Shown here: positions 1 to 64,000 of the stretch, in pieces
How the letters are laid out: the number at the start of each line of letters is the position of its first letter
Position numbering within the stretch: position 1 is the first letter of the stretch
Source: Symbiodinium sp. CCMP2592
Lineage: Eukaryota > Sar > Dinophyceae > Suessiales > Symbiodiniaceae
DNA: 64,000 nt
Direction: 5' to 3'
Assembly (NCBI GenBank): GCA_905221615.1
Contig: CAJNDT010006134.1
Location: forward strand, 1-64,000
Program-made: the position numbers and the translations under genes
The notes under the pieces: model-generated
The model's input: only the letters and a program-made list of their open reading frames with translations
Databases searched by the model: none
What the model was told of the DNA's origin: nothing

Positions 1-2
1 AT

Positions 3-2102
3 GCCAGGTTGGCCAAGGAAAGGGAACAGTTCAGGCTGGCAAGATTGGCCAAGGACAAGGAGGAGGCCGAACAGATGAGATCGGCCAAGGACAAGAGCGA
101 CCGTGAGACAGTCAGGCTGGCCAAGGAAAAGGAAGACGCTGATAAAGCCAAGGTGGAGGCCGTGCGACTTGTAAGAAACTAAGAAACCTTAACCCCTAAA
201 CCATAAGTATAAACCCCATAACCTAGAACCTCAACATTAAACCCGAAGCCTTTGCTCCCTAAATTTTATACAACCCTAAACCCCAAAGCCTAAATCCGCC
301 ACTACAGCCCTAAACCCCAAAGCCTAAATCCGCCACTGTCAGGTCGACATGGCAACACAGGCGGCAAAAAAATACCAGGCTTTGCCGATGAACGCGACAA
401 AGTTGCAAAAGCTACAGCTCTTGCAGGACATTATGGCTACTGGGGATGAGGGTTGCAAGCAGTTCTGCAAGGATGAGCTTGCAAAACTGATCAAGCCGAA
501 GGCAGCAACGCCAGCTCCGGCCCCTACCAGTGATGCCGATCCTCCGGCCCCTACCACAACGGGTGCCGATCCTCCGGCCCCTACCACCAGGGGTGCCGAT
601 CCTCCGGCCGCTACCACCAGGGGTGCCGATCCTCCGGCCCCTACCACCAGGGGTGCCGTTCCTCCGGCCCCTAATGCCCCGACCTTTGATGATGTCAGTG
701 CGAAGATGGGTTGGTCAAGTCCTGCAACCCCACGCATGGTGGAGGCACCTGGTACGCCATCTCCTGCAACGCCTGGCAGTGCAATCACAACGCCTGGCAG
801 TGCAAAAACAACGCCTGGCAGTGCAAGCGACGGCTTGGTCCAAGGTTCTGCGCCACTCTACAACCGAAAGAACGCCGCCATGTTCTTGAATCGCCTGAAA
901 GGCAACCCAAAGAGGATGCAAGCCTTGCCTGATGACTTGGCAAAGTTGGTGCGGGACGAAGATTCAAAGAGCAAAGCCATCGACTTGATCGTCGCTGCAG
1001 GAGGAGACGAAAATGAGCTGGTCGGGCAGTGGACTGCATCGTCCATTTCTGTGGGGACGGACAAGGAAAAGGGAAAGATGAAACCTTTGACGGAACAGGA
1101 ATTGATCGGCAAGTACGGTGCGGTCAATGCTGCGAAGGTGATGGAGGAAAAAAGGAAGGCTGGTTTGGAGGTTGATGATCCCAATTGTAAAGGGCTCAAG
1201 CTTTACTTGCACAACGAGTGGCAGAGGGAATGGACGAGAGGCACAGAAGAACGTTTCTTGCTTGCATTCATACATCGTGCATGCAGTTATGTTCGACTTC
1301 AACATTTATGTAGCATTCGTGCATTCATGCGAACGGAATCCGAGGAAGCAGTTTCACTGCTTCCGGAGAAGTTCGTGCGGGTGACGCTGCCAACGTTGCA
1401 CAAATTCTCAGTGTGCCCCGGCGGGCGCTGACAGGGCCCGGCCAGGATGATGAGGACAATGTGGACATGGAGGAGGACCCAAAGCCACTTCCGAACAAAA
1501 AACCAAAGAAAGCCAGGAAAAATGAAGCCAGCGGCAAAGAGAAAGACGAAGACGGTGAAACTGAGCCGGAAGCACCACGAGTGGAGAAACTTACACCGCT
1601 GGACAAGGCGGCAGACTTAAGGGGGCGGGCCCTCTCGAAGGCCAACCACGCTGGCTCGATGCGGAAGCAGTTGAAAGGAGTCAGCTATGCGACTGAATGC
1701 CTCAAGGAGATGACCAACTTCGAGCAGGAGTTCCAGTGCCTTGGCTGCATTGATACCTACTAGATTGTTTTATGAGCCTCTGCCCCACAGGGCAGGCTAC
1801 CCTGGTCTAGCCATATGAACAAGAAGTCTTGACAGACGCTCATGTGGCCCCAACCCAGTACTATACGGCCAAGGGCGATCTACGACCAGGTGGACAAGCT
1901 CATCTCTGAGCTGGTCCACGATGATGGGGTCTATCTTCCCATTGCTACCAGATATCTCGATATCGCGAAGCGTTATGAGAGGCCCAGCAAGGTAGCAAAC
2001 AGCTTGATCCGAGCTGCGAAGGCGACTCCGAAGGATCCAACCGCGCCCAAAGGATCGGCTAAAGCCAAGTCCAAGAAGCGCAAAGCCGCGGAGGGAGCCT
2101 AG
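3..2102 (+). CDS. 3' part of a multi-exon coiled-coil/low-complexity protein gene
   Basis: Dinoflagellate-type gene entering from the left edge; function not recognised. Exon 1 (3-170) encodes a charged helix rich in RLAKEKE-type heptads and ends at a GTAAGA donor at 171. The next exon opens after the AG at 341-342, joins in phase 0, and reads through an Ala/Pro/Thr-rich 30-bp repeat and a helical region to about 1200 (downstream edge unresolved). A third exon in another frame begins near 1432 after a CTGACAG acceptor and carries a basic PNKKPKKARK stretch (possible nuclear signal). The last exon (about 1837-2102) encodes a helical domain and a KAKSKKRKA tail before TAG. The frame changes support introns, but only the first junction is convincing. 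Coordinates span introns. Retrotransposon-borne or cellular origin cannot be told from the sequence. Confidence 0.55.
181..342. repeat. Degenerate CCCTAAA-like (telomere-type) intron
   Basis: Intron between the first two exons. It is filled with variants of CCCTAAACCCC and of CAAAGCCTAAATCCGCC, the latter present twice. This resembles degenerate interstitial TTTAGGG telomere DNA read on the C-rich strand. Confidence 0.6.
527..666 (+). repeat. 30-bp coding minisatellite
   Basis: About five tandem 30-bp units encoding GADPPAPTTR-type decapeptides inside the exon at 343-1200. The unit length keeps the frame. Confidence 0.8.
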
Positions 2103-2673
2103 AAAGAATCTTGGCACCCGGGGTCGGTGCTCAGATGGGCATGTCGTGCTGTTCACGTATATTAGAATATATTAGAATACTGCAAGGTTACTGGTAACAG
2201 ATCCATCTGGATTTTGCACATCTCATTTTCTTCCAGTGTCCGACACTGATAACGTACAGTTGGTGTAGGGTCCTCGCCCAAGGGCTCGAGGACCCAAGCC
2301 AGTGTGAAAGAAATTCCGTGCTGCTTTGCACAAGATGCTCTCGACTTTCACAATCCTTGGGGAATCGATCGTCGCTCTGGTGCCAAAAATTGCTTGCTGC
2401 AGATGCCCTGACGGGGTTTCACGTGATGGGGTGGAAGGAATGAAAAACATTGTTGCCAGGTACGTGCCCTTGACAGAGTCTGGTCGGCCTGCCTTTACGA
2501 CACGTCGTCGTGGGATGCTGCTGGGACCGCAATATATGCAATAAGCATAAACACGCCACTGGAGCAAGGACCGCAGATGACTTTGACTCCGCTGGTGCAG
2601 CTTTACTGGCCCAGCGCATGGGTGCTGGAGACTCTTGACTTGGATGTATCCAAGCACGTCAGCTATATAGTCC
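2103..2673. other. Intergenic or intronic, no gene recognised
   Basis: The first bases are probably the 3' UTR of the upstream gene, including a doubled ATATTAGAAT. The rest has only short overlapping ORFs without recognisable motifs; it may hold the 5' end of the next gene. Confidence 0.4.
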
Positions 2674-4740
2674 GTGTGCAACACTCTTGGACCTTGCAGC
2701 CAGAACACACATTCTGAGGCGATACCTGTGGCCGAAACAAGCAGAATAGCATCTGCCTTCCGGCGAGATGGGGCATCTGGACTTGCCCTTTCACAAATGG
2801 CAAGCAGCGAACGGGAGAGGGATTTCTTCCGCTGGATGAAGTTACCCATCCAGCCCCTGCTGGTGGATTTGCCTGTGTGGAGCAACACCAAAGAACGCAA
2901 GGACAAACAACTGATATTTGAGAAAACAGCTTTCTGTCTTCCCAGTGATGTTCTCTGCGAGCTTTGCAAAAGATCACTGGTGGAAACCTGTCTTATTGGA
3001 CATTCGCACCTCGGCACGCGCCTGATTGCTTGGTTCATTGTTGGTGCATGTATTGCTCATGGACGCACATTTCCTGCTTTGATATCTCAGGTCAGTAGAT
3101 GAATGGTGGAAGCAAGAACGGGACCAGGTTTACATACGGGAGATCTCCCGGAACAATCCCAACTACCAGGACATGCTTCCATTACGCTTTCATGAGGATG
3201 GTGTACCAACAACTAAGAGCGAAACATGCAACTTCTGGTCTTGGACCACGCCTTTGGCTAGCCGCGGAAGCGAGATCTCTCGCTTCTGTCCCTCGGAAAT
3301 TTTCGATTAGCAATATTCTTTTAGTTGGACAACAGAGCTAGCTGACCATATACATATATATATATGTATATGATGGACAACAACAATTAAAGGCATTGTT
3401 GGTGTCACGAACAGTCGTGCCGCGCCCGAAACGAGACGCTGCATCGCTGACATCATCGCTTGGGATCTTCGAGCACTGGAACGTGGCGTTTTTCCATCCT
3501 GCGACCACAACGACGTTCCGTGGCCAGCTGGCTCAGCGCGAGCCCAAAAGATTGGCCAAAACATTGGGATCCGAGCATGCTTCTCATATTGGGCTGGAGA
3601 TATGGAAGCTCATGCAAAATCACACAATCTTCAGAGGCACTATAACAAGCCTTCGATATGCGATTGGTGTTGGGCATCGAGCCGGGACAAACAGCGGACT
3701 TTCACAGACTATTCTTCGTCAGCTCTGTGGCGCTCTACATGCAGCTACCATGAGCCGCTGCCACACCAAGAAGAACGATCTGTTTGGTGCTCAGTCAAGG
3801 GCTTCACCAAGCGCCGCCGCCTGTTTGACAGCCTCTAGGTCGCATTAACAGCATTCCTGGATGGCTTTTTTATGGCTTTTGGTTATGTAGTGCTCGAATA
3901 CTGTAAGATGCACTGCTCAACCAAGTTATGCACCTCGCCCATCTGGGTTACATCCGGGACCTTGTGGCTTCCATTCTGGTTGAGACCGTGAGATCGGGCG
4001 AGATGGCAGCTTTCTTGCGATTCGATGGCAGCCCAGATCAGCTTCTTCACAGGTGGACTGCGGAAGCCCAAAGTTTCTGCAAGGATCGTGGCCTGGATTG
4101 CTCGATGAAGCCGCTGACGTGGGAAACTTTACATGCCAACAAGAAGGCTATCTACCCTGAGCTCACAAGCCGTATAAAAGCAAGTCGGACCAGAAACTTG
4201 CTGGCGTTTACCGCTTATTACTGCTGTCAACTGGAAATACTGGTGTCTGGTGACGCACCCTCAGACACGGTGCATTGGTCGAGGTGCAGGGCAACGATGG
4301 TATGGTGCTTGGATGCAGCATTGAGTGTTGGGGGAACTGGCAGTAAACCCTTTCTCAAGCCAGAGGAGATTATCGAATCACAATGGTGTTTCGATACGTT
4401 CCTTCTGAGTTATGCTCACGCTGCTGCACGATTTCATCGAAAAGGCCTCTGCTTGTACAAACTTCGGCCGAAGATGCATTACACGCAGCATTTGGTGGAT
4501 GAGCTGCCCTGCCACAAGCTCAACTTTTACCATGCTGCGAATTTTTTGGACGAGGATCATATGAAGTTCCTCAAGATTGTTTCGGCCGGCTGCCACGTGA
4601 CTTCTCAGCCTCGCACCTGGGCAAGACGTTACCTGACGAAACAAGTGTTTCTCTGGCAACGCTTGCCCGGGGCGACGGCGAAGAAGAAGCGCCGCGTCGC
4701 CGAAAAAAAAGAGGACGCCGCAGGTCTCTTAAGGGTTTTA
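2674..4740 (+). CDS. Four-exon gene of a probable dinoflagellate multi-copy family
   Basis: At least four coding pieces in changing frames. The first (about 2770-2985, frame 1) contains ERERDFFRWMKLPIQP. The second (about 3091-3307, frame 2, after TATCTCAG) contains YQDMLPLRFHEDGVP. The third (about 3440-3838, frame 2) contains AWDLRALERGVFP and CDWCWASSRDKQRTF. The fourth (about 3925-4740, frame 1) contains LAHLGYIRDLVAS and LRPKMHYTQHLVDEL and ends in a basic KKKRRV stretch. Order and motifs match, from memory, a large family of uncharacterised dinoflagellate proteins that behaves like a repeated, possibly transposon-derived family. No catalytic motif can be named. Exon edges are approximate and the stop is not fixed, because the last frame runs on into telomere-like DNA to 4878. 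Confidence 0.55.
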
Positions 4741-4800
4741 GGGTTTAGGGTTTCCAAAGTTGGGGCATCAGGTTTGGGGGTTGAGGGTTTAGATTTCGGC
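4729..4800. repeat. Interstitial TTTAGGG-like tract
   Basis: Two to three near-perfect TTTAGGG units followed by degenerate GGGTTTGGGG-type copies, immediately after the basic C terminus of the preceding gene. Confidence 0.65.
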
Positions 4801-4879
4801 TTAAGGAAGAACTTGCCACAATGCAACCAAACAACATTCCATAGTCCCGAAGCTTGCAAGTTTAGGTTCCAAGTTTGAA

Positions 4880-5160
4880 ACCGCAAGGGCCAAGGCCTCC
4901 CCAAAAAAAGGGAGGATGCATTCACATATACACCCCTTAATACCGATATTCCCGAAACCTCTCTTGTTCCCAATCTAGTGCATGCATGGCCTCGGGTGGA
5001 GTTGCTCCCCCTTGGCCATCGGGTGGAGGTGCTCCCCCTCGCAACATCCGCCTTGATCCTAAACCCTGGCCAAAGCTTGCACAAACTCCAAATCAAAAGC
5101 CTGCAAACAAAAACTGGGTTCCACGCCTGAACTGTTCAAACCCATAACAAAGAATCCTGC
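4880..5160. other. Non-coding, no gene recognised
   Basis: Contains a short doubled GGTGGAG(T/G)TGCTCCCCCT motif around 4996-5040. Nothing else is supportable. Confidence 0.4.
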
Positions 5161-5164
5161 ATAA

Positions 5165-5310
5165 TGCTGTCAAAAGCACCGAAAGCCAAACCGTGTTTGC
5201 AGAGGCTGAAGCCCCGAAAGCCAAGCAGTGTTTGCAGAAGCTGAAGCCCCGAAAGCCAAGCAGTGTTTGCAGAAACTGAAGCACCGAAAGCCAAGCTGTG
5301 TTTGCAGTCG
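5165..5310. repeat. 35-bp tandem array, copy 1
   Basis: Tandem units built on GCTGAAGCCCCGAAAGCCAA. The same family recurs at 5842-6072. ORFs across it in several frames are artefacts of periodicity. Confidence 0.8.
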
Positions 5311-5362
5311 CAGTGGCAGTTGTAGAATCTCGAGGAACGCTGGTTGTGCTTGGGACTGATTG

Positions 5363-5535
5363 CTTGAAGGCTTGCACCTGTTGGTCGGTTGTGTGCTTGG
5401 CTCTGAAGGCTTGCACCTGTTGGTCGGTTGTGTGCCTGGCTTGATGCATGTGTTGGATGGTGGTTGTGTGCCTGGCTTGATGCATGTGTTGGATGGTGGT
5501 TGTGTGCCTGGCTTGATGCATGTGCTGGAGTGTTG
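5363..5535. repeat. 36-bp and related tandem units
   Basis: Units carrying GCTTGATGCATGTGTTGGAT repeat with a 36-bp period from about 5427. They are preceded by two copies of a related unit with GCTTGCACCTGTTGGTCGG. Confidence 0.75.
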
Positions 5536-5841
5536 GTCGGTCGGTTGGTTGGTTGCGAGTGATTGCTTGAAGTGCCGCCCACCGTGAGTTGTAATGGCTG
5601 TTGGCGCCTCGCCACGCCGTACGTGTATATGTTTGATTGTGACAGCTGGTCAACAAAGACTCCTGCATAATATGCTTTCTACTAGTACTAGTACTACGAA
5701 AACCTACGCAGTGTAACAACCATAACCGGACCATAACCACTATACGTACCGTCCTGGATGCCAGGACTGCATAACCGCTATATTTACCGTCCTGGATGCC
5801 AGGACTGCAAAGATCTACTTGCAAAACTGATAAACTATTTA

Positions 5842-6070
5842 TGTGCTGTGTATGCAGAAGCTGAAGCCCCGAAAGCCAAGCAGTGTTTGCAGAAGCTGAA
5901 GCACCGAAAGCCCAAGCAGTGTTTGCAGAAGCTGAAGCCCCGAAAGCCCAAGCAGTGTTTGCAGAAGCTGAAGCCCCGAAAGCCCAAGCAGTGTTTGCAG
6001 AAGCTGAAGCCCCGAAAGCCCAAGCAGTGTTTGCAGAAGCTGAAGCACCGAAAGCCCAAGCAGTGTTTGC

Positions 6071-6072
<2 letters not shown>
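5842..6072. repeat. 36-bp tandem array, copy 2
   Basis: Six or more units of the CTGAAGCCCCGAAAGCCC family, ending directly at the TAG trinucleotide run. Confidence 0.85.
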
Positions 6073-6143
<71 letters not shown>

Positions 6144-6144
6144 A

Positions 6145-6184
<40 letters not shown>
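6073..6184. repeat. (TAG)n microsatellite
   Basis: About 37 TAG/GTA trinucleotides with one TAA interruption near 6143. Poly-Leu, poly-Tyr and poly-Val ORFs predicted here are artefacts. Confidence 0.95.
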
Positions 6185-6185
<1 letters not shown>

Positions 6186-6230
6186 TGTGAAGGTTTGGCT
6201 GCTTTGCGCCACCCGTCCGGAGGCAGAGAA

Positions 6231-6454
6231 CGGCCGTTGGCACCTCGCCACGCCACACAAATTCATTAACACCATGTTCGTACGGCCGTTGGCACCTCGC
6301 CACGCCACACAAATTCATTAACACCATGTTCGTACGGCCGTTGGCACCTCGCCACGCCACACAAATTCATTAACACCATGTTCGTACGGCCGTTGGCACC
6401 TCGCCACGCCACACAAATTCATTAACACCATGTTCGTACGGCCGTTGGCACCTT
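6231..6454. repeat. 52-bp tandem repeat
   Basis: Four nearly identical 52-bp units beginning CGGCCGTTGGCACCTCGCCA at 6231, 6283, 6335 and 6387, plus a partial fifth. A diverged single copy lies near 5600. Confidence 0.9.
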
Positions 6455-6885
6455 CACTAACCGCTGGGATCCCGAACCTTTGGATATATAACCGCTAGGA
6501 TGTGAATTAACCGCTGGGATTAACCGCTGGGACAATTAACCGCGGGGATTAACCGCTGGGACAATTAACCGCTGGGATTAACCGCTGGGACTAACCGCTG
6601 GGACGATTAACCGCTGGAATTAACCGCTGGGATTAACCGCTGGGACAATTAACCGCTGGGATTAACCGCTGGGACAATTAACCGCTGGGATTAACCGCTG
6701 GGACAATAATTAACCGCTGGGACGATTAACCGCTGGAATTAACCGCTGGGATTAACCGCTGGGACAATTAACCGCTGGGATCATCAAATAACCGCTGGGA
6801 TGTTGAAATAACCGCTGGGATGTTGAATTAACCGCTGGGATATCAAATAACCGCTGGGATGTTCGATTAACCGCTGGGAGCCCGG
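6455..6885. repeat. 14-bp satellite, TTAACCGCTGGGA
   Basis: About 30 copies of TTAACCGCTGGGA separated by A/T/ATT/CAA-type spacers, giving a loose higher-order pattern. The spacers are short and not unique, so this is not a CRISPR array. Confidence 0.9.
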
Positions 6886-8110
6886 GATGGCCTACATCGG
6901 TTTGTGTTTAGGTCACGTCGGTTATTAACCGATGGGGGGCTGTCCAGGGGGGGCTGCTCCTTTACCTCTTGGTAGAGGAAGAGATCCCCTGACAGGTCCT
7001 CTGCTCCAACAACTCAGAAGAGAGGCCCGTGTAACTTTTCGAGCAAGAAGGGAGCTCTGTTTACCTCTCTGTCGACAAGAACAAGAGTCCTTTCTCTCTT
7101 AGTCAGGGGCGAGAGATCCTGACCATCTCGTCCTGCTCTTCAACACATGGAAGAAAGCTTACGATCAAGAGGAGAGGATGGAGCTCTTCCAAATTTCAAA
7201 CCTTGACAAGAGAAGTCCGGTCCTCCCTGCGACCTTCGAACGGAAGTGAGAAGCTCTCTACTTCACCCTCTGAAACAAGCTTCTTTCGAGAAGAGAGCTC
7301 CTTTACCTCGTGGCAAATCTTCATCCTAATCTTAAGAGGACTGGAGAGAGAGAATCTTAACATTTGTTCCGTGTGTTATGAACGACCTTGCCATGCTAAG
7401 AAAAACAGCACGCTGGTTCACATTATACATAAAGGACCTTGCCACATATATATATAGAGGTGCACATAAAAAAGTCAGGACAAACAGAGACTGAGAGACT
7501 CCTACTAATGTTACGAAACATGGTTAAGAAAGCTATTCTACTACAGTACTATTGCTATTGCTACTATGATTACCATTGTTACTATTGCCATGGGTACGAT
7601 GATTCTAATTATTATTACCATGATTGCAATTCAACTATTACTGCGATTATGACCATCGCTACCAGCGTTACGATTGTTATAACGATTACACAAGACAGCG
7701 GAACAACAGACAGGAACAAACTTGATATCCTTAACCCTTTGCGCCGAACCAGAACCATAGGGTTTAGATCAACAAGGCTTATATGAAAGGAACCCAAAAT
7801 CTCATTTTTGTATGTGGTTGGCTTTATTTGTGTTTAAAAGTGTTTTTTGTATTTAAAAGTCTTGTTTTGTATTTAAAAGTTTTTTAAATATGTTTTTTGT
7901 GTTTTACAGTTGTTAAAATTATTCTATTATATTTTTGGTATAGAAAAATACATGTTTGTGAATTATGAGTTTTTGTTTCTGATTGAGTCAAATGGCTTCC
8001 TGTTGTTCTACCTGGTTTCCTGCTGCTGCTGTATGTCTACAAATTTGTTGTTTATTTGTTGTTGAAGTTAATATTCAATTTTTTAAATAGTTTTGGTTGT
8101 GATTGAACAA
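6886..8110. other. Non-coding: GA/CT-rich block, then AT-rich block
   Basis: 6930-7340 is a purine/pyrimidine-rich stretch with recurring GGAGCTC(C/T)TTTACCTC-like pieces. 7550-7690 is a degenerate TAC/TAT trinucleotide tract. 7800-8100 is T-rich with repeated TATTTAAAAGT. No gene recognised. Confidence 0.5.
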
Positions 8111-8162
8111 AGAAGGGAGGCCGTAGTGACATGTTGACTTGCCTTGAGACCTTGCCCTTACC

Positions 8163-8360
8163 CACGCGGATCGACTGCCCTTCTCGGTTCGTGGGCACCG
8201 TTGGCCGGGTGTCAGGTGTTGAGTCGATGGTACCTGGACCGCCTTGGGGCCAACGTGCCAGGGCAGTGGCATATGACACCCGGGCACATGGGCTAAAGTG
8301 CCGGGTGGGGTGGTCCAGTGGTTGTGGCTTGCTTTCAGCTCCCAACCAGGAGGGGAGGCC
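8163..8360 (+). repeat. Structured repeat, copy A1
   Basis: First of three near-identical tandem copies. Pairing visible: ATCGACT with AGTCGAT; GTTGGCC (8200-8206) with GGCCAAC (8248-8254). Hairpin 1 is TGCCA (8256-8260) with TGGCA (8267-8271). The linker ATGACA (8273-8278) follows. Hairpin 2 is CCCGG (8279-8283) with CCGGG (8301-8305), plus an inner CAC/GTG pair closing the loop ATGGGCTAAA. It ends in GGGGAGGCC. Strand is given by the conserved element reading + and is not proof of transcription. Confidence 0.8.
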
Positions 8361-8370
8361 ATCCATGCCA

Positions 8371-8565
8371 CGGATCGACTGCCCATCTCGGTTCGTGGAC
8401 ACCGTTGGCCGGGTGTCAGGTGTTGAGTCGATGGTACCTGGACCGCCTTGGGGCCAACGTGCCAGGGCAGTGGCATATGACACCCGGGCACATGGGCTAA
8501 AGTGCCGGGGGGGGTGGTCCAGTGGGTGTTGTTCGCAATCTGCTTACAGCCCTGAAGGGGAGGCC
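8371..8565 (+). repeat. Structured repeat, copy A2
   Basis: Near-identical to A1, starting again at GGATCGACTGCCC and keeping both hairpins and the ATGGGCTAAA loop. Confidence 0.8.
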
Positions 8566-8632
8566 ATCCATGCTTGTCACGTTAGTGAGCCTTGCGACTT
8601 GGAGCGACAGAGGCAGAGTGCCACCTTACCCA

Positions 8633-8838
8633 CACGGATCGACTGCCCATCTCGGTTCGTGGACACCGTTGGCCGGGTGTCAGGTGTTGTCGATGGTAAC
8701 TGGACCGCCTTGGGGCCAACGTGCCAGGGCAGTGGCATATGACACCCGGGCACATGGGCTAAAGTGCCGGGTGGGGTGGTCCAGTGGTTGTGGCTTTTTT
8801 ATTTTTCTCCCAACCAGGAGGGGAGGCCATCCATGCTT
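8633..8838 (+). repeat. Structured repeat, copy A3, with flanking partial copy
   Basis: Third near-identical copy. It is followed at about 8872-8965 by a partial element (GTTGCCTTACTTAAG, GGTTGCTCCCCACACC, GTTGGCC) that matches the 5' half of the 61.1-kb copy. Confidence 0.8.
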
Positions 8839-9261
8839 GTCACGTTAGTTAGGGAGCCTTGCGACTTGGGTCGAGCCTCTCGAGGTTGCCTTACTTAAGT
8901 CCCTGCCCCATCGGGGTTGCTCCCCACACCGTTGGCCAGGTCTAAGTGTTCGGTTTGAATCCAAGCCTAGTGACCGCCTTCTCTTCCATTTCCTTCTCTC
9001 CCATCGGTCTTCATCGGCTTCCAGCCCATCGAGAAGTGGATGCCAACTGCTGGGATCTCAGCATCAGCTTGCTTCAGCTACTTCCATTATTATGGTACAG
9101 TCCTGGCACCGAGGCTCATGACGAGGATCCTGAGGACAAGCTGCCATCGCAGAGGACAAGCTGCCTTGCATAGTCAGTGAGCGTGTCATGTATCGCAACT
9201 TGCCGCTGCAGCAGTTGTGCTCGCTGTTGCCCTGCGTAAGCTACTATAGTCGTGTTACAGC

Positions 9262-10124
9262 TGCTCTGTCTCAAGTCTAAGTCGTAGTAGGCCCCCCTGC
9301 AAGCCGGCAGATGTCGTCGATGTCGTGGAGTGACAGTGAGTCTCTGGGCTCGGACTGGGTTCTGGTTGACGATGAGGGTGCAAGCACTGCGGGCTCGGTC
9401 GCGGACAGTTTTGACGACGATGATTCTGTGATTCCGTTCGACACGATGCTAGAGGAGTGCTTTACGACATCCTGGATGTTTCTGAATTCTCAAGAGCGTG
9501 GGCAAGTCTTGCAAGTAGCCTGGTCTGTCAATGAGCAGATCATGTTCACACTCTTTCCGAGACTTCGGCGGGATTTTCGGCAAGGCAGAGTGCCAGGAAT
9601 TTTATATTACAATGTGTCAGACGAATTTGTGTCGTCACTGATTCAATGATTTGTCGTGTTTGTACAGCCTCCGAGACCGTATTATTACGGATGTTGGGGA
9701 AGGCAGAGTGCCGGGTTTGCGTGTGTTTAGAGGATTTTGAATTCGACGATCTCGCCAGCAGAGCTAGACTGTCCGATTTGAGACCTCAGCGGTAGTGTGC
9801 GCAACTTGGATTCAAAACGGTTACCCAGCATGACATGCTGACTACACAGTGCCGGGTGGCAGTGCTGTCCTCAGGACCCTGCTGTCTCCGAGGCTGGCTG
9901 CCTGCCTGCCTGCCTGCATAGTCTGTCAGTGAGTTGCCTTGCACCATACATGATCGACATCTGCCGGACAGGGAATCAAGTGATTCATTCATACTGATGT
10001 AACAGTAGTAACACAATGTTACATATCATTGGTTAATGTACTGTATAGTGATGCATTAGTCACTGTTAATGTTTTAATCGTTGGACAATTGTGTGCTCGA
10101 TGAAAGCAGTGATGCCGACGACCT
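9262..10124 (+). repeat. 865-bp tandem duplication, left copy
   Basis: Runs from CTGCTCTGTCTC to GATGCCGACGAC and is repeated immediately downstream. Carries a small ORF and two GGCAGAGTGCC motifs at equivalent positions to those of the right copy. Confidence 0.85.
9311..9649 (+). CDS. Small acidic hypothetical protein, left copy (112 aa)
   Basis: Begins MSSMSWSDSESLGS and has an acidic DSFDDDDS patch and a hydrophobic core including LNSQERGQVLQVAW. The micro-hairpin encodes QGRVPG near residue 93. The right-hand duplicate keeps the whole frame with many amino-acid changes but no stop, which favours a real protein. No family recognised. It could also be an exon of the downstream phosphatase gene. 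Confidence 0.5.
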   Translation: MSSMSWSDSESLGSDWVLVDDEGASTAGSVADSFDDDDSVIPFDTMLEECFTTSWMFLNSQERGQVLQVAWSVNEQIMFTLFPRLRRDFRQGRVPGILYYNVSDEFVSSLIQ

Positions 10125-10986
10125 GCTCTGTCTCTAGTCTAAGTCGTAGTAGGCCTCCCTGCAAGCCGGCAGATGTCGTCGATGTCGTGGAGTGACAGTG
10201 AGTCTCTGGGCTCGGTCTCGGACTTATTGGCTGTTGGCGAGTTTGCAAGCACTGCGGCGTTTGGGGGTTCGTTTGTGGGCTCGGTCGCGGACAGTTTTGA
10301 CGACGATGATTATGTGATTGATTTCGACGAGCTGCTAGAGGAGTCCTTTTCGACATTGTGGATGTTTCTGAATTCTGAAGAGCGTGGGCAAGTCTTGCAA
10401 GTAGACTGGCATATCAATGACATGATCCTGTGCGTACTCGTTCCGAGATTTGTGCGGCAAGGCAGAGTGCCAGGAAATTTACATTACAATGTGTCAGACG
10501 AATTTGTGTCGTCACTGAATCAATGATTTGTCGTGTTTGTACAACCGTATTACGGATGTTGGGGAAGGCAGAGTGCCGGGTTTGCGTGTGCTTAGAGGAT
10601 TTTGAATTCGACGATCTCGCCAGCAGAGCTAGACTGTCCGATTTGAGACCTCAGCGGTAGTGTGCGCAACTTGGATTCAAAAAGGTTACCCAGCATGACA
10701 TGCTGACTACACAGTGCCGGGTGGCAGTGACGTCCTCAGGACCCTGCTGTCTCCGAGGCTGGCTGCCTGCCTGCCTGCCTGCATAGTCTGTCAGTGAGTT
10801 GCCTTGCACCATACATGATCGACATCTGCCGGCCAGGGAATCAAGTGATTAATTCATACTGATGTAACAGTAGTAACACAATGTTACATATCATTGGTTA
10901 ATGTACTGTATAGTGATGCATTAGTCACTGTTAATGTTTTAATCGTTGGACAATTGGGTGCTCGATGAAAGCAGTGATGCCGACGA
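10125..10986 (+). repeat. 865-bp tandem duplication, right copy
   Basis: Second copy, highly similar in the ORF flanks, with small indels in the coding part. Both embedded GGCAGAGTGCC motifs (10461, 10567) are retained, so they predate the duplication. Confidence 0.85.
10173..10526 (+). CDS. Small acidic hypothetical protein, right copy (117 aa)
   Basis: Paralogue of the 112-aa protein. Same start, DSFDDDD patch, LNSEERGQVLQVDW block, QGRVPG encoded by the micro-hairpin, and the same VSDEFVSSL end. An in-frame insertion and several substitutions distinguish it. Function unknown. Confidence 0.5.
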   Translation: MSSMSWSDSESLGSVSDLLAVGEFASTAAFGGSFVGSVADSFDDDDYVIDFDELLEESFSTLWMFLNSEERGQVLQVDWHINDMILCVLVPRFVRQGRVPGNLHYNVSDEFVSSLNQ

Positions 10987-11110
10987 CAGTTTCAAGGTGC
11001 TCAGGGAGTTCCGAGGCAGAGTGCCAGACTTCTGCTGCTGACCATCAGAATCAGGCCAATCACATTGACCTTGGCAGTGATTACTGGAACGAAGCCGTGC
11101 AACAACTTCG

Positions 11111-12226
11111 GTGGAATTGTTTACACTGTGGCAGATCAGCTGCCGACTATACCACTGGGCTGCACAATTGGATCAAAGAATCAAATTGGCAGTTGATGCC
11201 ATCTCAGATTTCGGAGATATGGATATGAAGTTGTACAAAGCATGGACCGGCCAGACAGATATGCTGCCTGGGTCGATCCCGCCACCTCGGCCATGCCAGC
11301 ATGATGTCGAGACGGGGCCCATGGATGATGTTTTGATTTACGACCATCCCCAGTGGCAACTGTTTGTTGGCAGTATTGGTTGCCCGGTCCGATATGACCA
11401 GCTCCGGGTCAAGCCTGACATTGTCATCTCTATGAATGCAGATGACAGACCTCGGAATTTTGAGCCATGGGACTCGTATCAGTATTTGGCGAATTGTGGA
11501 CCGTTTGGCACTGCACATCTTCGGTATGGTGGCTGGGATCAAACACATGCCAATGACTTTGATGCTGAACAAAGAACTCATGAGTTCAAGAGCATTTGGC
11601 GCCGCCTCATTTCAGATTTCAGAAAGATTATGATGTGCTGGCAGCGCTCAGAAGAGGAGTTCAGCCAGAGTCAAAGGCAGAGTGCCAGCAAGGGCAAAAT
11701 GATGGGCAAGGCCATTGGCAGCAAGGGCAAGACAAGCAGCAAGGGCTACAGCGGCCCCTGTCAGGTTTCCAATCATATGGCATCGACGAAGGGCTCATTT
11801 GGCTATGGCTGCTCCTATGACAAGGGCTTCAGCAAGGGAAGTGACATGGGCAGCCTGTTCGGAAGAGCCGCTGATGGAAGGCAGAGTGCCGATGGAAGGC
11901 AGAGGGCCTTGAAGGTGGCCGATGAGACATTCCCTGGTGAGCTCGGTAATGCTCTTGCTTTGTTGGAGGCGATGAAGCTTCAGGGAGGTGGTCGGAAGCG
12001 TGGAGGCAAGAAGAGGCCAATTCGTGTGCTTGTCCATTGCTACGGTGGCATTAACAGGACCTGTGCTGCTTACTGTGTCCTAGTCATGGCCTTTGCCTCG
12101 ATGACCATGGAACAAGCCATTGTCAAGTGGATCAAAAACCGAGCCTACTATGCTCCATTCCGGGATCGTGAGTACATGATTGAAGCACTGCTGGAAATGC
12201 AGGATGAGCTGCACACGTACAGTTGA
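11111..12226 (+). CDS. Dual-specificity-phosphatase-like protein
   Basis: The C-terminal half carries the Cys-X5-Arg P-loop as HCYGGINR. The catalytic Cys codon is at 12038-12040, residue about 310 of this frame. It is followed by a helix and the AIVKWIKNR segment typical of the last DSP helices. An N-terminal block (YDHPQWQLFVGSIGCPVRYDQL) resembles the opening strand region of the fold. The usual general-acid Asp was not placed. A Lys/Gly/Ser-rich linker (about residues 185-275) separates the halves and contains two micro-hairpin copies translated as RQSA. Expected activity is phosphoprotein or phosphoinositide dephosphorylation, from the motif alone. The true start is uncertain; an acceptor near 11142 (TGTGGCAG) suggests upstream exons, perhaps near 11030-11110. 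Confidence 0.65.
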   Translation: MELFTLWQISCRLYHWAAQLDQRIKLAVDAISDFGDMDMKLYKAWTGQTDMLPGSIPPPRPCQHDVETGPMDDVLIYDHPQWQLFVGSIGCPVRYDQLRVKPDIVISMNADDRPRNFEPWDSYQYLANCGPFGTAHLRYGGWDQTHANDFDAEQRTHEFKSIWRRLISDFRKIMMCWQRSEEEFSQSQRQSASKGKMMGKAIGSKGKTSSKGYSGPCQVSNHMASTKGSFGYGCSYDKGFSKGSDMGSLFGRAADGRQSADGRQRALKVADETFPGELGNALALLEAMKLQGGGRKRGGKKRPIRVLVHCYGGINRTCAAYCVLVMAFASMTMEQAIVKWIKNRAYYAPFRDREYMIEALLEMQDELHTYS

Positions 12227-13438
12227 TCATCGACACTGAACCCGAAGTCCATGGTCAAACAGTTCTGCGCCAATGAATGATTCTGAGCCGTCGAAATTTG
12301 TGTCCCGACACTGGCCCAGCCAGAGAGTCCTGGACCCGACACTGGACTGCTGGCTGGAAGTGAAACACAGTCCTTACCTTGATAAGACTAATAGTTACAT
12401 TCCCACTTTCAGCTGGCAGTCACAGCTTAATTCGTGCTTTTAAACCTGGCTGCCGGTGTTACTGACTGAGCTTAAAAAGAAAGTGAGATCATGCCCGTCT
12501 CGGTTGTGGAAACTGTCAGTTCATTTGTCGGTTGTGCCGACATGGTGATCAGGGCCGCTGGGGCGATTGGATGAGTGAATCCAGCCGGCGACTCAGTGGG
12601 TGCAAGTGTGACTTTAACAGTCAGTCTCCGGTGATTGTAATGAGTGCTCATTTTTGCCTACTTGTGCTGTTGCAGCAGTCTGGGTTCAATTCAAGTGTAA
12701 GGCAGAGTGCCCTTGTCCCAATTGTGCAGTGGGCAAGTCATTATCCGCCATGGAAAACAAAGGGGCAGGCCGCCAGCGCACTCAGCTGCAAGAGTTTTCA
12801 AGTTGGCAGCTGTCCAACTTGAACAACGCCGCTCATTCATCCCAAAGAACAAGTCAGGTCGGGAAGGGAGGAACTGTGTGCCGGAACCCTTCGGGCACTA
12901 AGTTCAGGGTGAAATGGGGTTGATGGGGTTGGAGAAGTTGGATGAGGCGGTTTCCGATCAAAGAAGCGAAAACATTCGACGTGTTTGTATTCCTGTGAGG
13001 AGCGTGGCATGTCTTAAACAACAGCGCCCCAGCTCCCCAGCAGGGCTAGAATTCTGCACGGTTCCCACAGAAACAAGCGCAAGGAATGCCAGTAACGGAA
13101 GGGGGCATCAGCAAAGCCCTGAGCATCGCATAGCACTCGACCAAACAACCGAGCCATCACTGTCACCAGCAAGTGTGCAACCAAAATGCGCCTGTTCAAA
13201 TGCAACGGCAGCTGGCATGCACAAGCAAGCCATCCACACCAACGCCACGGAAACAGCTTGAAGAAATTCGCATGTCCACTTGCACAAGGCAGTTGCTGAC
13301 GTTCTGCAAGCCAGTTTGAAGGCCCGTGTCAGGGACCGCCTGTGGCAATGTACTTACTTTGACTGCACCTCGCACAGAAGCCTCGCAGCCTTTTGCAGAC
13401 CGCAGACAACAGACATGTAACTTTGGCTTAGGTCCCCG
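12227..13438. other. Intergenic, no firm gene
   Basis: Contains a doubled CCCGACACTGG around 12304-12345 and one micro-hairpin at 12701. A short ORF near 12654-12923 has a CPCPNC start after the motif but no recognisable family. Confidence 0.4.
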
Positions 13439-13529
13439 GACCTTCCAAAATCCCATAATTCAGGAATATGTACCTTAAATTATTATGGGGAGCCTATCGT
13501 AAGAATTAATTAAAGGATTTTGGAAGGTC
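13439..13529. mobile_element. MITE-like inverted repeat, about 91 bp
   Basis: Ends are a perfect 15-bp inverted pair, GACCTTCCAAAATCC (13439-13453) and GGATTTTGGAAGGTC (13515-13529), with a second inner pair CCCATAAT/ATTATGGG. AT-rich interior, no ORF. A simple hairpin-forming repeat is the alternative. Confidence 0.5.
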
Positions 13530-13939
13530 TGATCTTTAGGTAGCTCCGAGTCGTTCTTGGCCGTGCCGTGCTCGTAGGCCGTAGGCTGTGCGGTAGCAAA
13601 GGTGTGTGTTGGCCTATTTGCAGGGCTCACGTGACTCACGTGGGACTCGCAACGAAGCCTGTACAAGGTTCTCGGGTCAGGGCCGGTTCCGCTTTGTTTT
13701 TGGCAGGCCTGGCAGGTGGGTGGGTTGGGGCTGTGGCCTGCGAAAGCCCTTTCCGAGTGCTACAGCGCATCGACATGCCAGCCGAAAAGCAGAAAGTTGA
13801 GGGGCTTCCTCCGGTTCTCCGGGGCTGCGACATGCATGTCCATTGTCATGCGGTTCTCCTTTGAATGTTGGTACGTAGTATGCAAGATTTTGCTGCACCA
13901 TGCGGCTGCGGCATGACCACAGTCATGCAATCAGGCAGC

Positions 13940-14060
13940 AAACGCTGAAGCCCCAATCCCTAAAATCCTGCACCTTAAAATACAACACCCGAACAAAATC
14001 TAAACACCATAACAGACCCTAACCCCTAAGACCTAAGACCCTGACAATCCTAAAATCCGG
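13940..14060. repeat. Degenerate CCCTAA-like tract
   Basis: Repeated CCTAA/CCCTAAC/CCTAAAATCC words, similar to the tracts at 181-342 and 46727-46772. Most of 13530-14380 otherwise shows no gene. Confidence 0.5.
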
Positions 14061-14381
14061 AGGCTCCCAGACCCATGTGAAGATGCAGCCTGAGGCAATA
14101 GCGGATGGCAATGCTGGTCTGCCCTCAGGGCGGTCAGCCTGCCATCACTCCCCCCAGCCCGCTCTAGGCTGCAACAGTTGCACATAAAGAATGTAGAGAA
14201 TGTCCTATGAATACTTCTCTTCCTCTTTAGCACTGCCGGCTTGACAGCGTGGTTGGAGCATGTCCAAGGAACTCTCTCCGAGCCTGGAGCTGGTCTCTAT
14301 AATAGATATATATATATACACTTATTATATCTAATGGTTGTATGAAATAGATTGTCTCTTTCATTGGACCCATAGCATCAT

Positions 14382-14700
14382 ATAGAACGACCTCAAAGCC
14401 CCAAGCCTCTACGAGAAAGCTCGCAGCAAAGGACAACTGGAGAATTGCAAACTGTGAAATCTGCTGCAGCATGCTGGCGCCTTTATTAGGCGGACAACCT
14501 GCAGGACCTCCGTACTTGACAGGCTTCTGAACTCCAGAACACTCAAACGTCCATGTTGGGACTTCAGCTGTAGAACGACCTCGAAACCCGAAGCCTGGAA
14601 GAGAAAAACTCGCAACAAGGACAACTCTAGAATGCAAGTATTGCAATCTGCTGCAGCATGTTGGCGCATTTAAGCGGACAACCTGCACCGGCTATTCCAC
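14382..14700. repeat. Diverged direct duplication, period about 187 bp
   Basis: AGAACGACCTC..., CTCGCA(G/A)CAA, CTGCTGCAGCATG and GCGGACAACCTGCA recur in the same order in two copies. Confidence 0.6.
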
Positions 14701-14799
14701 GTCGATCAAGCAGGCATCTGATGCCGGAGGGATGAAAATTTTTGTGAAAACAGACGATCATTGCTGGAGGAGCTGGCTTAGTTTCCAAAGCTTCGGTTT

Positions 14800-17700
14800 T
14801 TACTTCTTCTTATCCTTGTCCTTCGGCTTCCCTTTCGGATTCGCATCGAGCTTCAACCTGGGAGTTGCTTTGTTTGGTTGGCTGGCCTCGGCCTGCACGC
14901 ATGCTGCATCCTCCTTCTTGGCGGCCTCCTTCTTCGTCTTTGCATCCTCCTCCTTGTCTTTCCCCTGCTTGGATTCCTTTGCTTCCTTTTCCTTCCTCAA
15001 CCTGGCTTCTTCCGCCTCCTTTTCCTCTGCTGCCTTCGCTGCGTCCATGCGTTCCTCCTCTTCCTTTTGCTTCCTCTTCCTGGCTTCCTCTGCACACTTT
15101 TCCTCTGCTGCCTTCGCTGCCTGCATGCGTTCCTCCTCTTCTTTTTCCTTCCTCAACCTGGCTTCTTCCACCTCCTTTTCCTGTGCTGCCTTCGCTGCCT
15201 GCATGCGTTCCTCCTCTTCCTGTTCCTTCCTCTTCCTCGCTTCTTCCACCTCCTTTTCCTGTGCTGCCTTCGCTGCCTGCATGCGTTCCTCCTCTTCCTT
15301 TTCCTTCCTCATCCTGGCTTCTTCCGCTTCCTTTTCCTCTGCTGCCTTCTTTGCCTGCATGCGCTCCTTCTCTTCTTTTTCCTTCCTCAACCTGGCTTCT
15401 TCCGCCTCCTTTTCCTCTGTTGCCTTCTTTGCCTGCATGCCTTCCTTCTCTTCTTTTTCCTTCCTCAACCTGGCTTCTTCCTCCTCCTTTTCCTGTGCTG
15501 CCTTCTTTGCCTGCATGCCTTCCTTCTCTTCTTTTTCCTTCCTCAACCTGGCTTCTTCCGCCTCCATTTCCTCTGCTGCCTTCTTTGCCTGCATGCCTTC
15601 CTTCTCTTCTTTTTCCTTCCTCAACCTGGCTTCTTCCTCCTCCTTTTCCTGTGCTGCCTTCTTTGCCTGCATGCCTTCCTTCTCTTCTTTTTCCTTCCTC
15701 AACCTGGCTTCTTCCTCCTCCTTTTCCTGTGCTGCCTTCTTTGCCTGCATGGCTTCCTCCTCTTCCTTTTCCTTCCTCAACCTGGCTTCTTCCACCTCCT
15801 TTTCCTGTGCTTCCTTCTTTGCCTGCATTCCTCCTCTTCCTTTTCCTTCCTCAACCTGGCTTCTTCTGCTTCCTTTTCCTCTGCTGCCTTCTTTGCCTGC
15901 ATGGCTTCCTCCTCTTCCTTTTCCTTTTCCTTCCTCAACCTGGCTTCTTCCACCTCCTTTTCCTCTGCTGCCTTCTTTGGCTGCATGCCTTCCTGGTCTT
16001 CTTTCTCCTTCCTCAACCTGGCTTCTTCTGCCTCTTTTTCCTGCTCCTGTTCCTTTCCTTCCTTCGCTTCGAGTTCCTCCGCTTTGTCCTTCTTGTCAAG
16101 CTCTTCCTCCAGACTGTGAGTGAGTGGGCTCCGAGCTCGGGCTGGGACGTGGAGCATAGAAGTGGTGATTGAAAATGTTGGATTCTAGTTTTACCTAGGT
16201 GTGCAGGATATTTCAAGGCCTTTCAAAATGCACATGTTTAACGTCTGGGTTTGGGATTCAATCTTTTCGGGGTAATGGCCATGGGGAATGAAAGATGGAT
16301 TTGACTGCACTAGCACAGCAAGGCAACAAGGAACCTTCAAGGTCTTCAGGGCCGTCGAAACCGGCTGCAAGATCTCACCCATCTGCACTCTGGGCTGGTT
16401 CTCGGATTCGCGCAATAAGAAAGCCACACTCTGGGTGCGTTCTTGAGACTGCACATGCAACAGCGGGATGCGGATGCCAAACGTATCACCCTGGCCGCCG
16501 ACCTGGCGCAAAAACAGCACATGACTTATTAGTGCGCAGTGGGCTTACACGATTTGTTCTGTTGGGTTTGGGTTGGGACTGCATGGAAGAATCTGCAAAC
16601 CCTGCCTGAACAGAAACCAGAGCTCCGGGTGGTATGTAGAGCAGGTCCCCCTCAGAGACGGTGCCCATGAAGAACAGCTTCGCTTTTCCCATTTCCTTGA
16701 CATCGTCCGGCGTTGCCTTGCTCACACTGTCTGTCACATCCTTGAAGAAGTCCTTCGGCGGCTCACCTTCATCGTCCTTTGGCACCCAAATCGAAGCCAA
16801 GTAGCTTCCGGCATGATGGTACCTCAAGCTTCCTAGCAAGCCCGGCTCAAATTTCGCAATGCTGCAGTGATTCTGCGCAATAGCGAACAAGGCAGGCCGC
16901 AACAACTTCTTTGCAGCCTCTCCCATAACCAAAGGTGTCGAAGGAAACGTCTTGCTGTAAGCAGACTGCAAGTCCTCAAGCCCAAGCAACAAAGATTCGT
17001 CCAAAACCTCTTCCGCTTGCAAGTGCAAAGAATTTCGCGCTCTCGGGAACTTGTTTAGTCGCACGTCCCTCCGTCACGCGCAAAGCAGACTGCTTGAAAG
17101 CTTGCGCAAACTCTTGCAACAACTCGTTCAAATCCGCAAACTGGTTCATGCTGCCTAAGCCGGCACGCTGGACCCATGGCAAATGCAAGAGCTCATGAGC
17201 ACTAGTGGCCCAGTCAAAGCCTGCATCAGCCGCGTACCTGGGGAGCTCTGGCAACACGGACATCAGCTCAGGATTCAAGACCGCGTGCACACTTTTCGCT
17301 TTGACTTTGGGGCGTTTGGCTTTGGAATCCTTTTCTTGCTTTGCTTTCTTTTCCTCTTCTTTCTTCTGCTTCTCTGCTTCCCGCTTCTGATTCGCTTCGA
17401 ATCTCTTGCGCGCATTGGTTAGATCTGACTGGGCTGCTTTCGTAGCTTGGATGAGCACCATTTGCACTCTCTTTTGCTCTTTGAGCTTTTCGGTCACTGC
17501 CTTCAGGTCATCTCGATTGGCCTTGGATACTAGATTGTGACTACTCGACTTTAGAAGGGGCTCCCACCCACCCTGTAATTGTGGTATAATAGGAATATAA
17601 TAGGGCCCGATATAATTTTTGTATCCTTGTAGTCGCTATTACAGGGTGGGTGGGAGCCCCTTCTAAACTAGACTATACTAAGCAGTAACAGTTTCAATCT

Positions 17701-20700
17701 TGAAGCACTGCAAAAAACAACAAGCAACAGGGTCAGCCTTGCGCGCTGAAAAGTTAAAACTGAAACATGGGCTCATGCTGCGAAATGTTCATGATCATCC
17801 ACTCGGACTGCGACTGCGACAGTGGCTGACTGGACTGGACTGGAGAGGCTTGCACTCACAGCTCACAGCATTAATTAAACCCTCAGAAGTGCAGTGAAGC
17901 AATGCCTGGGCCGCGTGGGCCTGGGCCTGACTCTGGACTCTAGACTGAGCTGCCTGGGCCCTGGGCAATGGCAAAGGCAAGTGGCACAGGCTCTGTACTT
18001 GCCGCCATCCAAACGCAAAGCCGCGAGCGATTTGAGGTCCTCCCATGTTGCACACGGAGCTGCTCGCGTAAGGGCAGACATATCACTTGTGGTGGTCACA
18101 GCTCCAGCCCCAGCTGCTTGGGACTTGCCTTGGAGCGCCTTTTGCTCATTGATCTTGTTCTGGATGGACCCATCCACCACAGCAGCTGCCCAAGACATTC
18201 GCTTGTCCAAGATGGCCATCTCCTTCTGGTACCTGCTCTTGTCCGTGCTGTTGCGGAATTCCTGTAAGGTGGCCTTGGCATCCTCAATGACTTTGTGCAT
18301 GACCGTCTCAAGGCTCGAGATGGTCTCACTCCAGGCTCGTTCCGCAGCCGTGATCTTCGTCTCGTCCATCCATGTCTCCGGCCGCGGCTGTGGCTTCGGA
18401 GTCTCTTGGCTCTGGCCCTCCTCAGAAGCCTGGCAAGGAGAGCAGTCGTAGCCACCAGGACGACAATAAAACATCATACCATTAAGCTAAGCGGCCTTTC
18501 CGGATGAGGATTCCTCCTCCTCGCTTTCCCCTGGCTTTGCCGCACTGCCTACCGCAAGAAACGGATGCTGAAACTGTCTACAATCCTAAAACACTGCATG
18601 CTGAAACATGGGCCGGCTCCTGGGAAATGAGCTGGCAATCAATGCTTATGGACTCATCACTCATGAATCATGACTCATGAGTTCTGCCTCGGCTGGTTCG
18701 TCGCCGCTTTCGGTCTGCAGTGTCTAGGCACTCCTCAGGATCCAGCTGAACAATGTCAGCCGCCTCATCCGCGTCCAATCCAAAGGCTGCAATTCGGTCA
18801 TAGGATCTCTTCAAGCTCTCCTCTGTCTGTCCCGCCACCAAGTTCATGGAGTCCCCGCCAGCAGACCCGGCAAACACAAGCTTCAACCGGTCGCCCATGA
18901 CCTGCGCATTCTGGGCCGCTTTTTTGCCAATTTTCTCACGTTTCTCCACTTCCCTCTCTTTCGAGAAGTCGTTGTACTCCTCGACCCGGTCAGTGACATT
19001 CACCTGGCTTGTTTGATGGACGCTGCGACTGCAAACAGCATAGATCAGTAGTTTCGAATGCAGACTCTGCAGACCCCGTCACCTTCAGCCGCAGGAATCC
19101 GCGAGGTCCTGGATGGATTGTTCAAAGATACTTCAACAGCAAAAAGGCAAAACACAAACAAATCCCTTTGCCCGTTGCCCCAGCATGTCCTTTGTGGTCG
19201 CGGGTGTGCGTCACATCAGCCTTCCACCTATCCCAATTGGCGCTGGCCTCTTCCTTGCTGAGATATCCTCCCCTGGCCGTTTTTGTGGCCCATTCAATGT
19301 ACTCAATTTCCCACATCATTTCCGCAATCCGGGCATATCTGGTGCCCTCGGACTTCTTCAGCCTCACAATGAAGTCCATGACGTTAAACTGGATTTTCTC
19401 ACCAACGCTCAGAAGCCGGTTCTTCTCCTGCGTAAGCCAGGAGACAAGCAGTAAAAGAAGGCTGATCAAACTGGATAGTAGGCTGCTTGATAATACTGGG
19501 TATACCAATATGCTTCAGTGCTTCAGTACTCAGCCATGCAGGAGGCAAAAATCTGCTTCAGTAATGGTTTCGTACGGTATACGGTTAGCAATACATCACC
19601 ACTGTCATCACCACTAGGCACTCACTTGTTTGTTTTTCTGCTCACTACAAGAAACCAAACTGTAGCACACTGCAATACACCCTACCAAGAAACTGCTAAG
19701 CACGCTGAAACATGGAAACGTCAGCAGGCTAATTCAGCTTCTGCTGCCAATCCCCACCCGGCTTGGTCTGAGTCTGAGAAGTGACATAATGCATGCTGCG
19801 GAGGCTGCGTCTTGAAAAAGACAAACAATGTAGACTCATCTCGCCACATTACACACTCTAGTTTGCTTTACAGTCAAGACATAACACACCAAACTTTTGA
19901 CAAAAGAGCGACAGTGGACTTGTTGCTCAACTCAGCTCCTTGATGAACTCTCTCATCGTCTCATCAACGACACGGGGCTCCTTCACACACTGGCTGGCGG
20001 CTCGCTGACTGTGTGGATTAGGGTTTGTTTGCTTATTTCCCAAGCACTGAGATAACACACAAAGGGGATGCCCGCTGCCCGAACCATTGAATCACCACTG
20101 CAAGCCAGTCCTTGGCAGTCAGCTTCTTGATCTTGTCACAGCAGTCTTGCTTCTCGCACAACCTGTTGAACTGCCTTGTGCCGTTGTTGCAAGCCTTGCA
20201 TTTGCATTGATCTTGGTTGAAAGCGTCCTGCGCAAGCCACTTTCTACACAAACCGCACTTCTTCCAGCCGTCATAGCTTTGCGATGGGTCCTCCTGGTCA
20301 GCCTGGCTCTGGCCCTTTGCTTTTGCCTTAGCCTTCATTTTGGGATGGGCGTGGGCCTTGGCGTGTCGCTTTCCTGTTGCTGTTGCTCTTCGTGGCTTCT
20401 GCTTGCTATCATCAGAGGCAGCTTTCTTTTTTTTTTTTTGGATCCTGATGGGCTTCGCGCTTTCCTTTTTTTCCCCTTTCGTGACTTTCGACTCTCACTC
20501 ACACTCTCTTGGCTGCCACCTGGGCTGCCGCTTTGTTCGCCAGCCTTATCCAAGTCAAGGTCTACGTCATCATCACGGAACAAATCTGCTTCATCATCCA
20601 CATCCATATCCATGTTGACACACCGCGGCGTGCCCTTCGGGCTGTGCCGCTGCTGTGCCCAGGCCCAGGCTTGGACTTGGGCTTGCACTGCACTTGAGAA

Positions 20701-20763
20701 GAGAAGTCCAGCAGCTTTCAGGTCAAAACTTGTCATTGTGACAACATGCACGGCGCTCATCAT
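14800..20763 (-). CDS. Multi-exon minus-strand gene: zinc-ribbon-like, helical and coiled-coil exons
   Basis: Read 5' to 3' on the minus strand. About 20763-20045 is an acidic then Lys-rich segment followed by a Cys-rich block (CGLCRKW, CKCKACNNG) that looks like a small zinc-binding domain. 19430-19130 encodes NVMDFIVRLKKSEGTRYARIAEMMWEIEYIEWA in pieces. 19003-18680 and 18460-17900 are helical exons. About 17497-17040 has a KKEEEKKAKQEKD coil. About 17020-16500 contains GDLLYIPPGALVSVQAG, reminiscent of a cupin or JmjC barrel edge. 16114-14800 is the 78-bp-repeat coiled coil ending KPKDKDKKK-stop. I recall similar composite genes in Symbiodinium, function unknown. It may be two genes rather than one. 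Exon edges are approximate, and the last exon carries a frameshift near 15828. Confidence 0.45.
14990..16040 (-). repeat. 78-bp coding repeat (26-aa coiled-coil units)
   Basis: About 14 units of the form MQAKKAAQEKEEEEARLRKE plus KEEKEG, read on the minus strand. A 4-nt deletion near 15828 (GCCTGCATTCCTCC where sister units have GCCTGCATGGCTTCCTCC) puts three units and eleven units in different frames. Confidence 0.85.
17550..17667. mobile_element. MITE with perfect 30-bp terminal inverted repeats (118 bp)
   Basis: Left end TTTAGAAGGGGCTCCCACCC... (17550-17579) is the exact reverse complement of the right end (17638-17667, ...GGGAGCCCCTTCTAAA). If the repeats are taken to begin at GAAGGGG, both ends abut TA, compatible with a Tc1/mariner-type TA target duplication. 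The 58-bp interior is AT-rich with no ORF. It sits in a probable intron of the minus-strand gene. Confidence 0.85.
19780..20040. other. Intron-like, nothing recognised
   Basis: Between coding pieces of the minus-strand gene. No motif or ORF of note. Confidence 0.3.
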
Positions 20764-21507
20764 GGATCTAGGAAATCAAGGAACAACACAGTGCCTGCAC
20801 AACATGACGCGTGTGACACGCAAGTGGCCAAAACATGACCAGCCGACCAGCCCGCCGCTGTCCAGGCCTCAAGCAATTCCATACTACTTAGACACATAGT
20901 CTGTGGCGGGGCCAGTCCATGTCATGGGAGTCATGGGGACTGAAGTGGGATGGCAGGGGAATCATTCTTTGCTCCTGCACTTGCAAAAAGCACTTTCACA
21001 CAGGCTCTGCTTCGGAGAACTTCAGTCTGCTGACCACGACTCTGATGACCTTGAGCTTGGCGTTTATGCCAGCTTTGGCACTATCAATCCTGGCGCCCCT
21101 CACTCAACGCTGGCATACTGCAGCTGAGAGCAAACATAAGGACAGCTGTCAGCACATGCAGATGCATCCCATTGCCGGCCAACTCCCTCACCTTGCTGCT
21201 CGGCAAGATGCTCAAGCACCAGCGAAGCTCCTGCAGCGCGCCTGTCAGTTTCAATCACATGCGGGCTGAGGCTGAGATGCCAACCTACCTCAACCCCCCC
21301 TCCCCCACGCCCCTCAAGCAAGCCCCAACCTATGAACCGCGACGCTCAAAAGATCACAAGGCTGTCACAGACTCACAGGTGTGCGATATGATATGGCTTT
21401 GCATTACCCAACCCCCCACACATCCAGGACACCTCCACACTGCCCCCACCTCCACCACAAGTGAAGCAGGGCTCGTGAAACTGTGTGTTGAACTGCTGCA
21501 CGTGCCC

Positions 21508-23103
21508 CTAGTCCCCTAGCAGAGCAAACGAATTCGTAAGTCGTAAGAAATAAACCAAAAGTACCACAAGGCTGCTGCCCCGCTGCCCCACCGCCACGCC
21601 TGCAGGAGCTGCAGTATCAAACATGCACCAGCCTTGCACTTCAAGCAGCTCCAGCTCCAACGCACATCTCTTCTGTTTGAACAAGTATAGGTGGCTGCCT
21701 CGAAGCAAGCAAGGCACTTTCTTGTATGATGGAGCCATGAATGCCGGAGTTTGCGATAGATTGCATACCCAGTTCTCTGGCTCGAAAACCATCTCATTGG
21801 CTGCAAGGTCAGCGTGCAGCCAGGCATTGTGCATCTCGATTTTCTCTTGCACTGCCGAGCTGCAAGCCTGAACAAAGCTCCACTCTTTGCCGCTGGAAGT
21901 AGAGGGAGGCAAATGCTGCTTCATGGCAGTCTTCTTGATAAAGTCACGGACCATCTGCTCAGGGCTCTGAAACTTGTCGCACGGAGACATGACCACATTA
22001 TGGTGGAAAATCCTCACAAACAAGTCTGACGCCCAGCCAGCAGTTTGTCTTTCAACAGATTCAGATTGCCTCCATGTCATCTCGTTGCTGAGGAAAAACA
22101 TGTACATGCGCACTCGCTCCACAGGTTCCCCCAGCATCACAGGGGAGACCCTCAAAGCAAACGACTTCTCTGAAGGGTATTCTGGCTCCATCATCTTCTG
22201 CAAGTGAAAGAAATCAAAGTTCATTGTGCATTCTGCCACAACGATAGGCTCTTGAAAGCGCTTGCGCTCCGCAACCCACTGTGCGAAAGGCAGGCTTGAA
22301 GGCCCCAGGAACTTGAGGCCGACTCCCATACTGCTCCAATCATAGCAGTTGAAGCCGGAGACATGGAGGATCAAGGGCTTGGGCCCCAACTCGGATTGCA
22401 ATGGCACAGCCGGATTCACGCAACAGTTGCGTGCATGCCTTCCACATAACGCCTTTGGACCATCCTTCGGCATGTTCTTCAGCAGCAGGGTGACCGCCTT
22501 CTGGATGAATCCTCGTCCCCTCTCTGCGATGGCGGATGTGAAAGTGCCTGGAGCCTTGCGCTTGCGAGACTTCTCTCCAAGCCCAATCTCGTCCAGAATT
22601 TCCAGTCGCTCGGATTCCAGAAGCTTCTGAGCAAAATCCGGGGTCCGCTCCAAAATGTCGCGAAACAGGCACTGCGGTCTCCATGGTTCTGCATGATGCA
22701 TGAGAATGCTCCGGCAATGCTTGTCCACATCAGTCGCATGATGCGAAGCAAAAGCAGCCTGCGATAGTGGGTCAACCATCTCACACGCCACATGGGCTTG
22801 GCATGCTTCTACGATCTGCCTCATGGCCTCCTCTGCCGTGCCCAAGCCGCTGTAGTCTGTGGTCAAGGTCAAGCCATGCTGCAGCGATTCCACGAGGCAT
22901 TGCTGCAAGCCAGGATGCTCCCCCCCAAGCTCCACAACGGCCAAGCGTTCGAAAAACCTGGAACAGAAGCGATGGGACTCCTCAGGATTGGCAGGGCCAT
23001 CTGGGGCAGAAACTGGAGCAGTCAGCTCCTCAGCACCATTGCCAGCATCACCACCAGCATCAGAGAATAAATCCTCTTCAGCCCTGAGGTCGTCCGTTGC
23101 CAT
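21508..23103 (-). CDS. C5-cytosine-methyltransferase-like protein
   Basis: Starts at MATDDL (23103). DYSGLGTAEEAM at residues 83-94 matches the SAM-binding motif I of C5 methyltransferases (FSGxGxxE). GFNCYDWSSMG at 251-260 places the presumed catalytic Cys at about 253, but the usual Pro-Cys is Asn-Cys. VVAECTMNF puts the motif VI Glu at about 291. GSHLYLFKQKRCALELELLEVQGW resembles the region before motif X. This matches a divergent, often repeated dinoflagellate family, some members of which are retrotransposon-borne in the literature. Activity is uncertain because of the changed motif IV. The frame beyond about 21600 turns hydrophobic and probably runs into an intron, so the 3' end is not firm. 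The neighbour downstream is on the same strand. Confidence 0.65.
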   Translation of the reverse strand: MATDDLRAEEDLFSDAGGDAGNGAEELTAPVSAPDGPANPEESHRFCSRFFERLAVVELGGEHPGLQQCLVESLQHGLTLTTDYSGLGTAEEAMRQIVEACQAHVACEMVDPLSQAAFASHHATDVDKHCRSILMHHAEPWRPQCLFRDILERTPDFAQKLLESERLEILDEIGLGEKSRKRKAPGTFTSAIAERGRGFIQKAVTLLLKNMPKDGPKALCGRHARNCCVNPAVPLQSELGPKPLILHVSGFNCYDWSSMGVGLKFLGPSSLPFAQWVAERKRFQEPIVVAECTMNFDFFHLQKMMEPEYPSEKSFALRVSPVMLGEPVERVRMYMFFLSNEMTWRQSESVERQTAGWASDLFVRIFHHNVVMSPCDKFQSPEQMVRDFIKKTAMKQHLPPSTSSGKEWSFVQACSSAVQEKIEMHNAWLHADLAANEMVFEPENWVCNLSQTPAFMAPSYKKVPCLLRGSHLYLFKQKRCALELELLEVQGWCMFDTAAPAGVAVGQRGSSLVVLLVYFLRLTNSFALLGD

Positions 23104-23680
23104 TGATCGACGGACTTGAAACCAAAACTGCTGCCCCCTTTCTGAAGCCAGAACATACAAGAGGGGGAAGACTCTTTGGGAAGATGAAATTCAGCAGCGG
23201 CAGGGGCGGCAGGGGAGTGCTGACAGAAAGGGTTGGGGCGGTTTGGGTGGAAGTCTCTTTCTCTGGCTTGAACCGGGTCTTTTTTCTTTCTTCGCTCACG
23301 CTCCTCTCTTCGATCCTCGCTCTATCTTCGCTTTTCTCCTGTGTCTCTCTCTGTCTCTCTCTCTCTCTCTCGCTCGCTCTCTCGTGCTCACTGCGGCTCG
23401 GGCCACAGCATGCCAAGCTCAGCCTTGATCAGCGACAGCCGGCCCAAACTGCAACCTTTCGCGGAGAGAGAGAAAGAGAGACTTACCGAGGTTCACAAAG
23501 AGGACAGCCTCAGAGAGATTAGCTACTATTGCTAGTGCTGCTAGAACTGCTACCAATGTAGCACTAGCTAGCAGAAGTAGCAGTTATAGGAATATTTGCA
23601 CTGGTGCCGTAGGAGTAGTAGTATAGTAGTAGTAGTAGTAGTAGCAACAAAAGTAGTAGCAGCACTAGTCTCCGAATTCT
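23104..23680. repeat. 5' flank with (CT)n tract
   Basis: CT-rich run at about 23343-23385, pyrimidine-rich surroundings, and a short AGT trinucleotide run near 23620-23642. No gene recognised. It could be the promoter side of the methyltransferase-like gene, but no element is identifiable. Confidence 0.5.
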
Positions 23681-23684
23681 GTGT

Positions 23685-23860
23685 CGCCTCTTGTGTTGTG
23701 TTGTATTTGCAATAAATAGCTGATTGCTTGTAGCCGGTACACACCCATCCGAATTCTACGTCGCGTCTTGCGTTGTGTTGTTTTTGCAACAAACACCTGA
23801 TTGTTTGTAGCCGGGCCGCACCCATCCCAATTCTACGTCCGAATTCTATGTTACGCTTTT
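23685..23860. repeat. Two diverged copies of about 77 bp
   Basis: CGAATTCT(G/A)(T/C)GTCGC...GTTGTGTTGT...GATTG(C/T)TTGTAGCCGG repeats twice, with a third fragment starting CGAATTCTATG. Confidence 0.7.
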
Positions 23861-23945
23861 GTGGTAGGTCTAGCTGAAGGGGAAAACCGGTTTTGACAAA
23901 CAGAAGCATGCTCGCTGCTAGCAATAGCCTAACCGCCTAACCTAA

Positions 23946-24475
23946 CCTACCCATCTAAAGCAAAGCAGCAACAGTTGAAATTGCTGCCACAACTCCTACA
24001 GCCTGCAACGAGCACTGGCATAGCTCCTACAGCCTAGAAGAAGGAAGCAGCCAGCTTGTCACACAAGGGCCCGGCCAAAGGAGCAACGATGCGCAGCCTG
24101 AGCAAATGGTCCCACTCTGCGAAAGTTTGTGAATGCTGTAGTTTATGATACCACTTGCAATCCCTCTTGTCGCCCAGTAGCTACAAGAAGCAAATAAAGG
24201 AGGCAGCGAACCTACCCATCTAAAGCAAAGCAGCAACAGTTGAAATTGCTGCCACAATTCCTACAGCCTGCAGCGAGCACTGGCATAGCTCCTACAGCCT
24301 AGAAGAAGGAAGCAGCCAGCTTATCACACAAGGGCCCGGCCACTAAGGAGCAACGATGCGCAGCCTGAGCAAATGGTCCCACTCTGCAAAAGTTCGTGAA
24401 TGCTGTAGTTTATGATACCACTTGCAATCCCTCTTGTCGCACATGTAGCTACAAGAAGCAAATAAAGGAGGCAGC
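23946..24475. repeat. 264-bp direct tandem duplication
   Basis: Two copies, starting CCTACCCATCTAAAGC at 23946 and 24210, nearly identical, each ending near AAATAAAGGAGGCAGCG. Confidence 0.9.
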
Positions 24476-24784
24476 GCAAGCGCAGCCAGCTGCTACCAAC
24501 TGAAAGGCTCGCGGGATATCTGAAACTGTAGAAAGCCGGTCAATCTCCTTCGGCGCGTGGCATACTACAGCACTCCGAATCCTAAAATGTCGCTGTGTCC
24601 TTAAATGTCCTTAAGTTCCTTAAATTGCAGCCCCAAAGCTGCTGGAGTGTCTTTTGGGCCTTTTTCGTCAAGGCCGGGAGTGATTTTGTTTCCGGGACGG
24701 TTTCTGGGCCTAAAAATGCAAATTTTTCACTTGCCCTTAACTGCAAGTTTCCCACAGAAACCATCTACCACTTGACAGGAAAAC

Positions 24785-25025
24785 AACCCAACCCAGCCAC
24801 ACCTGAGCCACGCCCGAGCCACGCCCGAACCACGCCCGAACCGCGCCCGAACCGCGCCCGAACCGCCCCGAACCACGTTGCGCCCGGACCGCGCCCGAAC
24901 CGCGCCCGAACCACGCCCGAACCGCGCCCGAACCACGTTGCGCCCGAACCACGCCCGAACCACGCCCGAACCGCGCCCGAACCGCGCCCGAACCGCGCCC
25001 GAACCGCGCCCGAACCATCCCCGAA
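24785..25025. repeat. CGCCCGAACC(A/G) minisatellite
   Basis: About 20 copies of a 10-11-bp GC-rich unit with two interspersed ACGTTGCGCC interruptions. The Arg/Pro-rich ORFs across it are artefacts. Confidence 0.9.
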
Positions 25026-25384
25026 CCATGGCTGAGCCTTGGCATGGCCTGTTTGAGGGCTCGCTTGTTCCGAACTTGTTCCTTGCCTGGACACTGCCCA
25101 ACAGCATTGAAAACTTGCGATCTCTTCCAAGATTCCTTCAAACACCAGAAGAAACAACACGCAACCGTGCTACAAGCAACTCCAACCACACAGGCCAACA
25201 AACTTAAGGACAATCCTGAAATATTGCGTGCTTCGACAGAATCTTTAGCAGACCTGGCAAAGATTAAGGCAATTTAGGCCGCCACGTAGACTGCGAGGAA
25301 CTCTCACTGCCTGACCAGGAAATCAGGCGTTTCCAGCTTGACTGCTTGACAAGCGTATTGCACGAAAGCTAATGAACCGTGGGA
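25026..25384. other. Non-coding, no gene recognised
   Basis: Unique-looking sequence with only short ORFs and no motif. Confidence 0.35.
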
Positions 25385-25714
25385 GATCATGGATGCTACC
25401 GCTATTATGCTACTGCTGTTATTACCATGATATACTATGACTATTATCATTATATTATTGATATTATGTCAGTAGGATTCGTCTTAGTAGTAGTATTAGT
25501 ATCACTATTAGTATCATTGTTGATATTACTACCAAACAAGAACACAGCAACAACAACAACAACTACTACAACTAGTGCTATTACTACTTACTACTACTAC
25601 TACTACTACCACCACTACTGCCACTATTGCTACTACTGCCACTAATGATAATAAGTACAGAATAAGGCAGTCATGGCAAAGTCATTTCGGTCTGAACCAC
25701 CCCTTATCTGTTCA

Positions 25715-25749
<35 letters not shown>

Positions 25750-25757
25750 CTGCTGCT

Positions 25758-25806
<49 letters not shown>

Positions 25807-25812
25807 GCTCAC
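25385..25812. repeat. Trinucleotide-rich block (TAC, then GCT)
   Basis: Degenerate CTA/TAC trinucleotides from 25385 to 25650, then an almost pure (GCT)n tract from about 25711 to 25812. Confidence 0.9.
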
Positions 25813-26396
25813 AGGAACCCTTGGGCGCCTAAACCCCGGGTACTAGACCCTGCTAGGCTGCCAAATGAAAACCTTGACCTAGCCCCTGAAACCACTGAAC
25901 ACCCCCACAAATCAACGAAAACTCTCAACAGCCGATGGCTCTCAATGCCTGAAGCATAAAAATCATCTGAAAACCGAAGCCCCGGGTCCGAGCATTACCT
26001 GGATTTCCAGAGGAGCTGTCTACTCGCTTGAGACACCAACAGACAGTACCCACCTCAAACTCTCAAACTGTCCTACGTGACTCCCGCGTCTGGCAGGCCT
26101 GGTGCTTGAGTCGGGCTGAAGAGGATGCATTTTCTGCAGGGCCGGGGGGCTCTAGTGTTGCTTCACATTACCATCAAGCTACCCTTTGTTGGTGCTACTG
26201 GGCTACCACGACCAAGAACCTTGAGCCTTGTCCCGAGAGATCCCGAGAGCATGCTCGCAGCTTGAACGTGTCGCATGACAGGTGTCCTTGACAGTGTCTG
26301 CGCCAACTCTTGCTGTGTTGCACTGTGCACAACGCAGGTCTCACAGGCGTGACTCTTCATTTGAAGAGCTGGCTAGAAGAGGTCTCGGAATTTACT
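25813..26396. other. Intergenic 3' flank of the minus-strand ORF
   Basis: No gene recognised. Near 25840-25990 are short CCCTAAA/GAAAACC-like words. Confidence 0.35.
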
Positions 26397-29117
26397 TCAG
26401 CTGGAATCAGCGCTGTCATCGCTGTCATCGCAGCTGCTGCTGCTGCTACTGCTGCCAGTGCTACGACTTCTTCTGCTACTACTAGCACTGCTGCTGCTGC
26501 TGCTGCCGCCAGAGCTATCCTGACAGGATTTGTCAGTGGACAACTCATCTGGAAGCTCCAGAGCCGGAGGTGCAGGTACCAAGCTTTTGGCTTTGGCTTT
26601 GGCCTTTGATTTAGCCTTGGCTTTCGATTTGGCCTTGGAGCGGGCTGCAGCCTTGGAAGCTGCAGCTGCTTTGCTTTTGGCTGATTTGCCGGAAGCAGAA
26701 ACTCTCTGGCGCTTGTTGGCCGGGGGCTCATCAGCGTCGTCGTCGTCGTCCTTCCCATCATTTCCCACATCATCCAACTCATCATCTGGCACTACACTAT
26801 AAGGAGGGGGTGGCAACTGCTTCATCTTCTCATCTAGCACCTCTTCCGGTATGTCATCTGCCGAGCTGATCTGAACATGACCATGGGTACTCTTCCGTGA
26901 GTGCTGGCACGCCTGCACTGCCCAAGCCTTCAAGAGTCTTCGAACTTTGTCCTTCTGATCAGGATTAGGGCCTGTTAAGGCCATTGATCGCGTGCAGGCC
27001 GTCACGGAACTTTTCCTATGATAACGGCACAGGCACTGCCAGGCCCCATATGGTGGTCTTTTGCTTGCGGGGCTCCACGTGAAGCGAAAACCTGGGCCCC
27101 ACATGAACGAATCTGGGTTTCGCACCCTGATGTAATCAGCTGGAGATGTCGTGGAAGCTTGCTCAGGCTGAGGCTGCACAGGCTGCAGCTGCGAATCCTC
27201 AACTGCTTCAGGCAGACTCGCCGGGTCCTCCTGCGCCGGCACTGCCATTGGCTGGGCTTGGGCCTCTGCAGAGCCCACAGCCAAATCATATAGCGACACC
27301 TGCAGGTCTGGGTCAGACAAAAAATCGTTCCCTGCCATTGGAGCATCAGAATCATCCATCAAGCTCAGCAACGCAGCCTTGTCAACCGAAGCAAGCTCAA
27401 CACTTGCATCACCTGCATCGTCTGCAAGCAGAGGAGAAAATTCATACGAGAGCTGGGAGACAGGAGTGGAGCCACCATCGCCTAACGGCATGTCTCCTGC
27501 CGTTGCAACTTCATCTGGATTTGCGGCGGACGTTGCATCTTCATTGTCATGTCCAACAAACCTGCTACGCATGCGGCCTCCGCCTGAGCCCGGCCCCGGC
27601 GGATCATTGTCATCATCACCGCCGCTGTCCTGATCATCATCCTCTGCTAGGCTGCGCATTTCCAAGCTAGTACCCTCCTCGCCGGAGGTAAAATCTTCCG
27701 CAGCCGGATCATCATCTGGCGCCTCAACTGGACGATGCCTGGGCAAGTTGATTCGTGCTTTGCGCTCCCTCGACACAGCTTCTGTCTGATCCTGAATTTG
27801 CAATTGCAGAATGTTGGCTTCTGCCTCAAGCTCTAAGACCATGTCCTGTTGGGCTGGGGGAGCCAGCTCCGGGAGGTCACCTGTGGCAGCAGATGTGTCA
27901 TCCAGCAAAGACTCGTAGTAAGTCTTGCGTTGACCATGATGGATCTTCGAAACCAATCCCCCGAACAGCTGCTCCGAACAAACCAACGCCAACATGTAGG
28001 ACCTGACACGGGCATCTTGTAGACTTGTGGAGAGACAATACCATGTCCATGTTGCTTGCTGCGATTGAGGCGTGTGGGGAGGCAACGCACACCGCTTAGC
28101 CATTTTTTGCGGCAACTTCTGAAGGCGCCAACCTTTGATGCGCAATATCTCGGACAGCTCCCAAGAAGTGCACTCCCTCAACTGCTCCCGGGACAATGCC
28201 AAGAGTGTATCAGCAACGGGGAAAACCGGCTTCGGTAAACAAACCTCATGCATGGGGACAACTTGCTGCATAGCACGTGCTGTGAGATGGAATGCCGCTT
28301 CAAGGTTACTTTCGAAAGCACAGTGCACATATCCATGTGTCTGGAGCGCCATGGCTGCTGGGTAAAGAACACCATCCGACTTCAACAGCATAACACGTTT
28401 GTCCCGTGAGCTGCTGTGAAAAGCTCCTTTGGTCATCATCTGGGCAAGCAGTTCCTCCACCCCAGGGATGTGGTTCATGCCAGGCAGTCGAAAGCTCAGG
28501 GCTCGGCATGTTGACCAGGATTCGAGTCCATCGTACAAGGTTACCATATCGGGCACTGCTTCCACGGAGAAAATGGCATTCGCTGAAGCAATGCCGCAAG
28601 CTGCACAAGGCTGGACATCCACATAGCAACTGCCAGAACTTTCTTGGAACGCATGGAGTGTGACCGAAAGATCTGTGGGCTGGAAAGGCTTCCCAGCGGC
28701 TGCTGGCAACTGCAATACCCTGTGCCTACCGATCTTACTGCTATTGACGCGCAAGAAAGCAATGTCTCGTTGCGGGTCATCTCTCTGCACTTCAATTGCA
28801 AGCGGGTTGTCCAATGCATCTCTCTCCGGCTCCAGATCTGCAACAGTGATCCGGCTTTGCTCCGTCAGGGGTGCTGCAGGCGCTCGCAAACTTGCTGCCA
28901 AGCTTGGAAGAAACCTGAGGCCAGAGGCCGGCATTGAGTACAGCCGACCTTCCTCCATTCGGGTGTGCATATGAACTGCTGCCGCGTTCTTCCGGACATT
29001 CTCCTCGGACCAAGAACCTGATAGGGGATGGCAATAGTTGGCAAGGGCAGGAACAGGGACAGGGATACTGTTTTCTGCCTTTTCAAGCATTGGGTTTTCA
29101 AAACTCGAGGTCCGAAA
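26397..29117 (-). CDS. Second half of a giant intronless ORF (after in-frame TGA)
   Basis: Same frame as the 1113-aa ORF upstream, open from the codon after the TGA at 29118-29120; first Met at 29090. The first ~430 residues are folded-looking, including DIAFLRVNSSKIGRHRVLQL and WELSEILRIKGWRLQKLP. The rest is acidic and Pro/Gln-rich, then very basic (SKAKAKSKAKAKAKS), and ends in poly-Ser with acidic residues. No family named; the composition suggests a nuclear protein. It may be read by stop-codon readthrough, translated separately, or be a broken remnant. Confidence 0.55.
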   Translation of the reverse strand, partial: FRTSSFENPMLEKAENSIPVPVPALANYCHPLSGSWSEENVRKNAAAVHMHTRMEEGRLYSMPASGLRFLPSLAASLRAPAAPLTEQSRITVADLEPERDALDNPLAIEVQRDDPQRDIAFLRVNSSKIGRHRVLQLPAAAGKPFQPTDLSVTLHAFQESSGSCYVDVQPCAACGIASANAIFSVEAVPDMVTLYDGLESWSTCRALSFRLPGMNHIPGVEELLAQMMTKGAFHSSSRDKRVMLLKSDGVLYPAAMALQTHGYVHCAFESNLEAAFHLTARAMQQVVPMHEVCLPKPVFPVADTLLALSREQLRECTSWELSEILRIKGWRLQKLPQKMAKRCALPPHTPQSQQATWTWYCLSTSLQDARVRSYMLALVCSEQLFGGLVSKIHHGQRKTYYESLLDDTSAATGDLPELAPPAQQDMVLELEAEANILQLQIQDQTEAVSRERKARINLPRHRPVEAPDDDPAAEDFTSGEEGTSLEMRSLAEDDDQDSGGDDDNDPPGPGSGGGRMRSRFVGHDNEDATSAANPDEVATAGDMPLGDGGSTPVSQLSYEFSPLLADDAGDASVELASVDKAALLSLMDDSDAPMAGNDFLSDPDLQVSLYDLAVGSAEAQAQPMAVPAQEDPASLPEAVEDSQLQPVQPQPEQASTTSPADYIRVRNPDSFMWGPGFRFTWSPASKRPPYGAWQCLCRYHRKSSVTACTRSMALTGPNPDQKDKVRRLLKAWAVQACQHSRKSTHGHVQISSADDIPEEVLDEKMKQLPPPPYSVVPDDELDDVGNDGKDDDDDADEPPANKRQRVSASGKSAKSKAAAASKAAARSKAKSKAKAKSKAKAKAKSLVPAPPALELPDELSTDKSCQDSSGGSSSSSSASSSRRSRSTGSSSSSSSCDDSDDSADSS

Positions 29118-32100
29118 TCACGATACTATATTCTGAGTCCAGCAGCTGTCCCGAGCCAACCCCAGACTTGAAAAGTATTCTTGCCGCTGTTTCTTCTTCT
29201 TGTCCTCATGCTTCTGTCGCTTCTCCCTCGCTGTCTGGACACTTGCAAACTGCGACCCCGGATCCAGAATGTACAACACTTTGCTTGCCGCTGCCTGTTT
29301 CTCGCTGTGCCGTAACTTCTGTTTGCACAACTCTTGCCAGCGTGGCACATGATAAAAGCCCAAGCGCATTGCCATCTCATCCACGTTTTTGATTTTGGGG
29401 TACTGATGCAAGAACTTCACCCAGGCTGGTGGCTCATGCAGCAATTCTCTGATCTCCGGCCCTCTCAAAAGGCAACTCACATATGAACCTCCCACTCTCC
29501 GCTTGCCAACCCCAATGTTGACCTGTGCGTGGTCAGCCTCTTGGATGCGTTCCACGGTGGGTACGAAGTACAACTCCCAGGCTTGCTTCCATAGGATGGG
29601 ATGCTTTGTTCGGCTGAGAACACCTGCGCCTGCGTCTGAGGACACCAAGCTTCGCAGCTCTTGCAAGGCCGGTGTGTCTGCCGCCAGCGGACCTTCAGCG
29701 CTCTGTTCTTGTTCCTCTGAGGCCGTTGCCGTTGCTCCTGCAGCGATCTTGCTGCCAAACAAGGACCAAGTAGCTCTGTGGTGCAATTCTGCCTTCTTGG
29801 GAGAACGCTCCCAGTCTGCCAAGATCTTCTGACCACATCGCTGGACAACACAGGGATCTGCGCTGGTCAGTGCAACCAGTGACCAGGGAAGGACGTTCCA
29901 GCAATTCAACTTTAGTTGCAGATACTGGGACATGAAAGACTTGCCTCTTGAAAAATCTGCTACAACAGAACGCAAGTCTGCTTCCAAGCCTTCACGCATT
30001 TCTGAGCCCGCCGATTCTAGAACTTTGGAATTGTACATGGAGGCAGCAGCTTCGAAAAACTGCCAGAACTTTCCATTGGCAAGCTCCTGCGCGCGCATTC
30101 CTCGAAGTGGGCAGCGAGATATGACATCCTCAAAGGGAAGCGCACTGGATGCACATGCGGTACGCATCAACTCTGTAATATCCCTGTCACACTCGTGGCC
30201 ACTGCCGGTGCGCTCATGGCAAGGACAGCCCTCAAACCATTCACGAATGCTGTCCCCCAGGAAATGCAGATTCTGAATTGCTTCGGTGTAAAGCCACCAC
30301 TGGCCAGATTGGACGCTTGCAGTAATGGCCTCAAGATCAAGTGGATCCTCCCTTTCCCTCTGGCCCGGGTTGTCGCTGTTGTCAACACGACCCTCCCCTG
30401 CACTATACCGGTGGGGCTTCCAAGCCACTCGAAGCACATACTTCATTTTCAGAACCTTGGAAACAGATTCTTGAATAGACCCCCATCTCCATGAAGCTGG
30501 TTCTCGAATCTGCCGGTCTGCGCGGTCCCTGAGCCATGCATGATCTGTGTCGAGTATGCATGTGGCAATGAACTTCTGTCGGACATGGTTGCTGTGGAAA
30601 AGTTTCACAATGGCTTTGAAGCCACTTAACCACCAATCCCACATCTCCAACTTGGTATCCAGTTCCAAGATCATGTTATTGTGGACGTGAAGCGAGCCAG
30701 GCGAAAGAAGGGCATTCTCAAACACATGCACAACATGATGGGAAGGATGAGACCCGTGCTGCGCATCTTCCGACTCTAACTCTTCAGCAAGAACACCCTT
30801 CAGCATGTCTGACACTGTGCATCCTGCCATATCAGCAACACCTTGCTCGGTTCCAGCATCCGTGCAAAAACCCCTGATCTGGCAGAGAAATTTCTGCAGC
30901 GCTGGGAGGGACTGCGTCTCTGCCAGGAGTTTTCGCACCAGCGACTTGACCTTTTGCTCAAGTTTCCCTCTGCCCTTCCCAATGCCTGTGGGAATCAGCC
31001 TGTGCAAGCAGATCATGGATTTGAGCTGTCGTCGGGCTTCGTAGCGCTGACGTGCCATGTCTTGCAACTCTGCACCGTCTGCACCCTCACCCTCATTCCC
31101 GGTCCCGGTCTCCTCCTGTCTGGCCTGAGCTGTGGCTTGGAACCTTTCCCCGGCTGACACCAACACCTGCACCTTCTCGGCGCAAGTCTCGAGATCAGCA
31201 TTATTGATGAGACGCATTATGCTGAGTAGCCAGTCCTGCCCACACTGAGGTGAGGAGTCCAGCCACAAATACGCAACACCTTCAAACTCAGAAAGTTTCT
31301 CAGCCCAATAACAGCAGTACATGGCATCAGCCTGCAACTGATACCGGTACAGGGATGATCTCTTGGGGAACTTCAATTCGATGCCTCCGGGCAATCCAGA
31401 CCAACCAGGAATACTTTGTAGCGCAAGCGAAACGGTCTCACTGAGATCACCCATCCTTCTCAGACGCATTGCTGCTAACAGTGACTTCACTATTTGGTCT
31501 GCATTGTATCTGACCCTGATGCCTGTGGCTTGGGCACCGGCGCCGGTGCACTGCATCCCAGTCTGGGTTTGAACCTGGCTCACATAAGTCCGCAAGGCTG
31601 CTACATGCGTTTCCAACAGAAAGCGCTCTGCAGGAGCAGCATCCTCTACAGTATTTGCCAGGATGCCACAAGACCATCGGATCAAGTCCTGCAGCAAGCT
31701 CTGGGCCTTTTCATGCGTCCACTCAAGAGCAGGAACACTCGGCTTGCAGGGTGCAGCCGCGCCTAAGTGTTTCTTGGCAAGGAACGACGCGCTTGGGAAG
31801 TTGCAAGACTGCAGTAGTGCTACGTGCCCTCGCCTCTGGTATGCATGCCGTGCATGTGGCACCCAGGATGTTCTCATCATGAGGCTGGACCAACATCCCT
31901 TGACCATCAACTGGCCAAAGAAAGCCGGCAACTGCAGAAACAATGGAGCATCCAGGAATGCTTGCAACTCCGCTGTGTCAACTTTGAGGTGCGCACAGAT
32001 GTCATGAGCAGACATCTTGGCTGTGCTGCAAAGCGTTTCCATGGGAACTGCTTCCAAAGCAACCTTACTACATGTACGCATGCGAGCACCACAATGAAGC

Positions 32101-32459
32101 TGCAGCTGCCCTGGCTCCAGAACAAGCATGGCAGTGCACTGCAGTGAATAACAGTCTGCTGCATACCCGTGGTATTCATGCAGCACCTGCTCTTCTTCGC
32201 CCCACGGTGTCAGCTGACCCTGACACTCTTGGCCCCCCTGCACATGTGCAAGCACTGCGCAACTAGCCATGCATGTCTCTCGGGAAGCTTGTTCATCCTT
32301 AGCATTCGTCCTCAGCAAATGCCACAACTTGTGATCAGTGGCCAAGCGTACAGTCAAAGGCGTTTGTGGCACATTCAGCTTCACGGTCTTGCCATCCTGC
32401 TGACCATTGATTCTCCCAAAGCGCAGGGACAAGAAAATCAAGGGTGCCATGAGCTTCAT
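29118..32459 (-). CDS. First half of a giant intronless ORF (1113 aa)
   Basis: Open for 3.3 kb without introns, unlike most genes here, which suggests a retrocopy or mobile-element origin. It reads as globular protein with regions such as YLWLDSSPQCGQDWLLS (an Asp-rich strand reminiscent of, but not proving, a DDE transposase start), HPSHHVVHVFENALLS, WDWWLSGFKAIVKLFHSNHVRQKF and a basic, coiled C-terminal segment (REKRQKHEDKKKKQRQEYF). I have an impression of a repeated dinoflagellate family but no function. It ends in TGA followed immediately by open frame. Confidence 0.6.
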   Translation of the reverse strand: MKLMAPLIFLSLRFGRINGQQDGKTVKLNVPQTPLTVRLATDHKLWHLLRTNAKDEQASRETCMASCAVLAHVQGGQECQGQLTPWGEEEQVLHEYHGYAADCYSLQCTAMLVLEPGQLQLHCGARMRTCSKVALEAVPMETLCSTAKMSAHDICAHLKVDTAELQAFLDAPLFLQLPAFFGQLMVKGCWSSLMMRTSWVPHARHAYQRRGHVALLQSCNFPSASFLAKKHLGAAAPCKPSVPALEWTHEKAQSLLQDLIRWSCGILANTVEDAAPAERFLLETHVAALRTYVSQVQTQTGMQCTGAGAQATGIRVRYNADQIVKSLLAAMRLRRMGDLSETVSLALQSIPGWSGLPGGIELKFPKRSSLYRYQLQADAMYCCYWAEKLSEFEGVAYLWLDSSPQCGQDWLLSIMRLINNADLETCAEKVQVLVSAGERFQATAQARQEETGTGNEGEGADGAELQDMARQRYEARRQLKSMICLHRLIPTGIGKGRGKLEQKVKSLVRKLLAETQSLPALQKFLCQIRGFCTDAGTEQGVADMAGCTVSDMLKGVLAEELESEDAQHGSHPSHHVVHVFENALLSPGSLHVHNNMILELDTKLEMWDWWLSGFKAIVKLFHSNHVRQKFIATCILDTDHAWLRDRADRQIREPASWRWGSIQESVSKVLKMKYVLRVAWKPHRYSAGEGRVDNSDNPGQREREDPLDLEAITASVQSGQWWLYTEAIQNLHFLGDSIREWFEGCPCHERTGSGHECDRDITELMRTACASSALPFEDVISRCPLRGMRAQELANGKFWQFFEAAASMYNSKVLESAGSEMREGLEADLRSVVADFSRGKSFMSQYLQLKLNCWNVLPWSLVALTSADPCVVQRCGQKILADWERSPKKAELHHRATWSLFGSKIAAGATATASEEQEQSAEGPLAADTPALQELRSLVSSDAGAGVLSRTKHPILWKQAWELYFVPTVERIQEADHAQVNIGVGKRRVGGSYVSCLLRGPEIRELLHEPPAWVKFLHQYPKIKNVDEMAMRLGFYHVPRWQELCKQKLRHSEKQAAASKVLYILDPGSQFASVQTAREKRQKHEDKKKKQRQEYFSSLGLARDSCWTQNIVS

Positions 32460-35320
32460 GCTGCTGCTACTGAATCAAACATGTATCACCTTTTTGCGAA
32501 AGTTCTGAACAGTCACGTTCTCACTGGTAACTGGTATCACTGGTCACTGGTATCCTCTTATCAAGATACGACATTCTGGGTATTGAGGTGCCCGATCCGA
32601 TATTGATGACTTGATGACACTCCATGCCATGCGCTGCGGACTGAGCAATCTGCAACGACTACGACCATTCAGAAGTTCAACGACCTGTTGAGGTTGAGGG
32701 TGGAGGGTTTTCGATTGTAGCTTTGAGCCTACAGAAGGCTTGATTGGACGTAAAGGATGCGTCAATCTCCAAGCCCAGGCCTCCGGGCGGGTACATCGTC
32801 AACCCCTTTCCTATTATTGAAGCTATGACACACTGCTCTGCAAATTCAAAGCCTGCACTGAGGTGGTGGGGACGGGATTCTGTAGGCTCCGCCTGCCTCG
32901 CTCCAGCACTAATCTGTCTGCTACTGCTGCTACATTTCACCATGAACACAAGAAGTTCACTACCTTCTCAAAATTTTGAGGGCCTAGGGCCTCGAGCCTT
33001 TGCGATACACTCGTCACGCGTGAATAGGGACGGCATGTATGTATTCAGCTTGTGTTTCCCTTTGGTGTGGCCTTGTTCCACCGAGTTCCGAAGTTCCACC
33101 TGTTCGTACAGCCTGTTTCTCTTTGGTGTGCAGCAATGATTTTAGGTTTGCATTCCGATTCAAGACCCCAAACATGAATCTGCTCTCTCACTTCTTTGCA
33201 ATTGCACTTTGCACTCATCAGCTGGACGCATTGTGAAACTTCACTGAAGGAACTTGAAGGGTGCAACTTGGCAGTAGCAGAGCCAACATATCTGTTACTG
33301 TGTTTGAAGCAGCTTAAGTGACAGCATGTTCTTGCGCAAAACACACCACGCACCCAAGTCTCCCAAAGTGTATGCTGCGCCGCCGGGCATATTGCGGCGA
33401 TGCCACATTGCGATCCTGCGTTCAGAAGTAGTCTCTGCTACAAAGTAGGGTAGACAGGGTCGGGGTAGATGTAGGTTCAAGCTTTGTGGGGCTGGGAGTA
33501 TTCTGGCCAGGTCTGGACCTCTTTTGAGGTTTTGGGTGGAGTTTTGCGCTCAGCGGCTGTCGTCAATAATCTGAAATCTAAACGCCTCTCAACTTCCGAA
33601 CTCCGAAACAGATAGCGGATTCTCAAACTCTAGGCTCTACGACTCTAGGTGAAACAAATTATATTGAGTGCCCACGGCCCAATGCCCAGGGTCCAGGGGT
33701 CCATCCACAATTTGGGAGCCCTACACTCACTCTAGTAGATTGCACTCGCACAGCACAACTTCCAGTCCTCCATCCGCCAGTCAGTCAGCTGTCAGGCACC
33801 AATGCGACGCCTGGGGTGCTGCTCTGCTGCTCAGTGAACATGAGCCAACTAGGTGGACGTAACAAACCCGTCAGCCCATCATCTGTGGCCCTAGCCAACA
33901 ATCGAACGCGACAACCCCCAAAGTCCCAGACTCCGAGAGCAAGGGCTACTGTCTCAAGTTGAGCTTTGAGCTTCGTGGCCTTGCCCGCCGGCCATGATCA
34001 TGATCATGATGCTCATCGTCGCCGCCGTCGCCATCACCAAAATCGTCGGAATAATCAGCTTCCGCTTCCTGTCACTGCAGGGTCGGGCCGGGCTGAGTCA
34101 GTCGGAGGGCCTGGGCCTGGGAAGCTGGGAGGGTGCCCAAGCCATGCACAAACTCACGTAACTCACGAATTCATAACATCGGCAACACACAAGATCGAGA
34201 GAAGTCAAGTACATGCACAGAGCTCCAAACATGACTCTCGCTGAGCTAGCCAACAATAGCACAAGAAGTCAAGAAAGCTGATTCAAACACAATTTGTCCT
34301 GGTCGGAGATCCTCTGAAGAAATGAATCCAGGGTCAAGTCCAGAATCTGCGTCTCCTTGCGCACGAGGTGGCCATGCATCACAAGCCTTAGCTTTCAGAC
34401 ATATCCCATTGTCCCAGGTCCGCATATTTATTTATGCTCTCTTTTTGGGGCAGTCTGCAGCACCCTTTCGGATTTCGGCATTTGGGCCCTAAGCTCCTCA
34501 ACGCTGAGCTTTCAAATCGGAATCGGAAGGGACACCCCCTGACTAACTGTCTACCGTCAAAGTCAAACCAACTCAACCCCACCACTGCCCACATGAGGCC
34601 TAAACTAAAGTGTCTGAAACTGTCAAATAAGCACCAGGTCACTCAAATCAGAGTCACAGGCATCACAGGTCTCGCACACATCTCACTTGGCCCCCAACGA
34701 TTCAATGATTCAATGATGACGCCAAATTGTCAAAGGACATGCAGAAATCCGGGTGGCCCGCATTAGTCCACTGAGTCATCCACTTAGAATCGGTGCCGGT
34801 GCTGGCGCTTTCTGTCGACCTAGGACCTCTAGGACCTAGAAATAGAAACATATACAGCCGTTGAACTCAGAACGCAAGTAGCAAGGGCAGCAAGTTCGGC
34901 GACAAGTCGACAAGCAGGCTTTTGGTAGGCCAAGCAACTTGAAAGTTTCAAACTCTATCTCATTGAAGATGCCATCATAGCATGTCCTGAAACCAACTTG
35001 CAGCAATGAGTCAGACAACCTCAGCCTCCACAGACCCACACCCACATGCCAAATTCCACCCATGCAAACAGTGGTCCTGGCCTGATCGTTGCAAAGACTT
35101 TGTCCCACACAAAGCGCATCTTGCAAAACTTGTTGATCGTGACCTGTGGCCTCAAGGTCATGCACCCAAACTTTTGGTCTAAAGTCCCGACGCAGACCGC
35201 GACACACCCCATGACCCCCCATTAACCACTACCCCGTACACCGCCTGGGAACATCATGGTCATGAAGTGAGTGCCAGCTCGGAAACCTCCCAAGCCTCGC
35301 AGGTCAGGACAGGACAAGGC
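32460..35320. other. Long intergenic stretch, boundary between strand blocks
   Basis: Nearly 3 kb with only short ORFs and no motif. Minor repeats: CTGGTATCACTGGTCACTGG near 32530 and a CATGAT tract near 33992. This is where coding direction changes, so it may hold divergent promoters, but no recognisable element was found. Confidence 0.4.
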
Positions 35321-35848
35321 TCACAGACCTTCAGGACGCAACTTTAAATGACCGGCTCCCACGCCGTGCCTCAAATCCACGATGAGGCCGTCATCCAGCA
35401 GGCTAGAGCTTCCATGAGCGCTCCAGGCAAAAGTAGTCAGGAGGCTGACCGGACGGATCAACATGCTGAGTCGCTGCTGCGAATGCGTCATGACCAAAAC
35501 TGCGGGGTGACCCAGATTCTCTGGACCATCCTGACTGTCAAAGTACGTGTACAGCTCCCACACCAGACAGCGCATGGGCACTCCTGGCATCAATCCTGAA
35601 AGATTCACTGGGCGCTGCCGCCCTCCACGCCTCCGACCACGGTTCGGATCACCTGGGCCACTGTCAGCATCCTCCGTCCTTGCGAGATCCTGAAAGATGC
35701 TTGACATCCTTGCATTCGCTGCTTCTGTCAGAGGCTGCCATTGGTACTTCAACGAGCAAACCTCTCTAAAGTCAGTTTCGATCCGTCGCGTCAGATCTTC
35801 ACAGCCCTCTGCCACCAAGCAGCTCTGAAAAGCCCTTGCCATTGCCAT
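35321..35848 (-). CDS. Hypothetical protein (175 aa), weak
   Basis: Begins MAMARAFQSCLVAEGCEDLTRRIETDF and reads as a plausible helical protein to about residue 110 (GDPNRGRRRGGRQRP is a basic linker). The C-terminal part looks less natural and may be intron. No family recognised. It is the only credible ORF between 32.5 and 37 kb. Confidence 0.35.
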   Translation of the reverse strand: MAMARAFQSCLVAEGCEDLTRRIETDFREVCSLKYQWQPLTEAANARMSSIFQDLARTEDADSGPGDPNRGRRRGGRQRPVNLSGLMPGVPMRCLVWELYTYFDSQDGPENLGHPAVLVMTHSQQRLSMLIRPVSLLTTFAWSAHGSSSLLDDGLIVDLRHGVGAGHLKLRPEGL

Positions 35849-36990
35849 GCCTAGCAGCCACGCGGCAGCCTATCAGACTATCAGCTTATCTAATCATTGA
35901 AACTATTGGACCGCTGCTGTAGTTGAAACTGTTTTCGCCAGCATGCAACCAAGGTTTGGTACGCCATTATTTGGGAGACAACGAGCCGCATGCAACAGGC
36001 GCGGCATTGACTTTGATGACAAAAAATGCACAGTGTGCAAAGATAAATTCGACTCGTACTGAAATGGCGTGCGTGTGTGCATGTGACCTTAAATCTCCAA
36101 AACTGTAACCACACGGGAATCCGGGAATCCCTTCTGAAATCAGACGGATACAATAGAATCAACAACCAAAAAGGCATAGTAAATAGTTAGCACCTGTGCC
36201 TGTGCTAATCACAGAATCACAACATGTAATACTCTTCGCGCCTGCAGGCTGCCGAGCTGGCCGATTTGCCCATGTGTGCACGAGTTCGAAAGAAAATGAA
36301 TGCCAAACTCTAACGCCAGCCCGTCCTCTAACAGCCAGCCAGCTGTCAGAAAGCCATCCACTGCCAGTATACAGCGGTCATTTCAAACACAAGGGCCAGG
36401 GCGCTCAACTCACGACCCGAACAATTACAAGCACCAGGGACCAGGGCGGTCGGGCCCAGTTGCGGGCCGAGTCAGACTCAATCCAGTCTCAGAGACTCAG
36501 AGTCTCAGACTCAGACTTGCATTGTATAGCTTGGACTCGATTCGATCATCCTCAAATCAATTCAAAACGCCTCCACATTTGAAACCCGCATGCCCGGCGA
36601 TCAAACTCTCACAAGTCATAATTACAAGACAGCGGCACGGCAGAAAATGCAAAGGAGAATCCCATTAACGGTGATCAGCGGATCGAGTTCTACAAGCAAG
36701 CACAGTTCAAGCACACGCCGCTGGCTGCAGCAAGACCGCTGTTGCGATTCTTGATTTCAAGATCCAGGACCTCATCCCGAGTTCCCAAATTCGAAACTGA
36801 ATGAACACAGCCGCATTTTGCAGAAATACAATGTCAAAATATTCATGATGCAACTCGGGCAGCTCAACAGAGGCATTTTGTTGCTGTCCAAGGCCCCAAC
36901 AGCTGCCAACAGCTCAGACTTTGAATTTGTATTCTTGTTGAAGCAAAAACAACCGAAGTCCTTGAACTTAAGGTTTCAGCGGGTTCACAC
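35849..36990. other. Intergenic, no gene recognised
   Basis: Short ORFs only. GACTCAGAGTCTC-type local repeats near 36475-36520. Confidence 0.35.
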
Positions 36991-36996
36991 AGAACT

Positions 36997-37842
36997 GTGA
37001 TCGGGAAGGGAGGAGGAAAGCCAGGGCCAGGGCAGAGTGCCAGTGCGAGCAAGGGCGATCTTGGCAAGGGCAAGGGAAAGAAGGGCAAAACTCCGATGCA
37101 AGACCCCAACCAGATCCTTCACACATACTTCATGTGCGTGGAGGACGTTTGGCAGGCAGTGGGCAGTGTATTTGATGATAATCATAGCATGTGTTGATTG
37201 TGAGTGTTTCTTACTGCTTGACTGGATGTCTCCCTGCAGGTTCGCTTTCAATTCTTCAAAGCGAACGGCATCGCCGCTTGGGCGCAACCCGGTGCCACGC
37301 AGGATAACACTCACAAAGGTCATCCGCACTGGTCCTTTCGCCCCACGGCCCAGTTGGCCCTTGAACGCTACCAATGGTGGCCGAAGTGCATTAGATGGCC
37401 ACTCAGATTCAAGCAATGCTTCGACGCTACATTTATTTATTATCTTATATCTACGGATCTTAATACTGACTAGAATCAAGTAGCAACTTCAACATGATCT
37501 CAGTTCAGGATCGATCAACATGCACCGCCAGCTTACCTGAAGCTGGAACTCACCGGTGCAGGCATGCAAGTGATGATGGACAGAAGATGGATCTATGCCT
37601 GTCATGAGGGCTGGGCGCGGGGGGTTGAGAATTTGACGCTGTGGGACGGGGAAGTCGAAGACGGTACGCAATTCTTGTGGACCACGACCTTGGTGAGATT
37701 CGGTTACGACGAAGATGATCCGGAGGCCTGGAATGAAGAGCGTGTGGAAGATGAGGAGGATTACAACGACTTCGAAGAAAGGCCTGCTCCCATGGAAGAC
37801 GGCGAAGAATTCATTGAAGTCGTCCACTTGCCGTGTCCGTGA
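36997..37842 (+). CDS. Multi-exon gene with KGK linker and acidic C terminus
   Basis: Three coding pieces. About 36997-37160 encodes a Lys/Gly linker (SKGDLGKGKGKKGKTP, partly encoded by a micro-hairpin at 37031) and QDPNQILHTYFMCVEDVWQAVG. After a CCCTGCAG acceptor at about 37240, frame 2 reads VRFQFFKANGIAAWAQP and HWSFRPTAQLALERYQWW. After an acceptor near 37509, frame 1 reads DQHAPPAYLKLELTGAGMQV through GWARGVENLTLWDGE to an acidic tail and TGA at 37842. No family recognised. Donor sites were not resolved. Confidence 0.5.
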
Positions 37843-37850
37843 GAAAAAAG

Positions 37851-37996
37851 GGCAGAGTGCCTTAAAAGGCAGAGTGCCAAAGGCAGAGTGCCCACCATTG
37901 GACCATTCAGTGAGTGGGTTGGCCCAAATTCCAATATCAATTTAATTTTCAGGCCAGGACAGTGACGAAGGCAGAGTGCCAGGAAGGCAGAGTGCC
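37851..37996 (+). repeat. Cluster of five micro-hairpins in a 3' flank
   Basis: GGCAGAGTGCC at 37851, 37868, 37882, 37970 and 37986, beginning within 10 bases of the upstream stop codon, with start-to-start spacings of 17, 14, 88 and 16 bp. Confidence 0.95.
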
Positions 37997-38224
37997 AGGT
38001 GGGTCAGGCTTCGTCGACTGACTCTTCTCAAGTTTTTCAGTGCCGATGTCTGCTCATGTGGACTTCTGCCTGCCTTTCGCACAGCAACAGGTTATTTGTT
38101 TGTGGTGCAGGCAAACCAACAAGTCATGATCAAAGTTGTGAGTGTTTTGGAGAAGGCCTCGTCGCTGTCAGAGTAGTGCCTCCAGAAGAGCATTGCTTGC
38201 TGCAGAAGCAAAACTGTGAGTGCT

Positions 38225-38860
38225 GAGACTTCTGAAGACCGAGCACTTCTGAGTTCTGTTGGATGTGTTGGGTTTGCGACTGTGCTGAGAGAGTCTGAGT
38301 ATGAATGAAAGTGACCATGCAAGGTTTGGCCGTCAGCTGGCGTCTCCAGACCCCAGGATTGCTGGTCATCGGTGCTGTTCTTAGCTTCCGATCATGCTGC
38401 TTCTGCGTTGCCAAATTCAACTTAGCATTCTCGGGCTTCTGAAGTGTCATGTCATGATTGTTTTGCCTATGGCTTATGATGGTTGCTCAAATTTCAAATG
38501 TTGCTGCAGTGGTCCTTGAATCATGGCATATGCCAGATTTCAATATCAACACAGCCCTTGAATGAGGTTTCATTCGTGTGCTAAGCTCCCGATCATGCTG
38601 AGTCTGTCTGGCCCCTCAATTAAGTTAAACTCCGTGTAGCTGCTGCTTCAATAAAAGTGTCATGTCATGATTATTCTGTCGATGGAGTTGCTCAAAGTGA
38701 AGTGAGTCGTGGTCCTTGAATGATGGCATATGCATGATATTTAATGTCAATGTGAGCACAATAATATAGTTGATTCAATTTAAATTGTGTCAAATATTAG
38801 TAACTATAATCTAACAACACATTGACGTCAGAGGTAGTATATCATTTCGACATAATAAGT
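38225..38860. repeat. Diverged direct duplication, no gene
   Basis: The order CCGATCATGCTG, TCATGTCATGATT(G/A)TT, GGTCCTTGAAT(C/G)ATGGCATATG occurs twice (about 38370-38550 and 38585-38750). Confidence 0.6.
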
Positions 38861-38862
38861 AA

Positions 38863-39012
38863 GGCAGAGTGCCGCCTCGCCATTCATTGCAGAGTGCCTT
38901 GAGCTGGACTGAGAAGGCTGAGTGCCTGCATCTGGCTGGACAAGGCAGAGTGCCGCAATCTGGCTGGACAAAACAGAGTGCCGCTATCTGGCTGGACAAG
39001 GCAGAGTGCCGC
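38863..39012 (+). repeat. Micro-hairpin array upstream of kinase-like gene
   Basis: Exact motifs at 38863, 38944 and 39000, with variants TTGCAGAGTGCC, GGCTGAGTGCC and AACAGAGTGCC between. Three copies are embedded in a repeated CTGGCTGGACAA unit. It ends four bases before the likely ATG at 39016. Confidence 0.9.
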
Positions 39013-39015
39013 AGG

Positions 39016-40728
39016 ATGACAGCGCCTGTGCATACGAGTCCGCTTGGTCAATTGTTTTGGGCCAATGTGCGAGCCGGCAACATCATGGGTGAGTTTTACG
39101 AACAAGGGCTGGATGGATCCTTGCAGATGGGTGGGAGTTTTCCCTTGCCGGTCAAAAAACCTCTAGAAAGCTATGTCACAGGCCACGGTGAGGTCCGCCT
39201 GCAATTCCGCGCGAGAGGCGGGCATGGATTCAAACAGTGCCTGTGTGAATGGAAATACGTCGGTCATGGCCACAATCGGGACACAATGCTTGGGAAGATC
39301 CCACAGCCGTGGGTCATCGACATTCTGAGGCTTCTGCGCGAGCTCAAGATTCCTCGGTCTGAAAGGCAGAGTGCCGAAGTCCTGAGAGCCTTTGAAGTCC
39401 AAGCAGATGCCCTGAAACTGGTGGATTCTATTCCTGAAGCTGATCTGGACTTTGATCATCCGACATATCAGGTGCACCTCGTGATCAAGCTGCACAGGAA
39501 ACTCCAAGATTGGGAACCAGAGTGTGGAAACCAATATGACTGGCGTTTTCTGAAATCTCGAATGTTGACAACCGAGTGGGAAGCGTTTCCTGCCCCGCTC
39601 GCTTTCAGCTTGCAAACCTTGGTCACCCATGCCCCGGGCGTAGTGGCACCGCGGATGAGAAAATCGGTGCTCGTCACAGAAGCCAAAGGCAACGGGACGA
39701 CTGTGGGTGCCTTCCTCAACCAGAGGTTTTCCGACCCAATCAAGTTCCCAGAGAAAGAGACCATGCTGATCCTCTTCAAACTGTTCAAGTATATCATGAG
39801 GCTACAAATCATTACCCTTAGGCAGGAAGGGTGTATTCTGGGGGACCTCCACGAGGATAACATTACTGTCATGGGAGGCAGAGTGCCGGACCACAAAGGC
39901 AGAGTGCCAGTGGGGGAGGAGAAGTTGACGTTTGCCTTGGTGGACTGCTCCGGTTGCCTACCAGTCCAGCAGGTTCCCGCAAAAAAGATGAAGGGTCACC
40001 TCAACTGCTTTCTGAGCTTGTGGGCCATTCCCTCAAACCACAGCGCCACCGTGTCCGCGTACGCGTCAGAGGTCTGGAAGAAGATGCTTGCCGCTGGCGA
40101 AAAATTTAAATCTGACTATGGACAGAATAAGTGGAGAACTGCGGAAATGGTGGGCAGTCTGTACACGTTGTGCAAGGATCTGGAACAGTCGTTCAAGATG
40201 GGTCTGGACTTGAGGCAACAATGCCAGCAAATGAAAAAGGAGGCAACAAGGGCAATAATGAACACACTTCAGCCGCAGGTACTTGCGCCGCCGAAACCTC
40301 CGCCACGTCAGTGTTTGGAGTCGACACCTCCCTGGGATCCCCCTGGATCTGCGACTGCAAAAGCCAAAGGGATGAAAGGAGGAGTGCCAGTAGAAGGCAG
40401 AGTGCCAGGCAAAGGCAAAGCAGTACTTCATCCCGAAGGGACTCCTCCCAGGGGGGCCCGCCCGCCTTTGCATCAACCGCCTCAGCAAAAGGCGAGGCCT
40501 CGCCCTCCGCCTCCTGACGGGCCTGCTCCGTGGCAGGTGCCAGCAAGACCGCTGCGAAATGCTGGGCCTCTGCCTGATCACCCTTGGCAGCAGGAGTGGG
40601 AACCACTACCAAGGACGCCGGTGCAACCAGATCATCCTCCTCCTGGCTACCAGCAGCAACAACATCGCTGGGGCAGAACGGCCAGAATGCCCGCCCGTCA
40701 TCCAGGACGAATACGATGCCTGGCATGA
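39016..40728 (+). CDS. Protein-kinase-like (atypical) protein
   Basis: Start chosen at MTAPVHTSPLGQLFW because the upstream open frame is motif repeat. LGDLHEDNITV at about residues 275-285 resembles the catalytic loop of aminoglycoside/ABC1/RIO-type kinases (GDLHxxN), with presumed catalytic Asp about 277 and Asn about 282. FALVDCSG at about 307-314 occupies the place of the metal-binding Asp-Phe-Gly, with Cys for Phe. Between them lie two micro-hairpin peptides (GGRVP, KGRVP). The N-lobe Lys was not assigned. The C terminus is Pro-rich and in this frame ends at 40728, where a neighbouring frame looks more natural (PPVIQDEYDAWHDDEPN), implying a frameshift or intron near 40670. It may continue into the 40831-42813 ORF as one gene. 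Confidence 0.55.
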   Translation: MTAPVHTSPLGQLFWANVRAGNIMGEFYEQGLDGSLQMGGSFPLPVKKPLESYVTGHGEVRLQFRARGGHGFKQCLCEWKYVGHGHNRDTMLGKIPQPWVIDILRLLRELKIPRSERQSAEVLRAFEVQADALKLVDSIPEADLDFDHPTYQVHLVIKLHRKLQDWEPECGNQYDWRFLKSRMLTTEWEAFPAPLAFSLQTLVTHAPGVVAPRMRKSVLVTEAKGNGTTVGAFLNQRFSDPIKFPEKETMLILFKLFKYIMRLQIITLRQEGCILGDLHEDNITVMGGRVPDHKGRVPVGEEKLTFALVDCSGCLPVQQVPAKKMKGHLNCFLSLWAIPSNHSATVSAYASEVWKKMLAAGEKFKSDYGQNKWRTAEMVGSLYTLCKDLEQSFKMGLDLRQQCQQMKKEATRAIMNTLQPQVLAPPKPPPRQCLESTPPWDPPGSATAKAKGMKGGVPVEGRVPGKGKAVLHPEGTPPRGARPPLHQPPQQKARPRPPPPDGPAPWQVPARPLRNAGPLPDHPWQQEWEPLPRTPVQPDHPPPGYQQQQHRWGRTARMPARHPGRIRCLA

Positions 40729-40744
40729 CGATGAGCCGAATCCC

Positions 40745-41015
40745 CCGCCAAGAGTGCCAGAGCCGATGGGTCCCCCGCCGGCAAAGCAAGACAAATTGCC
40801 AGATCCCGAGCCGAATCCCTGCCAGAGCCGATGGGTCCCCCGCCGGCAGAGCAAGGCAGAGTGCCAGAGCCGATGGGTCCCCCGCCGGCAAAGCAAGGCA
40901 GAGTGCCAGATCCCGAGCCGAATCCCCCGCCAAGAGTGCCAGAGCCGATGGGTCCCCCGCCGGCAGAGCAAGGCAGAGTGCCAGAGCCGATGGGTCCCCC
41001 GCCGGCAAAGCAGCC
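40745..41015 (+). repeat. 42-bp coding repeat containing the micro-hairpin
   Basis: Units of GCCAGAGCCGATGGGTCCCC followed by CGCCGGCAAAGCAAGGCAGA; exact motifs at 40855, 40897 and 40972. One unit lacks about 10 bases (AATCCCTGCCAGAGCC at about 40815 versus AATCCCCCGCCAAGAGTGCC at 40921), which shifts the frame. Confidence 0.85.
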
Positions 41016-42813
41016 TCCTGCCAAAAGGAAATTCGGCGACGGACAGCCTGTTGGTGCCAAGCCACAGTTTATGTCGGCAAGTGCTCCTGCTGAACTGACG
41101 GAACAGCAGAGGATGGACGAGCAGGATTTCGCCAGGGACCTTGCCGAGTATGCTGACGATATGGCAAGAGGCTCCAATTTCGTTCCGCAGGGCCGACGTG
41201 CCGAGCCGGCCTGGGTGTCAAAGGCCAAGGGCATCAAAGGCAAGGGCCAAGCCGTCCTGCAAGGGAAAGCAGCTTTCTTCGCCCAAAAGGGCAAGCCCGC
41301 CGGAAAGGGCCACAAAGGCAGAGTGCCAGTGGAGGACAATATCCCTAATCACCTTGTTGGAAAGGGCCGTCCAGGCGAAGCTCATCCTGCTTTTTTGCGG
41401 CATATGAAGACGGAGAAGGGAGGAATATGGTTGGACCCCGAGGAGGAGGTGGAAGCCGAGGAGGAGGATGACACTTTGGTTGATGTTGTGGTGGAAGAGG
41501 AGGAGCCCGTGCAAGGTACCTCGGACGATGACTTAATGAAATTTGTCGAAATTGTGGTGCAGGATGAGCAACCGCCGCTTGAGATGGAGGCGGAGCCCCA
41601 GGAGGATGAGTATGCGTTCGCCACGGCTGTCTCGACTCACCCGGATCGCTTGGACGAGAATGAGGGTGACAGCCAAGCAACAATGGTACTAGGGGACCAT
41701 CTCCGAGAGGAGCAAGATGAGCCGATGCCTTCTGTACCGGAGACCCGGGTGACTGAGAGCGAGCACGATGCCGTCGTCGCCAAGGTCATGAACGAGCTGG
41801 AGGCTATGAATGTGGACCCGAGCCCGAAGGCTGCCGCAAACCCGAAGAGTGCGACTGCGCCAGTGCCTGGAGAGGTGAAGCCTTTCTTGGAAGCGGAGGA
41901 GGACCTCGGAATTACTGACCCCCAAGGCAGAGTGCCAAGGGGTCAGAACAAGATCAAGGTTCCATCTGAGCTTTTGCAGCCAGAGACTGAGGAGGAGAAA
42001 ACTCTCAGAGCGTTGCGGGGAATGCTGCCATGCAGTCACAAGGAGGTGACGACTTCGAAGGTGGGCCGCCTCGCCAATCGGGCACGTATGTCGAGACCGG
42101 TGCCACAAGATCGGCCGTTCGACCCCCACCACAACGATCGGAAGTTCAACAGCAAGACTACGACTGTCATCACCCAGCTGCTCATGGCTGTCCATGAGAT
42201 CACAGTCCGAGAATGCCAAAAGACTAACTTGCCAATGGAGCCGAAGGAACTCCAGTGGAATGGCTTTCGGTCGAAGGGCTCGAAAACTGTGGTTGTCTGG
42301 GAAATGTTGTTGGACAAGGGCATGAAGCAGATTCCAGACGACTCTGAGCCTGGGGACTGGCACCTGTGGCTTCAGAGGGAAACTGGGGTGGCGATCATTG
42401 AGCGGATTCTCCAGTGCATGTTCAATGTCACTCCGCCAGTTCATGGCCGTGATCGAGTCAAGGGAAAGGAGCTGACATACTGGCACTGGTGGCAGGCCTC
42501 CAAGAAACTCGTTGCGGAGTATACGATGGAAGATGTCATCACGCATGCCAAATTCCAGCCCAAGGACCTGCAGAGCTGGATTGTGCCTTTGTCGGGGAAG
42601 ATTTGGGATGCTTACAATTACACCATGCTTGTGTATTGTCAGAAGAAGCTGGAACAGAAGGCAAGGGGGGAAGACCTCGACGCGGTGAGCCAGATGGGTG
42701 ATGATGGCCTGCCATCGGAAGATGATGAAGAGGATGAATTTGTGGATGTTTACCAGACCACCGCGAACTTCGTTCCTGATTGGGGAGTAACTGCAGATGG
42801 CTTTCAGGATTGA
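40831..42813 (+). CDS. Hypothetical protein, Pro-rich then acidic then globular (up to 660 aa)
   Basis: N-terminal EPMGPPPAKQGRVP repeats, then a KGIKGKGQA linker, a long acidic region (EEEVEAEEEDD), and a folded C-terminal part with FNSKTTTVITQLLMAVHEITVRE, WHLWLQRETGVAIIERIL and AYNYTMLVYCQKKLEQKA, ending TGA at 42813. Micro-hairpins at 41317 and 41926 add HKGRVP and QGRVPR. No family recognised. The frame upstream of about 40830 is joined by the repeat-unit deletion, so it is probably the 3' part of the kinase-like gene. Confidence 0.55.
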   Translation: MGPPPAEQGRVPEPMGPPPAKQGRVPDPEPNPPPRVPEPMGPPPAEQGRVPEPMGPPPAKQPPAKRKFGDGQPVGAKPQFMSASAPAELTEQQRMDEQDFARDLAEYADDMARGSNFVPQGRRAEPAWVSKAKGIKGKGQAVLQGKAAFFAQKGKPAGKGHKGRVPVEDNIPNHLVGKGRPGEAHPAFLRHMKTEKGGIWLDPEEEVEAEEEDDTLVDVVVEEEEPVQGTSDDDLMKFVEIVVQDEQPPLEMEAEPQEDEYAFATAVSTHPDRLDENEGDSQATMVLGDHLREEQDEPMPSVPETRVTESEHDAVVAKVMNELEAMNVDPSPKAAANPKSATAPVPGEVKPFLEAEEDLGITDPQGRVPRGQNKIKVPSELLQPETEEEKTLRALRGMLPCSHKEVTTSKVGRLANRARMSRPVPQDRPFDPHHNDRKFNSKTTTVITQLLMAVHEITVRECQKTNLPMEPKELQWNGFRSKGSKTVVVWEMLLDKGMKQIPDDSEPGDWHLWLQRETGVAIIERILQCMFNVTPPVHGRDRVKGKELTYWHWWQASKKLVAEYTMEDVITHAKFQPKDLQSWIVPLSGKIWDAYNYTMLVYCQKKLEQKARGEDLDAVSQMGDDGLPSEDDEEDEFVDVYQTTANFVPDWGVTADGFQD

Positions 42814-43515
42814 TCAGTGTCAATGATTGAGCTGAACGAGTAAGTTTATTAATTGTGTTGCCAAAACAAAGCCATCTAGTGGACCTCCTCTTCTTCATCC
42901 CATTCTTGCTTGGGCACTGGGGACTTTCACAAGGCAGAGTGCCAGAGAGTTCTCAGTGTGACTAAGGCAGAGTGCCACTAAACAGTGTGGCCTGTTCAGA
43001 TTCTTTTTTGTGTCGCTGTCACTAGGCAGAGTGCCGGAAAGGCAGAGTGCCAATGTGAAATCGCATTTCTTGGGGCGTTTGAAATTTGTCACTTTTGCAG
43101 TCCGTCTGATCTGGCACATTTGAGCTTGCCGTTTTAGAAAACAAAGACGGTGCCTATGCATACAGTCATGTCGGCAGCAACTCGATGGATTACTGTGCCT
43201 GTGAATTGATTCAACCTTGGTTTCCTGTGACAGCCCCATAAAACCTCTCAGGTGCTGGTGTCCAAGGTGGTTGGCTACTATGGCAAGGCTGGGGTGCAGG
43301 ATGCAAGTGATTGTGAGTTGTTTAAGCTGAAACGCTTGCTATCTGGCCGTTCATGGGACCACGCCACGTAGTGTGCACGGACTCTAGTGACTAGTGGGTG
43401 GATGCTCAAGAATTTCTTGACCTGGCCGCCATCAACATATGTGTGTTCAAGATCGAGTCCCTTAGTGCTGCAGTGGTGCTTCCAGGCAGAGTGCCAGAGG
43501 CAGTCGCCGAGAGCA
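42814..43515. other. Intergenic with five micro-hairpins
   Basis: Exact motifs at 42933, 42966, 43025, 43041 and 43485. No gene recognised. Confidence 0.6.
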
Positions 43516-43776
43516 ATGGGAAAGTCGAGGAAGAGCGCTCGTGTGAGTGATCAGATGATGTTCCCAATGCCGGGGGCAATGAACCCAGCAATGGGAATGA
43601 ACAACCCACTGGCCATGATGAACCCTTTCATGTTGCAACAGCAGCAACAGATGCAGCAAATGCAGCAAATGCAGCAGATGCAGCAAATGCAGCAACAGCA
43701 GCAGTGGCTGCTGGGGGTGAATCAAGGCAGAGTGCCAACGACTCCTCCTCGTCGGAATCAGAAGACCAAGAAGTGA
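43516..43776 (+). CDS. Met/Gln-rich protein, frame broken at CAG tract
   Basis: Starts MGKSRKSARVSDQMMFPMPG. A Met/Pro/Asn-rich stretch then a QQMQQM tract (CAG/ATG repeats, about 43630-43705) follow. This frame stops at 43776 with PPRRNQKTKK. The +2 frame over 43704-43939 gives the more natural SANDSSSSESEDQEVKRIRKETKKNRARQ. Either a repeat-length frameshift or an intron separates them. The micro-hairpin at 43726 reads QGRVP in one frame and RQSA in the other. No function assigned. Confidence 0.4.
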   Translation: MGKSRKSARVSDQMMFPMPGAMNPAMGMNNPLAMMNPFMLQQQQQMQQMQQMQQMQQMQQQQQWLLGVNQGRVPTTPPRRNQKTKK

Positions 43777-44000
43777 AGAGGATTCGTAAGGAAACCAAGA
43801 AGAACAGAGCAAGGCAAGCAGCAACGATCGGGATTGACCGGCTGGCAGTGTCTACTACCGATGCAGACGCAATCCCGAGAAGCGCCACGACATTGCGTTC
43901 GGTCCCCCTGGCTGCCTGGCAATCAACAGAGTATCCTTAAGGTCAGCAATGATCCCTGAACCCTCCTCCCAAAAAACCAAGCTGAGCCTTACTGACTGAG

Positions 44001-45624
44001 GTGAAGGTGAAAGCTCTGCTCGAGCGGGTTCATAGTGCATGGGATGCCGCGGTCACGGCTGACCTGCCACAACAAACAGCGCTGCAGCTGCTCTTCATAT
44101 TGACCAATCTGAAGCCGACCACAAAGGTCAGTGAACTCAGGGTCGATAGCAAATACAGCTTGCTTGGTCAGCGATGTGCGGATGCCCATACGCGTCAATT
44201 CCTCTGCGGTAGCAGCAGTTGGAACCGCATAGCCAAACCGGTTCTGGGAATGGGGGTGAATATGTCTGAGCATGCTGTTGACAGGGTTGCCTTGGAATGT
44301 GGATGGCAGTCCACATGGATGACCGAGGATGTCACGACCTATGCCAGGCGTAGAGCGAGAGCAAGGCAGTCCACTGAGACGCAGGGACGTCTCAGTTTCA
44401 ATCCGAGTCCTGCTCCAGCTGCCCCGCCAACGGTTCCGCCGTCGGAAGGCAGAGTGCCAGACGTGGTCCGTTCTGGTCCTTTGCCAACGACTGCTCCTAG
44501 TTCCAATCCAAGCCAGGCTGTGGGTCGCAGCCCGGCTGGGGAACAAGGCAGAGTGCCGATTCAACAGCCGCCTGCCTCCCCTCATGCCGTTCCGGGTTCC
44601 AATGCAAGCCAGGCAACCGAAGGCAGCCGGGCTGCAGGAAGTGAACAAGACAGAGTGCCGAGGGTTGTGGAAGGCAGAGTGCCAGTTGATCGGAATGCTC
44701 CTGCCATGGATGACGATGGTCTAGAGCCGGCAGAGGCAGAGATCAGGCCCGATCAGGAGATCGTCATGCCTCCTGCAGAAGTGACCACTGCACCTGAAAC
44801 AGTTGAGTTGCCAGGGCCAGACACCTCCACGAACAGTGACTCGACAGCTGGTGCTGACGTGAATGCCGTTGTGCCCTTTGCGACACCCAAGTCGAAAGCC
44901 AAAGCAAAAGCCAAGGGCAAGTCGAAAGCCAAGGCCAAGTCCAAGGCCAGGGCGACGGCACCAAACACAGAGTCGCAGGACGAGGTCGCAGTCGAGGTCG
45001 ATGATGAGGTCATGGCCGAGGCCGGGGCCGAGGTCGAGGCCGGGGCCGAGGTCGAGGCCGAGGTCGAGGGCGAGGCCGACGACAGTGCCTTCTTTGAGGA
45101 GGAGGAGGAGGATGCTCCGAATGAGTCGAGCAGACCTGCGAACCGGTGGAACCAGGACCTCTGTGTCATTTGCCATTCGGAGATGCACCCGGGCCAGGCA
45201 GGCTGGTTTCGTTTGCCTTTGGTTAATGAACCATTGATAGTGGTGCCTGTCCTGTTTGTACATTCCACTAATCCTCAGAACAGTACCTCTCACATGACGT
45301 GTCTTTTTCTGTTGCTTCCCTGGAATGCAGGCATTGGAAGCGCTATCGTGTGGCCACCTCTTTCACAGCGAATGTATCAATCGATACTGTGAGTCGACCG
45401 GGCGGAACAAGGCCACCGCTTGCCCTCTCAAGTGTGCGAGCTCAGCCTCTACGGCAAGGTTCTTTTTTGGTCCGAGGGGGTCCACGGGAAGCAATGCCCC
45501 TGTTCCTGTCGAAGATGATGCTAATGATGTGGACGCAATCGTTCAGGAAATACAAGCTCAACTCGTTGACGACCGCACTCGTGAAGAGGAAGCTCCTGAG
45601 GTCAACGACCCCGTGGTGGACTGA
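44001..45624 (+). CDS. RING-H2 zinc-finger protein (probable E3 ubiquitin ligase)
   Basis: Two exons. Exon 1 (about 43993-45197) has a helical start (LLERVHSAWDAAVTADLPQQ), a Pro/Ser-rich linker with four GRVP/DRVP micro-hairpin peptides, a SKAKAKAKGKSKAKAKSKA stretch, an acidic repeat, and CVICHSEM. The intron is 45198-45330 (133 nt, GC donor GCAGGC, acceptor TGCAG). Exon 2 gives ALEALSCGHLFHSECINRYC and CPLKC, completing C-x2-C ... C-x-H-x2-H-x2-C ... C-P-x2-C. The phase-0 splice restores a proper RING. Expected role is E2 binding and ubiquitin transfer; substrate unknown. The true 5' end is uncertain and may include the 43.5-kb Met/Gln-rich exon. Confidence 0.75.
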
Positions 45625-46079
45625 TTGCGCCGACAAGGTGGCTCGGTAACAAGGCAGAGTGCCACAATTACTGGCTCATGTGTATGTGTTATCGGTGATG
45701 TGGCCTCGAGTCTTATTAATTTTGGAGGTGTGGCAATGCCATTGTCACAGACACGTTTCTGAAGGCAGAGTGCCATGGGTTGTAACATGTGTTCCATGAT
45801 TATTATGTCTTGACATGATTGTGTTGCCTTGTGTTGCATTATGCCATCAGGAATGTATGTCTCTTTCATAATCCCAGGCGGTCTGTCGATTTCACAAGGA
45901 TACTGCAGATGCCTGTGGACAAATCCGCACCAAAGGCAGGATCTAACCTGTCCTAGAACACCAGTTGGGAGGGACCCAACAAAGGACCACGGAAGTCTGC
46001 AATGGGGTGCATCCGTGTTAAAAAAGCATATGGCCTTTGAAGGGACACCATCCCCATACCGCCCCACAGGCCCTGCAAA
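45625..46079. other. 3' flank, two micro-hairpins, no gene
   Basis: Exact motifs at 45653 and 45764. Remaining sequence shows nothing recognisable. Confidence 0.5.
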
Positions 46080-46490
46080 ATCTTAGAAGACATTTGTGGC
46101 ACTTGTGGCATGCCCCGGAAAAATCTTATTGAATCTTATTGAATCTTATTGAATCTTATTGAATCATCATTTTTAAAAGGGACACGACTCCACACAGCCC
46201 CAAAAAATCTTATTGAATCTTATTGAATCTTAGAAGACATTTGTACAATTGTGGCCTACCCCGAAAAAATCTTATTGAATCTTATTGAATCTTATTGGTT
46301 TTAGAAGGGACACCGCCTCCAGCTCGCCCAAAAAAATCTTATTGAATCTTATTGGTTCATCATTTTTAAAAGGGACACGACTCCACACCGCCCCAAAAAA
46401 TCTTATTGAATCTTATTGAATCTTAGAAAACATTTGTACAATTGTGGCACGCCCCGGAAAAATCTTATTGAATTGAATCTTAGTGTTCGG
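46080..46490. repeat. AATCTTATTG satellite with higher-order units
   Basis: Runs of two to four AATCTTATTG units separated by GACATTTGTACAATTGTGGC and AAAGGGACACGACTCCACAC segments, each recurring, giving a nested repeat. Confidence 0.85.
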
Positions 46491-46692
46491 GCCATCATGA
46501 TTTGAAGGCACACCGACCCTGTACCAGACAATTGCACACATGTAACATCCCCTCCCAAAAGTCTTGTTGGAGCTTATTGAATCTTGGGAGCTAGTTATAC
46601 AATATCGAATCTCATTGAATCGTCACAGTCCAGCTAACCCAACCAAATCCCTACGAGTAGTAACACACCTTATGATTAAGCATAAGCTAGGT

Positions 46693-46703
46693 GGCACTCT
46701 GCC
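46693..46703 (-). repeat. The only minus-oriented micro-hairpin
   Basis: GGCACTCTGCC, reverse complement of the motif, in non-coding DNA just upstream of a CCCTAAACC-like tract and the retrotransposon. Confidence 0.95.
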
Positions 46704-46726
46704 TTTGAGTACCTTTAAACCATGGA

Positions 46727-46920
46727 CCTCCCTAAAACCTAAAACCCTGAAGCTCGTTTAAACCCTAAACCGTTACTGTGTGTGGTAAGTTTATACATAG
46801 ACCTAGGTATATGCATAACATATATATATATATATATAGATATATATGTATATATATATATATATATATGTATGTAACGTATGCATGTATGTATGTATGT
46901 ATGTATGCATGTATGTATAA
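46727..46920. repeat. Telomere-like tract, (TA)n and (ATGT)n
   Basis: CCTAAAACCCTGAAG/AAACCCTAAACC to about 46772, then TATATA runs (46819-46870) and ATGT/GCATGTATG runs (46869-46920) that form the 5' flank of the retrotransposon. Tyr/Ile-rich translation across it is not a protein. Confidence 0.85.
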
Positions 46921-47698
46921 GCATCTCGGCTCCGCGATGAGGGGCCTCGTGGCTGTAGGAACATGGATATGGAGCTGGTGGCTCTGCATGGATCTAACAA
47001 GATTCCTCGGGTGTCGGCTGCTCTCCTATATTTTGACCCACTGGGTAACTTTGTGGAGTACTATGTCCTGGGCTTCCTCATACACCTTTGGAGTTTTGTT
47101 CCGGAACGAGAGCTCTTTCGCCGCCAAGGCATCTTGCGAGATAGGTGGGAATATGCAGGAGCTTTCAGAGTCTGGTTTGATGGCTGGCTGCTTCTGGGCA
47201 ATCGGGGACGCCTGGCTCTGCTGCGTAAAACCATGGAACACTATCATGAGTTTGGTTGCTGTATGCTCCGAGCTGTTTGCGCCTGCGTGGCGCCGTGGCT
47301 GGAGCTTATGGACTGAAGTCCGCTTTCAGGACTTCGGGGGTAGAGCCCTACGAGGTGCTGTCCGGCACTGCCGGGCGATGGCGGTCTTCCGAGATCCAGG
47401 ACAGGCAGTGGAGGCGCTCTACATGTACTTTCTACCAGTGTGCCTGCTTCTCTTTGGCTGCAGTGTACTTGTATATGGAGGGGGCGTCTGTGCAGTGACT
47501 ACCTGGCAGGTGCGACCTTTCCACATGCCCGTGCTTCATGCCCTCCCGTGCCCCAGCCATGTGGAACATGATCAAGTCTGGGCTAGAGACACGATGTGGA
47601 GTGCATATGCTCATTGTGCAAGAGCCCTGTGCCAACAGCGAAGTTCCTGCTTTAGGGCTCAGAAGCCAAACAGCGAAAGTCATAGGCGACGTCGCGGC

Positions 47699-50600
47699 AT
47701 GGCGGCTCATGCGGATGTGGATTCCGAGGACCTGGATGCGGATGAGTCGAGCCAGGGTGGACCGGCACCGACCACCCCAGGCGGCACACCTTTACCTCCA
47801 GGTCCGCCACCACCTCAGCCAGTGCAGGCAAGGAAACACCTCAGCCAGCGTCTCAGCTCTCTGATTGCGGACTTCCTCTCGCACGAAGGGGTTGAGGTGG
47901 ACAGAGTGCTGACCTACATCCCACCCAACTACAAGGACCTACGCAGCTGGCGAGTGGCAATGGACTATATGGGCCAACAGGAAGCAGCGAACCACCCGAA
48001 CACCCTCTATGTTGATGACTCCGCCCCTGAGGATGCAGGAGATGCGGATGATGGCTTTGAGGGCCACTCGGAGTCCATCGAGGAGGAGCCACTGGATGGA
48101 GGGACGAGAAGGGCTGGCACCACTACATCTACGGCATCGGGCTCCAGACCCTCCGCGACAGTGACCCACGCGATCAACTCGGCACCGTGGCATGGCACAG
48201 GCGGCGACACCGCAGCTCCCAGGCCCAAGACCAATCGGAAGTCTGTGCCCCAGTTGCTAGTGACCGCTCTCCCAGGGTTGGGAGCTCGGGCACCCAATCG
48301 GCTGTGCTACTTAGGCGACGACGTCACAACTGACCGGACTAGGAGTAGCCAAGGGTGTGCCTGGATAGGGGGCGGACTTGAGCCAAAGGCGGACGGCAGT
48401 CTGCTAGCCCTCCCTTTTGTGGCTGTCACTGTGATCGCTCTGCTGTGGCTTCAAAAAGAACGTGGACCCATCGAGAACACCTCTGTGATCATGCCTGCAC
48501 TGCATTCCCCGATACAATCCTGCCTCTCTGCGTGCTCCTTGTCCTCTTTGGCATTGCTGGCCAGGTACAGAATGTGCTGGTGCTTGACTTTATGGTGGGT
48601 GGCCTCAGTTCGACGAGCTGTAAGGCACCTTCGCCGTAATATGCGTGGCACTGCTGTGACCAGGCTTTCTCTGGAACGTCTTGACTCAGACCCGACGAGC
48701 CCAGACCTCGGACATCGGCAAAGCCGCACCAATGCATTGCCATCGCAGCCACACAGGCCACTACAACCACGAGACCATTCGGATGCACTTCGCAACCGGA
48801 GCTGCCTGGGTCCCAAGTCCCAGGGCTGCAGTAGTATGCTTAGAGCTCTCTTCTGGTGGCTCTTTGTGTTCCACTTTATCTTCTCTCGAATACCATTGAC
48901 TACTGCAGCAGATGCGAGGGTTGAACCCACTGAGCACCACAGGGGTTCTGAAGCCTCACAACATGTCATATATGATCACGGCAGGGCGAAGCAAATGAGT
49001 GCATCACGCCAACTGCCCGGGCACAACACGTGTGGCCCCCCAGTTTTCAGAAAACGAGCTTTGCTCAGAGCTATCACCAGAGTGAATGCCAATGCCTCGC
49101 AATCCACATGGTACAGAGGCCGGTACATACATGTGGACCGCCTACGAGGCGGAGGAGCCCTCCGACCCACTCCCAAGGCAACTAGAGCTTCTGAGACTTC
49201 CAGCCCCGGGTCCTCGAAGGATAGACTCCGGATCGTCAGCTGGAACAGTGGAGGCCTCACCTCCACCAGATACAAAGAGGTCCTTGCATGGTTGCAGCAG
49301 TCCCACGAGGCTGGCTGTACCTACGACGTCTGCATTTTGCAGGAGACGATGTGGCCACAGGACTCAGAATTTATAGCTAAGCTTGATGGCCCAAACCACC
49401 TTCAATGGCATGCTGTCCACAGTGCAGGCAAAAGTCATGAGGGAATTCTTTGCTTGGTTCGAACAGGAGTGGTCCCGGCCGAGAACATAAGGTACAATGT
49501 ACTTGAACCAGGACGACTCGTACATGTCCGCCTGCTCCTCTGTGCACCGTGTGACATCCTGTGCACATACCAATGGTCCTGGAATCCGGGGAAAGTGGAG
49601 CTCCAAGGCACGAACCGGGTCGAGGAGATGCTACGCCAGCGAAGACGGATCTGGCAGGCGATGGACAAATGGCTGAGCTCCATTCCCAGGCGCAGTACCT
49701 GCATTGTCGTTGGCGATTTCAATTGCTCCCTTGTCCCAGAAAGACCGGTATGTGGGGAAGGAGTACCTACATCCGGAGGTGGGCACCCAGATCAGGAATC
49801 GTTTCAAGAAATAGCTCGGACCCATGGATGCTGTGCCCTCAACACATGGAGAACCAAAGGCCCTCATGCTCGTACCTACCTCCCGCCGAACGCCACTGCC
49901 CAGCACGGCTCTCAGATTGACTTCGTCTTGTTTCGTGGCCAAGGGGCAGACCAAACAGCGAGGAACGCTGGACCATTGCAAGCGGAGTTTGTCCCTCACA
50001 CGGGCTGCAGGCACCTACCCATCCAGGCAGTGATCCCGGCACCACGCCGACCTACTACCAGGCCAGCGCAGCAGAGGGTGGCTCCCAGGTTGGCCCAAAG
50101 TGCACTTCGACAGGCTGACTTTCAGTACCACCTTCAAGGGGAACTGGATGGAGTCTTGCACTCAACCCTCCCGGAGAATCTAGCTGATGGAGATGTGAAT
50201 CAATGGCTTCTGGCAGGATGGAATGCCACCACACGAGCGCTTCGTCGCGAAGGCCCCGCAACACCAACCCAGACTCCTGGAGATACGCTCACACTGCAGG
50301 TGAAGAAACTATGGAGCTTGAGGACCAGGGCGTTTGAGGTTGGAAGACAGTTGGGACAGTGGCAGAGGAATGGACCCAGTGCCCGCCAGGTCTTCCAGGC
50401 CTGGTTGGTGACGACCCAGCTCCAGGCACACAACCGCACCCTGCGAAAGGAGTGTCGCCGAAAGAAAATTGAGAAGGTCGCGGAGGTTGTGCGGGCTGAC
50501 AACATATACCAGGCGGCCAAACGGTTCGCCCCTCGGACCCCGAAGAGACGAATCCAACTTCGGAAAGAGGACGGCAGCCTGCAAACACATGAGGCCGAAT

Positions 50601-53600
50601 TTCGACAAATTGTGTGCCACTTCGAGGACCTCTACTCGGGTGAAACGGGGCCTGCCCCGGCCCTACCAGAGGCTCTCAACATCACGTTGGAGGAGATCCA
50701 GTTTGCCTTGTCCAGGTTGCAACCGGGGAAGGCAATGCCGTCGGACAGTGCCCCCGCGGTGCTGTGGAAATGGTATGGCCACACTCTGGCCCCGGTGCTC
50801 CACCAGCAGTTCCAGAAACACTTGGGGAAGGGGGCATGCTCGCTGCCGGAGGCCTGGACCCTCAGCGAGTTGGTCTTGATCCCCAAGGCGGGGAAACCAA
50901 TGAAAACCCCAGCACATCTGCGGCCAATTTCACTTCTGCCACCACAAGCAAAACTGCTGGCGACTGTTCTAGCACAGCGAATCCAGGAGCCTATGAAGCT
51001 TTACCTCACGAAGCTCCCGCAATACGCCTACGTGGAGGGTCGTACCATTCACCAGGCGGTAGAACGTGTGATCAGCCACTGTGCTGAGGTCCGCTGCTTG
51101 GTTCAGGGCAACACCCACACGATCCACAACAAGCGGCAAGGACGTGAGAGCCTCAGCCTGTACGGTGGCATCCACCTGTCCTTGGATCTCACGGGCGCCT
51201 ATGACCATGTACAATGGCCCCTCTTGCGGCAGGCCCTAGAAGCTGCAAACATCCCGGAGGTCCACATTCAGACGATTCTCTTGATCCACTCCACGGCCCG
51301 ACTCCAAGTACGCCATTGTGGGATGGAACAGAATGTGCAATTGAAGCGCGGCCTGAGACAGGGATGTTCCCTGTCACCCTCACTGTGGGCAGTGTTCTCG
51401 GGATGGCTACTCCAGCGTATGCATGATCCTCAATTGCTCGATGTGCATCGCACTAACACGAGTTATGCTGATGATCAGCACTTCGGATGGACGATTCGAA
51501 ACGGCAAGGACTTGGAGGGGGCGTATGCGGCCATGCGCCACATCCTGGCCTGCCTTCTCCAGGCGGGCCTTAAAGTGAGTCAGGAGAAGACGGTGATAGT
51601 ACTGGAACTTCAGGGAGCATATGCCACCAAGGCCCTGGCCAGATACACGGTCGACCGGCCACAAGGCAAGTACTTTCGCTTTGACATCGCGGGAAACAAC
51701 ATGTACATCAAGATCGTTCCCAAGCATGTGTACCTCGGGGTTGTCATTAGCTTCCGAAAGTTTGAGGTGGAATCGTTCAAGCACAGACTCACCTTGGCAC
51801 GCAGTACGTTCTCCAGGCTCGGGGTGATTCTGAGGAACAAAAACGTGCCATCACGACTCCGACTGATACTCTGGAGAGGATGTGTGTGGCCGGCCCTCTT
51901 CTATGGACTGGACAGCACGGGACTCCCACAAAAGGAGCTCACCACGTTGCTGACACAACTCATCAAGCAAGCTAGGGCTATCACGAACTCCCACAGCATG
52001 TTCACAAAGGAGCGAAACGAGGACTTTGTTCGTCGACTTGGCCTGCCTGACCCGGTGAAGCGCTTACAGAATGCCCTTAGACAGCGGGAAGCATTAGACT
52101 GTAGCCTGTCTCCGGAACTGGCTCCAGGCCCGGCTCAGCTACAATGGCGCCACATTGTGAGAGGGCACCTCTTCGAGGGAGTTGGCTGTTGGAGTCACCC
52201 CACGGGGACCCCACATGATAGGGAGTGTTCGGCACGACTTGTTGAGGTTGAGCAAGTGATCCACGAAACTTTTCAGTGTGAGCATTGTGGACAGTCCTTC
52301 AGTACCCAAGCAGCCCTCCGTCGACATGTATATAAACAACATCTCAGTGAGGAGGAACAACAGCAAAGGGACACCCAAGTGAAAGAGTCAATCAAGGGTG
52401 CGGAGATGGCTCATGCATTGGATGGAATGCCGAAGTGCAAGCACTGTCTCCATGCCTTTTGTACATGGCATGCCTTCTTTTATCACGTGAATTCTAGAAG
52501 CTGCCCGGGCTTACGTTCACTACATGACAAACCGGAGGTTGGCAAGGAAGCTCTAGAGACTCTCACGGATGCCCTGATTGCTGCGCCAGAGGTTTTGGAA
52601 AAGGCCAAGGACTGTACATGGCAAGACTTGGCTGCCCTACATGTAGTACGACACAAACTCAACTACTGTGTGGAGTGCAACCATTGGAGCACCAGTCCCC
52701 AATATGTGCGACGTCATATGGCAGCCATGCATCCTGAATGCACCAAATTAGTCCAGACCTGCATTGAGGACATCAAGGCGAGCAAACTCAGCCTTCAGAA
52801 CCCGTGCCAGTATTGCGGCCAGACCTTTAAGCGGAAGGATGCCCATCTCAGAGCTTGTATCGGTGTGTTCAACGGAGTGTACCTCCATCGCCGCCTTGCT
52901 AGAGGGAGAGCCCTTACGCTATCAGGTGCCCTGACGACCACTCGTGCCTCCCTTGCGGGCCATGTTCGACAGCCTGCTGGACAGGGCCGAGTTAGGGACC
53001 CCTCAGGAACTGAGGGAGGCGACGCAGGACCTCAGCCTGCTCCGCTCAATGATACATCAAACACAACCGGGCATGGCGAGCAACATGGACTGGAGCCGAG
53101 ACCTTCACCGAGCACGGGAATCGGAGCTGTGGGAGGACTCGGAGAGGCCCCCAAAGTGGTCCCGACCGGACCAAAAAGGCCAAAAGGGAAACCGCGGCGG
53201 CAAAGGTCAGAACCCGCGCCGACAGGCCCCACACTTCGGCAACTCTGGGCGAGATCATCAACCGGGACCACCGACCAGGAAGCCTCAGCAGCAGACGGAC
53301 GAGCGAGCCGCCCCGACCCGCCAAGAGATGCAGGAGTTCCGCAACATCCTGGGCATCATGAAGACGCTCGTCCTCCGCCAGGAGACCCAACAGACGATCA
53401 TGAGGCAGGACACAGGGTTCATGGTGTTTGTGCAAACGAATGCCCCAGGCAATCTGGCACAGTCGCTGTACCGCATAGGGCAACAATGGAACACCATGAA
53501 GCGGGAGGATCCTACAGCCCTGCAATCGCCCATGCGAGTTGTCCTCTACCAGCACCTCCTCGAGACCATCAAGGACAAGTTCTTGGCCATGATGAACTCA

Positions 53601-54823
53601 CCCTCATCCAGGTCCAAGGCGGCAGAGATGGGCTGGATCTCCCAGGATGGCAAGGAGGTGTATGCGGTCAAGTGGGACATGGACCAACAGAAGCACGTCA
53701 AGGATGCTACAGTGGGCGGCCTCAGTCCCCAAGAGATCGAGGAGGCCCTGACCGAACTGATCATCCTGGCTCCGGAGGTGCTCGTGGTTCAGAGGTTCCA
53801 TGCTACGAGACAGCTGGCCGAGGAGTACCAGTCACCGGTGATCGGGATGTTCCTGGAGGTGGGACTTCGAACAACGGCGGCCCAGACTACATGGAGACGC
53901 CTACATATGCTTGCCAGATCCGCGACCTGGGCGGCAGGGGGCTGCTTCCTTCGACACGAGCGCATGCAGATGAGTGCACTCGCGAAGAGGCTCGCGAACT
54001 TGATGGAGTGAGGGCCTGGGCAGCGCGCCTAGGGAACCGGCATAACTCCTGTTATGCCAATGCCTTGCTCTTGAGTTTGATCCATCTTGATTGCTGCCTG
54101 CCGGGTCGATCCTTTTTCCGAGGGACTCTTGAGAAGCTTGTGCGTGATGTGTGCAGAGGGGAGTTGTTTTACCTGTGGGACGACCCTCGATGGATCAACC
54201 TCACTGAGCGGTGGGGACAACCACATCAACAACATGATGTGACGGAGTTTCTGCTACATGTAGCACAGTGGCCACAGATCGAGATGTGTCAACTCATGCT
54301 TCATTGGCAGGCTCGTGATCCGAGGGATGGTGAGTACCATGGACAGATCCTCGACCTGGGCCTATCGGCCCCGCTAGGCCTCGTGCCACCCTGCGACAGG
54401 GAGGCTGATGGCACATCGAGCTTCCGGGTTCAAGACCTGATCGACTGCTGGCACCGCCAGGATAGTGTACATGCTGCGGTGTATGAGCCTTCGGCAGTCA
54501 TTTTGCAGGTGGGACGTTTTCACTTCGACACCACGAGCTCCAGGGCTACCAAGCGTAGGTACTGGGTGAATCTTGATCGTTCTATCCGTTTTCCGGTGTT
54601 TGAGAATGGAGTCCGGTGCCGATGGATTCAATTTCGACTCATTTCAGCAGTGATACATCTGGGCGAAGCTCCAACCCACGGTCACTATCAATCTTTATTG
54701 TACAACTATACTGATGCTACTTTTCGGCTTACGGATGATGGTGTCTCCTCTGTTCCTGTTCTGAGTGGTGTTGCGGATTCTTATGGTTCGGATAGCTATC
54801 TTCTGATTTATCAACACGAGTGA
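47699..54823 (+). CDS. LINE polyprotein: endonuclease, reverse transcriptase, zinc fingers, USP-like protease
   Basis: The frame is open from 46778, but the first ~300 codons are microsatellite and unremarkable. MAAHADVDSEDLD at 47699 is a conservative start (about 2374 aa). Endonuclease from about residue 510: RIVSWNSGG, LQETMW, GDFN (about 672), SQIDFVL and CRHLPI. Reverse transcriptase from about 985 to 1380: LIPKAGKPMKTPAHLRPISL, SLDLTGAYDHV, LRQGCSLSP, YADD at 51464-51475 (about 1256). Four Cys2His2-type fingers follow (FQCEHCGQSF, PKCKHCLHAF, YCVECNHWS, PCQYCGQTF). C terminus: GNRHNSCYANALLLSL with presumed catalytic Cys at 54050-54052, then GHYQSLLYN with His at 54683-54685 and DSYLLIYQ, the Cys and His boxes of peptidase family C19. 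Codons 52935-54011 look unnatural in this frame, where another ORF overlaps. Confidence 0.8.
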   Translation: MAAHADVDSEDLDADESSQGGPAPTTPGGTPLPPGPPPPQPVQARKHLSQRLSSLIADFLSHEGVEVDRVLTYIPPNYKDLRSWRVAMDYMGQQEAANHPNTLYVDDSAPEDAGDADDGFEGHSESIEEEPLDGGTRRAGTTTSTASGSRPSATVTHAINSAPWHGTGGDTAAPRPKTNRKSVPQLLVTALPGLGARAPNRLCYLGDDVTTDRTRSSQGCAWIGGGLEPKADGSLLALPFVAVTVIALLWLQKERGPIENTSVIMPALHSPIQSCLSACSLSSLALLARYRMCWCLTLWWVASVRRAVRHLRRNMRGTAVTRLSLERLDSDPTSPDLGHRQSRTNALPSQPHRPLQPRDHSDALRNRSCLGPKSQGCSSMLRALFWWLFVFHFIFSRIPLTTAADARVEPTEHHRGSEASQHVIYDHGRAKQMSASRQLPGHNTCGPPVFRKRALLRAITRVNANASQSTWYRGRYIHVDRLRGGGALRPTPKATRASETSSPGSSKDRLRIVSWNSGGLTSTRYKEVLAWLQQSHEAGCTYDVCILQETMWPQDSEFIAKLDGPNHLQWHAVHSAGKSHEGILCLVRTGVVPAENIRYNVLEPGRLVHVRLLLCAPCDILCTYQWSWNPGKVELQGTNRVEEMLRQRRRIWQAMDKWLSSIPRRSTCIVVGDFNCSLVPERPVCGEGVPTSGGGHPDQESFQEIARTHGCCALNTWRTKGPHARTYLPPNATAQHGSQIDFVLFRGQGADQTARNAGPLQAEFVPHTGCRHLPIQAVIPAPRRPTTRPAQQRVAPRLAQSALRQADFQYHLQGELDGVLHSTLPENLADGDVNQWLLAGWNATTRALRREGPATPTQTPGDTLTLQVKKLWSLRTRAFEVGRQLGQWQRNGPSARQVFQAWLVTTQLQAHNRTLRKECRRKKIEKVAEVVRADNIYQAAKRFAPRTPKRRIQLRKEDGSLQTHEAEFRQIVCHFEDLYSGETGPAPALPEALNITLEEIQFALSRLQPGKAMPSDSAPAVLWKWYGHTLAPVLHQQFQKHLGKGACSLPEAWTLSELVLIPKAGKPMKTPAHLRPISLLPPQAKLLATVLAQRIQEPMKLYLTKLPQYAYVEGRTIHQAVERVISHCAEVRCLVQGNTHTIHNKRQGRESLSLYGGIHLSLDLTGAYDHVQWPLLRQALEAANIPEVHIQTILLIHSTARLQVRHCGMEQNVQLKRGLRQGCSLSPSLWAVFSGWLLQRMHDPQLLDVHRTNTSYADDQHFGWTIRNGKDLEGAYAAMRHILACLLQAGLKVSQEKTVIVLELQGAYATKALARYTVDRPQGKYFRFDIAGNNMYIKIVPKHVYLGVVISFRKFEVESFKHRLTLARSTFSRLGVILRNKNVPSRLRLILWRGCVWPALFYGLDSTGLPQKELTTLLTQLIKQARAITNSHSMFTKERNEDFVRRLGLPDPVKRLQNALRQREALDCSLSPELAPGPAQLQWRHIVRGHLFEGVGCWSHPTGTPHDRECSARLVEVEQVIHETFQCEHCGQSFSTQAALRRHVYKQHLSEEEQQQRDTQVKESIKGAEMAHALDGMPKCKHCLHAFCTWHAFFYHVNSRSCPGLRSLHDKPEVGKEALETLTDALIAAPEVLEKAKDCTWQDLAALHVVRHKLNYCVECNHWSTSPQYVRRHMAAMHPECTKLVQTCIEDIKASKLSLQNPCQYCGQTFKRKDAHLRACIGVFNGVYLHRRLARGRALTLSGALTTTRASLAGHVRQPAGQGRVRDPSGTEGGDAGPQPAPLNDTSNTTGHGEQHGLEPRPSPSTGIGAVGGLGEAPKVVPTGPKRPKGKPRRQRSEPAPTGPTLRQLWARSSTGTTDQEASAADGRASRPDPPRDAGVPQHPGHHEDARPPPGDPTDDHEAGHRVHGVCANECPRQSGTVAVPHRATMEHHEAGGSYSPAIAHASCPLPAPPRDHQGQVLGHDELTLIQVQGGRDGLDLPGWQGGVCGQVGHGPTEARQGCYSGRPQSPRDRGGPDRTDHPGSGGARGSEVPCYETAGRGVPVTGDRDVPGGGTSNNGGPDYMETPTYACQIRDLGGRGLLPSTRAHADECTREEARELDGVRAWAARLGNRHNSCYANALLLSLIHLDCCLPGRSFFRGTLEKLVRDVCRGELFYLWDDPRWINLTERWGQPHQQHDVTEFLLHVAQWPQIEMCQLMLHWQARDPRDGEYHGQILDLGLSAPLGLVPPCDREADGTSSFRVQDLIDCWHRQDSVHAAVYEPSAVILQVGRFHFDTTSSRATKRRYWVNLDRSIRFPVFENGVRCRWIQFRLISAVIHLGEAPTHGHYQSLLYNYTDATFRLTDDGVSSVPVLSGVADSYGSDSYLLIYQHE
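52962..54011 (+). CDS. Overlapping +1-frame ORF inside the LINE (about 349 aa)
   Basis: Open from 52935; first ATG at 52962 (MFDSLLDRAELGTPQELREA); stop TGA at 54009-54011, just before the protease domain in the main frame. The translation has normal helical composition (LGIMKTLVLRQETQQTIMRQ, VVLYQHLLETIKDKFLAMM, EIEEALTELIILAPEVLVV), while the main frame here is Gly/Pro/Asp-rich and featureless. A basic Lys/Arg/Gln-rich start (KGNRGGKGQNPRRQ) would suit nucleic-acid binding. It may be reached by +1 frameshifting from the RT frame or by internal initiation, with return or re-initiation for the protease. Confidence 0.65.
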   Translation: MFDSLLDRAELGTPQELREATQDLSLLRSMIHQTQPGMASNMDWSRDLHRARESELWEDSERPPKWSRPDQKGQKGNRGGKGQNPRRQAPHFGNSGRDHQPGPPTRKPQQQTDERAAPTRQEMQEFRNILGIMKTLVLRQETQQTIMRQDTGFMVFVQTNAPGNLAQSLYRIGQQWNTMKREDPTALQSPMRVVLYQHLLETIKDKFLAMMNSPSSRSKAAEMGWISQDGKEVYAVKWDMDQQKHVKDATVGGLSPQEIEEALTELIILAPEVLVVQRFHATRQLAEEYQSPVIGMFLEVGLRTTAAQTTWRRLHMLARSATWAAGGCFLRHERMQMSALAKRLANLME

Positions 54824-54982
54824 CCGGCCCTGCTGAAGGGTATGCGTACCGAGGGCAGGGTTGCTGCCTGCAGGTTTTCTGAGGGGAGGATGTGAGCTCA
54901 CAGCTGAAAGCCGGGCCGCTCAGGCCTGTCCTCCGATTGCGGTAGCAAAGACTGGACTCTTTGCAACGCGGAAAGTGCGAAA

Positions 54983-55015
54983 GTGCATGTATGTATGTAT
55001 GCATTATATGCATAC
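54983..55015. repeat. (ATGT)n tail at LINE 3' end
   Basis: GTGCATGTATGTATGTATGC followed by ATTATATGCATACACTTATTATG. Mirrors the repeat block at the 5' side. Confidence 0.7.
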
Positions 55016-55254
55016 ACTTATTATGAGGCATACTGCTTTCGAACATTAAACTACATCATCTATTAATAGCACTCTGTCTTCAAATATGTGTTCATCTAAT
55101 GATCATGTGCATAAATGCTTGTGTCGTCCAGTGGAACCTATTGCATGTGGTATTGAAACGGACATGACAATCAACTTCTAGTACCTGTTCGTACTATCCA
55201 ACACATATAGTTGCTTGCAGCTTGTTGGATCAAAGATATTTAAAGTTAAGCACC
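55016..55254. other. Intergenic, AT-rich
   Basis: No gene. Probable 5' flank of the next gene. Confidence 0.4.
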
Positions 55255-56136
55255 ATGGCACCGAAACCGAAGGCCAAACCGGCAGCAGCGGGGAGGATCG
55301 GCCGGGTGAGGACTCCGAAGCGACGGCCTCGTAGAGTGCCGCCAACCGGTGTGAATGGCATTGGTGAAGAAGGCGGTGGGGCGGAAGGCAGAGTGCCAGG
55401 GCCACCCAGGGGTCCGCCGCCGCCAACACCTGTGAATCAGCCACCTTTCCCAAGACCTCCCGCCCCTGCGCGACATGAGTTTGAGATTGCCCAAGCTGTG
55501 GCAGAAGCGTTGGACATTATGGAGACCCCGATCATGATCAACTTCGAGCCGGATGTGGTTACTGTTAGGGAGGGCCGCATTGTTCTGGTCACCCTTGAGA
55601 ACTTGACCCCTGAAGAGATGCAACGTCGGCAGTTGGCACGGCGAATTTGTGCCATGTGTTTCAATGCTCCAGACAACCCGCCGCCACCAATAGTGCCGCC
55701 AAGGCCGATGCTTGAAAATGGCTATCCTCGCCCTAACAATAACGCCAACAGTGGAGCTGCTGAAGGCAGAGTGCCAGAAGGCAGAGTGCCGGAAGGCAGA
55801 GTGCCAGATGAGTTCGAAGGTGGAGTTCGTGATCAAATTTTTTTTCGTTTGGAATCTCGCCCGGATGCCTGGTTGACTGGGCCAGCTCGTGCCGAAGGTG
55901 AGATTCACGCCTCAGACTCAGATGTGATTGAGGAAGGTGTTCGAGATGTTCGTCTTGGTGAGCTTGGAGGGCGGGGTCGTTTGGGGATTGATTATGGGCA
56001 CATCTCAGAAGAAGACCCGGGCTGGAGTCAGCGCGGCTCAGCGGATGATGGAGCCCCCTCAGATGTGATGGAGGAAGGTGAGGAGTCCGACTCTGAGGCT
56101 TCTTCCACTAATGCTGTTTGTCAGATGGAAGACTGA
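55255..56136 (+). CDS. Hypothetical protein with tandem EGRVP peptides (about 293 aa)
   Basis: ATG in an ACCATGG context at 55255 (MAPKPKAKPAAAGRIGR, basic). Pro-rich linker, then a compact domain (FEIAQAVAEALDIMETPIMINF ... VTVREGRIVLVTLENLTPEEMQRRQLARRICAMCF). An Asn/Pro linker follows, with three consecutive EGRVP from micro-hairpins at 55765, 55780 and 55795 (15-bp period); another lies at 55387. The acidic, Ser-rich C terminus ends VCQMED-TGA. Function unknown. Confidence 0.6.
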   Translation: MAPKPKAKPAAAGRIGRVRTPKRRPRRVPPTGVNGIGEEGGGAEGRVPGPPRGPPPPTPVNQPPFPRPPAPARHEFEIAQAVAEALDIMETPIMINFEPDVVTVREGRIVLVTLENLTPEEMQRRQLARRICAMCFNAPDNPPPPIVPPRPMLENGYPRPNNNANSGAAEGRVPEGRVPEGRVPDEFEGGVRDQIFFRLESRPDAWLTGPARAEGEIHASDSDVIEEGVRDVRLGELGGRGRLGIDYGHISEEDPGWSQRGSADDGAPSDVMEEGEESDSEASSTNAVCQMED

Positions 56137-56522
56137 TTATTTAGCTCACCAGCAAAGACTGCATAGAAGGCAGAGTGCCAATGCAGAATCTGCCTGACAA
56201 GTGGCTGCCACCTCGGTGGTCTCGCAATCGTCGAGTGATATGGATGGACTGCTGTGTGCGGTACCAGAAAAACGAGAATCGAGTGAGGGTCTGCCAGTGC
56301 TGTATTTGATTGCTTGAGCATGAAGTCATGGTCTGCAACAACTATGCCATGTGTGAATTTCAACAAGTGATGTCATCATGTCTGTCTCATCCTTGTGTTG
56401 TGATGGATCAATCGACTCACAAGTGTGTCAACTGCTGCATGCGCTGGTTCACAATTATGTGGTTAACTCGAACACTCTTGAGGTTAAGGTGTTTTGCACT
56501 TTCCTGGGTAAGACAGAGTGCC
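56137..56522. other. Intergenic or 5' UTR with motif and motif variant
   Basis: Exact micro-hairpin at 56169. A one-base variant GACAGAGTGCC at 56512-56522 abuts the ATG of the next gene. The open frame upstream of that ATG looks non-coding. Confidence 0.4.
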
Positions 56523-57596
56523 ATGGACAATGCAATTTCGAGTGCCATGTCTGCAGCAGCAGATGACCCGACTGAAACAAAAAGAAGACTGTTAGCAGAC
56601 ATTCGGCGGCAGTTTGATGCAAACATCGCACTGGAGAAGAGATTCTTGGCCATTTCGAGAGGACAGGATGTTCTGCGCCTTTGCGAAGCTGACCCGTCGC
56701 TTCTGGAGTTCCATAATGAAGGTCCTTATGAAGTTCTGCCTGAGTGCAACTATGATGTGATTCTTGAAGCCAGTGGGTCTTCCTGGATGATATCAATCTG
56801 GCAACAGATGTTATCAGAAACTTTTCCCATCATGACTCTGTGGCCATGGAAGAAACAGATGAGATTCCTCATCAACTTTTGTCATTGGAAGCGGAACATA
56901 AGGCAGAGTGCCAGGTTCCACTTCCTGGAGATCTTTGCAGGGCAGGGCAACCTCAGTCGGGAGATGCTCCGTGCTGGCTGGCAGGGGCTAGCCTTGGACA
57001 TCAGGTACGGCACAGATCATGATATTCTTTCTGTGAGAGGACGTCGCCTGGCTGTCAATGCTGTGTGTCAAACACACAAACACGGCCTGTTGTGGTTTGG
57101 AACTCCATGCTCTTCCTTCGTCCAACTCTGTAAATACAGTACTGGAAGGTCCATTGCCAATGACTGGATGGGAGAACCTGAGCGATCGCTGGCATGCCAA
57201 GAAGGCAAGCGTTTCATGTATGTGACGCTGCTGTTGACTTTGCTCGCGGCTTTGAATGACAACCGGTTTGTGATCGAGCAGCCTTGCTCCAGCATGCTGT
57301 TCGACATTCCACTCGTCGATCGTGTCATGGGAATGATCCAGGCTATGAAGGTCAAAACCTATGGTGGTGCCTTCGGCCAGACCATCCTGAAACCGCTTCA
57401 ACTGTGGAGCAACTGTCAGCACATCAATGGTATGCGGCGCAGCTATCCTTCCCATGTCAGAGGAAGTGCTGGTTGCGTTGATCGAGATGGTGAGAAGTTC
57501 ACCGGTCGTCCTGAAGATCTTCAGGTGTCAGAGGAGTACACCCGGGAGTTCGGCAAGGCTGTGGCCTTTCATATGATGAGTGATGTCCCAACATGA
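56523..57596 (+). CDS. SAM-dependent methyltransferase-like protein (C5-MTase-like)
   Basis: Start chosen at MDNAISSAMSAAADD (GCCATGG context). FLEIFAGQGNLSREMLRAGW from residue 134 matches a SAM-binding motif I. FGTPCSSFVQL has Pro-Cys at about 195-196 in the motif IV position. FVIEQPCSSMLF at about 250 stands where ENV-type motif VI is expected. The C terminus has YPSHVRGSAGCVDRDGEKFTGRPEDL. This suits a divergent C5-methyltransferase-like or related Rossmann enzyme; substrate not predictable. The micro-hairpin at 56902 encodes IRQSAR directly before motif I, at the domain boundary. The stop is followed within 13 bases by two further micro-hairpins (57609, 57625). Confidence 0.6.
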   Translation: MDNAISSAMSAAADDPTETKRRLLADIRRQFDANIALEKRFLAISRGQDVLRLCEADPSLLEFHNEGPYEVLPECNYDVILEASGSSWMISIWQQMLSETFPIMTLWPWKKQMRFLINFCHWKRNIRQSARFHFLEIFAGQGNLSREMLRAGWQGLALDIRYGTDHDILSVRGRRLAVNAVCQTHKHGLLWFGTPCSSFVQLCKYSTGRSIANDWMGEPERSLACQEGKRFMYVTLLLTLLAALNDNRFVIEQPCSSMLFDIPLVDRVMGMIQAMKVKTYGGAFGQTILKPLQLWSNCQHINGMRRSYPSHVRGSAGCVDRDGEKFTGRPEDLQVSEEYTREFGKAVAFHMMSDVPT

Positions 57597-58152
57597 ATTG
57601 TAGCTGAAGGCAGAGTGCCAATAAGGCAGAGTGCCATAATTCTCTAGAGTTAAATGAGCTTGCTTCATTTTTCGACATTCTGTCTTGTTGGTATTCTGCT
57701 TTCCAATGTTGGGACTGGGTTGAGCCCTGGACCCCGTCCGTTCCCTCCACGAGGTGCCGAGGAAAATCATCGCCGCCTCGTGGAAGGATCTGAGTGATCC
57801 GAGCTGGTGCAGCTGTGCAATGAAAATGTAGAGAGCTTCAGTCACTCCGTGATCAGATGTGTTTGTCGGTATTGTCTCAGTTCGTATGCTGCTGTCGTGC
57901 AGGTGGCAATGACCTGGCTGGTGTCTCGAACTCCAGTTGCAGGCATCGGTGGCCTGTGTTAATCATTCCATGTGGTTGTCAGTTCAGTGCCATCTGCGAT
58001 AGTTTCCTGTCTCAAGTTCGAGTGACATGATGTGGCTGCTGACATGTCATCGTGAGTCTTTGGGTTGATTTCTTAAGAATTCAATGTGTTGTGAACTGGG
58101 GCTTGTGACACAAGTGCAGGTGTGTGTCAGTATTTAGTAAGATTCAAGTACA
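57597..58152. other. Intergenic with two micro-hairpins at its start
   Basis: Motifs at 57609 and 57625. No other recognisable feature. Confidence 0.5.
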
Positions 58153-59205
58153 GTGTTGCTTTGGAGGATTTCGGTGATGCTTCTGAAACTGTGGGTCATG
58201 CTATTGCTCCTTGATGGGCAATTGCTTAACTTGGAAAATGATGCAAAACTGCCAGCGAGAGCAGCTTGGCTCTCACAGGGCGAACTGTGGTGGCGTCTGG
58301 ACTTGTTTTTCGATGAGAGCAACAGGAACGGCTCAGAACGTCGACAGTACCACAAAGGGTACAACTTCTTCAGTGATCTTCTCAGGAAGACCCCCTTGGC
58401 TGCGAACTGGGGGTCACATGTGCAAAGTCAAAAAGGCAGAGTGCCAAACCCTGATGCTGTGCAGGAGGATGTGGCATCTTCCACAGCCTTGGCCCTATTC
58501 ATGTTGCAAGCATCCTTCGACACAAGGACAGACGCCCACAGGGAATGGTACAAGAGCAAACTGAAGGATGCTATGGTACGTGTGTGTGAAACTATCATTG
58601 ATGAGCCTCTGGTCATGCAGTTGGATGAAGGCAGAGAGTCATGGTTTCTTCAACCAACTGGGTTGGTTTCAGGCTTTGCCGCTTGGATGATGAGTTGGCT
58701 GCCAGGCAACACGTCCCGATCTTTGCGTGAGCTTTGGGAATCTATGTTCAATGCAAGGACGCTGTCTTCATCTCTCCGAGATGAATCTGAAGGCAGAGTG
58801 CCACGAGATTGGGAGGAGGTTGAAACTAGCATCTACGACATCATCGCCTTTGCAACCATGGCAAAAAAACACAGAGCGCTTCAACCGTCGGGGCAGGCTC
58901 ATTGATTTGCCAAGACAGTCGTGAATGCCTTCATGCACATACATGAGTGTCTGTCCGAGACATTGTCAGCCGGCCTCCAGGTGTATGTCATTGGGCACTA
59001 CGTGAGTGTACATGATGCTGGTGTGCCTGTGACGTCTCGCAGGGCACTTCTGGGCAAGCGTGTTCCATTGAAAAAGACTGTGGACATCAAAAGCATCTGG
59101 AACTTGCTAGAGGGCGCTGCAAAAAGTGGGACCTCTTTGCGACAAGCCCTCATTCTCAAGAACCAGGACGAACGCAGCGACCTGCATGGTTCCTTGGTGA
59201 TTTGA
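58153..59205 (+). CDS. Hypothetical protein interrupted by one in-frame TGA
   Basis: Frame 1 is open from 58153 to TGA at 58903-58905, then continues from 58906 to 59205 in the same frame (FAKTVVNAFMHIHECLSETL). Internal parts look natural (AAWLSQGELWWRLDLFFDES, HREWYKSKLKDAMVRVCETIIDE). The first ~20 residues are very hydrophobic and could be a signal segment or an out-of-frame artefact. Micro-hairpins at 58435 and 58792 encode KGRVP and EGRVP. The TGA may mark a short intron, a real end, or decay. It could be the 5' part of the gene at 62384. Confidence 0.45.
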
Positions 59206-59900
59206 TATGGAGTAGAATGTTGTTTTGTTAACCAGTTGTTTAAGATTAGTGACTTCTTTGTCACACATTCATTTGATGCCACGTACCCGCGCCACAGTCG
59301 AACTAAATTCGACTACCGCTCTTGCCATGGCCGACCCGACGTTCGGCTCTTGCGCCAAGCTGTTGGCCAAGTCCAGCAGAAGGTAATGTCGGGGGCAGAA
59401 GTATCCGCGGCGAACTCTGGGATGGCACCACGACGACCACGACGTGCTGCTTCTTTGCGAGCAGAGGGCGACATAAGCATAGCGCGGGCAAATGCTTGCA
59501 GCTGCTAGTGGTCGTTGAGAGCCTTCGCCTGATATCCCCATGGCAGAGCGGGGTGACCCCATATCTCGGCCGAATGGGGGTGGCCTAAGTCTACGGTCCG
59601 CATGACTGTCAGAGCACGTTCGTCTTTGCAAAGACGCCGGGGAGGCCGTTACAGAAAGGGATGCTTAAGTCAGGTTGTGCATTTAATATTTATGAAAGGC
59701 AGAGTGCCAGTAAAACTTCTAAGGGTTCAGGGTTTAGTGGTTTGCTGCGCTTGCTGTTGATCAGAAAATCCTTGTCGATTCGCTTGCCGGCATGTGGAGG
59801 CATGTGTGTGGCCGCTACCCAGGACTCGCTGTGTCTCGCACAGGGCTCTGAGGGAAGAACGTAGTGCAGGGCAACTTATAGTCGCACACCATTAGCCGGG
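59206..59900. other. Non-coding DNA with duplicated segments
   Basis: 59218-59270 (GTTGTTTTGTTAACCAGTTG...) recurs at 61449-61500. A hairpin-capable GACCCCAT...CTCGGCCGA...ATGGGG lies at 59555-59580, and GGGAGGCCGTTACAG at about 59640 resembles the end of the structured repeat. Confidence 0.5.
59690..59795 (+). repeat. Paralogous segment with one micro-hairpin
   Basis: TATGAAA, one GGCAGAGTGCC (59698), AGTAAAACTTCTAAGGGTT and CCTTGTCGATTCGCTTGCC. Compare 60223-60340. Confidence 0.9.
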
Positions 59901-59924
59901 GTCACTTCCCTGAGGGTTCGCTAG

Positions 59925-60060
59925 TGCAGGGCAGCTTGTAGTTCACACCGTTAGCCGGGTGTGGCGGGCCGCTGTTTGGGATTTTCGGGCTCTTGAGGCC
60001 AACGGGGATCTGCTGACCAGATCCCTATGACAGCAGGACACATGGGCCTGCTGGGAGCCC
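59925..60060 (+). repeat. Structured repeat, copy C
   Basis: GTTAGCC upstream, GGCCAAC at 59997-60003. Hairpin 1 is GGGATCTG (60005-60012) with CAGATCCC (60018-60025), a perfect 8-bp stem. Linker ATGACA (60027-60032). Hairpin 2 is CAGCAGG (60031-60037) with CCTGCTG (60047-60053) and a shortened loop. Confidence 0.8.
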
Positions 60061-60222
60061 CCCATTTATGTCTCTGCACGCTCTGGCTAGCCAGTAGTCA
60101 GTGCGAGATGATGACCCACTCGGTGGCAGCAGGGGAGGCTCTTGAACTGTTGATCGACCGAGTGCGCAACATGGAAGGCCGAATCGAGTGAGTAGTCATT
60201 AAGTGTCAGGTTGTGATCAAAT

Positions 60223-60340
60223 TTATGAAAGGCAGAGTGCCAAAGGCAGAGTGCCAGTAAAACTTCTAAGGGTTTTTTAGTAGGGTTTAGTGGTTTGCTG
60301 TGCTTTCTTTTGATCATAAACGTCCTTGTCGATTCGCTTG
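60223..60340 (+). repeat. Paralogous segment with two tandem micro-hairpins
   Basis: Same flanks as 59690-59795 but with GGCAGAGTGCC at 60231 and 60245 (14-bp period). Confidence 0.9.
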
Positions 60341-60399
60341 CCCGACCTAAACCTGAGCAGCGGGCTGGCCGAGGGGGCCCTAGAGACCTGCCAGGTTCC

Positions 60400-60615
60400 A
60401 TCTTGTTGGCCGTGTTGGGGGCAGCGATCCATCCGGAGCTGAAAGCTTGGCCACTGACGCCTGCGTGGCCTCGTGGCGGCCACCCTTTGGGCCAACTCCC
60501 CTACAGCCCGAGGGGTATGACAGCAGGGCGATGCGCTAATGCGCCTGCTGGGGGTGGCTTAAATGGGGGGCGGGTGTGTCCTTCCCCCCCCGGTGAGATC
60601 CTAAAAGGGAGGCCG
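60400..60615 (+). repeat. Structured repeat, copy F
   Basis: GTTGGCC (60405-60411) with GGCCAAC (60490-60496). Hairpin 1 is CCCCT (60498-60502) with AGGGG (60511-60515). ATGACA (60517-60522). Hairpin 2 is CAGCAGG (60521-60527) with CCTGCTG (60544-60550), loop core ATGCGCTAAT. GGGAGGCCG follows near 60607. Confidence 0.8.
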
Positions 60616-61110
60616 CGTGAGTTGTGTTGTAAAGAGAAGGGGGAGATAGTGCCTTCTTCAGTTCTTGCCTGTGCTCACTTTTGCGCGCAAGTGGCCCTGG
60701 GATCAGGTCTATCGTTGATCGTTTGGCATGGCCTGTAGTGGCAGTGTAGCAGCCTGCTGTAAGTTTCCACTACCCCAGCCGCCAGCTGTGCCTAGATCCT
60801 GCTACTCACAGGGTGATTTCGGCCTGTGCCTGGTTTGTTTCTATCGGCGCGTTGCGGGCGATGTTTACGCCGAAGCAAACCAAGTCTCCGGGATCTGTTA
60901 CATCGCAGGTGTGCCAAATGGCCTGCTGAGCAACAGCTGCGACGGGATCCGGCACAGCGCTGTCATCTTAATTCATTACCTGTGAGCATGGCGACCCACC
61001 TTGGCCGAGTGGGGTGGATTTCAGCAAATGGGGGAGGCCGCTAACCCATGATTAGGCTATATCTCTTTCTGCTGAGCACATGCTTTTCTGTTCTCTTGGA
61101 TCGACGACAG
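60616..61110. other. Non-coding, no gene recognised
   Basis: Contains a second copy of a hairpin-capable segment, GACCCACCTTGGCCGAGTGG (60993-61012), and a GGGAGGCCGCTAACCC end-like motif near 61031. Confidence 0.4.
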
Positions 61111-61111
61111 A

Positions 61112-61400
61112 GGCAGAGTGCCGAGGCAGAGTGCCAGTCGAACCTCTTCGGTGTTGCCTTACCTAAGGAGTAAACCCCTGCCCCACCAGGGTTGCTCCCC
61201 ACACCATTGGCCATGTGTGAGGCGTTCGGTTTGTCTGTGTCACAGCCTTGAGGCCAACCTATCCCAGGGGCAGGGGGTAGATGACAGCCGGGCACATGGG
61301 CTAATGCGCCGGCTGGGGCTGTGACCTGGTGACATCGAAGCAGTCATGCAAGTCACCGGAAGCAATACCGGACAAAGAAGGGAGGCCGTTCTTGGGACAT
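61112..61400 (+). repeat. Structured repeat, copy B, preceded by two micro-hairpins
   Basis: Motifs at 61112 and 61125. Element: ATTGGCC (about 61206-61212) with GGCCAAC (61252-61258). Hairpin 1 is CTATCCC (61259-61265) with GGGGTAG (61274-61280). ATGACA (61281-61286). Hairpin 2 is AGCCGG (61286-61291) with CCGGCT (61309-61314) and loop ATGGGCTAAT. AAGAAGGGAGGCCGTTC follows near 61376. Confidence 0.8.
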
Positions 61401-61639
61401 GGCTGTGTTGTTGAGCTGGTGTGTTCCTCCGTCTCATTCATAGTAGACTGTTGTTTTGTTAGCCAGTTGTTTAAGATTATAGTGAATTCTTTGTCACACC
61501 AACCTTACCAACAAGTCGCGGTGTGTCCAGTTTTGATTCACCAGCCGCGCTTGCCTGCCGATGGCCGGGCATGGGGTCGCTTTGGGGGACCATGGAAGGA
61601 AGACGGAACCGAGGACTTGTGACCTCTGCCAGGGCCATC

Positions 61640-61810
61640 TGCGCAACGCCCTCAGGTACTGAGGGTCGTCGCGCCGATGGCGTTGGCAGAGGCCTGTGGC
61701 CAACCACCAGAGCGGACACCTGGTGATGACAGCCAGACACATGGGCTAACGTGCTGGCTGGGTCAGAGCTCGGCACCCGAGTGTCCCCCTTTGCAACATG
61801 GGAGGCCAAA
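61640..61810 (+). repeat. Structured repeat, copy E
   Basis: GTTGGC (61682-61687) with GCCAAC (61699-61704). Hairpin 1 is CACCAG (61705-61710) with CTGGTG (61720-61725). ATGACA (61726-61731). Hairpin 2 is AGCCAG (61731-61736) with CTGGCT (61754-61759), inner CAC/GTG and loop ATGGGCTAAC. GGGAGGCC near 61800. Confidence 0.85.
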
Positions 61811-61839
61811 TATCGAGCAGAAGTACAGTAATTAGAGTG

Positions 61840-62280
61840 TCAGTCGAACCTCCTCAAGGTTGCCTTACCTAGCTGGATTTTCCCTCGGATCGTGTTGTCC
61901 GGGCCAGACTTCCAGGTTCCGAACAAAGAAGGGAGGCCGTCCGTTCTTGGGACATGGTTGTCTTATTGAGCAGAGAACCTTGCTCGGCTTGCTGTTCGGT
62001 TGTGTTTGTCACGAGTGCCAACATGTTCAGAATGGGGTTTGGTGTGTGTTGCTCTACCAAGCGGCAGCTGCATGCCCGCCAATTTTGGCAGCTACCGACA
62101 CACTGTTGGCCGGGTGTGGAGCGAGGGCAAGGGCACTGGGGTCCCGCAGTCTAGGGGGGGGTTGGGGCCAACGGCCAGCGGGCATCTGGCGATGACATCT
62201 GGACACATGCGCTAACGTGCCAGGTGGCCCCTCCCGAAAATGACGTAGCCTCGGTGACCCAAGCTCTTCCATGGGAGGCC
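61840..62280 (+). repeat. Structured repeat, copy D
   Basis: GTTGGCC (62105-62111) with GGCCAAC (62166-62172). Hairpin 1 is GCCAG (62174-62178) with CTGGC (62186-62190). ATGACA (62192-62197). Hairpin 2 is ATCTGG (62197-62202) with CCAGGT (62220-62225, one G-U pair), inner CAC/GTG, loop ATGCGCTAAC. An upstream TCGAACCTCCTCAAGGTTGC half and GGGAGGCCG near 62272 flank it. Confidence 0.85.
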
Positions 62281-62383
62281 GAAGAATGGTGGTGCTTGCG
62301 CATAGTGTTGAAGTCCAAGTTGTACTTTTGTATCTCAACGATTGCAGCGAACGAATCGATCGCTCTTTGACTTGCCAGCTCAG

Positions 62384-64000
62384 GTGTGCCTGAGTCCAGC
62401 GGTGACGAGTGGCAGCTTCGAATCAATCGGTTGTACCAGGAGAGAGCTATCACTGCTATGCAGCACTGTCGACAAATCAACTTCATCGCCGATGGGTCTA
62501 CTCACAGCACCAGCGATTGTCTTGTGACAGTGGCTTGGGCGAATGAGATTTCTGCTGCAGTGTTTGCAACCATGCAAGTGATGAAGACTGGACAAGTTTC
62601 TCCACAAGACCGGTTTGACGACGACCTGCTTCTTCACATATCAAAGCGAAAGAAGCTGGAAAGGATTGCTGCATTCAGGCAGCTTCAAGCGATCAGTCAC
62701 CAAATCTGGATTTTGCACAGAGGGCGAATGGATTTGGGCTCTTTCAAGATCGCCCCCTCTCTTGCGCAGAGGCCTGTGAAAAGATATGAAAGCAGGGTGG
62801 TTTTCCAAGTTGGAAAAGAAGACAATGACATTGACCGCTGTTTTCAGTGGTTGAGGGACAATCCGGATCCGGCTGAAGGCAGAGTGCCAGAAGGCAGAGT
62901 GCCAGAAGGCAGAGTGCCACCAGCTTTTCCTCATGTCTCCTTTCTGCAGACAATGTCTGAGGATGGAGAGATCACAAATGTGCTCCCCGTCTTGCCAGAG
63001 TCAGAGAAGTGGTGGCTGAACATTCCACTGCTGGTCTTGGGCCTTGACCAGGGCAGCATCGGACTTGATGGCATGGCCTATGCTATGCGTGAAAACATGA
63101 TTCATGTGAAATGTGACAAGATTCACAGGGCCATTCGAGATTTCAAAAACAGCATGTCGAGATGCCGCAAAGGACTCTTCCTGAAAGCACAACTTCACTC
63201 CTCTTACATCTTTGCCCTGAATTATAAACCCTTTGGAAGTGGTGGTTTCTACCAGCAGAAGAAGGAAATGCTGGCGAGTTTTGTTTCCTGCACATCACCG
63301 AGCAGAAGCTTGTTGTGGGACGCTTTTCGAGATAAGATTGCCTATGACTTAAACAGGCAGCTATCCGGTGACGAGCATGAGATTGAACATATGCTTGCAA
63401 ATGTCGAATCCTTCATGAAGAAGGGCAGCTTGGTGAAATCCTCCAGATGGTTCAGCTGGAACCAGCTATGTTGTGAGCAACTTCATGAGTTTCATGTCCT
63501 CAAAATGCTGCTGGCTGATCATTTCGGTGAAGATCAATCTTTCAGCCCTTGCTCAAGGGAAAGACTCAGCCTGTATTTCAACTCGGCGAATACACAATCG
63601 GGCAAGGAGCTCTTCGAAGGCAGAGTGCCAGAGTCCGAAGGCAGAGTGCCGGACTCTGACAATGGTGAGAGGCAGGAAGATGCACTGGGTGATTTGCAAA
63701 AGCTGTCACAGGCTGGTCGTGCCACTGATACACGGAAAGAACTCAGCTTGTTGAAAGCCAGCATGGGGGGCTTCAAGTTGGCATACTATCTCATGACAGA
63801 AGACCTTTTCGATCACTCCAAGATATTGTACAAAGTGACCGAACCGTTGTGGACATGGTATGGGAAACAAGTAAAAAAAGTTAAATCGCCGCAGGATGGT
63901 CGAGGTTATGCCGAGTTGATGACAGTGAATGATGCCTGGAAAGCAGACAAACATTTGTTGCAGATTGTCTCCAACCTGCAGAAGACCGAGTTGTGGAAGG
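62384..64000 (+). CDS. Large hypothetical protein, 5' partial exon running off the window
   Basis: Frame 1 is open without a stop from about 62374 to the right edge (about 538 codons). The exon probably begins after the CAG at 62381-62383. Readable segments: GDEWQLRINRLYQERAITAM, INFIADGSTHSTSDCLVTVA, FRQLQAISHQIWILHRGRMD, WWLNIPLLVLGLDQGSIGLD, AQLHSSYIFALNYKPFGSGG, LLKASMGGFKLAYYLMTEDL. Three consecutive EGRVP (micro-hairpins at 62878, 62893, 62908) form one linker and EGRVPESEGRVPDSD (63619, 63640) another. INFIADGS and GLDQGS place Asp residues reminiscent of RNase-H-like folds, but that is only a guess. No family confirmed. Earlier exons may be at 58.2-59.2 kb. Confidence 0.7.

Follow-up and report, generated by a model that had tools for sequence, protein, structure and literature searches.

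Many snoRNAs are released from excised introns, and in pistol and HDV-like ribozymes a hairpin loop or strand pairs into a region that another stem encloses. TIR DNA transposons with DDE transposases, in turn, have inverted repeats at their ends and duplicate their target sites. Here we describe a repeat in a 64,000-nucleotide stretch of a Symbiodinium contig (hereafter the window) that can be set beside all three. Sequence comparison indicates that the repeat unit is a plus-strand structured RNA domain, roughly 200-300 nt long, and many copies in the Symbiodinium assembly travel in a ~30-kb TIR DNA transposon. The structure of the RNA units and their transposon carrier are well supported.

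Structure of the repeat unit

From 5' to 3', the unit consists of a variable motif of the YYACC type, a strand X, the hairpin H0, the strand S, GGCCAAC, the hairpin H1, ATGA, the hairpin H2, the strand S' and the 3' end GGGAGGCC. The outer stem S/S' encloses both H1 and H2. The upstream 7-nt loop of H0 (GTTGGCC) can pair with GGCCAAC (pseudoknot 1); the H1 loop is likewise complementary to strand X in most unit types (pseudoknot 2). H2 has a bulged purine and a loop of the ATGSGCTAA type, which together with the ATGA forms an unpaired core conserved across units. Pseudoknot 2 is unsupported in unit E and bulged in L044, and units F and I of the copy L025 are reduced to matches of 5 letters. 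A clear extra hairpin 3' of the outer stem is confined to subfamilies with the loop GGGAATCT, and was rejected as a general part of the unit.

The first-pass annotation had described eight copies of two adjacent hairpins, and all eight were found in place with their stems (Table 1). It had also paired GTTGGCC with GGCCAAC; the pairing holds, while the fact that GTTGGCC is itself a hairpin loop had been overlooked. Likewise absent from that description were the outer stem, pseudoknot 2, the GGGAGGCC end, the partial copy at 8888, and diverged copies or remnants, which end at 8115, 59640, 61032 and 61931. Some units in the window are damaged: at ~61.7 kb the two outer-stem strands do not match, and at ~60.0 kb H2 is partly lost.

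The two groups of units share one orientation and sit toward opposite ends of the element. The 5' motif and GGGAGGCC vary too little to bear on a possible pairing between them.

Table 1. Features of the window
Feature	Position	Strand	Remarks
Giant TIR transposon copy	7728..64000	+	Left end TCCTTAACCC at 7728, preceded by flank TGATA; right end past the window
Unit A	8154..8360	+	
Unit B	8371..8565	+	No clear 5' motif; tandem with A
Unit C	8620..8828	+	
Partial unit D	8888..8990	+	Strand X and hairpin H0 only
Transposase-like gene, upstream part	58249..59183	+	Aligned to P0009 aa 22-341; last exon ends GACCT|GC; predicted from protein relatives
Predicted GC-AG intron (3195 nt) with the 3' array	59184..62378	+	Predicted from protein relatives
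Unit E	59786..60141	+	Two H0-like hairpins; H2 damaged in window copy
Unit F	60340..60614	+	
Unit H	61156..61387	+	
Unit I	61502..61807	+	Outer stem mismatched in window copy
Unit J	62051..62280	+	
Transposase-like gene, main exon start	62379..64000	+	962-codon frame complete in L016:2222-5107

Evidence for selected base pairing

We assessed the pairing on two alignments of hand-picked cores, A2 (14 cores) and A3 (22 cores, including 10 from other loci). In A2, 91.1% of the cells pair and 17 of the 23 pairs show changes on both sides; the corresponding values for A3 are 94.4% and 16 of 23. The covariation score of A2 was 0.627, against 0.171 +/- 0.023 for shuffled alignments (0 of 500 shuffles) and at most 0.207 for slid partners. 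For A3 it was 0.623, against 0.179 +/- 0.018 (0 of 500 shuffles) and at most 0.157. The number of A3 pairs with changes on both sides was reached by 43 of 500 shuffles.

Strands were also exchanged among eight units. Out of 40320 permutations, those as good as the original numbered 6 for H1, 8 for H2, 13 for the outer stem, 14 for pseudoknot 2 and 2286 for the upstream hairpin. Compensation is visible at matching positions in different copies of the element as well: for instance, H1 of unit J reads GGCCAG/CTGGC versus GGTCGG/CCGACC, and the outer stem of unit E GGGCTC/GAGCCC versus GAGCTC/GAGCTC. On the plus strand, G-U outnumbers A-C by 39:7, an excess that points to a plus-strand RNA. Folding energy did not separate the cores from shuffles, with z between -0.34 and -2.15 for eight plus-strand cores and between -0.04 and -2.63 for four on the minus strand. 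The alignment scores, with which the strand-swap tests agree, support the view that the units are a selected RNA structure, as had been proposed from the covarying stems.

Carrier transposon

The carrier element is ~30 kb long, is bounded by inverted repeats and 5-bp target duplications, and encodes a candidate DDE transposase. Its TIRs are imperfect and about 50 bp long; the TIR pattern was found at 287 + 359 places and its backward control at 0. Three copies examined at both ends have the duplications TATAG, TACTG and AAAAA, the last being low complexity. Relatives of the carrier are present at C58:933562-964031 and on C169, C127, C80 and C198. The window copy has two insertions missing from the compared copies, at about 12873-37000 and 46857-54991. 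An endonuclease-RT frame (46769-54823) lies inside a ~8.1-kb stretch that is absent from C58, C169, C127 and C80; by this comparison of copies, the reverse transcriptase entered the carrier as a nested insertion. A 19-bp target duplication for it, suggested by overlapping BLAST ends, was rejected since the two 19-mers differ.

Of five TIR pairs spanning less than 10 kb on contigs C1-C152, four have no listed unit, where lists hold exact-pattern matches only and short copies may contain diverged units. Movement thus seems not to require units in cis, and a role in expression is more likely.

Predicted introns hosting the units

Protein alignment recovers an exon joint flanking the 3' array, with GC-AG boundaries and a restored reading frame. 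The 3' array is accordingly predicted to lie on the sense strand of an intron of the transposase-like gene. Named protein relatives are from Polarella glacialis and Symbiodinium, which suits the dinoflagellate origin implied in the first-pass annotation. For the transposase-like protein, an alignment of the query with 24 of 25 relatives (25 sequences in all) shows the conserved motifs ADxSTHS, LDQGSIG and KIVEDxH, which could hold the D, D and E of a DDE transposase; the protein has no sequence match in Pfam, NCBIfam or PDB.

The same fold is present at loci without transposon matches. On contig C497, coding parts of one gene flank the units at 6623 and 6997, which share its strand, and another unit subfamily is therefore predicted on the sense strand of an unrelated gene's intron. 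The gene models for this locus conflict: P0038 joins 4358 to 7698, and P0040 puts coding sequence at 5364-6370. On C61, C3001 and C746 no flanking exon was recognised.

Abundance and searches for known families

A core pattern has 1990 matches in the assembly, against 0 for its backward control. In viral contigs a core pattern had no match; in prokaryote contigs it had one, around which GGCCAAC and the partner stem are missing. A plasmid search with unit A gave no match. An Rfam search had been proposed in the first-pass annotation. Against Rfam 15, the whole window had 0 matches at the gathering threshold, positions 61130-62300 gave only 6 sub-threshold rows, and seven other loci only 17, mostly from one low-complexity stretch of L052. 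The SRP Alu domain, RNase P, group I/II introns, hammerhead, twister and SECIS were considered as candidates and dropped. In those parts of the open-access literature that were accessible, nothing was noticed on this RNA or on a dinoflagellate GGCAGAGTGCC repeat. With all Rfam 15 families below threshold, the earlier suggestion of a new ncRNA class is a fair reading: leaving the kind of function aside, the RNA family is new relative to Rfam and the open-access literature searched.

Possible roles of the units

We favour, with a probability of about 0.4, a new family of structured intronic RNA that probably acts in cis on its host transcript from within the predicted introns. Each unit would fold within the pre-mRNA and act on its own transcript, most likely as a protein-binding module governing the splicing, retention or export of long introns. 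The transposon would retain several units, the expression of its genes depending on them. We note that the introns are predicted from protein alignment, which in the carrier places the 3' array.

Multiple units per intron also fit a dosage-driven, trans-acting RNA. Such an intron-hosted ncRNA, released from the excised intron as the core of an RNP and amplified by the transposon, would suit the predicted sense-strand intron positions in two unrelated genes, the tandem units and the compact fold with its conserved unpaired ATGA and ATGSGCTAA. Selection nevertheless continued on units inside transposon copies, which a benefit to the element explains more easily, and we consider this reading rather unlikely. 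The complex fold, with its two pseudoknots and invariant unpaired letters, and the predicted intronic sense-strand setting could also suggest a new self-cleaving or otherwise catalytic RNA. That is doubtful, given that no Rfam ribozyme matches at threshold, no cleavage site can be named and much variation at the unit ends is unaccounted for. Equally speculative is a broader picture of a doubly pseudoknotted RNA machine in dinoflagellate introns, either catalytic or staging the splicing of long GC-AG introns, and spread by a giant transposon that needs the unit for gene expression. An invariant CTAA in the H2 loop, reminiscent of a branch point, and the unit end AG|GC, in the form of an acceptor beside a GC donor, would suit the splicing role.

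The remaining explanations fare worse. Hairpin-forming or repeated transposase-binding sites, acting as DNA near the transposon ends, would agree with the placement of the two groups, but we find them very improbable in view of the one-strand preference for G-U over A-C, pseudoknot 2, the short TIR pairs without listed units and the shared fold at loci without transposon matches. We give hardly any weight to the structured retroelement RNA offered in the first-pass annotation: the endonuclease-RT frame does lie between the two unit groups in the window, but none of the four compared copies contains the RT stretch, and the carrier, which has TIRs and a transposase-like gene, is flanked by 5-bp target duplications. 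Pairing by chance in G+C-rich repeats would account for the unremarkable folding energies; contradicted by the shuffled, slid and strand-swap controls, it can practically be dismissed.

If the cis-acting intronic reading is true, the nuclei of dinoflagellates contain an abundant family of structured RNAs, overlooked by curated RNA libraries and maintained by selection in predicted introns, both of a mobile element and of another gene. Both the processing of the unusual long introns of dinoflagellates and a giant DNA transposon's control of its own expression would become testable.

Comparison with known systems

The units resemble intron-hosted snoRNAs in their predicted sense-strand intron position, their several copies and their conserved motifs in a structured RNA. 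Unlike these, they have two pseudoknots; no C/D or H/ACA layout was noticed (by Rfam comparison only), and no Rfam snoRNA matched at threshold. With pistol and HDV-like ribozymes they share pairing into an enclosed region, whereas they place two hairpins inside the enclosing stem, add a second loop pseudoknot, conserve other letters and have no Rfam match at threshold. The carrier is like TIR DNA transposons with DDE transposases in its imperfect ~50-bp inverted repeats, target duplications and candidate D, D, E motifs. It differs from them in its ~30-kb length, its 5-bp duplications, a transposase-like protein without a Pfam, NCBIfam or PDB sequence match, and the structured RNA units that it holds in a predicted intron.

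Architecture of the unit

The first-pass annotation had described a repeat of two adjacent hairpins in eight copies, all of which we found at their positions in the window. To these hairpins we add an outer stem (S/S') and a second pseudoknot. Side-by-side comparison gives the order, 5' to 3', as a variable YYACC-type motif (absent from units B and E), strand X, hairpin H0, S, CTTGR, GGCCAAC, H1, ATGA, H2, S' and GGGAGGC. In the window, units are 195 to 356 nt long. The 7-nt loop of H0 is complementary to GGCCAAC further downstream (for example, CACACC-GTTGGCC-GGGTGTG), and H2 has one bulged purine and the loop ATGSGCTAAN. GGGAGGC lies 66-114 nt 3' of ATGA in the 17 units measured, and the same motif occurs in L053 (a locus elsewhere in the assembly) and others. 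S varies in sequence between units, and the H1 loop is complementary to X (pseudoknot 2) in the units and loci tabulated. The X/H1-loop match was not convincing in unit E, pseudoknot 2 is bulged in locus L044, and in copy L025 units F and I are down to 5 matching letters.

Paired strands of the outer stem and pseudoknot 2
Unit or locus	S/S'	Pseudoknot 2
A	GACCGCC/GGTGGTC	AGGGCAGT/ACTGCCCT
F	GCCACCC/GGGTGGC	CAGCCCG/CGGGCTG
H	CACAGCC/GGCTGTG	GGGGCAGG/CCTGCCCC
J		GCGGGCAT/ATGCCCGC
I		GGACAC/GTGTCC
L045	GGTTCCC/GGGAACT	AGGTGCAG/CTGCACCT
L041		GTGCCG/CGGCAC
L049		AGTGCC/GGCACT

Pairing is maintained by selection

The structure of the unit is under selection. In an alignment of 14 cores chosen for variety (A2), 91.1% of cells were paired, 17 of the 23 pairs had changes on both sides, and the score was 0.627 versus 0.171 +/- 0.023 for shuffled rows (0 of 500) and at most 0.207 with partners slid. 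The second alignment (A3, 22 cores) kept 12 of these rows, omitting unit I of the window (outer stem mismatched) and a near-duplicate of A, and added 10 from L041, L043, L044, L045 (two), L049, L051 (two), L052 (entered with coordinates that left out its 5' S strand) and L053. Here, 94.4% of cells were paired, 16 of 23 pairs had changes on both sides (a number equalled or beaten in 43 of 500 shuffles), and the score was 0.623 versus 0.179 +/- 0.018 (0 of 500), or at most 0.157 with partners slid. Because the rows are hand-picked and kin to one another, these comparisons are controls and not probabilities.

Strands were also exchanged between eight units in all 40320 permutations; arrangements as good or better numbered 6 for H1, 8 for H2, 13 for S, 14 for pseudoknot 2 and 2286 for H0. 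For 13 units (17 minus L053, which has no H0, and the near-duplicates E3, L043 and L051b), 200000 random pairings gave 0 for H1, 2 for pseudoknot 2 and 162 for H0. In 4 of the 13 cases the H1 loop paired best with the X of its own unit, loops being common to related units. At the named A3 pairs, G-U outnumbered A-C by 39 to 7 (15 versus 4 distinct states), as a plus-strand RNA would give. Folding energy against shuffles was uninformative (z -0.34 to -2.15 in eight plus-strand cores, -0.04 to -2.63 in four minus-strand cores).

Changes at the same position are also seen between element copies. H1 of unit J reads GGCCAG...CTGGC in some and GGTCGG...CCGACC in others; in unit E, S is GGGCTC/GAGCCC or GAGCTC/GAGCTC and H1 is GGGGATCTG/CAGATCCCT or GCAGAGAGC/GCTCTCTGT; in unit H, S is CACAGCC/GGCTGTG or TTTTGCC/GGCAAAG, and one H1 pair is T-G, T-A or C-G. 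Pairing is lost in some copies: S is partly broken in unit H of L032 and absent from the window's unit I. Locus L032 (G000:C12:196600-199400) carries four unit-H repeats with a 720-bp period.

The carrier transposon

From about 7.72 kb onward, the window, positions 1-64000 of contig C5272, aligns with copies on contigs C58, C169, C127, C80 and C198 (the last with a deletion), and three of these copies share a right end outside the window (e.g. the copy at C58:933562-964031). The ends are imperfect inverted repeats of about 50 bp, flanked by TACTG, TATAG or AAAAA. The assembly (1.098 Gb, 5383 contigs) has 287 + 359 matches to the terminal pattern with at most 2 mismatches (backward control 0); with its 100-N gaps and near-identical contigs, such counts describe the assembly, not independent insertions. 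The unit pattern GGCCAACN{12,30}ATGACAN{66,96}GGGAGGCC gave 1038 + 952 matches (control 0), and a variant core 26 + 16 (control 0), including subfamilies not in the transposon.

Stretches at ~12.87-37.0 kb and 46.86-54.99 kb of the window are missing from C58, C169, C127 and C80. The former (~12873-37000, ~24 kb) holds long minus-strand frames without a Pfam match, and the latter holds the frame with endonuclease and reverse transcriptase matches. The 5' group of units sits ~2 kb 5' of the frame with the weak, sub-threshold phosphatase match.

An 11-letter near-palindrome, GGCAGAGTGCC, occurs between 8612 and 63640, 58 times on the plus strand and once on the minus strand (46703). All 58 plus-strand copies lie within the transposon, none in its left flank or the two nested insertions; some fall within open frames, where translation gives EGRVP, AECQ or RQSA, and copy number differs among transposase relatives. 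Left of the transposon (6230-6879), a perfect 52-bp tandem repeat precedes an array based on ATTAACCGCTGGG.

Coordinates of frames, the predicted intron and coding matches
Feature	Position	Strand	Description
First transposon gene	window 10960-12226	+	Conserved frame, 12 relatives; weak dual-specificity-phosphatase match under curated cut-off
Long frame	window 26397-29117	-	
Long frame	window 29118-32474	-	
Nested insertion frame	window 46769-54823	+	2684 codons; endonuclease/exonuclease/phosphatase, reverse transcriptase and C-terminal ubiquitin carboxyl-terminal hydrolase matches; zinc finger sub-threshold
Predicted GC-AG intron	window 59184-62378	+	3195 nt
P0038 match	C497 4071-4358; 7698-8018; 8074-8235; 8375-8671		aa 510-608; aa 609-715; then two further parts
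P0040 match	C497 6137-6370		aa 345-417

Units in predicted introns

Named relatives of the window's proteins come from Polarella glacialis and Symbiodinium, in keeping with a dinoflagellate source. The 962-codon frame 3' of the array (L016:2222-5107) has 25 relatives, and its protein matched nothing in Pfam, NCBIfam or PDB sequence searches. Aligning the query with 24 of the 25 relatives shows conserved ADxSTHS, LDQGSIG and KIVEDxH motifs, a possible DDE triad. Among 36 scored copies the open frame is listed as 962 codons in 35 and 950 in one; one of the 36, on C2551, has stops within matched stretches. Relatives with a longer N-terminus align in two blocks, the first at 58.25-59.19 kb and reaching residue ~341, the second starting at 62.38 kb with residue ~339. 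Splicing out the predicted intron joins the frames as D-L-S-G-V-P-E, against D-L-A-G-A-S-E in relatives. Dinoflagellates use GC-AG introns. The alignment gap and the GC-AG joint thus place the 3' array, by prediction, in the sense strand of an intron of the transposase-like gene.

On contig C497, same-strand coding parts flank the units at 6623 and 6997 on either side. The gene models from P0038 and P0040 disagree, and 6371-7697 is non-coding in both. P0038 was found by a query assembled from frames either side of the units, and its exon order is independent of that query. No exon was recognised beside the units on C61, C3001 and C746.

Possible roles

Among contigs C1-C152, five terminal-repeat pairs are closer than 10 kb (C29, C51, C102, C113 and C125) and one of the five has a unit among the matches listed; the units therefore seem dispensable in cis for transposon movement. 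This, together with their sense-strand position in predicted introns, favours a role in which the units would serve expression of the host transcript. Less probably, they may be released as a trans-acting RNA or be a catalytic RNA. We noticed no published account of the unit RNA in the open-access papers searched.
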